IMG/VR virus record: IMGVR_UViG_3300003886_000018
Span: 1-42,010 of that record
Source: a virus
Reading direction: 5' to 3' (one strand)
Length of the DNA stretch: 42,010 bases
The first letter of the stretch is position 1. Each line of letters starts with the position of its first letter. The translations under genes were made by a program, and so were the position numbers. The notes under the pieces are model-generated. The model worked only from the letters and a program-made list of their open reading frames with translations, made no database searches and had not been told where the DNA came from. Shown here one piece after another: positions 1-42,010 of this stretch.

Positions 1-48
1 GAAGAGTTGGATGACGAACGGGATTATGAATTCTTAACCGGATTGTAA
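1..48 (+). CDS. MazG-like protein, C-terminal fragment (5' end outside window)
   Basis: The first 15 codons end in ERDYEFLTGL and a TAA stop at 46-48. They closely resemble the C-terminus (QRDYEFLEGL) of the MazG-like protein at 41593-41952, so this is the tail of a paralogous nucleotide pyrophosphohydrolase whose body lies left of the window. At DNA level the two tails are clearly diverged, so this is a paralogue and not a terminal repeat of the same gene. It overlaps the end of the convergent HTH gene by 25 bases. Confidence 0.55.
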   Translation, partial: EELDDERDYEFLTGL

Positions 49-242
49 ACTGGAAGATTGAAAAACTTCTCTAACTTCGGCAACATTGTAAACGGAATCC
101 GGTAACAACCAAGTTGCGGTATTTTAAGATATTGAGCCCAATGATAGATTGTAGGTTGTTTAACATTCAATATTATACTAATCTCCTTGATTGTATACAC
201 CACTTTGGAATAAAAACCTCTTGTAGGGCGTGTGATGGGCAT
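24..242 (-). CDS. Small helix-turn-helix DNA-binding protein
   Basis: A 72-residue protein. Residues about 16-45 (YTIKEISIILNVKQPTIYHW) have the spacing of a MerR/excisionase-type helix-turn-helix, which suggests a small regulator or DNA-architecture protein. It is the last gene of the leftward early run, 19 bases after the methyltransferase, and its 3' end runs antisense into the MazG fragment. A degenerate relative of its N-terminus lies at the other end of the window (41947-42000). I cannot assign a target site. The HTH assignment is by eye. Confidence 0.6.
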   Translation of the reverse strand: MPITRPTRGFYSKVVYTIKEISIILNVKQPTIYHWAQYLKIPQLGCYRIPFTMLPKLEKFFNLPVYNPVKNS

Positions 243-261
243 TTAAGTTCGCTTTTTACGC

Positions 262-1254
262 CTACAACATCGGTCGTTGAACTTTTAACAGTCTCTTATT
301 GGCAATTGCTATGTATTTGGAGTTTAATTCTATACCGACATAATTTCTGCCTAACTTTTTAGCCACTACTCCTGTTGTGCCACTTCCCATAAACATATCT
401 AAAACCGTTCCACCTTTCGGACACCCTGCTTGAATCGGCGTTTCTATTAGTTTCTCAGGATAAACGGCAAAATGGGATTCTTTGAAAGGTTTAGTGGGGA
501 TTTTCCAGACACAGCGTTTGTTACGACCTTTCTTACCACCAGCTACAAAAGCAGATTGTATGCTTTTATTGTTCCAAGACTGTCTTTGTGTTCTCGCTCT
601 TGGACTACCATAGTTTTCAGCTTGTTTGTTTCCACTCCATTTTCCTTTATATTCCCGACGGCCATTTTTCATTCTTTCAATATCATAATCATTGCTTTGT
701 AATTTCTCAAACTGTTGCTCAAACCAATATCTTTTACTCTTCACAAAGAAGAACAAATATTCAAAATCTATCGTAAATCTATCCTTCACGGAGGACGGCA
801 TACAGTTTGGTTTGTGCCAGATTAAAGTGTTGCGGAGTATCCAGCCTCTATCCATCATTGCTAGAGCAAAACGGAAGGGAATACCAAGAAGGGATTTAGA
901 AGGAACGGTTGTTTTTCCTGCTTTCTGTCCTTTATATTTTAACTCAAAAGTTTTCCTGCTTGTTTTATTAAGAGAACGATAATCATTACTTCCATTGTTT
1001 GAACCACTATAAGTGTCTGATATATTTACCCAGCACGTTCCGTCTTTTCTTAGAACTCTTTTTGCCTCATCAAAAATACTGATTAACTTCTCAATATATC
1101 CTTGAAAAGTTTTCTCTAGTCCTAATTGTCCCTTAACTCCATAATCTCTCAAAGCATAGTAGGGTGGGGAGGTAATAATCATATTCACACTCTCACTGGG
1201 TAAGGTCTTTAAGACCTCTAGACTGTCGCCTTGATATATATAGTTAGTTTGCAT
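262..1254 (-). CDS. Site-specific DNA methyltransferase (N4-cytosine/N6-adenine, beta type)
   Basis: A 330-residue protein with the catalytic TSPPY motif at residues 28-32 and the SAM-binding motif VLDMFMGSGTTG at 284-295. The catalytic-motif-first order is that of beta-class amino-methyltransferases. It transfers a methyl group from S-adenosylmethionine to adenine N6 or cytosine N4; TSPPY fits either. The variable target-recognition part is roughly 100-270. There is no restriction endonuclease next to it, so it is probably a solitary phage methylase that protects phage DNA from host restriction or marks it. Its start overlaps the stop of the 35-residue gene upstream, as in translational coupling. 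Confidence 0.93.
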   Translation of the reverse strand: MQTNYIYQGDSLEVLKTLPSESVNMIITSPPYYALRDYGVKGQLGLEKTFQGYIEKLISIFDEAKRVLRKDGTCWVNISDTYSGSNNGSNDYRSLNKTSRKTFELKYKGQKAGKTTVPSKSLLGIPFRFALAMMDRGWILRNTLIWHKPNCMPSSVKDRFTIDFEYLFFFVKSKRYWFEQQFEKLQSNDYDIERMKNGRREYKGKWSGNKQAENYGSPRARTQRQSWNNKSIQSAFVAGGKKGRNKRCVWKIPTKPFKESHFAVYPEKLIETPIQAGCPKGGTVLDMFMGSGTTGVVAKKLGRNYVGIELNSKYIAIANKRLLKVQRPML

Positions 1255-1351
1255 TTTTTAACCATTTCCACCACTTTTTAATCAAACCCCCCTTAGGTTT
1301 CCTCATTTTTATCTTATACCACGTTTTAGTAATTGGATTATAGATTTTCAT
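1244..1351 (-). CDS. Hypothetical 35-residue basic protein
   Basis: The reading frame MKIYNPITKTWYKIKMRKPK... ends in TAA at 1246-1244, inside the first codons of the methyltransferase gene, with which it overlaps by 11 bases. It is rich in Lys and Trp (KKWWKWLK near the end). No Shine-Dalgarno sequence is visible before its ATG. The overlap pattern matches the rest of this operon, but the gene is short and could be a leader peptide for the methylase or a chance frame. Function is unknown. Confidence 0.45.
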   Translation of the reverse strand: MKIYNPITKTWYKIKMRKPKGGLIKKWWKWLKNAN

Positions 1352-1399
1352 AGTGTGGAAAGCAGACCAAGACTCTACTTATATCTGCTCCCCTAGGTA

Positions 1400-1609
1400 T
1401 TATAACCTAATTGTGTCCTTCAACTCTGATAACTTCTCATCAATCCTCTCTAACCGTTCCATAACGGGTGTTTTTTCTTCTTTTTTGCCTTGAGCCTCGA
1501 CCGAACTTGGCACTATTATTGGTTGAAGTAATTCTGTCAACCCAATTACTTTATCCTCTATCTTAGCTAATAAGCCAAGAGTAGGACTAACCGATACTGG
1601 TTTCTCCAT
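1400..1609 (-). CDS. Hypothetical 69-residue protein
   Basis: I chose the ATG at 1609 because a strong Shine-Dalgarno sequence (AAGGAGGTG, about 1624-1616) lies just upstream. An in-frame GTG at 1618 lies inside that site and is unlikely to be the start. The product (MEKPVSVSPTLGLLAKIEDK...) ends in a charged, probably helical stretch, ERLERIDEKLSELKDTIRL, with heptad-like spacing that may form a coiled coil. No domain is recognised. It follows the 44-residue gene, whose stop codon lies in the ribosome-binding region. Confidence 0.65.
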   Translation of the reverse strand: MEKPVSVSPTLGLLAKIEDKVIGLTELLQPIIVPSSVEAQGKKEEKTPVMERLERIDEKLSELKDTIRL

Positions 1610-1610
1610 A

Positions 1611-1745
1611 TTATTCACCTCCTTTCTTAATTAACTTCATAATCTTTTTTATCCTCTCCTCATCTAGTAAATACCCACTTGTTCCATCATCGGAATGATA
1701 AGTGACGATTTCTAAAAGTTTTTGTCTCACCTCATCTATGTTCAT
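1611..1745 (-). CDS. Hypothetical 44-residue acidic protein
   Basis: The frame MNIDEVRQKLLEIVTYHSDD... ends LIKKGGE-stop. Its ATG (1745-1743) overlaps the end of the 102-residue gene upstream, and its last codons form the ribosome binding site of the next gene. The opening resembles the MNIKK/MNI starts of other small proteins in this operon. Overlaps at both ends make real translation likely. Function is unknown. Confidence 0.6.
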   Translation of the reverse strand: MNIDEVRQKLLEIVTYHSDDGTSGYLLDEERIKKIMKLIKKGGE

Positions 1746-2050
1746 TGTTTTAGATATTTTAAGTAAATTTGCACAGTGGGGTCATCTTTCAATTTAGTTA
1801 AGATGTGGCGAGTTCCCCCCTCTTTAGGGTGATACAAACCACTTACTTCTACCCCTTGCAATTTATATAATTCACCTTCTTTATCTTGAAGATAAACTAT
1901 ATACATATAGTCGTCCATATTTCCCTCAATTAAAGTAAACTCTCCTAAAAGTTCATTCGGCTTAAGACTTCCGTCTTCTTTTTTAGGATTATCATAAACT
2001 CTTCTAAAAATTTTAATTGGTTGTTTGTTAGTCATAATATTATGTTTCAT
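1742..2050 (-). CDS. Hypothetical 102-residue protein
   Basis: A small protein (MKHNIMTNKQPIKIFRRVYD...) with a mix of charged and aromatic residues and no family I recognise. An AAAGGA-type ribosome binding site precedes the ATG at 2050, and that ATG overlaps the stop of the nucleotidyltransferase gene (ATGA). A second in-frame ATG at residue 6 is a possible alternative start. There is no signal peptide or membrane segment. Confidence 0.7.
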   Translation of the reverse strand: MKHNIMTNKQPIKIFRRVYDNPKKEDGSLKPNELLGEFTLIEGNMDDYMYIVYLQDKEGELYKLQGVEVSGLYHPKEGGTRHILTKLKDDPTVQIYLKYLKQ

Positions 2051-2883
2051 AATTCACATCCTTTCGTTTCAATTTCTATAATATCAACTAATAATTCAGA
2101 TATTCTTTGGCGATTATTATGTAGGGGTAAAGATGACTTTTCGTAAGCACTATCTAATTTACTAAAATACTCTTCTGTCCATTCTTTGATTTTACTTAAA
2201 GGATATTTGCCTTTCTTAATATCCATTAACCACTCTCTATTTTTAGTTTCATAGACGGTCATTGAACCTGTCTTTAACAATTCAATTCCGTTCAATAATA
2301 AACGAATAAGAGTCATAGCATTTTTAGTATCGTAACCTATCTTGTCAACCAATTCCTTACGTTTCTTCCCCATATATCCTTTATATGCTCCTTTTTGTAG
2401 TTTGGTTAATTGAGCATAAGCATAACCCCCATAAGCATCTTTAATTCTCTTTTTTCCTAAAAATAATGCTTTGTTCTTAAGTAATAATTTACCCCCTTCG
2501 GAAATATCAAAATAATCTTTATTATAAAGGAAAGTCATTACATTAGGATTACACCCCGCTAATAAATGAATGGCTTTTCTAATCTCATAACTAACATCGT
2601 CTAAATCATCAACTTGTTCTTGGCTGACCTCTTTAGAATGATAATATCCTTCTAACGAAAAGTAATATTCTTTCGGGAAACAATATAAACTAAACGTATC
2701 AGTATCACATTTTGCCAATTCATCAGTATTCTTTTTAACATATAAATTATGAGCTAGAGAACCACGATAACCTGAAAGAATGGTTTTTTGGTCAAAAATA
2801 AACCCATATAGTTTTCTAAACTTATGGTCGTAGGTTTCCCCCGCTTTTAGTCGTGTTGAATATAAGTGTTTTTTTATTTCCAT
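2047..2883 (-). CDS. Predicted nucleotidyltransferase, RlaP/YcgL-like (DNA polymerase beta superfamily)
   Basis: The 278-residue product has the nucleotidyltransferase signature: GS at residues 41-42 (GYRGSLAHNLYV), an acidic DTDTF cluster at about 60-64, then CFPKEYYFSLEGYY. Further on come a DDVSYEIRKAIHLLAG segment and CNPNVMTFLYN, which are typical of the PF10127 family often found near RNA ligases. Such enzymes are thought to transfer nucleotides to RNA or protein ends; the substrate here is unknown. No RNA ligase is visible in the window. It overlaps the NinG-like gene upstream by 10 bases. Confidence 0.75.
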   Translation of the reverse strand: MEIKKHLYSTRLKAGETYDHKFRKLYGFIFDQKTILSGYRGSLAHNLYVKKNTDELAKCDTDTFSLYCFPKEYYFSLEGYYHSKEVSQEQVDDLDDVSYEIRKAIHLLAGCNPNVMTFLYNKDYFDISEGGKLLLKNKALFLGKKRIKDAYGGYAYAQLTKLQKGAYKGYMGKKRKELVDKIGYDTKNAMTLIRLLLNGIELLKTGSMTVYETKNREWLMDIKKGKYPLSKIKEWTEEYFSKLDSAYEKSSLPLHNNRQRISELLVDIIEIETKGCEL

Positions 2884-3410
2884 ATCTTGTCAAAATTATT
2901 AACTAATGCTTGTAGGTCTACTGTAGCGATTTTGGTTATAGTGTGGGCCTTAATCTCCAACATATCAAACCCTTCCTTACCGAGTTTCTTAATCATATAA
3001 GACTTATACCAACCTTTTTTATCTTTCTCTATAATTTGGTGACAGTCCCAACCAGCCCAATCACAATTAGCTACTGTCCATTTTGTGCCGATATAAGTTC
3101 TTGAAAAGTGGTGGGATACTCCCATATTCGACTTAACCTTATGACACTTAAAACACATACTCTCTGCTTTCTCTTTCATATAGTCAGAGAAGAGTTTATC
3201 TAGTTTGGCTATAGTTTTACTACGCACATTTTTACCCTTTCTGCTTAAATATTTATGTACCAATTGTTTTGGTGTTAATTTAGATGTCTTTTTCAATGCC
3301 TTGTTATAGGCTCGGACTTGAGGCGTGTTTTCTAGCTTCACAGTTACAAACTTTACATCGGGAAAGAACTTGTTAAATGCTTGTTCTACAATGTCAGGTT
3401 TTCTTTTCAT
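2874..3410 (-). CDS. NinG/HNH-like zinc protein, recombination nuclease candidate
   Basis: A 178-residue protein. The chosen start is the ATG at 3410, which overlaps the preceding stop (ATGA) and has GGAG about eight bases upstream. A longer frame from 3452 has no such support. The centre contains CFKCHK, then SHHFSRTYIGTKW, then NCDWAGWDCHQ, followed by YKSYMIKKLGKEGFDMLE. This Cys/His layout and the C-terminal part resemble phage NinG (Rap), a Holliday-junction/D-loop endonuclease, and HNH folds generally. The family call is by eye. An alternative is an unrelated zinc-binding protein. Confidence 0.6.
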   Translation of the reverse strand: MKRKPDIVEQAFNKFFPDVKFVTVKLENTPQVRAYNKALKKTSKLTPKQLVHKYLSRKGKNVRSKTIAKLDKLFSDYMKEKAESMCFKCHKVKSNMGVSHHFSRTYIGTKWTVANCDWAGWDCHQIIEKDKKGWYKSYMIKKLGKEGFDMLEIKAHTITKIATVDLQALVNNFDKIWK

Positions 3411-3814
3411 TTTATTACTCCTGCCTCTATCAACTTCATTGCCAATAGACATAAAGCGTCAGCAAAAGAAGACCTATGCCATTCTTGTGTCTTTTCATAT
3501 TCTGCGATATAATTTATTATATTTTTACCACGTAGTTCTTTATAGATTTTGGTCCCTGTTGGCAACCACTCAAGAAGTTCGTTTGTGGTGTGAGCATAAT
3601 AACCACACAAACCACATTCGATGTTAAATTTAGTAGACCGTTCATCGCATAATACAAAATCTGTAGCGTTGCCACAATAATCACCGTCTGTTTCGTATTT
3701 TGCTATAAACTCTATCATATTACCCATATATGCAAATTCACTTACAGGTAACACTACTTTGTATTTCTTTGCTATCCTATATAACTTTTTAACATTCTTT
3801 AATGATATATTCAT
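3407..3814 (-). CDS. Hypothetical 135-residue protein
   Basis: The product (MNISLKNVKKLYRIAKKYKV...) contains scattered cysteines, including CGLCGYYAHT near residue 68, which may bind a metal. It has an alpha-helical feel but no recognised domain. A GAAGGGG-type ribosome binding site precedes the start, and ATGA overlaps link it to genes on both sides, so it should be cotranslated with the NinG-like protein. Confidence 0.7.
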   Translation of the reverse strand: MNISLKNVKKLYRIAKKYKVVLPVSEFAYMGNMIEFIAKYETDGDYCGNATDFVLCDERSTKFNIECGLCGYYAHTTNELLEWLPTGTKIYKELRGKNIINYIAEYEKTQEWHRSSFADALCLLAMKLIEAGVIK

Positions 3815-4002
3815 AACCCCTTCTCTAAAACTTCTAACGCTTTATACATCTTACATATAAGACATGGATTATCAGCTTTACACTTTGCTCCATAGTCTTC
3901 CTTGATAAATCCTTTTATGTCTTTGAGCACAGCTAGTCTCCACTTTCTTTTGAAAGCGAAGTTTTTCAGTTGTTTGATTCTATATTTATTGAGGGTAGTC
4001 AT
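3811..4002 (-). CDS. Hypothetical 63-residue basic protein with a Cys cluster
   Basis: A short, Lys-rich protein with the cysteine pattern CKADNPCLICKMY near residues 41-53, which could hold a metal. A purine-rich AGAAGGAAG ribosome binding site lies next to the ATG. Both ends overlap neighbouring genes by four bases. No family is recognised. Confidence 0.65.
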   Translation of the reverse strand: MTTLNKYRIKQLKNFAFKRKWRLAVLKDIKGFIKEDYGAKCKADNPCLICKMYKALEVLEKGL

Positions 4003-4313
4003 TCTTCCTTCTTAAACAACTTATAGACACAATCTATGCTCTTACAGACAGGATAATCCATCTCATCCATATAAACCACTATTAACTTTCCACACATTTT
4101 ACACGTTGTGATATCATAACCACAAATTCCTAATTTTTTAAGGATAAACTTAATTTTTTGATTGTTTTGTGTCATTGTAATTCTCCTATTCATTTTTTCC
4201 TCCTTTTCTTGTTCTAATTTTCTTTCCATATTATATATTTCTGGAGCACTAAACCAATGAACAATAGCCTTGTACCCTTTTTGTTTGATATATTCAATAT
4301 ATGTTTTTTTCAT
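3999..4313 (-). CDS. Hypothetical 104-residue protein with C-terminal zinc-ribbon-like motif
   Basis: I chose the ATG at 4313 because AGGAGAG sits just upstream and the ATG overlaps the stop of the frame before it (TTATGA). The open frame extends to 4352 but lacks support there. The N-terminal half is charged and helical (MERKLEQEKEEK). The C-terminal half has CGYDITTCKMCGK...CKSIDC, a likely zinc-binding site. A second AGGAGG plus ATG inside the gene (giving MNRRITMTQ...) could produce a shorter internal product. Confidence 0.65.
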   Translation of the reverse strand: MKKTYIEYIKQKGYKAIVHWFSAPEIYNMERKLEQEKEEKMNRRITMTQNNQKIKFILKKLGICGYDITTCKMCGKLIVVYMDEMDYPVCKSIDCVYKLFKKEE

Positions 4314-4524
4314 AATCTCTCCTGTAGTTGTTTTAATAACTTTTCTTTCCATTGTTTAACTTGCATTGTATAATCAATAAGTGGTTGAGTTGTCGCTTGC
4401 CACTCAGGCACACTCTCTACCACTTCACGAATAACATCTTCTATAAACCCTACCTTAATTCGTCTGGTTCGAAATGTATGCCAAATTCTTGAATAAATGC
4501 TTTTTTAATTTTTTTAATGTTCAT
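4310..4524 (-). pseudogene. Frameshifted small gene (about 71 residues if restored)
   Basis: From a good start (AGGAGG then ATG at 4524-4522, overlapping the HicB-like stop) the frame reads MNIKKIKKAFIQEFGIHFEP... and hits TAG at 4452-4450 after 24 codons. The -1 frame continues without a stop as VGFIEDVIREVVESVPEWQ... to TGA at 4312-4310, which overlaps the next start as ATGA. The interval is 215 bases, one short of a multiple of three, and both ends have the overlaps typical of this operon. This points to a one-base deletion, an assembly error, or a -1 ribosomal frameshift just before the TAG. Confidence 0.6.
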
Positions 4525-4802
4525 TTTTTCCTCCTTTCATGAATAATAAGTTTAGAGAGAATTTTAAAATCATTGTCCATTTTTTTTGACAATCTCTTTT
4601 CATGCTTCATTAACGATTCGTAATAAGAAATTATTGCTGTCTTTATATTGTCTAGAGCCTCTTTTCCATCATTACCTTCGCTGTAAACATTAAAATCAAC
4701 CGCCTCTGCATAATACAAACCGTCATCGTAAGAAATAATGACAGAGACAGGAGCATTTAGTTGATATTTAGGATTGTTCAGGTTGTTAATCTTGGTTGTC
4801 AT
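4521..4802 (-). CDS. HicB-like antitoxin-family protein
   Basis: A 93-residue protein. Residues about 18-63 match the HicB/UPF0150 partial RNase-H-like fold: VSVIISYDDGLYYAEAVDF, then the Ser/Gly-rich turn YSEGNDGKEALDNIKTAI. HicB proteins usually neutralise the mRNA-cleaving toxin HicA. No HicA-sized toxin with the expected double-stranded-RNA-binding look is adjacent, and the C-terminus (KHEKRLSKKMDND...) is not an obvious HTH or RHH. It may be an orphan antitoxin acting against a host HicA, or a fold reused for something else. AAAGGAG precedes the ATG. Confidence 0.65.
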   Translation of the reverse strand: MTTKINNLNNPKYQLNAPVSVIISYDDGLYYAEAVDFNVYSEGNDGKEALDNIKTAIISYYESLMKHEKRLSKKMDNDFKILSKLIIHERRKK

Positions 4803-4972
4803 ATTTTCTCCTTTAACATTTTAACAATTTTATATTTTACTACACTATCGGCGATCAGTTGAGCACTCCTACCTGTTGATCCCTTCATATGGGATATAAG
4901 GTAGTCTATACCGTGCATCATCCCTGCAAAATACAGTGCTCTTTCTTTAGATTTTAGTTTTTTAATGTTCAT
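4799..4972 (-). CDS. Hypothetical 57-residue protein
   Basis: The frame MNIKKLKSKERALYFAGMMHG... runs to TGA at 4801-4799. It starts at an ATGA overlap with the 81-residue gene upstream, and its stop overlaps the HicB-like start. It shares the MNIKKxK opening with two neighbours (4524 and the internal Met of the 81-residue protein), hinting at duplicated beginnings. Its end contains the AAAGGAG that serves the HicB-like gene. Mostly helical by appearance; no function assigned. Confidence 0.65.
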   Translation of the reverse strand: MNIKKLKSKERALYFAGMMHGIDYLISHMKGSTGRSAQLIADSVVKYKIVKMLKEKI

Positions 4973-5214
4973 ATTTTCTTGATTAACTTAATTAAATCTT
5001 TAGTTTGTTTGACAGATAAAGGTGAGTAGGAGGCTATATCTACTGCTATTACCTGTCTTACTCTTTTCTCTTGGTCGGCTATGATGTCTACAATCGTATC
5101 GGCTATATTCCACCAAGAAGCCTTATTTTCAGCATTATACGTGTTCAATAATTTATAAATCTCATTTCGTTGCTCAATCTTTTTTATATTCATTTCTGCT
5201 TCCCAGTTTTTCAT
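4969..5214 (-). CDS. Hypothetical 81-residue protein
   Basis: GAGGAG lies seven bases before the ATG at 5214, which supports the longer form (MKNWEAEMNIKK...). An internal Met at residue 8 begins MNIKKIEQRNEIYKLL and could also be used. The sequence is mainly helical and ends LIKLIKKI. No domain is recognised. ATGA overlaps couple it to both neighbours. Confidence 0.65.
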   Translation of the reverse strand: MKNWEAEMNIKKIEQRNEIYKLLNTYNAENKASWWNIADTIVDIIADQEKRVRQVIAVDIASYSPLSVKQTKDLIKLIKKI

Positions 5215-5393
5215 TTCTTTCTCCTCATAAAAGCCGGTATATCATACCAATTTATAAACTTCGGACTTGTATTCTTTCCGTATTGATGGGCGGGAATATA
5301 CCCCTTAGATATCATATAGAGCAACTTACGTCGCATACTCTGCCACTTCTTCCCTGCTATTTTTTTACTAGCTTTTGTGAGTGAGATTTCCAT
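5211..5393 (-). CDS. Hypothetical 60-residue basic protein, possible DNA binder
   Basis: A short, very basic product (MEISLTKASKKIAGKKWQSMRRKLLYMISKGYIP...) that ends WYDIPAFMRRKK. The order of a helix, a basic helix and a YIPAHQYG-like turn recalls small winged-helix or excisionase-type proteins, but the match is weak. It overlaps the end of the gene upstream by 26 bases in another frame. Confidence 0.55.
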   Translation of the reverse strand: MEISLTKASKKIAGKKWQSMRRKLLYMISKGYIPAHQYGKNTSPKFINWYDIPAFMRRKK

Positions 5394-5643
5394 TGTGTTT
5401 TAGAACTTTTAATGTTTTTTGTAATTCTTGCTTTATTGCCTCACAAGCGTTGAATCTACCGTTACTATCATTTACGGAGGCAACCTTGTCTACAATCTCA
5501 ATTATTCCCTCTATCAACCGAACAGAGGTTTGGCGGTTAAAAGCATTAATATCTCTTGAGACCTCGCCCGCCTCCGTTAAAAGTTCGGGAAAGAATTCCT
5601 CAAAATCCTTCTCTCTCTCCTTAATTAATTTTAATAAGTTCAT
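5368..5643 (-). CDS. Hypothetical 91-residue helical protein
   Basis: MNLLKLIKEREKDFEEFFPELL... is acidic at the N-terminus and predominantly helical, with no membrane segment and no family I recognise. No clear Shine-Dalgarno sequence precedes it; it begins four bases after the YopX-like gene ends, in A/T-rich sequence, a spacing seen for several genes in this part of the operon. Confidence 0.6.
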   Translation of the reverse strand: MNLLKLIKEREKDFEEFFPELLTEAGEVSRDINAFNRQTSVRLIEGIIEIVDKVASVNDSNGRFNACEAIKQELQKTLKVLKHNGNLTHKS

Positions 5644-5646
5644 ATA

Positions 5647-6018
5647 TTATTTTTTAACTTTTAACAGTTCAGGATTGTCAAACTTGTTGCCGATGACTTC
5701 AATTGTATCCAGAAGAATCCAGACCATATTTAACGGATAAAAACCTCTAGATATTTCGTGTTTTTCAACTTCTATTATCTCGATTTCAGATGGCTCTGAG
5801 TTTGTTGCATATTTAATAATATCTCCCTCAAACACTTCTTTTCCATTCCTGTCTTTTAGTCCTGTCCACTTCATTTTAATATAACCAACAACTCCAACTA
5901 AAATTAAATCTAGTATTTGTTGTGTATCCATATCTAACGGTAAATTATCTATATCTGTATCTCCTGATATATAAACCATCTGTTTGTTTTTTACATCCCA
6001 AAATCTATATTTCTCCAT
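5647..6018 (-). CDS. YopX-family protein
   Basis: A 123-residue protein with the YopX signature: N-terminal FRFWD-like strand (YRFWDVKNKQMVYISG), central TGLKDRNGKEVFEGDIIKY, and C-terminal IEVIGNKFDNPELL. YopX proteins are common small proteins of phages and prophages of low-G+C bacteria; their role is not established. The arrangement of all three blocks makes the family call secure. It starts at an A/T-rich, Shine-Dalgarno-poor site. Confidence 0.85.
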   Translation of the reverse strand: MEKYRFWDVKNKQMVYISGDTDIDNLPLDMDTQQILDLILVGVVGYIKMKWTGLKDRNGKEVFEGDIIKYATNSEPSEIEIIEVEKHEISRGFYPLNMVWILLDTIEVIGNKFDNPELLKVKK

Positions 6019-6028
6019 ACATTATTGT

Positions 6029-6232
6029 TTAACTTTTAAAAGGTTTGATTTTGCCAGAGATAATCAATCTATACATATGATGAAGAGGCACTATTCCTTC
6101 CTTGAGTTCGCCTTTCTTAAATCTTTTACAGTATTCGTCAAGAATTTTCTGCGTTAAGATGTCTCCTTTTTTTGGCAATTTACCCTTCACTCTCAAAAAT
6201 ATATCAACTCTTTCAAAATTATATTTCTCCAT
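6029..6232 (-). CDS. Hypothetical 67-residue protein
   Basis: MEKYNFERVDIFLRVKGKLPKKG... shares its MEKY opening with the YopX protein downstream. The sequence just before each start (GTTAAA...ATG) is also alike, which suggests duplicated upstream DNA. Residues LTQKILDEYCKRFKKGELKEG are helical. No function is recognised. Confidence 0.6.
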   Translation of the reverse strand: MEKYNFERVDIFLRVKGKLPKKGDILTQKILDEYCKRFKKGELKEGIVPLHHMYRLIISGKIKPFKS

Positions 6233-6238
6233 ATATCA

Positions 6239-6415
6239 TTATTTAACTTTTAACTTCTTACCATTTTTTATATTGATAATTTCGGACGGTTCACCATTTA
6301 CAGCTAATACTTGTCCACACTTTGTGCAATAATCTTCTACTGGACAAACATCTTCATCATCATACCCGCCACCTCTGATATCAATCTTTGCTTGACAACA
6401 AGGGCTTGTTTTCAT
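6239..6415 (-). CDS. Small zinc-ribbon protein (58 residues)
   Basis: The frame MKTSPCCQAKIDIRGGG... carries CC near the start and YCTKCGQ in the middle, the pairs of a zinc ribbon. It ends NGKKLKVK. Its ATG overlaps the preceding stop as ATGA. Small ribbons like this in phages may bind nucleic acid or host proteins; the target is unknown. Confidence 0.65.
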   Translation of the reverse strand: MKTSPCCQAKIDIRGGGYDDEDVCPVEDYCTKCGQVLAVNGEPSEIINIKNGKKLKVK

Positions 6416-6531
6416 TCTGGTTGGTAATTGTCAAAATAACTATTCATCTGATTGACCCTGTCCTCTTCCTCTCTCAACTCATATTCGTCCCCGTCTTGGT
6501 CACTTCTGTCTTGAGCTTCTTCTTCTGTCAT
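6412..6531 (-). CDS. Hypothetical 39-residue highly acidic protein
   Basis: MTEEEAQDRSDQDGDEYELR... is strongly acidic, ends YFDNYQPE, and overlaps the zinc-ribbon gene by ATGA. Very acidic microproteins in phage early regions sometimes mimic DNA or bind host enzymes; here that is speculation from composition alone. Confidence 0.55.
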   Translation of the reverse strand: MTEEEAQDRSDQDGDEYELREEEDRVNQMNSYFDNYQPE

Positions 6532-6538
6532 ATTGATT

Positions 6539-6973
6539 TTATAGAATTCCTAATTCTGCCTTAATAATTTGAGTTGCTTTAGCTAGATAATATTTTCTCT
6601 CTTCATCTAAAAACATACCTTGTCCCTCTGGTTTTGCTTTGTAAACTAATTTATCACAAGCGTCTGGCATTTCGATTGTAAATACTCCATGTCTTAATCT
6701 TAAATAGGCGACCTGCTCACCATTTTGATAAACCAGATATTGTTCAGGAAAACTTGAACTTATTTTTTCAAATTCTAAATCTTTCTTAAATAGTTTAGTG
6801 AGAAAGTTGCGAAACCTGTCAAACAAACTCTCGCCAAATTGAATTGTCAAAGCAGTCCCTTGTGGATCAGAGATTCTTAATTCATCTCCTCGACCTATAT
6901 GGGTTTGTTTGATTGTTTTGTGGTAGGTTGTTCCGTCTTTACGAATTAATCTTATGTTGATTATTATGTTCAT
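6539..6973 (-). CDS. Hypothetical 144-residue protein
   Basis: The product begins with a beta-rich stretch (MNIIINIRLIRKDGTTYHKT) and has a central FRNFLTKLFKKDLEFEK helix, then strands (QYLVYQNGEQVAYLRLRHG). No domain is recognised. It overlaps the SWIM-finger gene upstream by ATGA, so the two are probably translated together. Confidence 0.65.
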   Translation of the reverse strand: MNIIINIRLIRKDGTTYHKTIKQTHIGRGDELRISDPQGTALTIQFGESLFDRFRNFLTKLFKKDLEFEKISSSFPEQYLVYQNGEQVAYLRLRHGVFTIEMPDACDKLVYKAKPEGQGMFLDEERKYYLAKATQIIKAELGIL

Positions 6974-7227
6974 GTTAATTTGACTAACTTAATATGTTTA
7001 CAATCTCCCCGGCTAAAAATGAATTTAGGGCAATCACATCGCCACTCTCCTTCGGTAAAATGCCGGACTGTATAATGTTTGTCATGTTCAGAAAAAGATT
7101 GAACTTTCCACATGATCACATCTTTATTACGCGATAAGACTTGGACACTACTCTGTCTTTTCTTAGATAACCACCTTCTATATATCTTAGGCGCGTTTTT
7201 CTGTAATAATTCAGTTGGATTTAACAT
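6970..7227 (-). CDS. SWIM zinc-finger protein
   Basis: An 85-residue protein with C64-x-C66-x9-C76-x-H78 (CDCPKFIFSRGDCKHI), the CxCx(n)CxH pattern of SWIM fingers. SWIM domains bind DNA or protein partners, and some are linked to recombination and Rad51-paralogue complexes. Lying just after the exonuclease and RecT genes, it may be an accessory of the phage recombination system. The rest (WRCDCPKF preceded by YTVRHFTEGE) fits a stand-alone SWIM unit. Confidence 0.75.
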   Translation of the reverse strand: MLNPTELLQKNAPKIYRRWLSKKRQSSVQVLSRNKDVIMWKVQSFSEHDKHYTVRHFTEGEWRCDCPKFIFSRGDCKHIKLVKLT

Positions 7228-7366
7228 GTTTTAGGCAATTTTGTAATAGAATTCTGTTATATGTATTAGCCTGTGTATCATACGTTCGGATCTCGGTATG
7301 TCCCCAATATCTACCCGCTTGAAGCACGGCGTATAAAATCAGAATAGCAAAAAATAGTTTGGTCAT
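7211..7366 (-). CDS. Small membrane or secreted protein (51 residues)
   Basis: The frame MTKLFFAILILYAVLQAG... has a hydrophobic helix at residues 3-16 followed by a polar tail with one Cys (LLQNCLKHVKSN). It would insert in the membrane or be exported; no lipobox is visible. The start overlaps the exonuclease stop as ATGA, and its end overlaps the SWIM gene by 17 bases. A role in superinfection control or membrane attachment is possible but not shown. Confidence 0.6.
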   Translation of the reverse strand: MTKLFFAILILYAVLQAGRYWGHTEIRTYDTQANTYNRILLQNCLKHVKSN

Positions 7367-8058
7367 AAAAATAAACAATTTTCTTTATAATTACAGTTAT
7401 AATCGTTGCATTTTCCATTCTCATCTAGTCCGGTAGTCTTGTCCCGACTCTCTATGATCTCTTTCAAGTGCGAGAGCCTTTCAATTGCTTGCATCGTCCA
7501 TTTCTCGGCCTCTTGCGCGTCTTCTTTGGTTATCTCAACCTCTTTGACTTTAAGGGGTGTCGTAGCCCACTCATCGGGATCACGGCCTCCTGTGATGAGA
7601 TAGGCCATCTTAAGCGAAGGAAAACCCCAAGCATACAGCTTTCTCTGTAGGGATTTCTGGAACTTCCCCACGCTCCACGGAGAGCTTGATAACTTAATCT
7701 CTAGCATTTCTTTCGGATTTTTTATACTGTCTAACCCATCGGTAAATCCCTGCACGAGATATTTTGACCCCTTAATTGTGAAGTATTTTCGCCAGTTGAG
7801 CCGTTTGTCGAAGTCTTCCTCCTCGACGATCGGAAACCGTCTTGTAATATATGCTATTCGGTTATCTATTGTCTTGCCAGATACGTGCTTTTGGATAATA
7901 CTATGACCTACTTTACCCTCTTTGAGCGGATACACCCAACATTCCTTTTTCTTATCCCATATCTTGAATTCTGGTTGGGTTACTCCTGCCACCTTATTGA
8001 CCCATTGGTGGAGGGAATTATGGATCATGTTCAGGCTGTAGTAGCTTAGATATATCAT
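7363..8058 (-). CDS. PD-(D/E)XK nuclease (RecB/Cas4-like), RecT partner
   Basis: A 231-residue protein with the nuclease core: GFTDGLD (D107), then MLEIKL (E120-x-K122), then QRKLYAWGF (Q138, Y142). The C-terminus CNDYNCNYKENC (217-228) resembles the cysteine cluster of Cas4/AddB-type enzymes that hold an iron-sulfur centre. Together with the RecT gene three genes upstream it forms a classic phage pair: the exonuclease resects double-stranded ends and RecT anneals the strands. It overlaps neighbours on both sides by ATGA. Confidence 0.82.
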   Translation of the reverse strand: MIYLSYYSLNMIHNSLHQWVNKVAGVTQPEFKIWDKKKECWVYPLKEGKVGHSIIQKHVSGKTIDNRIAYITRRFPIVEEEDFDKRLNWRKYFTIKGSKYLVQGFTDGLDSIKNPKEMLEIKLSSSPWSVGKFQKSLQRKLYAWGFPSLKMAYLITGGRDPDEWATTPLKVKEVEITKEDAQEAEKWTMQAIERLSHLKEIIESRDKTTGLDENGKCNDYNCNYKENCLFL

Positions 8059-8393
8059 TTTACCCTCCTGACTGTTACCTGTGTGGTTTCATTCACACCG
8101 GGAACTTTTATACCCTTATCGTATAGACTTCTCAAGAGCTTGGTATCTACAACCTTTTTGGTCTTTATAGCTCCTAACGCTTCGGCTTCGGGCTTCTTCG
8201 TTTTGAAGGTTACTTTCTTATACTTTATGACAGAATAATCACCAACGGCCTTGCTGTCTAATTTGGCTTTTTCTAATCTTGCCTTAAACTCTTCCCGGAT
8301 GGCCATTTTCTCAGCGACCGCTCCTTCTTCTGCATATCCTGCTTCTGTATACTTATTTATTAACTTTTGATCTGATAGTTTTGATAAATCCAT
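8055..8393 (-). CDS. Hypothetical 112-residue coiled-coil protein
   Basis: The N-terminal half (EEGAVAEKMAIREEFKARLEKAK) is a charged helix; the C-terminal half is basic and beta-rich (VIKYKKVTFKTKKPEAEAL, VTVRRVK). It has no recognised domain. Its place between RecT and the exonuclease suggests a role in recombination or DNA handling, an inference from position only. Confidence 0.65.
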   Translation of the reverse strand: MDLSKLSDQKLINKYTEAGYAEEGAVAEKMAIREEFKARLEKAKLDSKAVGDYSVIKYKKVTFKTKKPEAEALGAIKTKKVVDTKLLRSLYDKGIKVPGVNETTQVTVRRVK

Positions 8394-8410
8394 ATTTACT
8401 TTTTTAACTT

Positions 8411-8695
8411 TTAACCTCTATACATTTTTAATGCTTCTTCATCACAGGGAACCAATCGTTTAACCACTTCCCTATCGTTCACCTTGTCCCCTACTTTTGC
8501 TACCTGTTCATAATTTGGTTGCGGGGAGTAAGGATTGTCAATATAAATAGCCCAGTCGTGAATATATCCCCTCTTAGCCACCCATTTAATCTTGTAGCCA
8601 GTATTAGCCATATTAGCCCCCTCTGGGCTGTCAACTGTTACCCCTTGAGCAAATACTCCCTGTTTCATTTCCTTTAGTTTTTTTAGTGTTAGCAT
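8411..8695 (-). CDS. Hypothetical 94-residue protein
   Basis: MLTLKKLKEMKQGVFAQG... contains several aromatic strands (YKIKWVAKRGYIHDWAIYID) and ends with a short helix DEEALKMYRG. No family is recognised. It starts four bases after the RecT gene stops, at an A/T-rich site without a Shine-Dalgarno sequence. Confidence 0.65.
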   Translation of the reverse strand: MLTLKKLKEMKQGVFAQGVTVDSPEGANMANTGYKIKWVAKRGYIHDWAIYIDNPYSPQPNYEQVAKVGDKVNDREVVKRLVPCDEEALKMYRG

Positions 8696-8698
8696 ATA

Positions 8699-9445
8699 TT
8701 ATTTTTTAGCTACTAAACTTTTAATCTTCTCGGCGGCTTCCTGCTTGGTCATACTTCCGCCTGTGTCGCCACCTAGTTGCTTAATCGTGGTTAGCTGTTG
8801 ATCGGTAGCCATTTTCTCACCACCTTCAATTAACGGCGCACTGTCAGCAATCGCTGGTGATGTATCGGGCAACTCGGCACCATCGTAAACCCCCGCAAAC
8901 AATTCCGGGAAAGCCATTGTTAGGACTTGTGATACAGCTACTTTCTTAATCATCGTTTCTGGTTTCACCTTCCAAATGGACATGTGGGAATTATATTCCG
9001 AGAGCTTAACCATCACCTCAAACGGTTCTTTGACGTCAGCTCTGCGAAGTTTAGCAATCGCGCCCCATAATTCGCCACCTTCCCACGGAGTAACCCTCTT
9101 ATATAGCCCTTTCTCGGTTTTTATTCGGTAAACGGCAGAAACTTTTATAAAATCAAGATTGCCAGTTTGTTTGGCCAATCTCATTTTAGCGTCCTTGCTA
9201 ACGATCATTGTGAGCTGTCTGTTACCGTATTTGTCTTTCACCGCATAAGAAGTCAATTCTCCTTGTAGAACATCCAATCCCATTTTTTTAGCTCGATACA
9301 AAACGAGGAAAATTTCCCCATTTTTCAACGTAGGATACAGAGTTTTTTGGATGTATGCTACTTCTATGTCTTTGAGTGAATTTTTAATCTGACCGAGAGT
9401 GTTGAAACCTTGAAACACTATTTTGTTTTTTGTTGTGTTTTCCAT
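8699..9445 (-). CDS. recT: RecT/Red-beta family single-strand annealing protein
   Basis: A 248-residue protein matching the RecT/Bet family. Features include IQKTLYPTLKNGEIFLVLYRAKKMGLDVLQGE near residues 34-65, YGNRQLTMIVSKDAKMRLA, the GGELWGAIAKLRR region, and MIKKVAVSQVLTMAFPE. It binds single strands and pairs complementary DNA at resected ends during phage replication and recombination. The acidic linker and small C-terminal helix (TKQEAAEKIKSLVAKK) are typical. It is the first gene behind the strong leftward promoter at 9475-9503. Confidence 0.9.
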   Translation of the reverse strand: MENTTKNKIVFQGFNTLGQIKNSLKDIEVAYIQKTLYPTLKNGEIFLVLYRAKKMGLDVLQGELTSYAVKDKYGNRQLTMIVSKDAKMRLAKQTGNLDFIKVSAVYRIKTEKGLYKRVTPWEGGELWGAIAKLRRADVKEPFEVMVKLSEYNSHMSIWKVKPETMIKKVAVSQVLTMAFPELFAGVYDGAELPDTSPAIADSAPLIEGGEKMATDQQLTTIKQLGGDTGGSMTKQEAAEKIKSLVAKK

Positions 9446-9474
9446 ATTTTTAATTTAATTTGTAACTGATTGAG

Positions 9475-9503
9475 ACTTTACCACAGTTGACCAAACTTGT
9501 CAA
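9475..9503 (-). promoter_or_regulatory. Leftward sigma70-type promoter for the recT operon
   Basis: On the minus strand, a perfect TTGACA (9503-9498), a 17-base spacer and TAAAGT (9480-9475). Transcription would begin near 9468, giving a leader of about 23 bases before the RecT ATG. Confidence 0.75.
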
Positions 9504-9513
9504 GAGCATTTTT

Positions 9514-9540
9514 CTTTTCGTTCTTTTCGTTCTTTTCGTT
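9514..9540 (+). repeat. Three tandem 9-bp repeats (CTTTTCGTT)
   Basis: Three perfect contiguous copies of CTTTTCGTT (AACGAAAAG on the other strand), just upstream of the recT promoter. They may be binding sites for a replication or control protein. Confidence 0.85.
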
Positions 9541-9598
9541 CTTCGCCGTTTTTTTTCATTTTTCCCGTTTTTTCAAAAAAAAACCAATTTCCCTGTTT

Positions 9599-9640
9599 AT
9601 GATTTACGATCTATGATTTATGATTTATGATTTATGATTT
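9599..9640 (+). repeat. Six tandem 7-bp repeats (ATGATTT)
   Basis: Contiguous ATGATTT units at 9599, 9613, 9620, 9627 and 9634, with a degenerate unit (ACGATCT) at 9606. Very A/T-rich, flanked by poly-A/T tracts. The array overlaps the 3' end of the initiator-like gene and is a candidate origin or unwinding element. Confidence 0.85.
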
Positions 9641-10032
9641 ATAGTGGTATGCCTAGGGTATACATACCCTATCGATACCCTATCGGAAAAATACTTAAGA
9701 ATTTCTTTAGGAACTCTCTCTAATTCACGATCAAAGGCAAGTTCATTTTTAGAACCCTTATAGCCTCCATAAAGGGCAGATTTAGCTACACAGATCCAAT
9801 CTTGGTAAAAAAAAACTTTACTTTCTTGCTTAAGAATTTTATTTAAGACGTTTAAGCGTTTTTGCGTAATACCGGTTTCAAAAACAACAATCCGGGGAGG
9901 ACATTGGTAAATGCCGGTATGTTCAATACGAGAGTTAGTAAAATAATAAACGAAGAGCAATTTCAGATCAACGGGCAAGTTGCTAAACCATTGATCATCG
10001 TAAATTTTTGTCCAAATTATGCGTGTTTTCAT
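9625..10032 (-). CDS. Replication-initiator/replisome-organizer-like protein (N-terminal type)
   Basis: A 135-residue protein opening TRIIWTKIYDDQWFSNLPVDLKLLFVYYFTN, then HTGIYQCPPRIVVFETGI, KVFFYQDWICVAKS. This is the recognisable winged-helix N-terminus of phage replication organisers (DnaD-like; the protein bridges origin DNA and host helicase loading). It is shorter than most, with no C-terminal helicase-interaction part, and its last residues (TTINHKS) are encoded by the 7-bp repeats. The family call is by eye; a plain regulator is the alternative. Confidence 0.65.
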   Translation of the reverse strand: MKTRIIWTKIYDDQWFSNLPVDLKLLFVYYFTNSRIEHTGIYQCPPRIVVFETGITQKRLNVLNKILKQESKVFFYQDWICVAKSALYGGYKGSKNELAFDRELERVPKEILKYFSDRVSIGYVYPRHTTINHKS

Positions 10033-10301
10033 TGTAGGATGTCTTCATAAATATTTTTACTTAGCGTTTGGATTTCGATTAAAAACTTGAGATAGACCAA
10101 TAATAATTCTTTATAATTTTCTTCTTTAGAGTGTGCAAAGGGGAATTTACGGTCGAACATAGCAACCCGATAAGAGATTTTTTGAACCTCACGCAACATA
10201 CTGCGTGTGTTTTCAATATATTTGTATTGTTCTATTGGGGAAAGTTTATCGAAGTTTTCAAGGATTGGCTTGATGGTATTTATCTCAATATAGGTTTTCA
10301 T
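10029..10301 (-). CDS. Hypothetical 90-residue helical protein
   Basis: First gene of the leftward early block next to the divergent control region. The product (MKTYIEINTIKPILENFDKL...) is almost wholly helical, with two longer helices around residues 22-48 and 58-88. It overlaps the initiator-like gene by ATGA, so the two may act together. No domain or HTH is recognised, and no convincing -10/-35 pair is seen directly upstream. Confidence 0.6.
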   Translation of the reverse strand: MKTYIEINTIKPILENFDKLSPIEQYKYIENTRSMLREVQKISYRVAMFDRKFPFAHSKEENYKELLLVYLKFLIEIQTLSKNIYEDILQ

Positions 10302-10316
10302 AATTTAATTTTTTTT

Positions 10317-10356
10317 ACTTATTCAAGGCCGAGCCTGAACTCAGCCCAGAATAAGT
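10317..10356. promoter_or_regulatory. Inverted repeat in the divergent early/late control region
   Basis: Perfect 8-base arms ACTTATTC (10317-10324) and GAATAAGT (10349-10356), with a smaller AGGC-cga-GCCT hairpin inside. It lies between the leftward early genes and the rightward packaging genes. It could be an operator or a bidirectional RNA hairpin. Confidence 0.55.
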
Positions 10357-10421
10357 TTGGTTAACTGCTCATCGTTAGCCCAACTAAAATAAAGCTACCA
10401 CTTTTCTTAATCTCTGTCAAG

Positions 10422-10430
10422 TGATATAAT
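10422..10430 (+). promoter_or_regulatory. Extended -10 promoter of the small terminase gene (leaderless)
   Basis: TGATATAAT, with TATAAT at 10425-10430 and exactly six bases to the ATG at 10437. There is no ribosome binding site, so the mRNA should start at or beside the start codon. Confidence 0.75.
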
Positions 10431-10436
10431 TCAAGT

Positions 10437-11003
10437 ATGGTAAAACCGCAAAACGGAAAGAAAACCAACAAGAAGAGTAAAAAAGGAAAGAAAATCGTAG
10501 ACAACCGGAAGTTTAAGTTTAAGGATCTAGATGGTAAAACTTACATTTTAACCGCTAAGCAGAAAAGGTGGTGCGATGTTTTTCTTGAAGAAGGGGCAAA
10601 CAGAACCATTGCTTCCCTCCAAACGTATAAAATTACTAATCAGAACCTATGCCACACTCAATGGAAGTTTTTGTCAAAGAAGCAGAAAAAGATGAGAGCT
10701 AAAGCCGAACAGACGGCCGCCGTTATAGGTCAAGAAAACTTAAGAAAACCTGCTATATACGCCTATATCCAGAAGACTCTATCCGATCAGGGCTATACAG
10801 ACGATGTCGTTAGAGTTGAACATTTCAAGAATATTAAACAAGATAAAAACTTAACGGCTAAGAATACAGCTATCGATATGTATTACAAAACCACACAAAA
10901 ATATAAACCTTTAGAAGTTAACATCCATCACAAACTAGACGATGAGCAACTTGAACGAATTATCGCTGGCCGAGAAAAAAAAACTCTTAAAGCAAAGGAT
11001 TGA
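10437..11003 (+). CDS. Terminase small subunit
   Basis: A 188-residue protein. A very basic N-terminus (residues 1-26, Lys-rich) precedes LTAKQKRWCDVFLEEGANRTIAS, a helix-turn-helix DNA-recognition region typical of small terminases, and then NLRKPAIYAYIQKTLSDQGYTDD. The small subunit recognises the packaging site and hands DNA to TerL. The gene lies directly before terL and overlaps it by 62 bases. It starts the rightward late region from a leaderless promoter. Confidence 0.85.
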   Translation: MVKPQNGKKTNKKSKKGKKIVDNRKFKFKDLDGKTYILTAKQKRWCDVFLEEGANRTIASLQTYKITNQNLCHTQWKFLSKKQKKMRAKAEQTAAVIGQENLRKPAIYAYIQKTLSDQGYTDDVVRVEHFKNIKQDKNLTAKNTAIDMYYKTTQKYKPLEVNIHHKLDDEQLERIIAGREKKTLKAKD

Positions 11004-13428
11004 AGAGGCAGAACAAGATCCGCTGATCTTCATTAACCACTTTGTTTATACGTTTGATCCCCGCCTCCCGAAGCCAAATATTCCTTTTAATCTTTTTGAT
11101 TATCAGGAGAAATTAGTCAATGAGGTTTTAAAAGCCATCATGAGCGGGTATGATATCTTCATTGACAAGAGCCGAGACGTTGGTGCTACTTACACGGTAC
11201 TGGCCACGTTACTTTGGTTTTGGCTCTATCGGGATGGTTCTAACTTTTTACTAGGCTCAAGGAAAGAGTCTTACGTTGATAATCGGTTTGGTTTAAGCGG
11301 GGGAGCTGAGGTATCAAACAAAGAAGAATCTCTTTTCGGCAAACTTGATTATCTGATGACTCACTTGCCGTATTTTATGCTCCCCGGCGGATTTAATGCT
11401 AGAAAACACAATGGATACATGAAACTGCTTAACCCTGCTAATGGCAACGTTGTGTCTGGGGAAAGTTCTAATTCTAACTTCTCAAGGGGAGGTAGACAGA
11501 AAGCAATACTCTTGGACGAGTTCGCATTTTGGGAGAATGACTTCAGTTCGTGGGGAGCTACAGCCGATACTACCAATTGCCGGATAGTTCTCACAACTCC
11601 AGGAATTAAGCCGGGAAAAGCCAAGAGATTAAGATTTGGCAAAGATGGCGAAGAAATTAAAATTATTGAATTAGACTATCGACAAGACCCCCGAAAGGAT
11701 AAAAACTGGGAGCTGAGAGAGCGCGCAAGGCGGTCGGAAGAAGATTTTGGTAGAGAGATACAACGCAACTGGGATACGTCCATACAAGGGCGTGTCTATG
11801 ACGATATTATAGGTGTTAAGGTCGGATTATATCAGTATATGCCCTATCATCCTTTGTATATTTCTTGGGATTTTGGGCTTGATGGCACTGCAATCCAATG
11901 GTGGCAGATAGATGTAAAGAATGGTAAGCCAAGACTCATAGAAGCCTATTTCAATTCTAACCAACCGATCCAGTTCTTTTTCCCCCTCTTTGATAATCCA
12001 ATAGATTCAACTTTCAAGTATTCAAAATACGATCTTGAAATGATGAGAAGAACGAAAGAATACACCAAAGCTATTCATTTCGGTGATCCTGACGTGGCCA
12101 AGCGTTCATACCAAAGCAAGGCAAAAACTTCAACCAGAGAAGCCCTAGAGAGCGTGGGTATATATCTTCAAACCAATACCGAAGCTAACGATTTCTATAC
12201 TCGCTGGGAGAAAACCAAAGTCTTCTTGAGGAATGGAATTTACATCAATGACACACATGGCACGCAAGAATGGCTTGAGGCTATGCAGGAGGCTAGATTT
12301 CCCCAAAGACCAGAGAACACACAAGCCACGACCGCAATCACTAAACCAATTCATGATTGGACGTGTTTATCTGGAGATACGCTTATTAGGACATTGCGGG
12401 GATGGATACCGATCAAAAAACTGGTTAAAAAAAATTTCTATGTTTATAGTTTCTCCCCGAAAGAAAAAAGACTAGTCCCAGTTTTGGCAAAAAAATGTTG
12501 GCAATCGGGAACGGTTAAAAAACTATTAAAGATTGTTTTTGATAATGGATGGTGGATAAAATGTACACCAGAACACCGAATTATGCTAAGAACAGGAGGA
12601 TATAAAGAAGCGAGATTTTTAGAAGTAAATGACAGCGTAATGCCATTTTATGAATATGAAGACAGGGGTTATAAAAGAATTATTCTTAACGATGGTTCTT
12701 ATGCTCATGAACACAGATATATATATTCCAGATTGCACGGCTTTATAGAACGAGGAATGCATATAGATCATATTGACGGTGATAAAACCAACAATAATCC
12801 TAATAATTTGCAAATGTTAAACCAATACGATCACTTTATGAAGTCTAAGATTTGGAAAACAAACCGTAAAATAGCTGAAAAAAAAAGAGTTGATACTATT
12901 ACTGCACAGACATATATGAAGAAGTGCCCGATTTGTTTAAAATATAAAATGATGTCTTTCAAAAGCGTCTATTGTTCGCCAAAATGTAGACAAAAAGCCT
13001 CTACAGCACAATGTAGGATTGATAGAATTGCAAAACATACAAAACAAAAAGTATGTTGTTTTTGTGGTGCTCAATATATGGGTTATCCACGAGATAAAAC
13101 CTGTTCGCCAAAGTGCGCCAAACTCCGAACTGTAAGATTTAAAAAACTTTATTCAAAAGCAATTAGAGGTGGACAAAAAATTAGGATGACAGAGGTTGAT
13201 TTGTTTAAAAATCATTTAATTATGTCTATTACTACAGTTAATAAAGAAAACATACCAGTATATGATATTGAAGTGCCATATTATCATAATTTTGTGGCGG
13301 GTTCAATCGTTGTACACAATTCTCACCATCGGTCGGCAACAGAATATCTTGTGGTAAACTTACCCCGTGAAAAAAGAGAAAAAATGGAAGCAGTAGAAAC
13401 ACCAGTTATTTTAGATCCTTATGACTAA
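10942..13428 (+). CDS. terL: Terminase large subunit interrupted by an intein
   Basis: 828 residues as read; about 509 after splicing, a normal TerL size. The ATPase half has a deviant Walker A KSRDVGATYT (76-85) and Walker B AILLDEFAFW (188-197). The nuclease half has SWDFGLDGTA (D310) and HFGDPD (D382). Residues 475-793 are an intein inserted after HDWT; the host protein resumes SHHRSATEYL. TerL cuts concatemers and drives DNA into the prohead. The splice joint restores DWT-SHH, the conserved last nuclease motif, a typical intein site. The ATG at 10942 lies inside terS; no other start is better. Confidence 0.93.
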   Translation: MSNLNELSLAEKKKLLKQRIEEAEQDPLIFINHFVYTFDPRLPKPNIPFNLFDYQEKLVNEVLKAIMSGYDIFIDKSRDVGATYTVLATLLWFWLYRDGSNFLLGSRKESYVDNRFGLSGGAEVSNKEESLFGKLDYLMTHLPYFMLPGGFNARKHNGYMKLLNPANGNVVSGESSNSNFSRGGRQKAILLDEFAFWENDFSSWGATADTTNCRIVLTTPGIKPGKAKRLRFGKDGEEIKIIELDYRQDPRKDKNWELRERARRSEEDFGREIQRNWDTSIQGRVYDDIIGVKVGLYQYMPYHPLYISWDFGLDGTAIQWWQIDVKNGKPRLIEAYFNSNQPIQFFFPLFDNPIDSTFKYSKYDLEMMRRTKEYTKAIHFGDPDVAKRSYQSKAKTSTREALESVGIYLQTNTEANDFYTRWEKTKVFLRNGIYINDTHGTQEWLEAMQEARFPQRPENTQATTAITKPIHDWTCLSGDTLIRTLRGWIPIKKLVKKNFYVYSFSPKEKRLVPVLAKKCWQSGTVKKLLKIVFDNGWWIKCTPEHRIMLRTGGYKEARFLEVNDSVMPFYEYEDRGYKRIILNDGSYAHEHRYIYSRLHGFIERGMHIDHIDGDKTNNNPNNLQMLNQYDHFMKSKIWKTNRKIAEKKRVDTITAQTYMKKCPICLKYKMMSFKSVYCSPKCRQKASTAQCRIDRIAKHTKQKVCCFCGAQYMGYPRDKTCSPKCAKLRTVRFKKLYSKAIRGGQKIRMTEVDLFKNHLIMSITTVNKENIPVYDIEVPYYHNFVAGSIVVHNSHHRSATEYLVVNLPREKREKMEAVETPVILDPYD
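12364..13320 (+). mobile_element. Intein with HNH homing endonuclease in TerL
   Basis: 319 residues. It begins CLSGDTLIRT (nucleophile Cys1, block A), has TPEHRI (block B), and ends IPVYDIEVPYYHNFVAGSIV plus VHN (blocks F/G, penultimate His and terminal Asn), followed by Ser+1. The middle is an HNH nuclease (HEHRYIYSRLHGF, HIDHIDGDKTNNNPNNL) and two CxxC pairs (CPICLK...CSPKC and CCFCGA...CSPKC), probably zinc ribbons. All splicing residues are present, so self-removal is expected. The region is more A/T-rich than the flanking exteins, in line with horizontal spread. Confidence 0.95.
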
Positions 13429-13624
13429 ACCATTTCATCCTATAGTTAAAGAGAAAAAGATAAACATAAACGTGTCCGGAAGAGAGGCGGATTTGCTCTA
13501 TAAATTACGTCAATATCCCTTCGGACGATTTACAATCCACAAAATGAATAATCTTCTAATTCGCATTGAGATTAACAATAGTGAACTTATTGAGGAGGAG
13601 GGCGGACTTGCGATTAGGCAATAG
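13421..13624 (+). CDS. Hypothetical 67-residue protein
   Basis: MTKPFHPIVKEKKININVSG... overlaps the end of terL by eight bases. Short beta-strand-like segments (FTIHKMNNLLIRIEI) and an acidic end. A small accessory of packaging is possible from position only; no family is recognised. Confidence 0.65.
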   Translation: MTKPFHPIVKEKKININVSGREADLLYKLRQYPFGRFTIHKMNNLLIRIEINNSELIEEEGGLAIRQ

Positions 13625-13636
13625 AAGTTTTATAAT
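13608..13636 (+). promoter_or_regulatory. Leaderless promoter before the 113-residue gene
   Basis: TTGCGA (13608-13613), a 17-base spacer and a perfect TATAAT (13631-13636), then exactly six bases to the ATG at 13643. Confidence 0.65.
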
Positions 13637-13642
13637 ATTTAT

Positions 13643-13984
13643 ATGGATACATTGAAAGTTAAAAAGGTAAAAGGCAAGATTACCGTATTACAAGCGATAC
13701 CTTACCAAGGCGTTATGGTATATCTTCGAAAAATCGGAGGTAGTATCTTTGAATATCTCATTCCTTACCAAGGACAGATATATTCTTCATATCTGATTAT
13801 CAAACCAGCTAAGGGTAAAACCAAACTAGCCAAATGGGAGATTAACCAAGCGGCTGCTTTGATTTTTACGTCGGCTGTGGCAACTATCAATTTCTTACAA
13901 GGTAAAAAGATTAGTCCAAAAATGAAAGCAGTTGTTAATGTTATGGAAAAATCACGTAGTAAAGTTGAAAATTTAGTAAACTAA
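13643..13984 (+). CDS. Hypothetical 113-residue protein
   Basis: The N-terminal half is beta-rich and basic with two similar pieces (AIPYQGVMVYL and LIPYQGQIYSS). The C-terminal part is helical (QAAALIFTSAVATINFLQGKK). The 18-base helix-rich AAALIFTSAVATINFL stretch is hydrophobic but short for a membrane span. The gene has its own leaderless promoter. Function is unknown. Confidence 0.65.
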   Translation: MDTLKVKKVKGKITVLQAIPYQGVMVYLRKIGGSIFEYLIPYQGQIYSSYLIIKPAKGKTKLAKWEINQAAALIFTSAVATINFLQGKKISPKMKAVVNVMEKSRSKVENLVN

Positions 13985-13985
13985 T

Positions 13986-14135
13986 ATGCCAGTAGCATTT
14001 GAGAATTGTATCAGCAAGGGTGGAAAGGTTCGCACCAAAAAACTCAAAGGACATAAATATATCCACATCTGTTTTTTAGGAGGCAAGTCTTATGCCGGAG
14101 AAGTTAAAACTTATAAAAAGATATTGAAGAAATGA
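13986..14135 (+). CDS. Hypothetical 49-residue basic protein
   Basis: MPVAFENCISKGGKVRTKKL... reads without interruption to TGA at 14133-14135 and overlaps the portal start as ATGA. It fills the whole gap between two genes and is Lys/Gly-rich, like many small phage proteins (KYIHICFLGGKSYAGEVKTYKK). The pattern CFLGGKSYAGEV is reminiscent of very small beta-hairpin proteins. No function is known. Confidence 0.65.
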   Translation: MPVAFENCISKGGKVRTKKLKGHKYIHICFLGGKSYAGEVKTYKKILKK

Positions 14136-16087
14136 CAAACACATCCTCTGAAATAGATACCACAAAAAAATACGATGGATTGGTTGCTCAAGTGCAAGCT
14201 GAATATGATTTAGCGTGGCGACACCAACAACCAAAGAAAACAGAGTGGGAATCAAGACTTAAACTCTATAACAATCAAAAGAGAGATAAAGACGCGGTAG
14301 GAGATACCACTCTTTTTACCATCTTCCAAACAGTATTAGCCTCTTTGTATTCTGATAGGTTGATTCCCTCATTTGGAGGTAGGCAATCAGGAGATGAAGA
14401 CGTTGCAGACAATCTTACAGCAATGGCTAAGAGCGATTACTCCGACATGGAGAAAGATATCACCGATTTTGAATGGATTTGGGATACTTTGTTTTTCGGC
14501 AGAGGACTACTCATGTTAAGTGAATATGAGAGAGATCCCGATAATGGGATATATTTACCCATTCCCGAAGTGCTTGATCCTATTACCTTTTTAAGAGATC
14601 CACGTGCCACGTCAGTCAACGGCAACCGACAAGGAAAAGGATCGGCAAGGTTTTTCGGTCGAGAAGTCAAAATGACCAAACAAGTGATTGAAGAATTATC
14701 AGACAGAGTAGACAGTTTCAAGATGAGTGAATTAGCATTTGGTTCAGGCACAAGATCGTTACTTCAAGAGGCAATTGACGCCCGCGATACAGCACAAGGC
14801 AGACAAAACCAAAAAAGAGACGAAGAAGCAAATTTAGGAGCTAATGCCGAATATGACATCACCGAATGGCATACTCACTTCAAACTAGACGATAAAGTGG
14901 AAAAGGTCAAAGTTTGGTTAGCTAATGAGAGAAACACTATAATCGGTCTTAACGTCTTAAAGACTAAGGCTAAGCGGGTTATTTGGCCACTCATTGACAG
15001 ACCTCTATACCCGACTTCCCACGATTGGGATGGAACATCAATTCCTGATATTACCGAAGACAAACAAAGAGCTAGAGCGGTGGCTCAAAATCTAGGCATA
15101 AGAGCAATGAAAGCCGACATAGACCCGATGTATGTTTTTGACAGCAATAAAATTATCAATCGTAAAGACTTGAATTTTGGATTTAACAAGTTTATTCCCG
15201 TAGACGGAAAAGGGGAGAACCTCAACAGCGCGATTGTGCCAATGCGCAAGGCTATGCCGAATTTAGGACTATTAGATTTTCTCTATAATTCATTATCCGC
15301 TTCAGCAGAAAAAGCAGCCGCTACTCCCGAACTTCAACAGGGAATGTTAAGTCAGAAGGACAGAACGTTGGGCGAAATCAATATAGCCGCCAGTAAAGCT
15401 GATACTAGATATTCTCTAGCTGCTAAGATATTTGGTTGGAGCGAGAAGAGGTTTTGGCAACAGTGGTATAGACTGTATAAAGACAATTTTGCCAAGACGA
15501 TAGATGAAAAAGTATTAAGAATTGAAGGGGCTTTTGGAGCGAAATGGCGACCATTACTCCACTCCAACATTATTGCCAAGATAGACCCTGATGTTTTCAT
15601 TGAGAGCAGAACATTGGCTCGCGCCAAACAAATTGAAGAGAGAACAGGACTCACTAATTACTTTGGAATGGCCCTACAAGACCCAACCAGCAATCGCAGG
15701 TGGGGATTAAAGAAACTAGGTAGGTTATATGGATTAGAGAAAGACGAGATTGACAGATTGTTCCCGCCAACCATTGACGAGAGAATTGCCGAAGACGAAA
15801 ATGACAAGTTAAATGAAAACAAGTTTGTTGAGGTAAAGGCAGAGGATGACCACAACGCTCATCTTGAAATCCACATGAAAGCAGCCGATACCAATGCTAC
15901 CTATGCTCATATAGAAATGCACAAAGAAGCTCTATCTATTAAGAAAGTTAAACCAGAACTTTTCCCGCAACAACCTGAAACAACCGCTTTTCAACCACCG
16001 GGAACAAGTAAGATAACACCACCATCAATAGGGCAACAACCAATAAAAACAGGTCAAACCCCACCATTATCATCACCAACACCATGA
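14132..16087 (+). CDS. Portal protein
   Basis: 651 residues, with the size and place (after terL, before scaffold and capsid) of a head-tail connector. Features are the N-terminal helical region (YDLAWRHQQPKKTEWESRLKLYNNQ), TLFTIFQTVLASLYSDR, the FEWIWDTLFFGRGLLMLSEY segment and PEVLDPITFLRDPRA, as in portal proteins of podo-like phages. The C-terminus is Pro/Gln/Thr-rich (last 60 residues). Twelve copies would form the DNA channel at the prohead vertex. It overlaps genes on both sides by four bases. Confidence 0.85.
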   Translation: MTNTSSEIDTTKKYDGLVAQVQAEYDLAWRHQQPKKTEWESRLKLYNNQKRDKDAVGDTTLFTIFQTVLASLYSDRLIPSFGGRQSGDEDVADNLTAMAKSDYSDMEKDITDFEWIWDTLFFGRGLLMLSEYERDPDNGIYLPIPEVLDPITFLRDPRATSVNGNRQGKGSARFFGREVKMTKQVIEELSDRVDSFKMSELAFGSGTRSLLQEAIDARDTAQGRQNQKRDEEANLGANAEYDITEWHTHFKLDDKVEKVKVWLANERNTIIGLNVLKTKAKRVIWPLIDRPLYPTSHDWDGTSIPDITEDKQRARAVAQNLGIRAMKADIDPMYVFDSNKIINRKDLNFGFNKFIPVDGKGENLNSAIVPMRKAMPNLGLLDFLYNSLSASAEKAAATPELQQGMLSQKDRTLGEINIAASKADTRYSLAAKIFGWSEKRFWQQWYRLYKDNFAKTIDEKVLRIEGAFGAKWRPLLHSNIIAKIDPDVFIESRTLARAKQIEERTGLTNYFGMALQDPTSNRRWGLKKLGRLYGLEKDEIDRLFPPTIDERIAEDENDKLNENKFVEVKAEDDHNAHLEIHMKAADTNATYAHIEMHKEALSIKKVKPELFPQQPETTAFQPPGTSKITPPSIGQQPIKTGQTPPLSSPTP

Positions 16088-16416
16088 CCAATCAACTTTT
16101 TCAAACAGAAGAAGAAAAACAAGACGCTATAACAATCTTTGAGAGAGGCGTTGAACAACCATTTTGGAAACTCCTTGTCAAAGTGTTAGAAGTGAATATA
16201 AAAACAATCTCTCATCTGATCCTTGAGGGATTAAACCTTAAAGGAGAGATAGCCACACAGGAAGAAACAAATAGACTACGCGATAAGTTAAAGGCATATA
16301 AAGAACTAAAGAATGCTCCCTACCAATTAGTTGAAAAACTACAGTCGCCCGCTCAAGAGCCAATCAACCTAGATCCTTATTACACCACCAAGGAACTTAA
16401 AAAACTTCGTTCTTGA
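16084..16416 (+). CDS. Hypothetical 110-residue helical protein
   Basis: MTNQLFQTEEEKQDAITIFERG... is helical throughout, with a charged stretch (EETNRLRDKLKAYKELK) suitable for a coiled coil. Lying between portal and the scaffold-like gene, it may be a head accessory protein. Its start overlaps the portal stop (ATGA). No family is recognised. Confidence 0.65.
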   Translation: MTNQLFQTEEEKQDAITIFERGVEQPFWKLLVKVLEVNIKTISHLILEGLNLKGEIATQEETNRLRDKLKAYKELKNAPYQLVEKLQSPAQEPINLDPYYTTKELKKLRS

Positions 16417-16439
16417 CAAGATAAATTTTATGATATAAT
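16413..16439 (+). promoter_or_regulatory. Strong promoter of the scaffold-like gene
   Basis: TTGACA (16413-16418), a 15-base spacer and an extended -10, TGATATAAT (TATAAT 16434-16439). The start point would be near 16446, at the beginning of the shared leader. It overlaps the end of the 110-residue gene. Confidence 0.8.
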
Positions 16440-16445
16440 ACGCGT

Positions 16446-16467
16446 ATTAATAGTTAATGGAAAAACC
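16446..16467 (+). promoter_or_regulatory. 5' leader element shared with the capsid gene
   Basis: The predicted transcript begins ATTAATAGTT and continues to TGGAAAAACCA. The capsid leader (17674-17698) has the same order with CGGAAAAACCG. The loop-closing pair changes from T-A to C-G, as in a small conserved hairpin. The ATG inside this element opens only a nine-codon frame. Confidence 0.6.
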
Positions 16468-16473
16468 AATACT

Positions 16474-17085
16474 ATGGCAGAATTAAATTTAGAAGAAGTA
16501 TCACAAATCGCTCCAGACGAACTTTCGGAAGATCAACAAACATTCATTAAAGACAACGCTGATGATTTATCAGACGAACAGAAAGAAACATATAAAGGTA
16601 TTATTGAAGAAAAAGAGGAAGAAGTTAAAGATCCTGAAGATATAGAGATTGAAACACGTCAAGCATTAAAGGAAGCAAAAGATAAAGACGATGATGAGGT
16701 TGATCCAGATGATGAAAAAGTCATTGAGAAGATTGTGGCTAAAAAACTAAAAGAAGCAGGTCTTTCTACAACCAAAGACCAAGTCGAAGTTGACGCGTAT
16801 TTAAGAGCAAATCCAGATTTCGGTAAATATAGATCTGTTATGCTTAAATATCTTGCTCACCCTGCATATCGCAACATACCTGTTTCCAACGTGGCTGCGA
16901 TTGTTGCTGCCAAAGATATGCAGAAGTTAGGTGCTAAGAAAGAAAGAGAAGTCTCAAAGAAAGCTAAAGCTACTCAATCGGGAGGATCAAGCGCAAGAAA
17001 AGCCGATGGTGGTAAAATTGATTGGTTTAAGGCTTCTAGTAAAGAAGTAGAAGCAGAAGTTTCCAAAGTATTAAGACAAAGATAA
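16474..17085 (+). CDS. Putative scaffolding protein
   Basis: 203 residues, very acidic and helical in the first half (DEQKETYKGIIEEKEEEVKD, KDKDDDEVDPDDEKV). A middle piece YLRANPDFGKYRSVMLKYLAHPAYRNIPVSN recalls scaffold-like proteins of N4-gp56 phages, and there is a basic, Ala/Lys/Ser-rich C-terminus. It lies between portal and capsid and has a strong promoter. Scaffolds direct capsid assembly and leave or are cleaved afterwards. The call rests on composition and position. Confidence 0.75.
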   Translation: MAELNLEEVSQIAPDELSEDQQTFIKDNADDLSDEQKETYKGIIEEKEEEVKDPEDIEIETRQALKEAKDKDDDEVDPDDEKVIEKIVAKKLKEAGLSTTKDQVEVDAYLRANPDFGKYRSVMLKYLAHPAYRNIPVSNVAAIVAAKDMQKLGAKKEREVSKKAKATQSGGSSARKADGGKIDWFKASSKEVEAEVSKVLRQR

Positions 17086-17095
17086 ATTATTAGTT

Positions 17096-17101
17096 TATAA
17101 T
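17096..17101 (+). promoter_or_regulatory. Leaderless -10 element before the 173-residue gene
   Basis: Perfect TATAAT with six bases (ATATAT) to the ATG at 17108. A weak GACA-like -35 lies about 17 bases upstream. Confidence 0.55.
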
Positions 17102-17107
17102 ATATAT

Positions 17108-17629
17108 ATGGAAGATTTACAAAATAAAACACTAAAAGAACTAAGAGAGATGGTTGTTAAGTTAGGAATGACACCTAAAGACGCAGAATTGTTTGGTTTT
17201 AAAAAACCTTTGATTGCGACTATTAAAGCATTTTCTTCTAAAATGCCGAATAAGTCAGACGATGAAGATTTTAATAAACTCTATACTTCTAAAGCGGAAA
17301 GAATGAGAGCTAAACTAATGAAGCAACCACGGGTCAAGATTAAACTTCCTCTACAAGCAAAAGAAACAATAGGCAAAGTTAAATGGTTGTTCAATCCTAA
17401 GACCAAACGGAAAGAGCAGGTATATTTTGGTGGGGCATTTCTAGCTGTCCAGTTAAACGGATTCAAATGGTTAGTGCCTAAAGGAGTATACACAGATGTT
17501 CCTCAACAAATCTCAGAAACTATAGATGAGGCAGACCGAAGAACACAGGAAGCAGGGAAACAATGGTTAATAGACAGAGAGGGCAAAGATCCTAAGACTG
17601 GACTATCTGTAAAGGATGTATTGGGATAA
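17108..17629 (+). CDS. Hypothetical 173-residue head-region protein
   Basis: The N-terminus (NKTLKELREMVVKLGMTPKD) looks like a SAP-type helix-extension-helix that could bind DNA. The middle (KETIGKVKWLFNPKTKRKEQVYFGG...GFKWLVPKGVYTDVPQQISE) has the strand pattern of small virion proteins. It ends just before the capsid promoter. It may be a minor head or DNA-binding protein; there is no firm family. Confidence 0.65.
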   Translation: MEDLQNKTLKELREMVVKLGMTPKDAELFGFKKPLIATIKAFSSKMPNKSDDEDFNKLYTSKAERMRAKLMKQPRVKIKLPLQAKETIGKVKWLFNPKTKRKEQVYFGGAFLAVQLNGFKWLVPKGVYTDVPQQISETIDEADRRTQEAGKQWLIDREGKDPKTGLSVKDVLG

Positions 17630-17640
17630 ATAAATACCCC

Positions 17641-17669
17641 TTGACATTAAGAAAACCATTCTGTATTAT
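17641..17669 (+). promoter_or_regulatory. Strong promoter upstream of the major capsid gene
   Basis: Perfect TTGACA (17641-17646), a 17-base spacer and TATTAT (17664-17669). The start point would be near 17674-17676. This is the best-matching rightward promoter in the window. Confidence 0.85.
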
Positions 17670-17673
17670 AGAA

Positions 17674-17698
17674 ATTAATTAGTTGTAACGGAAAAACC
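17674..17698 (+). promoter_or_regulatory. 5' leader element of the capsid transcript
   Basis: Predicted RNA start: ATTAATTAGTT, then CGGAAAAACCG, matching the leader at 16446-16467 in order and spacing. It leads directly into the terminator hairpin. Confidence 0.6.
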
Positions 17699-17699
17699 G

Positions 17700-17730
17700 A
17701 GCGCTAAGTCGTAAGACTGGCGCTTTTTTT
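17700..17730 (+). terminator. Intrinsic terminator/attenuator between capsid promoter and capsid gene
   Basis: A hairpin of AGCGCTA(a)GTC with GACTGGCGCT around a GTAA loop (17700-17724), followed by seven T residues (17724-17730). It lies only about 25 bases after the predicted start point. It would end upstream transcripts, and it would also stop most transcripts from the capsid promoter unless readthrough is arranged, leaving a small RNA of about 55 bases. Confidence 0.8.
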
Positions 17731-17751
17731 AATAGTTTAATATAAATAAAT

Positions 17752-18717
17752 ATGCTAACAGGTAGAACACAAATTCCAGCAGAGGTTAATAACTTTTATA
17801 GTAGAACTCTTTTAGAGAGGTCTATTCCTTCTTATTTACATAATCGTTTCGCAGAGGTAAGAGACCTTCCGGCAAAAGCAGGAACAGATACGATGAAATT
17901 TAGAAAATATGGTTCATTGGCAGCGGCTACCACGCCTTTAACGGCAGGAGTTACGCCAGCAGGCAATCAGTTATCCACGACCACAATCACCGCACAGATC
18001 TTACAATATGGTGATTATGTTACGACAGACGATGTGGTTAATTTGGAAACCAAAGATCCTTTATTGACGGAATTGGCCACCATACTAGGTGAACAAAGTG
18101 GTAACACTCTTGATCAACTTTGCCGAGATGTTATTGTAGCGGGAACGACAGTTCAATACGCTTCAACGGCAACCGCTAGAAGTGAAGTCAGTTCAACAAT
18201 GTTGATAAATAGAGATGAAATTATGCAGGGAGTTAGAACCCTACAAGGTAATAATGCTAAAGTGGTAACTTCAATGATAGATACTTCGACTGGTTACAAT
18301 AGTAAGTCAGTCGCTAAATCATTCATCGGAATTTGTAGCAACAAAACCTTGTTTGATTTGAAAAAAGCAACTGGTTGGACACCAGTTAAAGATTATGCTT
18401 CTAAAGGCGATGTTATGGAAGATGAAAAAGGAGCATTAGACGAAGTTAGGTTCTTAATGACAACCAATGCTAAGGTATTTGCTAGTGCTGGAGCAGGTTC
18501 AATCGATGTTCATGCAACCTTAATTATTGGTAGACGGGCTTATGCTCAATCAAGAATTTCAGGCGCGGCAATGGAGAACATTGTTAAACCTTTAGGTTCA
18601 GGTGGAACACAAGATCCTTTGAATCAGAGAGCAACCTCAGGTTGGAAAGCAACCTATGTAGCTATCATTTTACAACAGGGATGGTTGTTAAGAATTGAAC
18701 ACGCAGTTTCAAGTTAA
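17752..18717 (+). CDS. Major capsid protein, N4-gp56 family
   Basis: 321 residues. The N-terminal half is characteristic: VNNFYSRTLLERSIPSYLHNRFAE, then GTDTMKFRKYGSLAAATTPLTAG, then ITAQILQYGDYVTTDDVVNLE and LGEQSGNTLDQLCRDVIVAG. These are the hallmarks of the N4-gp56 family of HK97-fold capsids. It builds the icosahedral shell. TATAAA five bases plus the T-rich tail before the ATG may give a second, leaderless start; a strong promoter with a terminator lies further upstream. There is no Shine-Dalgarno sequence. Confidence 0.92.
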   Translation: MLTGRTQIPAEVNNFYSRTLLERSIPSYLHNRFAEVRDLPAKAGTDTMKFRKYGSLAAATTPLTAGVTPAGNQLSTTTITAQILQYGDYVTTDDVVNLETKDPLLTELATILGEQSGNTLDQLCRDVIVAGTTVQYASTATARSEVSSTMLINRDEIMQGVRTLQGNNAKVVTSMIDTSTGYNSKSVAKSFIGICSNKTLFDLKKATGWTPVKDYASKGDVMEDEKGALDEVRFLMTTNAKVFASAGAGSIDVHATLIIGRRAYAQSRISGAAMENIVKPLGSGGTQDPLNQRATSGWKATYVAIILQQGWLLRIEHAVSS

Positions 18718-18722
18718 TAATT

Positions 18723-18728
18723 TATAAA
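18723..18728 (+). promoter_or_regulatory. Leaderless -10 element before the 109-residue gene
   Basis: TATAAA with exactly six bases to the ATG at 18735. No good -35 at normal distance. Confidence 0.45.
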
Positions 18729-18734
18729 TAAAAT

Positions 18735-19064
18735 ATGGCAACGACACAATCTCAGACAATGCACCAAGTTAGAAACGTAGCAGTTGGAAGCTATATCATC
18801 GAGTCTGGTGATACAGCGGCCGCAATTACGATTACTTGCGGATTTAAACCACGTTATGTTAAAGTTCTTAACGAAACTTCCAGAGACTGGGAGGAATGGT
18901 TTGAAGGTATGACTGACGCTTATGCTCACAAAACAGTAGCAGCAGGCACAGGCACACTTGCCTCTAGTAATGGTATTACAGTAGCTGATGATGGTTTTGT
19001 TATCGGACTTGATACAGACATCAATGTTAAAGCCGAACAGATCCGTTGGATCGCAATGGGTTAA
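18735..19064 (+). CDS. Putative head decoration/structural protein
   Basis: 109 residues, beta-rich, with ITITCGFKPRYVKVLNETSRDWEEWFEGM and a C-terminal VKAEQIRWIAMG. This pattern is common in small virion proteins encoded straight after the capsid gene. A cementing or decoration role is inferred from position and small size. It starts at a leaderless-type site. Confidence 0.7.
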   Translation: MATTQSQTMHQVRNVAVGSYIIESGDTAAAITITCGFKPRYVKVLNETSRDWEEWFEGMTDAYAHKTVAAGTGTLASSNGITVADDGFVIGLDTDINVKAEQIRWIAMG

Positions 19065-19079
19065 TAGTTAGAAATAAAT

Positions 19080-19283
19080 ATGGCAAAAAAAGTTGTCGCT
19101 AAAAAAAAGGAAGTAAAGAAAGTAAAAAAAGCAACTCATGGAAAGTTTGAAACTGTTAAACAAGTTTCTTTCAATGTTAACGGTAAACAATTTAATGGAG
19201 TTAAGTTTGTTTTTCCTCTTGAAGTTGTAGAAGCAAGGAAACAATTATTAATCAATGCTTATGGCAAAGACATTATAAAATAA
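19080..19283 (+). CDS. Hypothetical 67-residue basic protein
   Basis: A Lys-rich N-terminus (AKKVVAKKKEVKKVKK) is followed by beta-strand-like residues (VKQVSFNVNGKQFNGVKFVFPLE). It lies among small head genes. The start is preceded only by A/T-rich sequence (AAATAAATATG). A head-completion or DNA-associated role is possible; no family is recognised. Confidence 0.65.
   Translation: MAKKVVAKKKEVKKVKKATHGKFETVKQVSFNVNGKQFNGVKFVFPLEVVEARKQLLINAYGKDIIK
19274..19279 (+). promoter_or_regulatory. Leaderless -10 element before the 84-residue gene
   Basis: TATAAA with exactly six bases to the ATG at 19286; it overlaps the end of the previous gene. Confidence 0.4.
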
Positions 19284-19285
19284 AT

Positions 19286-19540
19286 ATGGCACAAATATTT
19301 TCCGGTGTACCCGGCAACAGTTTAGCAACAGAACAAGTATTACGAAGTATCTTGACTGATATAACTGCTCTTAAAACCGCAGTTGATACTCAGAAGACTT
19401 TACTTGATGAATTGAAAAGTTGGGCCACCACTCTAGCCACCAAACTTAATGCAGACGCTGGAGTAACTGACACTGACTATGACGCGACTATATCGGCAGC
19501 TGCTCCCACCGCAGTTGGCACGTTAGAAACGACCACTTAA
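19286..19540 (+). CDS. Hypothetical 84-residue structural-region protein
   Basis: MAQIFSGVPGNSLATEQVLRS... has a long central helix (ILTDITALKTAVDTQKTLLDELKSWATTLATKL) with heptad spacing, likely a coiled coil. The tail is Ala/Thr-rich (TVGTLETTT-like). It sits in the small-gene cluster after the capsid. Function is unknown. Confidence 0.65.
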   Translation: MAQIFSGVPGNSLATEQVLRSILTDITALKTAVDTQKTLLDELKSWATTLATKLNADAGVTDTDYDATISAAAPTAVGTLETTT

Positions 19541-19542
19541 TC

Positions 19543-19902
19543 ATGTTAGAGCAAACATTGTTGAATGCCGTTACCAGTACAACGACATCATCTCCTGCTA
19601 ATATTGAACCATATAAACGGATAGGACTACAGTTTCTAGCCTCAGGTATTTCAGCAGGTAATGGAGCGTTTACAGTTGAAGGAACAATAGACGGCACAAA
19701 CTGGGTCGCTTTGAACACTCTAATTGATAATGTAACCAATACGAATGCTCAAACTCTCACTAGGGTAGCTTCAAAAACATTGAGTTCTAATAGTTCCGTT
19801 TTGGTATGGCTTGACAATCTGCTAGGGCTTAAGGCTATTCGCGCAAAAGTAACTGTAACGACTGATGGATCTTATTCAGCTTTTGTAATAGCTAGTGAAT
19901 AA
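19543..19902 (+). CDS. Putative structural protein (119 residues)
   Basis: A beta-rich, Thr/Ser/Asn-rich product (TSSPANIEPYKRIGLQFLASG, FTVEGTIDGTNWVALNTL, RAKVTVTTDG) that looks like a carbohydrate-binding or decoration beta-sandwich found in virion proteins. The ATG follows the previous stop by two bases, without a promoter or ribosome site of its own. Confidence 0.6.
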   Translation: MLEQTLLNAVTSTTTSSPANIEPYKRIGLQFLASGISAGNGAFTVEGTIDGTNWVALNTLIDNVTNTNAQTLTRVASKTLSSNSSVLVWLDNLLGLKAIRAKVTVTTDGSYSAFVIASE

Positions 19903-19914
19903 AATCTTGCTAGT

Positions 19915-19923
19915 TGATATAAT
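19915..19923 (+). promoter_or_regulatory. Extended -10 leaderless promoter before the neck-protein gene
   Basis: TGATATAAT, with TATAAT 19918-19923 and exactly six bases to the ATG at 19930. Confidence 0.7.
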
Positions 19924-19929
19924 AAAACC

Positions 19930-20685
19930 ATGACACCCGCAGAATTTGCTACATACATAAGGTTAAAAACTCGAACAAATAGTACTACTTTCTCTGATAC
20001 AGACATCCTCGCTTTAATGAAAGTGCGCCAAACAGAGATAGCTCAGGCTATCCTCAAGGCCGATGAAGACATTCTACTTATTCCTCAAACGGCTGATTTA
20101 GTCGCCTCAACCATTACGGCCAGAGAATACCCTGTTCCTTCTGATATTCTTTCCCGGATGAAGAGGGTAGAAGCTCAACTCAATGGCACAGATTGGATTG
20201 TTTTAACCGAGATAGACTTAAACAAGATAGATACTTCTGTTGCTACCGAGTCGGATATTACAACCTATTTTAATAACTATCAAGTAAGTCCTACTAATAC
20301 CAATGGAGCGAGGTTTGACATTTTAAGAAAATCTATCTATATCTATTCCGGCACGATCACCGCAACGACTAATGGATTGAAAATGTGGTGCGATACATGG
20401 CCAACAGCTATCACGGATTTAACTGGCACTACAGACATGAGTCAAGATCCCTCAACCACTACTCATGGTATACCTAGAGCCTTACACGAGATATGGGCTA
20501 GAGGAGTGATTATAGATTACAAGGGAAGTAAAGAGAAACCTATTCCCTTAAATGAAAGAGAGTTAAATTACGAAAAAGATTTGCAGAAGGCTATTGAAAC
20601 ATTGAAACATGGAAATCTCGATAGAGAAGTCATTGGAGAATTGCCACCGTCAGAGGCATATTGGAACGATGGAGCAGATCTCTAA
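19930..20685 (+). CDS. Head-to-tail adaptor (neck) protein
   Basis: 251 residues. The opening MTPAEFATYIRLKTRTNSTTFSDTDILALMKVRQTEIAQAIL is helical, followed by REYPVPSDILSRMKRVEAQL and a helical C-terminus (IPRALHEIWARGVIIDYKGS). This is the form of connector/adaptor proteins of podo-like phages, which sit below the portal. The position between head and tail genes fits. The family call is by appearance. Confidence 0.65.
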   Translation: MTPAEFATYIRLKTRTNSTTFSDTDILALMKVRQTEIAQAILKADEDILLIPQTADLVASTITAREYPVPSDILSRMKRVEAQLNGTDWIVLTEIDLNKIDTSVATESDITTYFNNYQVSPTNTNGARFDILRKSIYIYSGTITATTNGLKMWCDTWPTAITDLTGTTDMSQDPSTTTHGIPRALHEIWARGVIIDYKGSKEKPIPLNERELNYEKDLQKAIETLKHGNLDREVIGELPPSEAYWNDGADL

Positions 20686-20709
20686 CTGTTTGACTTTTGA
20701 ATTATAAGT

Positions 20710-20718
20710 TGGTAATAT
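20710..20718 (+). promoter_or_regulatory. Weak leaderless -10 element before the 66-residue gene
   Basis: TGG followed by TAATAT (20713-20718), six bases before the ATG at 20725. The hexamer is imperfect but the spacing matches the other late sites. Confidence 0.35.
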
Positions 20719-20724
20719 ATAAAT

Positions 20725-20925
20725 ATGAAACCTAAATTCAGTATTGGCGACAAAGTTGTTGTTAAAAACGATCCTGTCGCAGAAGTTCACAAGGTCTTGA
20801 GTTTTTCTTACGATGGTAAGTTTGTCTACAAAGTATCTTCCAGAGAACTTGATATCCCAAAGAAGAAGGTTGTTGATGGTATTAGTCATTTTACAGAAAA
20901 GGAGCTTAAAAACTATGAAAAGTAA
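20725..20925 (+). CDS. Hypothetical 66-residue protein
   Basis: MKPKFSIGDKVVVKNDPVAEVHK... resembles small SH3-like beta-barrel proteins of the KOW type (FSIGDKVVV, FVYKVSSRELDIPKK). Its last codons contain the AAAGGAG site for the next gene, with which it overlaps by 11 bases. Function is unknown. Confidence 0.65.
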   Translation: MKPKFSIGDKVVVKNDPVAEVHKVLSFSYDGKFVYKVSSRELDIPKKKVVDGISHFTEKELKNYEK

Positions 20926-21559
20926 ACATTTTACGAATGAAGCAAAACTAAAAGGAACAGTTACAAGACGATTATTTCATGCCGACAGACTTAATAAGGT
21001 AAAGAAACTTGCTTTTGCAGGTATGATTAAGACTAAAAGGCAAATGGAAGAACTTTTAGATTGGGCTTCAAAACCAATGTTTGCCGAGAATTTCGTTTGG
21101 AGTTTTCTTAAAAAGACTTTTGATGTTGACTTAAAAATCCCTTTCATTACTGGATACTGGACAAAGCAAGCAGTCAAAGGTAATTTAGTTGTTACCGTTG
21201 GAAAACAAGCAGTCGCTCAACAAACTGGTGGCACGACAACCGCACCAGTAACGGCTATTGCGATTGGTACAGGGACGGTAGCGGCAGCGGCAGCGGACAC
21301 TACGCTTGGCACTGAAATCACCACCGCAGGAGGTGCAAGAGGAGCGGCAACTGTTACTAATACAACTACAACGACTACAGGTGATACGGAACAATGGGTA
21401 AAAACATTTACTTTCACTGCTACTTTCGCAGTTACCGAAGAAGGCATTTTAGATAACAACACTTCAGGTGGAGTTTTGCTTGCTAGACAGGTCTTTTCAG
21501 CAGTCAATGTTGTATCGGGCGATTCATTACAGGTTACTCACACACTAAAAATTAGTTAG
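20915..21559 (+). CDS. Virion structural protein (214 residues)
   Basis: I chose the ATG at 20915 because a GGAG lies ten to fourteen bases upstream; a longer frame from 20813 would overlap the previous gene deeply. The C-terminal half (AIAIGTGTVAAAAADTTLGTEI, GGARGAATVTNT, VKTFTFTATFAVTEEGILDNN, GGVLLARQVFSAVNV, GDSLQVTHTLKIS) matches a structural protein type often seen in podo-like metagenomic phages, probably tail- or neck-associated. The low-complexity Ala/Thr tracts reflect GCA/ACN-rich codons. Confidence 0.7.
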   Translation: MKSKHFTNEAKLKGTVTRRLFHADRLNKVKKLAFAGMIKTKRQMEELLDWASKPMFAENFVWSFLKKTFDVDLKIPFITGYWTKQAVKGNLVVTVGKQAVAQQTGGTTTAPVTAIAIGTGTVAAAAADTTLGTEITTAGGARGAATVTNTTTTTTGDTEQWVKTFTFTATFAVTEEGILDNNTSGGVLLARQVFSAVNVVSGDSLQVTHTLKIS

Positions 21560-21595
21560 ACTTGATTGTATAGGTAATCTGTAACAAAAACTATC

Positions 21596-21625
21596 TTGAT
21601 AAAGCCCACCTTGATATAGTATAAT
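21596..21625 (+). promoter_or_regulatory. Leaderless promoter before the 284-residue tail gene
   Basis: TTGATA (21596-21601), an 18-base spacer and a perfect TATAAT (21620-21625), exactly six bases before the ATG at 21632. Confidence 0.7.
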
Positions 21626-21631
21626 CAAGAT

Positions 21632-22486
21632 ATGGCAGACGCAATTAAAAACTTTGCTTACGGCACAGTTCTAACCCCACCCTCACCAGCTACTACTGGA
21701 ACGTCTTTAGTCCTAAATAGCGGTCAAGGGGCTAGACTTCCCGACCCAGCGGTAGACGGAGCTTACAATATCGTAATGAAGCCCGCAGGGACTATTCCTT
21801 TATCTTCAAACGCTGAAATAGCAAGGGTAACAGCCATCTCAACAGACACTTTAACGATTGTTAGAGAACAGGAAGGTTCATCAGCTAGAACGGTTATAGC
21901 GGGTGATGAGGTTTATCTTTCACTAACCAAAGCCGTAGCGGACAACTGGGTTGATAAAGACTCGGCTCAAACCATTACAGGTATTAAATCATTTAGTGCT
22001 ACACCTAAGATGGATGCGATTGCAGAAAAGACAGCAGGAGCAGGGGTAACGATAGATAGTGTTTTGTTAAAAGATGGTGGAGCAAAATTATTAGATGCTT
22101 CTGTGTTAGATTGGACATCTGGAGCTAAAATTGAACGTAATAGTGGAGACATTAAACTTACACCCGAAACAGGTAAATTTGTTGAAATCGCAGTAAGACG
22201 ACAAGGTGGAAGTGCAACACAATGGTATATGGCAGGAACTACCAATTATAATGAAACAGGGGTGATTATACAATGTGGCGTATTCTTATTAACCACGGCG
22301 GGAACTGTCTATCCAATAACTTTTCCAACTGCTTTTAGTGATATACCCCTTGTTATTTGTAGTGCAGACCAAGCGGGAGCAGGATATGTTTCAACAAGAG
22401 ATGCCTCTCCAACTAGTATTAAGTTTACGGGTTCTACCTCTGGACAAACTGTTCATTGGATAGCTATTGGTAAATCAGCAGTATAA
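21632..22486 (+). CDS. Tail/receptor-binding candidate
   Basis: 284 residues. The N-terminal part (LNSGQGARLPDPAVDGAYNIVMKPAG, EIARVTAISTDTLTIVREQEGSSARTVIAGDEVYLSLTK) is a common attachment module of phage fibres. The centre has beta-helix-like pieces. The C-terminus (GVIIQCGVFLLTTAGTVYPITFPTAFSDIPLVICSAD...HWIAIGKSAV) looks like the carbohydrate-binding tip domain of fibre proteins (gp53-like). It may contact the host surface. The exact role is inferred. Confidence 0.7.
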   Translation: MADAIKNFAYGTVLTPPSPATTGTSLVLNSGQGARLPDPAVDGAYNIVMKPAGTIPLSSNAEIARVTAISTDTLTIVREQEGSSARTVIAGDEVYLSLTKAVADNWVDKDSAQTITGIKSFSATPKMDAIAEKTAGAGVTIDSVLLKDGGAKLLDASVLDWTSGAKIERNSGDIKLTPETGKFVEIAVRRQGGSATQWYMAGTTNYNETGVIIQCGVFLLTTAGTVYPITFPTAFSDIPLVICSADQAGAGYVSTRDASPTSIKFTGSTSGQTVHWIAIGKSAV

Positions 22487-22513
22487 TCCACACCATAATG
22501 AAACTAACACCTT

Positions 22514-22522
22514 TGATATAAT
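22514..22522 (+). promoter_or_regulatory. Extended -10 leaderless promoter before the repeat-rich tail gene
   Basis: TGATATAAT, with TATAAT 22517-22522 and exactly six bases to the ATG at 22529. Confidence 0.75.
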
Positions 22523-22528
22523 GAGAGT

Positions 22529-25297
22529 ATGCTGGGAAACAACTTTTACGGACAGAACACTTATGGAGGGTTGCCTACCTATGGCACAGACTACACTTTA
22601 AGTTTAAGCGATAGTATCGCTTCTTCTGACTCTTTAATTAGGCAAATAACCAAATCAATTTCAGACACAACCAGTTTGACCAGTTCATTAAATAAACTTC
22701 TTAACAGGTCGGTTACTGATACTTTAACCCTAAGTGATATTATAACCCGATTTCCTAAGAAACTTATATCCGACACGCTGACTCTAACTGACTCAATGTC
22801 TGTTGTAAAGTCTTTTACCAAAGCCCTATCTGATACTTTAACTCTCACTGGTTCACTAGCCAAAAAGGTTACCAAAGCTCTCTCAGAGTCTATTTCTTTA
22901 TCAGATGGAGGAGGCTCTACTTCTGAGGGGGCAAACTCACCGGGAACAGCGGTAGATGATGATGGAACATTAGTCCATAGTTATGAAATAGCAAATGCTT
23001 ATGGTGGCAGTACTCTTGCTAAAAGCAGTATAACAAAGGTTGGTCAGTCATTTATTGGTAATGGTCAGGTCTTGGCTAGTATGAGTTTTGATATTGCTAA
23101 GTTGAATTCTCCAACTGGCAATGCGTATGCAGAAATATATGCAACAACTGGAACTTTTGGCACTAATATGATTCCGACAGGTTCTCCCTTAGCAACTTCT
23201 GATGGGATAGACACAACAACACTTTCAACATCTTACGGATTGGTTAATTTTATCTTTAGCGGGGCAGATAAAATTACTTTGACTCAAGGGACTTATTATT
23301 GTGCAGTTCTTAGATATGATAATACATTCATTCCTGACGGGGTTGGTTTCAAATGGGATAGCAGTTCTCCAACAGATAGTGGGAACATTGCAACATATAG
23401 TGCGTCTTGGACAAGTTCTACAACACAAGATTTAATTTTCTATGTTTATGTAGACCCAGTAGGAACTAGTGTTTGGAGTAATCCCACTAATGCAGAGGTA
23501 AGTGATAATGTTTATGCAGAGGTAGTGCCATTTGTTCAATCACACTATCTAAAAGCTACCAACTTCGGCTTTTCTATTCCGATTGGCGCAACAATAGATG
23601 GTATTGTCGTAGAGTTTAAGAGGGCAACAACAGCGGGTTCAGAGGACACAGCTGATGTAGAAATAAAAATAGTTAAAGGTGGCGTAATTGGATTAACTAA
23701 TAAATCAACTGGGGCAGTATGGTACTATGGAATTTTTGTTTATGATAGTTTTGGTTCTTCGTCTGACTTATGGGGAGAAAGTTGGTCTGCCTCAGATATA
23801 AATAGTTCTACCTTTGGAGTTGTTTTATCTTGTGAAGATGCGCAACTAGGAAGTGGTAGTCCAACTTCTGATGTAGACCACATCCGTATTACTGTCTATT
23901 ACACAACAGGTGGGGGCGTAGTCAAATCAGTTACCAAGGTTGTATCTGACACAGCCACCTTGACAGAAACGTTCTCAAAATACCTACAGAGAGCTTTTGC
24001 TGATACAATCACCCTAGTTGAGTCGTTTACTACAGCGGGGACAACATCTAAGTTATTTAGTGAAACAGTTATCTTGACGGATAGCATAACTAAATCTATA
24101 ACAAAAGCAGTTTCAGAAGCGGTTACATTGGTTTCTTCATTGTCTATTGTAAGCACGTTAAAAAGGATATTTTCAGACACAATTACCCTAGTTGAGTCAT
24201 TTTCAATCGCTCAATCGTTTGGAAAGGTATTAAGTGAAACAATCACCCTAACTGACTCAATCGCAAAATCTATTCAAAAAGGAATATCAGATACGATTTC
24301 TACAGTAGAGAGTTTTACTAAATCAATGTTTAGGGCTTTATCAGATACTGTAAGTTTGACAGACTCTATCTCTTCCAACACAAGTAAAGGCGTTGTATTA
24401 AGCGATACAGTTACTCTAACTGATAGTCTAACTAAGTATATTCAAAAGACATTCTCTGACACACTAACTCTGGCGGGTAGTTTAGCTAAATACTTACAGA
24501 GAGTCTTAACTGATACATTAAGTTTATCCGATACAATCGGCAGACAAATAAACAAAGCTTTTTCAGAAACCATTAGTCTGGCCGAAACCATTACGCGCGC
24601 TATAACTAAACCTTTAAGTGATACGATTTCTCACACAGAAACAGTTATTAAAACCTTACAGAGGAGTTTAAGTGAGAATATTAGTCTATCCGATACATTA
24701 AGCACAATCTTAAACAAAATCAAGAGTTTTACAGACGTGGTGAGTTTGACCGAGAGTTTGGCTAAATTTATCAGTAAGTCTATATCAGACACAATTTCAA
24801 CAGTTGGCTCATTAAATATAGGCAAAGTCTTTAATAGAACTTTAACAGACACCATAACATTAGTAGACTCTATTATTGCTGGCCATTCTTATGGTCGGGT
24901 ATTCACAGAAACGATTGTATTAACCGAGAACATAGTTAAATCAATCAGTAAAACTTTAACAGATACGTTGACCCTCACAGATAGGATTAGAAAGTATCTA
25001 AACGGGCTTTTGGTTGGGATATGGACTAAGACTACCAAAGCCACCGATACATTCGTTAAAACGGCTAAAAACGCTACAAAAACAGTGGCTACAGCAGGAG
25101 TTGCTATCTTTGGCGGATTCTTCTATGGTGAGAATTATCTAGGTGGTTCAAGTGAAGACCAATTAACCAGTCGGGGAATTTGGGATTTGGTTGATAAAGC
25201 AACTACTACCTTTACTAAGGTGGCTAAACAGGTTACTACGTTTGCTAAAACAGTCAAGAGAACCTTGACGTGGACCAAAACAGAGAAGCCTAATTAA
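22529..25297 (+). CDS. Large repeat-rich tail/adhesin protein (922 residues)
   Basis: Starts with MLGNNFYGQNTYGGLPTYGT, then repeated units of about 18 residues around SDTLTLTDSL (residues about 22-128). A globular insert (about 130-465, with SHYLKATNFGFSIPIGATIDG and SDVDHIRITVYYTTGG) is followed by a long run of more such units to about residue 830, then a Lys/Thr-rich end. Regular Ser-x-Thr-x-Thr repeats suggest an extended beta-structure used as a surface-exposed fibre or adhesin. A receptor role is inferred from repeats and tail-gene context. The gene has its own leaderless promoter. Confidence 0.75.
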   Translation: MLGNNFYGQNTYGGLPTYGTDYTLSLSDSIASSDSLIRQITKSISDTTSLTSSLNKLLNRSVTDTLTLSDIITRFPKKLISDTLTLTDSMSVVKSFTKALSDTLTLTGSLAKKVTKALSESISLSDGGGSTSEGANSPGTAVDDDGTLVHSYEIANAYGGSTLAKSSITKVGQSFIGNGQVLASMSFDIAKLNSPTGNAYAEIYATTGTFGTNMIPTGSPLATSDGIDTTTLSTSYGLVNFIFSGADKITLTQGTYYCAVLRYDNTFIPDGVGFKWDSSSPTDSGNIATYSASWTSSTTQDLIFYVYVDPVGTSVWSNPTNAEVSDNVYAEVVPFVQSHYLKATNFGFSIPIGATIDGIVVEFKRATTAGSEDTADVEIKIVKGGVIGLTNKSTGAVWYYGIFVYDSFGSSSDLWGESWSASDINSSTFGVVLSCEDAQLGSGSPTSDVDHIRITVYYTTGGGVVKSVTKVVSDTATLTETFSKYLQRAFADTITLVESFTTAGTTSKLFSETVILTDSITKSITKAVSEAVTLVSSLSIVSTLKRIFSDTITLVESFSIAQSFGKVLSETITLTDSIAKSIQKGISDTISTVESFTKSMFRALSDTVSLTDSISSNTSKGVVLSDTVTLTDSLTKYIQKTFSDTLTLAGSLAKYLQRVLTDTLSLSDTIGRQINKAFSETISLAETITRAITKPLSDTISHTETVIKTLQRSLSENISLSDTLSTILNKIKSFTDVVSLTESLAKFISKSISDTISTVGSLNIGKVFNRTLTDTITLVDSIIAGHSYGRVFTETIVLTENIVKSISKTLTDTLTLTDRIRKYLNGLLVGIWTKTTKATDTFVKTAKNATKTVATAGVAIFGGFFYGENYLGGSSEDQLTSRGIWDLVDKATTTFTKVAKQVTTFAKTVKRTLTWTKTEKPN
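23925..25015 (+). repeat. Long array of diverged 18-residue coding repeats
   Basis: About twenty imperfect units of about 54 bases encode variants such as FSDTITLVESF, LSETITLTDSI and LTDTLTLTDRI. The DNA copies are diverged, though short identical stretches recur. Similar units occur earlier in the same gene (about 22598-22905). Confidence 0.8.
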
Positions 25298-25298
25298 G

Positions 25299-25307
25299 TG
25301 GTATAAT
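25299..25307 (+). promoter_or_regulatory. Extended -10 leaderless promoter before the tail hub gene
   Basis: TGGTATAAT, with TATAAT 25302-25307 and exactly six bases to the ATG at 25314. Confidence 0.7.
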
Positions 25308-25313
25308 AATAAT

Positions 25314-26753
25314 ATGAGAAACAACATCATAGAGCTAAAGAATTTTGACATGGGAGGACTGGCTTATTCTAAATGGAGCGGAATTAAAGACTCATTTTAT
25401 AAACTCACAGGTTGGGATCTGCATAGTTCACCCGGATTGTTGAAAGTCGCCCAAAAGATGAGCAAGGATAGTGGGTCAGTAGTTACGGAATTATGTAAAG
25501 CTAGAGTTAGCTCATCAAATGGCGCTCAATACTGGGGCAGTTCTACATCAGGCAAGATTTGGGAACATACATCAGGTGGGACTTGGCGACTGGTTCATAC
25601 TGTTACTCCTGCCGCCGGCACAGCCAACATTTTAGGCATGGCAGAATATCAAGGATATATCTATATTGCTACTCAAAGCAGATTACATAGAATTACTGTA
25701 GCAAAAGCAGACGATAATAACTGGGCGGCTGATTTAACAGAAGACTGGGCTACTTTTGGAGTTACAGATAGCGAATTTCACCCTATGCTTTCACACCCGC
25801 AGACATTGGTTTTATACATCGGGGATGGCAACCAGTTGGCTCAAGTTGACGCTGGGACATTCTCTGCTAACGCTTTAGATATAAAAACACCTTTAAGGAT
25901 TAAGTCTTTGGGAATTATGGGAACAGACATACTGCTTGGTACTTATGTATCCGACAGTGTAACCAAAACACAGATAGTCAGGTGGAATACTTGGAGTGAT
26001 AGTTTCACGGTCGCAGATGAAATACCGGAAGTAGGGATAAATGCTTTTCTACCGGCAGACAATTTTGTTTTAGTTCAAGCCGGCAATCAAGGGAATATTT
26101 ATTACTATGACGGGAGCAAGCTTGAATTATATAATCGGATACCCGGTGATTATTCTCCTACAGCGTATGGTGAGGTCTATCCCACGGCCGTTGGAAACAT
26201 AGGTGGCCAGATACTTTTTGGTTTCTCTAATGGTTCAGGCAATCCAGCGGATCAGGGAGTATATAGAATAGCCAGAAGCTCAAGAAACCATCCGTGGGTT
26301 ATGGATTTTCCTTATCCTATATCAGAGCGTTCAGCTAGTAATTTGGTAGTTACTGGGCTTGAAATAGGAGGGATTTTAGTTGTAGGGAATGATATTTATG
26401 TTAGCTGGAAAAACGGTTCAAGTTATGGAATTGATAAACTGGATTATAGTGCGAAACTAGAATTAGCCTATTTTGAGAGCAGGGTCATGATTATCAATCG
26501 GGAACAGTTCTCTAACTTTTCAAAGTTTGTTGTTGCTTATGCTTCTCTACCTTCAAACACTGACATCACAATCCAATACAGCAAAAACTATGGCAGTTAT
26601 GTGAACACTACAGAAGTAACTGATACCGACAGGTTTATAATTCAAGCGCAGGAGGGTGTGGAGACTACAAATCTTATGTTAAAAGTTAGTCCTACTGTAA
26701 GTGGGGACAATGCCCCAGAAATTGAATCAGTAGGGATATTCCTGTCGGAATAA
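25314..26753 (+). CDS. Tail hub/beta-propeller virion protein
   Basis: 479 residues with repeated aromatic strand pairs (ILGMAEYQGYIYIATQSRLHRI, PQTLVLYIGDGNQLAQVD, ADNFVLVQAGNQGNIYYYDG, IGGQILFGFSNGSG) like blades of a beta-propeller. An N-terminal MGGLAYSKWSGIKDSFYKLTGWDLHSSPG segment matches the opening of phage tail tubular or stabilisation proteins. It probably forms the central tail structure to which fibres attach. The precise family is not certain. Confidence 0.65.
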   Translation: MRNNIIELKNFDMGGLAYSKWSGIKDSFYKLTGWDLHSSPGLLKVAQKMSKDSGSVVTELCKARVSSSNGAQYWGSSTSGKIWEHTSGGTWRLVHTVTPAAGTANILGMAEYQGYIYIATQSRLHRITVAKADDNNWAADLTEDWATFGVTDSEFHPMLSHPQTLVLYIGDGNQLAQVDAGTFSANALDIKTPLRIKSLGIMGTDILLGTYVSDSVTKTQIVRWNTWSDSFTVADEIPEVGINAFLPADNFVLVQAGNQGNIYYYDGSKLELYNRIPGDYSPTAYGEVYPTAVGNIGGQILFGFSNGSGNPADQGVYRIARSSRNHPWVMDFPYPISERSASNLVVTGLEIGGILVVGNDIYVSWKNGSSYGIDKLDYSAKLELAYFESRVMIINREQFSNFSKFVVAYASLPSNTDITIQYSKNYGSYVNTTEVTDTDRFIIQAQEGVETTNLMLKVSPTVSGDNAPEIESVGIFLSE

Positions 26754-26757
26754 AATT

Positions 26758-27609
26758 ATGATTATCAAATGTCCAAAATGTAATAAAGAAAGAAGGTATA
26801 AGCCTTCTATTGCTAAAAGACTAAAGAGCAGTTATTGTAGAAAATGTTCTTATATGGTATTTATTCCTTGGAATAAAGGAACGAAAGGACTAGTTAAACA
26901 AAATTCAGGTAGTTTTAAAAAGGGACAGATTAGTTGGAATAAAGGACTTACAAAAAGAACAGATGAAAGATTAAAAAAATATGGTCAAAAGATAAGTAGA
27001 ATACATAAAGAAAGTTTTGCTAATGGGCGTATTCCTTGGAACAAAGGAAAACCTTGGTCAGAAGAAGTAAAGAAAAAAATAAGCAAAGCCAACAAAGGTC
27101 ATACTCCATGGTGTAAAGGTAAGAAGTGTCCACAGTTGGCAGGTAAAAACAATTATTTTTATGGAAAGAGATTTGTTGGAAATAAAAGTCCTGTTTGGAA
27201 AGGGGGAAAAATAAAGAGACATTGTTTTGAATGTAATAAGATATTTGAGACATATGATTACCTTAAAAAGTATGGAACTGGAAAATATTGTTCTACTGAT
27301 TGTCGGATGATTGGAGCTGCTAAAGTTTCTCCTACCTCAATAGAAAAAAAGCTTTATAATGAATTAAAAGCTAGAGGTTTATTGTTTGAAAAACAGAGAT
27401 TAATAAATGGTAAATTTTTAGTAGACGCCTATATTCCAAGTCTTAATCTTATTATTGAAGCTGATGGTGATTATTGGCATTCATTGCCCAAAGTTGTTAG
27501 AAAAGACAAGTCTGAAAACGCTTATTTAACAAAATGCGGTTATAATTTATTAAGACTTCCTGAACACGAAATAAATGATGGAAGTTTTAAAGAAAAATTA
27601 CCATCGTGA
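26758..27609 (+). CDS. Free-standing homing endonuclease (NUMOD3, Vsr/DUF559-like nuclease)
   Basis: 283 residues in four parts: an N-terminal zinc ribbon (CPKCNKE...YCRKCSY), NUMOD3-type repeats (WNKGKPWSEEVKKKISKANKGH and two relatives, residues about 38-120), a second ribbon (CFECNK...YCSTDC, about 156-177), and a nuclease (D223, EADG 234-237, H241, then LTKCGYNLLRLPEHEI). The nuclease layout is that of Vsr/EDxHD enzymes used by homing endonucleases. It cuts an allele lacking it so that repair copies it in. Base composition is more A/T-rich than the tail genes around it. Confidence 0.85.
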   Translation: MIIKCPKCNKERRYKPSIAKRLKSSYCRKCSYMVFIPWNKGTKGLVKQNSGSFKKGQISWNKGLTKRTDERLKKYGQKISRIHKESFANGRIPWNKGKPWSEEVKKKISKANKGHTPWCKGKKCPQLAGKNNYFYGKRFVGNKSPVWKGGKIKRHCFECNKIFETYDYLKKYGTGKYCSTDCRMIGAAKVSPTSIEKKLYNELKARGLLFEKQRLINGKFLVDAYIPSLNLIIEADGDYWHSLPKVVRKDKSENAYLTKCGYNLLRLPEHEINDGSFKEKLPS

Positions 27610-28655
27610 TAAATGCTTTTAATGACATACCAGCTAAGGCTCTACCACAACCTCAAGGAATAGGTGGATTAACTGATTTACGAAGTGTTGCGGCTTTACA
27701 AGTCGGTTCAGGATCAAAGGCTTTCAAGTCTGATGATAGTGGGATATGGCTTGGAGCAAAAAAGTTTGCTGACGCTCCGTTTAGTGTTACAATGGCAGGA
27801 GTTGTAACAGCGAGTGGCTTTATTGTAACTGGTGGTGCGGCAACTGACGTAAATAATAATGTTACCACGATTAGCGGAGGAAAGATAACTACCAACAGCA
27901 TTACAGCCACTCAAATTGCCAGCAGTACAATTACAGGGGGTCAAATAGCTTCAACCACAATTACAGGGGGCAATATAGCAACGAGTACAATTACAGCAAC
28001 CCAAATAGCAACGAGTACAATTACAGCGGATAAAATGAATGTCTCTACTTTATCGACTATCTCAGCCAACATAGGTACAATTACTGCTGGAACAATTACT
28101 GCGAGTTCTCAGATTAGTGTGGGTGGTATTCATATCGTTGGTGGTGGTATTACGGTCGACAATAATACTGGTGTTAATTGGTATGACACTGGCGGGACAT
28201 TGAATGCTCTTGTAAAAATGGATAATGGCAATACTCTTATTTTATTTAACTATAATGGTAAAGTCCATGTATATTCTAACAATGATGAAGTGGAATTAAT
28301 ATCTAATAATGGGACGTGTTTTTTAGGTGATACGAGTCAAAAAGCCCACATGAATGATCCAATATATGTAGGAGGTGTAGCAAAGAGTGCGATTGTGAAT
28401 ACTAAACTAGGTTTCAGAAAATTATATTGTATGGAATCACCAGAGGTTTGGTTTATGGATTTTTGTAAGTCAAAAACTTCTATAGATCCATTATTCCGAG
28501 ATGTTACTGAGGGTGAATATAAATTTATTAAATTAGATGATGGTTCATATCAGGTTTGGAGACACAGAAAAGAAATGGGCCATAAAAGACTTGAAACATC
28601 AACGGAGATAGAATATAATAAGAATAATAAGTTTTGGTCAATCCCTTTTCAATGA
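27606..28655 (+). CDS. Tail fibre-like protein with ITATQIATST repeats
   Basis: 349 residues starting at GTG 27606, which overlaps the homing endonuclease stop (GTGA). The repeat segment (about residues 90-165: ITATQIASSTITGG, NIATSTITATQIATST, then ITADKMNVSTL) is typical of tail-tip or fibre proteins with a triple beta-helix. A globular C-terminus follows, with strands ALVKMDNGNTLILFNYNG and FIKLDDGSYQVWRHRKEMG. The endonuclease may have displaced the original start. Confidence 0.7.
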   Translation: MINAFNDIPAKALPQPQGIGGLTDLRSVAALQVGSGSKAFKSDDSGIWLGAKKFADAPFSVTMAGVVTASGFIVTGGAATDVNNNVTTISGGKITTNSITATQIASSTITGGQIASTTITGGNIATSTITATQIATSTITADKMNVSTLSTISANIGTITAGTITASSQISVGGIHIVGGGITVDNNTGVNWYDTGGTLNALVKMDNGNTLILFNYNGKVHVYSNNDEVELISNNGTCFLGDTSQKAHMNDPIYVGGVAKSAIVNTKLGFRKLYCMESPEVWFMDFCKSKTSIDPLFRDVTEGEYKFIKLDDGSYQVWRHRKEMGHKRLETSTEIEYNKNNKFWSIPFQ

Positions 28656-28783
28656 AAACATTAAAACAAAAAATATTAGCAGATACAATAACCCTGCAGA
28701 AAAAGTTTGTTATTGTTAGAAAAACTTTTAAACCATTACAAGAACAAATTAAATATGGCAAAATCATTACAAACAAGAATTGA
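28652..28783 (+). CDS. Hypothetical 43-residue basic protein
   Basis: MKTLKQKILADTITLQKKFV... overlaps the previous stop (ATGA) and the next gene by 29 bases. It is basic and helical. It may be a small assembly chaperone of the fibre, by position alone. Confidence 0.5.
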   Translation: MKTLKQKILADTITLQKKFVIVRKTFKPLQEQIKYGKIITNKN

Positions 28784-28991
28784 TAGTGTTGAGAAGACTC
28801 TAAAAAAAGCATTGTATGATAATAAATTAAATCTCGAAACAGTTATAGATTTCCCTAAATATAGACAATTACCGCTTTCTCTTCAATTAACCTTAGCTTT
28901 ATTACAACAAGAAGGGGCTATCATAGTTAGAAAATATACTCTACAAACCAAACCTCTTCCTTTAATTCCTAAGAAAAAAGTGGTAAAATAA
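28755..28991 (+). CDS. Hypothetical 78-residue protein
   Basis: The start at ATG 28755 (TTAAATATGG) fits the A/T-rich starts of this phage better than upstream near-cognate codons. The product (MAKSLQTRIDSVEKTLKKALYDN...) is helical with an Ile/Leu-rich segment (LSLQLTLALLQQEGAIIVRKY) and a basic end, PLIPKKKVVK. Function is unknown. Confidence 0.6.
   Translation: MAKSLQTRIDSVEKTLKKALYDNKLNLETVIDFPKYRQLPLSLQLTLALLQQEGAIIVRKYTLQTKPLPLIPKKKVVK
28981..28989 (+). promoter_or_regulatory. Extended -10 leaderless promoter before the internal-virion gene
   Basis: TGGTAAAAT, with TAAAAT 28984-28989 and exactly six bases to the ATG at 28996. Confidence 0.6.
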
Positions 28992-28995
28992 GCTC

Positions 28996-30414
28996 ATGGC
29001 AAGCATAAACGGTATTTCAGAACCTAAGGGTGGTTGGAAACAAGGAGAGTGGTATCAAGCAAGGCAGTATTGGGGCGGGACATTAAGCCAGCCCGGACAA
29101 ATCAATTCTCTATCTGATCAACAGGGTGCGGGTCAACAAGTCTCCAAAGAGGTGGTCAATCAAACAAATCCTAATAATTATAGTTACATACAACAAGGAG
29201 CAGGAGGAAAGGTTATTAGCGAGAGTGAAGCCTTAGCAAAAGGGTGGGATATTAACAATCTTCCCGGTGGATATGTAAGACAACCTCAAACTAAAGAACA
29301 GGTTACTCCTTATCTCAATAATTTAGGTCAGCAACTCTTTCAAAACAAAGAAAATCCAAAAGTGAGAACCCCCACAATGGATGAAATCAAGAAGCAAGTT
29401 ACCCCCTCTCAAGGTCTACCGTCATTGTTAAACAGAACAGATGAACGAGCAAAACTAAGGGAAAATTTAGGCGTAGCTGACCTTGAACAGGGCTTAACAG
29501 ATATTAAATCTCAAGTAGACGCAGAAATGGCCAATATGAGAAAACAAAGAGGTATTGAAGAGGGCAAACCAGTTCCTATGAATGTAATACAGGGCAGGAT
29601 TTCTAAAGAGGAAAGGGCGGCTCAAGAAAGGATTGATGTATTAGGCAGAGAGCAATCAAGACTTACTAATGAGTTGAATACTAAATATACGATTATTGGC
29701 CAGCAAATGCAGGATATGGGGCTTGACTACAATGACGCGGTTAAGAGATATGATCAAGAATTCAATACTAATATGAATATGTATAAACTCATATTAGGAC
29801 AAGAAGACAAAGCCCTAACTCAAGAGAATAGGGATAGAACCTCCGCACTGGCTAATCTTCAAATATATACGAATGCAATTACTAAAGGCAATTTGAATTA
29901 TTCTAGTATGGGAGCAGACCAAAAATTAATGATCAGGAAACTTGAAATACAATCAGGATTGCCGGTTGGATTTATGTCTAGTCTACAAATGAATCCGAAA
30001 GACAGAATACTAAGTATTAATAGTAAAACAGGTGAGGCTTTAACCATTGGTCAAGACGGCAAATTCAAAGTCTTACAGACGGGAATGAGAACGACTGGTA
30101 GTAGTAGTGGTGGTATGTCTTATACGCCTAAACAAACACAAGTTAAAGTAGCTGACGCAATTAAGATTCTTAAAAAAATAGATGCAGGTTACCAAACGAT
30201 TGGCGGTAAATTGAAAGAAACTCCAAAATATACAACTAATGAATATGGTGAACGAACGCAAATCACCTCTAGAGGAGATAGAAAATTATCATCACAAGAA
30301 TCAGATTTAGCATTACAACAAATTATTGATAGTGTGGGTGGTAATGTTGCTCTTGGTGAAAAACTATTTAAACAAGCAATTAAGGGAGGAAATTATCATG
30401 CTTGGAAACCATAA
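28996..30414 (+). CDS. Putative internal virion/ejection protein (472 residues)
   Basis: A Gln/Gly-rich N-terminus (GGWKQGEWYQARQYWGGTLSQPG) is followed by a long helical middle (about 130-300, LEQGLTDIKSQVDAEMANMRKQRG, RISKEERAAQERIDVLGREQSR) and a Gly/Ser linker. Its position directly before the giant virion protein and its helical, Gln-rich composition match internal virion proteins of podoviruses that are ejected with DNA. No enzymatic domain is seen. Confidence 0.6.
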   Translation: MASINGISEPKGGWKQGEWYQARQYWGGTLSQPGQINSLSDQQGAGQQVSKEVVNQTNPNNYSYIQQGAGGKVISESEALAKGWDINNLPGGYVRQPQTKEQVTPYLNNLGQQLFQNKENPKVRTPTMDEIKKQVTPSQGLPSLLNRTDERAKLRENLGVADLEQGLTDIKSQVDAEMANMRKQRGIEEGKPVPMNVIQGRISKEERAAQERIDVLGREQSRLTNELNTKYTIIGQQMQDMGLDYNDAVKRYDQEFNTNMNMYKLILGQEDKALTQENRDRTSALANLQIYTNAITKGNLNYSSMGADQKLMIRKLEIQSGLPVGFMSSLQMNPKDRILSINSKTGEALTIGQDGKFKVLQTGMRTTGSSSGGMSYTPKQTQVKVADAIKILKKIDAGYQTIGGKLKETPKYTTNEYGERTQITSRGDRKLSSQESDLALQQIIDSVGGNVALGEKLFKQAIKGGNYHAWKP

Positions 30415-30416
30415 TC

Positions 30417-33400
30417 ATGAGTAGAGCATATGATCTCATGCAGTCTGTTTGGAATGATGATAACAAACAGGAAGATAGAATGTATCCGGGACGGGCTTTT
30501 GAATTGTTAGGAATAAAAGAAACACCCACTCAAAAAGTGCCGACACCAACAGCAACCACACAGCCAATAAAGTCGCTACAAGAACCTAAAAAACAAGAAG
30601 GTTTTTTTGATAAGGTAGGCAATGCAATTCAATCAGGGATCAAGAAAGTTAGTGAGATTTTTAGACATGAGAAACCGCCAGAGATACCAGAGATACCAAA
30701 GATAACCCCTGAAACAAAAAAAAAAGCTGAAGAGGCATATTTAAAATTCCCTAGTTTCTTTCCTAATCCCGATCGTGAAGCAATGCCTAGCGCGCAAATA
30801 ACTGATAAAGCATATAATATTGCTAGTAAAACCTCGGCTGTTGATAATGTTCTTAATGGAACTAGAGATTTCTTAACTTATCATCCTCAGGCCCTAAAAA
30901 CACTCGCCTATATTCAAAAATACACCGAGGATCAATTGTTTGGCAAACCAGAAGAACACGATCCATTTAAGAGAGCAACGTTAGACATCATTGGTGGTTT
31001 TGATAAGGTGATTTTTGGATCAAGTGATCAGGTTAAACAAACCTTTGACCAGAGATTATACCAACCACCGACTAATTGGCTTGAGAGTGGTATTGATACG
31101 GTAGGCAAACTTGTGGGTGGAATGTTACCGTATGTTGTTGGAGTGGGTCTAACAGGGGGCGCAGGTATACCTCTTAAGATAGGATTGCCGATTGTGTTTA
31201 GCACCATAGGTCAGTTATCTGACAGTTCAAAAACGACACTACAACAAAGATTTATTCAAGTACCAGTAGACGCTATTACTGGATTTGCTCAAGCATTTAT
31301 TCCGGGAACAAAATTTACAAAGGGTAAGTTTTTGAAAAGTGGAGGAAAATTGTTATTACGGGCCAATTTAACCGGCACATTGTTTGGGACTAATTCTTTA
31401 ATTAATAATCTAATTAAAGGTATGCCTAAAAAGGAAGCGGCCAGAACAGCAGCGGCCGCCTATGTAACTGGAATGTTATTTTACACTATGGCCAATTCTC
31501 TTAACTATTTAGTGGATGAATTAGTGGGAACGAAGACCAAAACAGGTCGGGCTGTTTTTACACCAGAACGCCTTGAGAAGGTTGTTTATACAAGCAAACT
31601 AGAGAATACATCACTCGGTAAAGGCTTGTTAGAACAGATTAAAATAGCAAAAGCAACAGGTAAAAATATTGAGGTTAATATTGACGCGCTAAAACAAGGA
31701 GTTTTGTATGATAAATTGGGCTTGAAGACAATATCTGTTGTAAAAAAGAGTGCTACTGGAACTACAAAAAAAACACAAGTAAAGGATTTTACACAAGTTA
31801 AAACCAATTTAGTTGATAAAACTACTGAATTGGGTAAAACAGAAGCACCTAAAAACCCACAATCACCATCTCAACCACCCGAAACCTTAAGTAAAAGTAT
31901 GACTGTTTTCCGTGGGGCTAAAATTCATACAATTGATGTATCACGAACCAATGGAATAACTGGGGGGGTATCGTTTTCTGTCAATAGAGCCGTAGCTCAA
32001 AGATTGGCTGATCAAGAAGGAGGAACAGTGAAACAATACAAGATAACTAAAAACGCCAAGATCATCAACCATTCTCAACTGGAAAAACTATTCCCCAACT
32101 TAAAAGGTAAAGAATTAACCGCTCAAGTAAAAAAATGGTTACAAGATAATAAAATAGACGTAGTTAGATTTGATATTCCCAAAGGAGCGAAAGGAGAGGC
32201 AGAGTTGAGAGTAATCAATCCAGATGTATTGGTAGAAGAACCTAAACCAACAGAAAATAAAATACCAAAAGAACAAGAGTCTCTTATCCAAGAATCAAAG
32301 AAGTATACAGACGCTCATGATTTTTTCTTATATAGCAAAAAAGGCAGAGCATTACTGAGGAAACAAAATATTAGAAGTGAAGTGGCTATTAAAGACTGGT
32401 TTAATAAAAACGCTACTCCAAAAGAACCAATATTAGATACACTAAACCCAACAGGGGGGTTGGCAGTTGATTATAACCCCACTTCACGAATGCAAATGAA
32501 ACTGGGGAAAAATATGACCACGCTTGATAAAACGATGGGTAAAGCTCCAGATGATGTTATTACTGTTTATAGAGGCGCTCCACCAACTCAGAAAGTAATC
32601 AATCCCGGAGATTTTGTTTCAACCGATTATAATTCGGCGAAATCTTGGAGTGGTGAAGGACATGTTATTAGCAAACAAGTTAAATTAAAAGACATTTTAG
32701 ATGATAAAGATGAGCCGTTAGGTGGAGATTATATTTATAGACCAATAGCTAAAGAAGAATTAGGTTTTAATGCGATTCAGGGAATAGGAGAGGCACAAAC
32801 TAGATTAGATAGAAATTGGATCATTAGAGAAGCAGAAAGGTTAAGTGGTGGTGATCGTATGAGAGGAATGGAAATAGAAAAACAACTAGAAAAGCAGGCA
32901 AGAATAGACAAGCAAACCCAAATGGATAATCTTTATAGAGCATTAAAACCTAAATATAAAATAGGCGATATTGTGGAAGTGGAAAAGCAGGATTCAATAA
33001 AGAAAACAAAGGCAAGAATTCTTAGTGCTAAGTTTAACTTACAACAAAGTTTAGGACAACGGCAAGCGACAGGCTTTCCTGCTAGTTTTAGGTTTACTGG
33101 TTTATATGCCCAAGACGTAAAAACTGGTGGAGGATTTATCATTTATTCAGATTACAATGTTAACGGTGTTAGGTTGGCAGACACAATTAAGAAAAATCCA
33201 GAAGAGCTATTGACTAAGTTCTTGAAAAAACAAAAAAATATACAATTCAATCAACCTAAGTCTACCGACCTCTACAACCAAGTAATCAAACAAGAGAAGC
33301 CTATAACTACAAATATACCACCAGAATTACAAAAATCAGCAGATGTGATTAAACAAAACATAGATTGGTTAAAAAAGAATGGTCGTGAGTTTAAAAGTAC

Positions 33401-36400
33401 AGATATGATTAGTCAAATATTAGGTAATGAGAAATTTCCATGGAAAGTAAGACGTGTGGTTAAGGAGATTACAAACGAAATAATGGTTGATGGGAAGCCG
33501 GCTCCAGAATTAGTTAAACTTATCCCCCCAGAAGTCCATAAATATTTTGAAGATAGTATGGGTGGAAATTGGTTGGCTGATAAGTATAAAAAAGTAACAG
33601 CACACAAAAAACCGAAAGAAACCAAACAACTCAATACAAGAGAGTCTTTTTTAAGAGACAATCCAACCCAAATAGACAAGAAAACAGAACAGGTAATCAA
33701 AATCATTGAAGATAAAATAGGTAAACCGATTGAAAAAGCAACGCAAGCAGAAGTTAGAAGAAATATACCATTAGACACAGTATTACCTATCAATAAGAAA
33801 AGTAAAATAATACTTAAAAAAATCACATCTTCAATTAGAGGATTGAACAAACCAATGTTTGATCAAAGACCAACTTTATTATATGGTGGTATTAAAAGAC
33901 ATGTATTTACCAATTCTTACATCTTAATTGTAGACAAAGAGGTGGCAACAAAAGTGAACAATGAAGCTGTTGCTGTCAGAAGACAAGTGTTGATCAGAGA
34001 TTATAAAAAAAGTGAAACTAAACCTACAAACAAACAAGCAGAGGATTTAGCCAATGGTTACATCCAAAATATCATTGAAACATCTGATGATTATCCACAA
34101 TACCAACACATTATTCCTAAAGAATGGTCTAACAAAGAGGTTAAGATTTTAGGTTTTAGTTTTAATAATAACAAACCCAGCGTTTATTTAACTGATGGTA
34201 ATACTAATATTGTAGTAGACAATAGACTTTTTTCTTTTATGCAGAAACAATTACCAGAAACAAAAATAAGATTGATCAGGAGCAACACACCTATTGTTTT
34301 TGAGAAAAATGGTAAGGTTGCAGGATTAGTTATGCCAATAGCTGATAGTCAACCTTTTCCCTTTAAACGCGGTAACATTATAAGATCACATCAAAGTTCT
34401 CACGCTTCAACTGATCAATATGCAGATTTACCCAACTTAACCCAACAAACATTGATTAAAAAAACCATTCCCTTCCCCGAAATGGTTAGATTAGCTAAAG
34501 ACTTAATAGGGAAATATCCAGTAATTAAAATGCCGAGAATGAGGAAAATTGGTAGACCTTATGGATTATTTATGCCTAAAGGTGATGGAACAATTGTTTT
34601 AAATCCAGACATCTTTGCAGACATCAATCAAGCGGCAAAAACATTGGCTCACGAGATGGGACATTTAACTGATTATTTGCCGGATAAAACAATGGCTAGG
34701 GGTAATTTATTAGGCAGGATAGGCACATTAAGAAAATTTTTGAGGAGTAAATTTACCAACATTAGAGTAGAGAAAACTATTAACAAACTAAATAAAGAAA
34801 AATTAATTCTACAAAAAAAGCGACAATCTTTGGATAGAGACGAGAATGGAAAAGTTATTAAAAGTTTAAAATCGAGAGATTTAGAAATCTTAAGAAAGAT
34901 CAGACCAATCAATAAAAAAATATTAAAGTTACAAGAACGTGCTATTAAGAAAAAAGTAGTAACAGAAGAACTAAAAAAATTATCTGTTCTTTGGAAACCT
35001 TTTCAAAAACAAGAAATGATGATTAATGCAGCAACGGGTAAAAATGAATTAGTAACAACAGAAGTTGACGAATCAGAAGTACCAGATGAGTATTTAACCT
35101 ATAGATATTCTTCACCAGAATTATATGCAGATGCCATATCTGTTCTACTCAACGATCCATCATTGTTGAAACGAGAAGCTCCAATATTTTATAAATCATT
35201 TTTTGAGAATTTACACGCCAAACCGAAAGTGTCAAAAGAATATTTTGCCTTGATGGACTTTTTAAATCAACCCGATGATGTTGTGCAAACCAAACGATTA
35301 GACACTTTATATAAAGGGTTTAAAGAGGCAAGGGAAAAAAGACTTGAAATAGAAGCGAAAGAAAAGCCAAAAAAATCATGGCAGGAAAGATTGATGAAAC
35401 AACACGTTACAAGATTTGATCCTATCTATCGCAAATTAGATGAAAAATTTAAGCATTATGGATTGTTTGTATCACCCAAAACCAAACTACGTATGCAACT
35501 TGAAGAAATGCAAATGAGACAGAATGACGCTTATGTTTATCTCAATAAAGTAAATCAAAATATAGTAGATCCTTTAGAAAAGATTGGTCTCAATGAAGAT
35601 GATTTAGGAGTAATTTTAACTCTTGAGCGTAATTTGGCTGATAGAAAGAATATTGCTAATCCATATGGTTTACAAGGTCAATATTCAAAAGAAACATTAG
35701 AATATTTTAAAAAATATCTACAGAAGACGAGAGGAATTACAGATGAACAATTCAATATTTTACAACAGGTTGCTAGAAAGTTTAGAGAATATCAGTTTAA
35801 TATTGTTAAGGAAGCCACAAAAGCACAATTATATAGTCAAGAGTTTTTTGATCAAACTGCCGACCCTAACAAAGATACTTATGTTACTTATCAAGTGATT
35901 GAATACTTACATAGAAATTATGTTTCAGCTGGAATTAAAAAAGCAATAGGTACTTTAAAAGCAATTGAAAATCCTTTTGTATCAAGTGTATTAAAATCTA
36001 TGGCCGTTATGGATCAGACAGAAATTCAAAAGAGTAAATTGTTGGTTATAGATCAACTTACTACAAACTTCCCAGATGATATTACTAAAAGTAAAAGACA
36101 AATGGTTAAAAGTGTTCGCGTAGGATGGAAACCTGTTGAGGACAGAGAACCTCTGGAATTATATGAGGATGGGAAACGGGTAGCTTATGATGTTGATCCA
36201 TCTATTAAAGAGATGTTTGATCTTTATTCACCAACTGAAATACACAGTCTAATTAAAATATCTGGTCAATTTAATAAGATTTTTAAACCATTAGTAACGA
36301 CTTGGAATGCCTCTTGGGCGCTTTATGCGAATATCATCAGAGATACTAGAGATACATATAAAAAATTAGGTTCTATTCTTCCAACGGTTGGGGAAGGGAA

Positions 36401-38471
36401 AGGAATGTCTATTTTTGAATTTATGTATACATGGTTAAAATCAATTCCACAAGGGGCAAAATTCGCTAAAGGAGAACTTACACCACTACTTGAAGAGATG
36501 ATTCAAAACAAAGCCTATACAACCGCATTTGCCAACTTTAACGCTCAAGCTAATCAAGATAAGGCCATTGCTCCTATTATGCGTAAATTTAGATTTTTAC
36601 AACCAAAAACAGATGTGAAAGATATCAGCATGAAAAGGAAAATTTTCAATAAAACTCTTGGTAAAATCCTTGAAGGTTTGGAGTTTGTTGGTTCTACTTT
36701 TGAAACTACTACCAAAGTAGCTGGTTATCAACTCACACAAGATCGTGTTAAAAACGCCCGGCTCGCCGGATTTATCACAAGAAATTATGTTGGGACACCA
36801 AATTTTATTGACGGAGGTACACAAAAGAATATAGATAATCAAATATTCGTCTTTTCTAACGTGATGATTCAAGGAGTTAGATCCTCATTAGAATTAGCAA
36901 AAGATCCACAAACACGAAGTGGTTATTGGTATAGAACTTTTTTAATAGATTTATTGCCCAAATTACTCATGCTCGCTGCTATATCAGGAGCACTAGGTAA
37001 AAAATTAAAAGATATGTATGACAGGATGACAGAATATGATAAGACAAATTATATTACTATTCCGATGGGTATTAGAAATAATGGCAAAGTTGTTTACTTA
37101 CGCATACCGCAAGATGAAATGGGACGTTTTTTTGGCGCTTTAACTTGGAAACTGGGTACTTTTATGAATGGGACTGGCCAAAAAGTGCAACAAATCTTTG
37201 CCCTCGGAGCGGGATATTTACCTTCTGTTACTCCAATATGGAATGTAGCGGGGGCATGGATGAACTATGTTCAAGGTAGAAATCCTTATGATAATTACAG
37301 AGGTAGACAAGTAGTAAGTGATTTAACATGGAGAGCAGGAGGATTACCTGTCTTTGAGAAGATGATCCAATATACAACAAATCAATTAGGACTCTCTCAG
37401 TTTACTACTTATTCAGATGAAACAGATACAACATTCGATCTCATACTTAAAAGAACTCCAGTTATTAACAGAATGTTTCGATCAACGGACTATGGACTAA
37501 CCGAAAAAGAGAAGGTTATTAGACAACAATTAGATCAAAAAAACGCAAGACGTATTCTGAATGAAAGAAAGTTATTAGACCAAGCAATCCAAAAAGTAAG
37601 AAAAAATCCTGCCAAAAGACAAGATATAGAATTACAATTAGTTAGAGAGGTGATTGGCAATCCTCCTTATGACTCACAACATAAGGCAAGAATCACCAAA
37701 TTACGCAAGAAATTTAATATAGGATTGGTTAAAGGTAAAATCAGTCGAGAAATGGATAGTTTAATCAATGCCAACACTAATGATTATAAAATTGAATTAT
37801 TCAAGATCTATAAACAAAACATGGATAGTCAATCATATAAAAAATTAATTATTGACGCGATAAGATACAAAATTATTAGCAAACCATTATTAAAACAACT
37901 TAGAAAAAATAAACAAGCCAAAGCGACAGGATTCACCTTTCCACAACTATCGGGAACTGTTTATGCGGCTGAAAGGGGACAATCCACACAAGTGCGCAAA
38001 CAATTAATACAACAAATTAAAGACTTTTTCTCTGGTCTTTTTTTCCACAATAAACCAGACATCTCGCTGGTTACGCTTTCCGCGCCAACCGCAACCCCAA
38101 CTCCAACACCGACCCCAACACCGACTCCTATGCCAAAGATATTGGTTTTGCCATCATCTCGCAAGAGAAATAAAAATCTTATTAAAAAATACTTTCCTAA
38201 AGATTCGAAGAGGGCTATTGCTATTTTTACACAAGAAAGTCAATTAGGTAAATATCAGCAGAATTTACAAGGTGCACCTGCTTATGGGATTGCTCAAATA
38301 TATCTACCAGCACACCGCAAACAAATACCCGGTAAAACAGATAAAGAGAAAATTAAATGGCTTCTCAATCCAGAGAACAATCTTAAATTTGCACGTAGAT
38401 TGTATGACAAACAAGGTTGGCAACCGTGGGTGGCATATACAAGTGGTAAATATAAGAAGTTTATGGAATAA
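30417..38471 (+). CDS. Giant polyvalent virion protein: ADP-ribosyltransferase-like, zincin and lytic transglycosylase domains
   Basis: 2684 residues from the ATG at 30417; the upstream TTG at 30402 would overlap the previous gene. Recognisable parts are an ADP-ribosyltransferase-like domain starting VFRGAK near residue 496 and another starting VYRGAPP near 715 with FVSTDYNSAKSW. A zincin metallopeptidase motif HEMGH lies at 1412-1416. Long helical, Lys/Gln-rich regions (about 1650-2500) are followed by a PTPTPT linker near 2558-2572 and a C-terminal lysozyme-like transglycosylase fold (catalytic Glu2607 in FTQESQLG, then AYGIAQIYLP). Such polyvalent proteins are thought to enter the cell with phage DNA. 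The C-terminal enzyme could open peptidoglycan for ejection; the other domains could modify host proteins. Confidence 0.82.
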   Translation: MSRAYDLMQSVWNDDNKQEDRMYPGRAFELLGIKETPTQKVPTPTATTQPIKSLQEPKKQEGFFDKVGNAIQSGIKKVSEIFRHEKPPEIPEIPKITPETKKKAEEAYLKFPSFFPNPDREAMPSAQITDKAYNIASKTSAVDNVLNGTRDFLTYHPQALKTLAYIQKYTEDQLFGKPEEHDPFKRATLDIIGGFDKVIFGSSDQVKQTFDQRLYQPPTNWLESGIDTVGKLVGGMLPYVVGVGLTGGAGIPLKIGLPIVFSTIGQLSDSSKTTLQQRFIQVPVDAITGFAQAFIPGTKFTKGKFLKSGGKLLLRANLTGTLFGTNSLINNLIKGMPKKEAARTAAAAYVTGMLFYTMANSLNYLVDELVGTKTKTGRAVFTPERLEKVVYTSKLENTSLGKGLLEQIKIAKATGKNIEVNIDALKQGVLYDKLGLKTISVVKKSATGTTKKTQVKDFTQVKTNLVDKTTELGKTEAPKNPQSPSQPPETLSKSMTVFRGAKIHTIDVSRTNGITGGVSFSVNRAVAQRLADQEGGTVKQYKITKNAKIINHSQLEKLFPNLKGKELTAQVKKWLQDNKIDVVRFDIPKGAKGEAELRVINPDVLVEEPKPTENKIPKEQESLIQESKKYTDAHDFFLYSKKGRALLRKQNIRSEVAIKDWFNKNATPKEPILDTLNPTGGLAVDYNPTSRMQMKLGKNMTTLDKTMGKAPDDVITVYRGAPPTQKVINPGDFVSTDYNSAKSWSGEGHVISKQVKLKDILDDKDEPLGGDYIYRPIAKEELGFNAIQGIGEAQTRLDRNWIIREAERLSGGDRMRGMEIEKQLEKQARIDKQTQMDNLYRALKPKYKIGDIVEVEKQDSIKKTKARILSAKFNLQQSLGQRQATGFPASFRFTGLYAQDVKTGGGFIIYSDYNVNGVRLADTIKKNPEELLTKFLKKQKNIQFNQPKSTDLYNQVIKQEKPITTNIPPELQKSADVIKQNIDWLKKNGREFKSTDMISQILGNEKFPWKVRRVVKEITNEIMVDGKPAPELVKLIPPEVHKYFEDSMGGNWLADKYKKVTAHKKPKETKQLNTRESFLRDNPTQIDKKTEQVIKIIEDKIGKPIEKATQAEVRRNIPLDTVLPINKKSKIILKKITSSIRGLNKPMFDQRPTLLYGGIKRHVFTNSYILIVDKEVATKVNNEAVAVRRQVLIRDYKKSETKPTNKQAEDLANGYIQNIIETSDDYPQYQHIIPKEWSNKEVKILGFSFNNNKPSVYLTDGNTNIVVDNRLFSFMQKQLPETKIRLIRSNTPIVFEKNGKVAGLVMPIADSQPFPFKRGNIIRSHQSSHASTDQYADLPNLTQQTLIKKTIPFPEMVRLAKDLIGKYPVIKMPRMRKIGRPYGLFMPKGDGTIVLNPDIFADINQAAKTLAHEMGHLTDYLPDKTMARGNLLGRIGTLRKFLRSKFTNIRVEKTINKLNKEKLILQKKRQSLDRDENGKVIKSLKSRDLEILRKIRPINKKILKLQERAIKKKVVTEELKKLSVLWKPFQKQEMMINAATGKNELVTTEVDESEVPDEYLTYRYSSPELYADAISVLLNDPSLLKREAPIFYKSFFENLHAKPKVSKEYFALMDFLNQPDDVVQTKRLDTLYKGFKEAREKRLEIEAKEKPKKSWQERLMKQHVTRFDPIYRKLDEKFKHYGLFVSPKTKLRMQLEEMQMRQNDAYVYLNKVNQNIVDPLEKIGLNEDDLGVILTLERNLADRKNIANPYGLQGQYSKETLEYFKKYLQKTRGITDEQFNILQQVARKFREYQFNIVKEATKAQLYSQEFFDQTADPNKDTYVTYQVIEYLHRNYVSAGIKKAIGTLKAIENPFVSSVLKSMAVMDQTEIQKSKLLVIDQLTTNFPDDITKSKRQMVKSVRVGWKPVEDREPLELYEDGKRVAYDVDPSIKEMFDLYSPTEIHSLIKISGQFNKIFKPLVTTWNASWALYANIIRDTRDTYKKLGSILPTVGEGKGMSIFEFMYTWLKSIPQGAKFAKGELTPLLEEMIQNKAYTTAFANFNAQANQDKAIAPIMRKFRFLQPKTDVKDISMKRKIFNKTLGKILEGLEFVGSTFETTTKVAGYQLTQDRVKNARLAGFITRNYVGTPNFIDGGTQKNIDNQIFVFSNVMIQGVRSSLELAKDPQTRSGYWYRTFLIDLLPKLLMLAAISGALGKKLKDMYDRMTEYDKTNYITIPMGIRNNGKVVYLRIPQDEMGRFFGALTWKLGTFMNGTGQKVQQIFALGAGYLPSVTPIWNVAGAWMNYVQGRNPYDNYRGRQVVSDLTWRAGGLPVFEKMIQYTTNQLGLSQFTTYSDETDTTFDLILKRTPVINRMFRSTDYGLTEKEKVIRQQLDQKNARRILNERKLLDQAIQKVRKNPAKRQDIELQLVREVIGNPPYDSQHKARITKLRKKFNIGLVKGKISREMDSLINANTNDYKIELFKIYKQNMDSQSYKKLIIDAIRYKIISKPLLKQLRKNKQAKATGFTFPQLSGTVYAAERGQSTQVRKQLIQQIKDFFSGLFFHNKPDISLVTLSAPTATPTPTPTPTPTPMPKILVLPSSRKRNKNLIKKYFPKDSKRAIAIFTQESQLGKYQQNLQGAPAYGIAQIYLPAHRKQIPGKTDKEKIKWLLNPENNLKFARRLYDKQGWQPWVAYTSGKYKKFME
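38089..38132 (+). repeat. Pro-Thr linker microsatellite
   Basis: An imperfect CCNACN repeat (about 44 bases) encodes TPTPTPTPTP inside the giant virion protein and separates its transglycosylase from the rest of the chain. Confidence 0.8.
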
Positions 38472-38478
38472 TTGACAT

Positions 38479-39456
38479 ATGAACCTAGATGACTTTATAA
38501 AAAAATATAACGGTAAGTTCGTAGAGGTTGCTGGTCCTAACTCAAAAAATCAATGCGTTGACCTTGTGAACGCCTACATTGACGAAGTGCTACATCGTCC
38601 GATGATAACCCACGCCAACGCTATAGACTTTCCTAAACGCTCAGGTTCTAACTACGAATGGATAAAAAACACGCCCAAAGGTTTACCTCAAAAAGGAGAC
38701 TTAATGATTTTTAAGGGCAAGTATGGACATATCTCAATCTATTTAGACGGTAATTTGAATAAGTTTAGGTCCTTCGATCAAAATTATCCGACAGGCTCAC
38801 CCGCCCACATTCAGGGACATACCTATCGGAATGTTTTAGGGTGGTTAAGAGGCAAAGCCAATACTATGACGATAGACCGAGATTTATATACCAAACTCGT
38901 AACGAAGTCAACTAACGCAGATACACTGTCAGCTTACTTTCAGGTTAAGTTAGAATTCGCAGACAGAGCTAAAACCATAATCCATAGGTTTGAAAAGATT
39001 CAAAGCGATTTAGAAGACTGTCAGAAGTCGGTAGAAAGTTTTAAGACGAAGTTAGATAAACAAGAGAATGTAATTTCCAATCTCAAACAAGCTGACACAC
39101 AATCCAAGAAAATGTTAAACGCCCAACAGGACGAAAATGAAAAGTTGAAGAAAGAGGTTGAGCAGGGGTTGAGGTTGACTGCTAATCTACAAGCACAAGT
39201 AGATTTGTCTGCTAGTAAGCTAGAAACAGACCTAAAAAAAGCCAAGTTAGAATACGATCGTCAATTAAAAGATGCTGTAACCAGAATGAGTAAGGTTTGG
39301 ACATTAAAAGAAAACCAATATAACAAACAAATTGAGCAACTAGAGGCGGATAATAAAAAGAAAGAAGTTGTTGTTATTAAACGCCCAACTATTCCTAGAG
39401 ATTTTCTCGGTAGGTTAAGGTTGGCACTCAATTTAATGAAAGGGAGATGGATATGA
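38479..39456 (+). CDS. CHAP-domain endolysin with coiled-coil tail
   Basis: 325 residues. The N-terminal CHAP amidase/peptidase domain has catalytic Cys26 (NQCVDLVNAYI) and His84 (YGHISIYL), with FRSFDQNYP and NVLGWLRG. Residues about 145-300 are a long coiled coil (ENVISNLKQADTQSKKMLN and similar), unusual for an endolysin and perhaps used to multimerise or bind the virion. CHAP enzymes cut peptidoglycan stem or cross-bridges. It precedes holin-like genes, so it belongs to the lysis cassette. A tail-associated hydrolase is an alternative. A weak TGGAATAAT sits six bases before the start. Confidence 0.8.
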   Translation: MNLDDFIKKYNGKFVEVAGPNSKNQCVDLVNAYIDEVLHRPMITHANAIDFPKRSGSNYEWIKNTPKGLPQKGDLMIFKGKYGHISIYLDGNLNKFRSFDQNYPTGSPAHIQGHTYRNVLGWLRGKANTMTIDRDLYTKLVTKSTNADTLSAYFQVKLEFADRAKTIIHRFEKIQSDLEDCQKSVESFKTKLDKQENVISNLKQADTQSKKMLNAQQDENEKLKKEVEQGLRLTANLQAQVDLSASKLETDLKKAKLEYDRQLKDAVTRMSKVWTLKENQYNKQIEQLEADNKKKEVVVIKRPTIPRDFLGRLRLALNLMKGRWI

Positions 39457-39704
39457 CACAACTACCTGCCTATTTCCAAAAATACCTAGATGGTAAATTC
39501 GCCAATCTAGAACTTCAAATTGATGAAGTAAAAGACGTCTTAGAGGGTGATGAGGGATTGGTAAATAAAGTCAAAAACAACACTCAATGGCGACAACAGT
39601 TTATGGGTAAGATGGCTATTATTTCTGCAACAATGGGAACTATTCTTGCTTTCGCTTTTGCTATAATGAAAGACGTTATTACAAATTTTCTAAAAAAATT
39701 ATGA
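39453..39704 (+). CDS. Holin accessory/XhlA-like protein (83 residues)
   Basis: GGGAG precedes the ATG at 39453, which overlaps the endolysin stop (ATGA). The polar, acidic N-terminal half (residues 1-48) is followed by a transmembrane helix (MAIISATMGTILAFAFAIM, about 54-72) and a basic end. That is the plan of XhlA-type hemolysin/holin partners. It probably works with the next gene to form the lysis lesion. Confidence 0.65.
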   Translation: MTQLPAYFQKYLDGKFANLELQIDEVKDVLEGDEGLVNKVKNNTQWRQQFMGKMAIISATMGTILAFAFAIMKDVITNFLKKL

Positions 39705-39958
39705 ATTTAAGATTAAACAATGCTAGGTTTCAAGGAGTGATTGAAGCGGTAAAGGAAGCTGGACGATATGCTGTCTTTTATGGTGTGTCGGTGTTTGTTT
39801 CTGTCCTTTTAAGCAAGGTTTCCGCTATGTCCCAAAACGATATGTTTAATATTGTGCTGACACTTGGATTAAGGGCTTTGGACAAATACCTCCATATTAA
39901 AGGCAAAAAAGAAATGATTGGTAAGAATTATCAACCTAAAGGCTTATTGCCTTTCTGA
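39701..39958 (+). CDS. Holin-like membrane protein (85 residues)
   Basis: An amphipathic N-terminus (residues 1-22) and a hydrophobic helix (YAVFYGVSVFVSVLLSKV, about 23-40) are followed by a second weaker helix (MFNIVLTLGLRALDKYL) and a basic C-terminus. Size, membrane segments and place after the endolysin indicate a holin. It overlaps the previous gene by ATGA. Confidence 0.65.
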   Translation: MNLRLNNARFQGVIEAVKEAGRYAVFYGVSVFVSVLLSKVSAMSQNDMFNIVLTLGLRALDKYLHIKGKKEMIGKNYQPKGLLPF

Positions 39959-39964
39959 TATAAT
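39956..39964 (+). promoter_or_regulatory. Extended -10 promoter of the structured RNA/tRNA unit
   Basis: TGATATAAT (TATAAT 39959-39964) at the very end of the holin gene. The same six-base rule puts the RNA start at about 39971, just before the first hairpin. Confidence 0.75.
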
Positions 39965-39970
39965 ATATAA

Positions 39971-40146
39971 AATCCAGTCTATCATCGCTGTAAGACTGGG
40001 AGAGTGCTGGGTGAGGACCAGCAATCTATAGCATCGATGTGATTACAGAGATAGCGGAAAGAGTTGGCGAGTGAAAAAGCCGAAAGGCGAATGAGGATCG
40101 GGCTTAAATCGTAGCGATAGCCTCCTACACGCCGTCAACCGCCTCA
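39971..40146 (+). ncRNA. Unidentified structured RNA upstream of the tRNAs
   Basis: No frame of length is open here, and the G+C content is clearly higher than that of the flanking genes. Visible helices are CCAGTCT/AGACTGG (39974-39980 with 39993-39999), TGCTGG/CCAGCA (40005-40010 with 40018-40023) and a GCC-GAAA-GGC tetraloop (40079-40088). A possible long-range pairing CTATC..CGCT (39979-39989) with AGCGATAG (40113-40120) competes with the first hairpin. It matches no RNA family I can name (not RNase P, tmRNA or 6S by eye). It is followed directly by the tRNAs and may be processed from the same transcript. Confidence 0.65.
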
Positions 40147-40157
40147 TTGGCGTGTAG
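40125..40157 (+). other. Nine-base hairpin that captures the 5' end of tRNA-Gln
   Basis: CTACACGCC (40125-40133) is perfectly complementary to GGCGTGTAG (40149-40157), which is the acceptor 5' strand of the first tRNA plus two bases. The hairpin cannot coexist with the folded tRNA. TTT follows it, like a weak terminator. Confidence 0.7.
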
Positions 40158-40218
40158 TTTAATGGTAGAATGCTTGGCTCTGAACCAAGCGACTGAGGTT
40201 CGACCCCTCACGTGCCAA
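40148..40218 (+). tRNA. tRNA-Gln (anticodon CTG)
   Basis: 71 bases, cloverleaf complete: acceptor TGGCGTG/CGTGCCA with two wobble pairs, a short D arm, anticodon stem CTTGG/CCAAG with loop CTCTGAA, T arm TGAGG-TTCGACC-CCTCA and discriminator A. CCA is not encoded. Reads CAG codons. Confidence 0.9.
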
Positions 40219-40219
40219 C

Positions 40220-40291
40220 TAAAAGGTCGTCTAATTGGTAAGACAGTAGCCTTTGAAGCTACTAATCGTGGTTCGAGTCCATGCCTTTTAA
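40220..40291 (+). tRNA. tRNA-Gln (anticodon TTG)
   Basis: 72 bases, one base after the first tRNA: perfect acceptor TAAAAGG/CCTTTTA, D arm GTC..GAC, anticodon stem GTAGC/GCTAC with loop CTTTGAA, T arm CGTGG-TTCGAGT-CCATG and discriminator A. CCA is not encoded. Reads CAA codons, which are frequent in the Gln-rich late proteins. Confidence 0.9.
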
Positions 40292-40292
40292 C

Positions 40293-40433
40293 ATGATTGT
40301 TGATAAAAAATCTGTCCAGCAGGCAGTTAAAGAGTCAATACAGGTTCAAATTGATACCTTTCACAAGGCAGGATATCTCTCTCTTAATAAATTGGTTATT
40401 TATTTACTCCATGTTATCCATGAAATGCCCTAA
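40293..40433 (+). CDS. Hypothetical 46-residue protein
   Basis: MIVDKKSVQQAVKESIQVQI... runs to TAA at 40431-40433, starting two bases after the second tRNA. It has a helical look with a hydrophobic stretch (LNKLVIYLLHVI). No promoter or ribosome site is visible, so expression would rely on the tRNA transcript. It overlaps the zinc-ribbon gene by 14 bases. Confidence 0.4.
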   Translation: MIVDKKSVQQAVKESIQVQIDTFHKAGYLSLNKLVIYLLHVIHEMP

Positions 40434-40563
40434 TGGCTGTGATTTGTCTAATAAGTGGGTAGAATTTGATATTTATTGTCCTATTTGTGGGGCCACACTA
40501 GAAAAGAAAAAGAAAAAGGAACGTGCTATAATTCAATTTGATGGACTTAGAAAAGTTAAGTAG
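40420..40563 (+). CDS. Small zinc-ribbon protein (47 residues)
   Basis: MKCPNGCDLSNKWVEFDIYC... gives CPNGC and CPICG, a classical two-knuckle zinc ribbon, then a Lys-rich tail. Upstream in-frame starts (ATG at 40411, TTG at 40297) are less likely because they overlap the previous frame or the tRNA end. Possibly a small RNA- or DNA-binding phage protein. Confidence 0.65.
   Translation: MKCPNGCDLSNKWVEFDIYCPICGATLEKKKKKERAIIQFDGLRKVK
40524..40532 (+). promoter_or_regulatory. Extended -10 promoter for the right-end genes
   Basis: TGCTATAAT (TATAAT 40527-40532), eight bases before the ATG at 40541 and near an in-frame TTG at 40538. The next transcript would be leaderless or nearly so. Confidence 0.55.
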
Positions 40564-40747
40564 AATTAAGATAGATGTTGAACCTTGGAATACTGACTTA
40601 GAGACTCCCCACGATATAGCGATGTTCGCCTATGCTTTCTCTCGCTTTCTTCTTGAACTAAAGGCCCAAGGAATTACCGATGAAGTTATTTTAGGTGAGG
40701 TTTTAACTGAAGCCTCTACACAAGATAACGCAAAATGGAAAGATTAG
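40541..40747 (+). CDS. Hypothetical 68-residue protein
   Basis: MDLEKLSRIKIDVEPWNTDLETPHD... is acidic, with a central helix (IAMFAYAFSRFLLELKAQG). No recognised domain. It overlaps the HNH gene by 13 bases and is preceded by its own promoter. Confidence 0.6.
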   Translation: MDLEKLSRIKIDVEPWNTDLETPHDIAMFAYAFSRFLLELKAQGITDEVILGEVLTEASTQDNAKWKD

Positions 40748-41334
40748 CCTATCACGACTGGCGTCACGCATTTGATAAGGAATTTGAGCGAACTCAAAAA
40801 GAAAAAGGCACTACTCGGAGACAAAGAGATTGGGTAAAGAGAGCTTGGGATACAGTATTTCACGCTCCTAAAGGAAAACACGTTTGTGGGTTTCCTGTAG
40901 TTAAAGACGAGGGATTCTACTTACACGGCTTCGTTGATAATGTTCAAATCCATCATCTTATGCCCCGTGGCTACGCCTCTCACGTGCTAGGGTGGGATGA
41001 GAGAGAGATTAACTCACCCTTTAATCTTTATCCTTTATGCTTAAAACATCACGCCGGACACGGACTGACAGAACTTGATTATAAAAATGAAGTAGTCTCG
41101 GCCGTTCATCCTGATATGGAGGTGGCTCGTCAAGGTTACACAGGTAAAAAACACCCTAACAGTTATGACTTCGCTTTCGGGGATAGAACCGAACTAATGA
41201 AGCGGGGGGAAGAATATTGGAATGGAGACTTCGACCAATCTTTGCTTGTAAAAGCTGAGGAAGTGTATTATCGTTATTTACAAAGTCAGTTAGAACTTAA
41301 AGGGGAATATTTTGACCCCTTTCCAACAAGATGA
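40735..41334 (+). CDS. HNH-type endonuclease-like protein (199 residues)
   Basis: The core is QIHHLMPRGYASHVLG (His73-His74), then NSPFNLYPLCLKHHAGHG (Asn93, His105-106), an HNH-like beta-beta-alpha metal finger. The surrounding helices are charged. HNH proteins at phage ends can be packaging-associated nucleases or homing enzymes; this one has no NUMOD repeats, so a phage-specific nuclease is more likely. Linked by ATGA overlap to the DUF1599-like gene, so it is cotranslated with nucleotide-metabolism genes. Confidence 0.65.
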   Translation: MERLAYHDWRHAFDKEFERTQKEKGTTRRQRDWVKRAWDTVFHAPKGKHVCGFPVVKDEGFYLHGFVDNVQIHHLMPRGYASHVLGWDEREINSPFNLYPLCLKHHAGHGLTELDYKNEVVSAVHPDMEVARQGYTGKKHPNSYDFAFGDRTELMKRGEEYWNGDFDQSLLVKAEEVYYRYLQSQLELKGEYFDPFPTR

Positions 41335-41612
41335 CATTTAACAAACTCCTAACCGTAATGAAGAAACTCCATGACAATAAATCATCCGATTATGCTCAAG
41401 ATGAAGACCCCCTCTCTAACTTACGAGAAAGTAAGAAACTCGGCATTCCTCCGTGGATAGGCGTTGTTTTAAGAATGGGAGATAAGATGTCCCGCCTCCA
41501 ACAACTCACACATAAGAACGCCAAGGTAAAAGAAAGCATACAAGATACTTTACTGGATATTGCTGTTTATTCGTTATTGGCGATTGAGCTTTATGAAGGA
41601 AGCACAGAGTAG
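41331..41612 (+). CDS. DUF1599-like protein (nucleotide-modification associated)
   Basis: 93 residues: MTFNKLLTVMKKLHDNKSSDYAQDEDPLSNLRES, then GVVLRMGDKMSRLQQL, then ESIQDTLLDIAVYSLLAIEL. This order matches the DUF1599/nucleotide-modification-associated type, an all-alpha relative of MazG. It may handle nucleotide pools, for example by hydrolysing a noncanonical nucleoside triphosphate. It overlaps the following MazG-like gene by 20 bases. Confidence 0.7.
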   Translation: MTFNKLLTVMKKLHDNKSSDYAQDEDPLSNLRESKKLGIPPWIGVVLRMGDKMSRLQQLTHKNAKVKESIQDTLLDIAVYSLLAIELYEGSTE

Positions 41613-41952
41613 AGATGCGGGGTGGCGGGAAGCAAACTTAAGAAACAACCCTCTTCAAACCTTCAACAAACTCCTCGAAGAAGTGGGTGAACTTAGAGAA
41701 GCCCTTGAGAACGGAACCAGACTAGAGATAGGTTCTGAACTGGCGGATATTACCATTGTTGCTATCGGGATTATGTCATTATATGATTTTGATGTCGATG
41801 CTTTACTTCAAGCCAAGCTCTCAAGGAATGAAGCCAAGTATTGTAAAACTCAGGAGCTTGTAGATGAAGGCATGACTCCTGATGAAGCTATGGCTTATCA
41901 GAAAGAAGAGTGGGACACGCAAAGGGATTATGAATTTTTAGAAGGTTTATAA
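41593..41952 (+). CDS. MazG-like nucleotide pyrophosphohydrolase
   Basis: I chose the ATG at 41593 (119 residues). The MazG core is visible: LLEEVGELREALENG (Glu29, Glu30, Glu33) and EIGSELADITIVAIGI (Glu49, Asp52), the acidic metal-binding motif. MazG enzymes hydrolyse nucleoside triphosphates to monophosphates; phage versions may adjust nucleotide pools or (p)ppGpp during infection. Its C-terminal tail is like that of the fragment at 1-48, so the phage has two copies. Confidence 0.8.
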   Translation: MKEAQSRDAGWREANLRNNPLQTFNKLLEEVGELREALENGTRLEIGSELADITIVAIGIMSLYDFDVDALLQAKLSRNEAKYCKTQELVDEGMTPDEAMAYQKEEWDTQRDYEFLEGL

Positions 41953-42000
41953 ACTTAATATTTTACTTACTTCTTGAATTGTGTAGACATACCGTTCCAT
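41947..42000 (-). pseudogene. Truncated remnant of the HTH gene
   Basis: A 17-residue frame, MERYVYTIQEVSKILSL, stops at 41949-41947. It matches the N-terminus of the HTH protein at 24-242 (VYTIKEISIILNV). As at the left end, it runs antisense into the 3' end of a MazG-like gene. It looks like a decayed or truncated second copy; upstream parts may lie beyond the window. Confidence 0.5.
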
Positions 42001-42010
42001 TTTTGAATAA

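Follow-up and report, generated by a model that had tools for sequence, protein, structure and literature searches.

The virus genome analyzed here, an IMG/VR virus record of 42,010 bases (referred to as the window), shows a -10 hexamer that ends exactly six bases before the ATG of many late genes. With a probability of about 0.8, these TATAAT-N6-ATG arrangements are host sigma70-type promoters, mostly of the extended -10 class, from which the late mRNAs are predicted to be transcribed without a leader. The genome is ~63% A/T and its late intergenic stretches are A/T-rich. Minus-strand early genes extend up to 10.3 kb and include those of RecT, a DNA methylase and a DnaD-like helicase loader; the majority of early proteins match no recognised family. 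The plus-strand late genes start at 10.4 kb and encode the small and large terminase, portal, major head protein, fibre-like proteins and a CHAP/NlpC-like protein; two tRNA-Gln genes are found on the same strand. The small terminase gene (terS) was identified by weak Pfam/PHROG matches and the major capsid gene (17752..18717, plus strand) by PHROG 1357 (E 1.5e-65), and the start of the giant tail ORF was taken as TTG 30402 from the open reading frame list. Megablast against 50,697 phage records gave no match, and therefore no annotated relative; tblastn of the terminase and capsid against known phages gave distant matches only (~36% at most), which do not name the host, and an Rfam scan found nothing beyond the two tRNAs. 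The large terminase contains an intein (window 12367-13320, residues ~476-793; Pfam Intein_splicing, E 8.8e-16) with an HNH endonuclease domain, which is absent from the relatives L010, L011, L015 and L016.

Direct reading of the plus strand shows a perfect TATAAT ending at -7 before seven ATGs: those of terS (gene 10437-11003; TGA-TATAAT-N6-ATG at 10422..10439), gene 13643-13984 (13631..13645), gene 17108-17629 (17096..17110), gene 19930-20685 (TGA-TATAAT-N6-ATG, 19915..19932), the fibre-like gene 21632-22486 (21620..21634), gene 22529-25297 (TGA-TATAAT-N6-ATG, 22514..22531) and gene 25314-26753 (TGG-TATAAT-N6-ATG, 25299..25316). The same place is occupied by TATAAA in genes 18735-19064 (18723..18737) and 19286-19540 (19274..19288), and by TGG-TAAAAT in gene 28996-30414 (28981..28998). 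Every coordinate of the initial annotation, which had listed hexamers six bases before these ten ATGs, was thus borne out. An additional gene encoding the CHAP/NlpC-like protein (38479-39456; TGG-AATAAT-N6-ATG at 38464..38481) lies outside the interval covered by that annotation and had been missed. The twelfth motif gene is 20725-20925, where the imperfect TAATAT that had been noted is present as TGG-TAATAT-N6-ATG (20710..20727). The extended TG at -15/-14 is found at 10437, 19930, 22529, 25314 and 28996, the five cases previously reported, and also at 20725.

Perfect TGnTATAAT at a gap of six bases opens a gene in all four of its occurrences. Of four other plus-strand copies, one precedes the tRNA pair (39964), and the others have gaps of 34 (16439), 33 (39667) and 8 (40532). 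The two tRNA-Gln genes (anticodons CTG and TTG) are adjacent (window 39956-40292), and TGATATAAT, which ends at 39964 upstream of them, is probably their promoter. The copy TGC-TATAAT-N8-ATG precedes a 68-aa ORF (window 40527-40747) with no Pfam match, which is perhaps a further short-leader gene.

Analysis of the -10 position relative to every start, as proposed in the initial annotation, shows an excess at gap 6 over background. Perfect hexamers at this gap were found in 7 of 30 plus-strand starts and hexamers within one mismatch in 11 of 30; given a local background of 0.0007-0.0056 per position, binomial p values range from 2e-16 to 3e-10 for the perfect hexamer and are 3e-11 or lower for the one-mismatch count. 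No perfect hexamer is present at any other gap between 0 and 32 nt before plus-strand starts. Among the late starts, 7/29 show the perfect hexamer versus 0/567 other plus-strand ATGs of the late region (Fisher ~3e-10), and with up to one mismatch the figures are 11/29 versus 7/567 (Fisher ~1e-11). The spacing thus exceeds what A/T-rich DNA gives by chance, and the motif is shared by 12 of the 29 curated late starts; the remaining late starts do not show it, so that the earlier statement that late genes share it stands for part of them. L009 has DNA 100% identical to that of the phage and is therefore not an independent confirmation. None of the 24 minus-strand gene starts shows the motif at gap 6. 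Several early starts on this strand (5643, 6018, 6232 and 8393) have in common TTAAAAGTTAAA, located 10-20 nt upstream of the ATG, possibly as a signal for early genes or as the context of a stop codon.

The motif is concentrated at starts separated from the preceding gene by 10 bp or more (10/14, versus 2/15 of the other starts; p 0.0025), and late starts lacking it mostly overlap or abut the preceding gene. All 12 motif genes begin with ATG. In 11 of them no Shine-Dalgarno (SD)-like 4-mer was found, and the single match, GTGA, overlaps the extended -10 itself. Clear SD sites are few in the phage (20915, AAGGAG; the giant ORF at ~30.4 kb, GGGAGG; and 39453). The mutual exclusion of SD and motif is not significant within the phage, since SD sites are rare among its late genes in general.

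Conservation of the -10 box was also observed directly in sister phages. Phages with ~56-72% identical portal proteins keep it before the same genes, at gaps of 5 (L160, L040), 6 (L166, L167) or 9 (L159, L164). Pooled over ten close relatives, 19 of 178 starts show a -10 at gap 5-9, versus one at gap 15-19 and one at gap 25-29. Gene by gene, orthologues of 13643 show it at gap 5-6 in L167, L162 and L040; those of 19930 in L160 (gap 5), L166 (gap 6) and both L164 and L159 (gap 9); that of 21632 in L160, as CTATAAT-N5-ATG; and those of 25314, as TATAAT, in L166 (gap 5), L160 (gap 7) and L159 (gap 9). In the orthologue of gene 17108 in L164/L010, an SD-like GGGGGTG replaces TATAAT-N6. This recurrence at varied gaps indicates that one promoter per gene is a trait of the clade, and that the preference for exactly six bases is most pronounced in this phage. 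With gaps ranging from 5 to 9 in the sister phages, the data agree equally well with a leader of 0-3 nt and with no leader at all.

The host of the phage is probably a member of the Patescibacteria (CPR bacteria), a link based on one MAG-binned phage contig, the promoter dialect and tRNA similarity. A contig binned into a Ca. Saccharibacteria MAG carries a terminase relative with 57% identity. Among ~380 sampled Patescibacteria genomes, the terminase search found no other close copy, and the portal search found no close copy and one marginal match. The tRNA-Gln(TTG) shows 89% identity over 55 bases with a copy in one Patescibacteria genome, a short and weak match obtained with no control phylum.

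The signal in this phylum was observed directly. Of the 361 genes called in the Saccharibacteria MAG, 30 show TATAAT (up to one mismatch) at gap 6, and the distribution has shoulders at gaps 7-9; in 40 of 40 of its relatives TATAAT-N6-ATG exceeds the reversed-pattern control (1099 versus 415). Across 116 Patescibacteria genomes, TGnTATAAT-N6-ATG was found 722 times versus 66 in the control (6.7 versus 0.6 per Mb, ~11-fold), and across 61 Bacillota genomes 230 times versus 78 (1.5 versus 0.5 per Mb, 2.9-fold). In the Patescibacteria genome G153, 44 of 333 genes show the motif at gap 6, 42 of the 44 with the TG and 43 with an ATG start. SD-like 4-mers precede 0% of these motif genes versus 52% of the other genes, a measurement made in G153 alone; the motif genes of this genome thus form a separate SD-free class, as expected for leaderless mRNAs. 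With 100 TGnTATAAT-N6-ATG sites over 0.7 Mb, G153 (L133-L156) greatly exceeds the other sampled genomes.

The fixed spacing, the extended TG in half of the cases and the position at unit starts support the proposal of the initial annotation that late genes have individual sigma70 promoters with leaderless starts, and it is further backed by the lack of SD, the gene-by-gene persistence in sister phages and the SD-free class of Patescibacteria. With the -10 box at -12 to -7, host RNA polymerase would start at, or within ~1 base of, the A of the ATG, and the resulting mRNAs would be translated from their 5'-terminal AUG without SD pairing. These promoters would open each late transcription unit, and genes inside a unit would presumably be translated by coupling through overlap or from SD sites. 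The host, probably a patescibacterium, would have its own SD-free leaderless class built alike. The 5' ends, their translation and the host identity are all deduced from sequence.

Two late promoters of a different type were also found. The first, a leadered TTGACA-N15-TATAAT (with TGA), is located together with a hairpin at 16413..16468 on the plus strand, upstream of gene 16474-17085; the hairpin, TGG-AAAAA-CCA, is at 16458-16468. The second belongs to a plus-strand cassette before the capsid gene (17641..17730) that contains a TTGACA-N17-TATTAT promoter (17641-17669), a CGG-AAAAA-CCG hairpin (17689-17699) and an intrinsic terminator stem (17700-17724) with a T run to 17730. The capsid ATG follows ~20-22 nt after this T run and is preceded by a TATAAA ending 5 nt before it. 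The cassette is conserved in about ten related phages and, with its strong promoter, hairpin and terminator, could give rise to a small RNA of ~55 nt. These two promoters are the only ones on the plus strand of the form TTGACA-N14-19-TAnnnT (with the -10 allowed up to one mismatch). Scans for generic -35/-10 pairs and for terminators were not above shuffles overall, and the named sites alone were used. A third hairpin, CCG-CAAAA-CGG (10446-10456, plus strand), lies inside the first codons of terS.

The hairpin, of consensus CGG-AAAAA-CCG, is present in 24 copies on 11 phage contigs, with L164, L160 and L166 among the phages that have it, and its three stem pairs are intact in 24 of 24. All of C-G, G-C, U-A and A-U occur at the outer pair, with compensatory changes in 8 cells; 100% of cells are paired over the three pairs, and the covariation score was reached by 0 of 500 shuffles. 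This covarying hairpin is so far unreported. Most copies start 15-21 nt after the -10, which mostly places them ~10-13 nt into the inferred RNA; for a few copies the best-scoring -10 is closer and the promoter assignment uncertain. In different phages the terS hairpin is read in different frames, which indicates that its nucleotides and not the peptide are conserved. It begins 9 nt after the A of the ATG, versus 11-12 nt from the inferred RNA start in the leadered units, a distance that fits a transcript beginning at the ATG and gives indirect support to the leaderless start. The hairpin is likeliest a nut-like antitermination or regulatory RNA signal. No partner protein was found, with no PHROG antiterminator match among ten early proteins, and no boxA was seen by eye near the hairpin. 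Its anchoring to the transcription start hints that part of the late region may also be read as longer transcripts. Tentatively, a phage factor may act through the hairpins of terS, 16474 and the pre-capsid unit to control polymerase at the pre-capsid terminator, the other late genes using leaderless promoters of the Patescibacteria type.

Another reading, in which the late region is mainly read as one or a few long transcripts from the two TTGACA/-10 promoters and that of terS, with antitermination at the hairpin and the ATG-proximal boxes as secondary boosters, seems rather doubtful. In favor of it, both TTGACA promoters have the hairpin a short distance into their inferred transcripts, many relatives keep an intrinsic terminator ahead of the capsid gene, and many late genes overlap; however, it leaves the six-base spacing, the TG and the matching host gene class unexplained, and no antiterminator gene is recognised among ten early proteins. 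Long transcripts and leaderless promoters are compatible and do not exclude each other.

That the boxes are read by a phage-encoded sigma factor or activator instead of host sigma70 is improbable. Their confinement to the late strand, with early genes lacking them, would agree with such a factor, as would the lack of a recognised family for most early proteins, but both the hexamer and its extended TG conform to the ordinary sigma70 consensus and do not differ from those of the chromosomal class of Patescibacteria, and no sigma-like match was found among the proteins scanned. Little credence, too, is given to the box being an A/U-rich unstructured translation-initiation element of a polycistronic mRNA. 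Positions -1 to -12 are A/T-rich, and a precedent exists in Flavobacterium, where SD-less initiation is described as tuned by structure and nearby bases (PMC6847099); such an element does not account for a specific TATAAT hexamer at one phase, for a TG at -15/-14 in 42/44 genes of G153, in the host phylum, or for the absence of the motif from equally A/T-rich early gene starts. Chance in a genome of this A/T content and with such intergenic stretches was ruled out by the perfect gap-6 hexamer counts at non-start ATGs and at starts, and its probability is negligible.

If the leaderless reading is true, start-codon promoters with leaderless mRNAs would be a standard class of genes in the Patescibacteria, which form a very large group with few cultured members, and phages of this group would depend on the class for late expression. 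Gene-start prediction for Patescibacteria genomes would change, a sequence signature would be available for assigning phages to these hosts, and translation initiation in Patescibacteria would become directly testable in cultured Saccharibacteria. Searches of the open-access literature for leaderless expression in Patescibacteria, Saccharibacteria, CPR or their phages gave no report, and as far as this literature shows the host phylum is what is new here. Leaderless late expression in a phage is not new, since leaderless late mRNAs are known in phiYS40 and extended -10 promoters in P23-45.

The nut boxB of phage lambda forms an RNA hairpin close to the promoter and ahead of terminators, and its pentaloop is rich in A. 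The covarying promoter-proximal hairpin ahead of the pre-capsid terminator resembles it, a resemblance only; it differs in its 3-bp stem and AAAAA loop, with no boxA or N-like protein recognised.

Among phages with leaderless expression, most middle and late mRNAs of Thermus thermophilus phage phiYS40 have no leader (PMC3594737). The phage analyzed here may express its late genes likewise, with the corresponding sequence features in 12/29 late starts; it is unrelated and probably has a host of another phylum. For phiYS40, a rise in IF2 and a fall in IF3 are also described. The middle and late promoters of Thermus phage P23-45 are likewise of the extended -10 class and less affected by gp39 than -10/-35 promoters (PMC7403470), although its gp39/gp76 host switching has no recognised counterpart in this phage. 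In Deinococcus-Thermus, including the D. radiodurans -10 motif, TANNNT is located 6-7 bp before ORFs in a class separate from SD genes (PMC12340547). The -10-to-start geometry is the same, but those are chromosomal genes, with TANNNT most often TACACT versus the extended TGnTATAAT found here, and the word phage is absent from the main text of that study. In many phyla, the TA-led genes of Zheng 2011 show a -10-like signal ~10-12 bp ahead of the start, and several low-GC genomes also have a TG peak (PMC3160421); Patescibacteria are not listed among the sequenced genomes in the passages of that survey considered here. The phage shares with TA-led genes a -10 at the distance that would bring transcription initiation onto the start codon, in 7 perfect sites and in 11 when one mismatch is allowed, and the lack of SD before the start codon in 11 of 12 motif genes, and it appears to follow the promoter arrangement of its own probable host.
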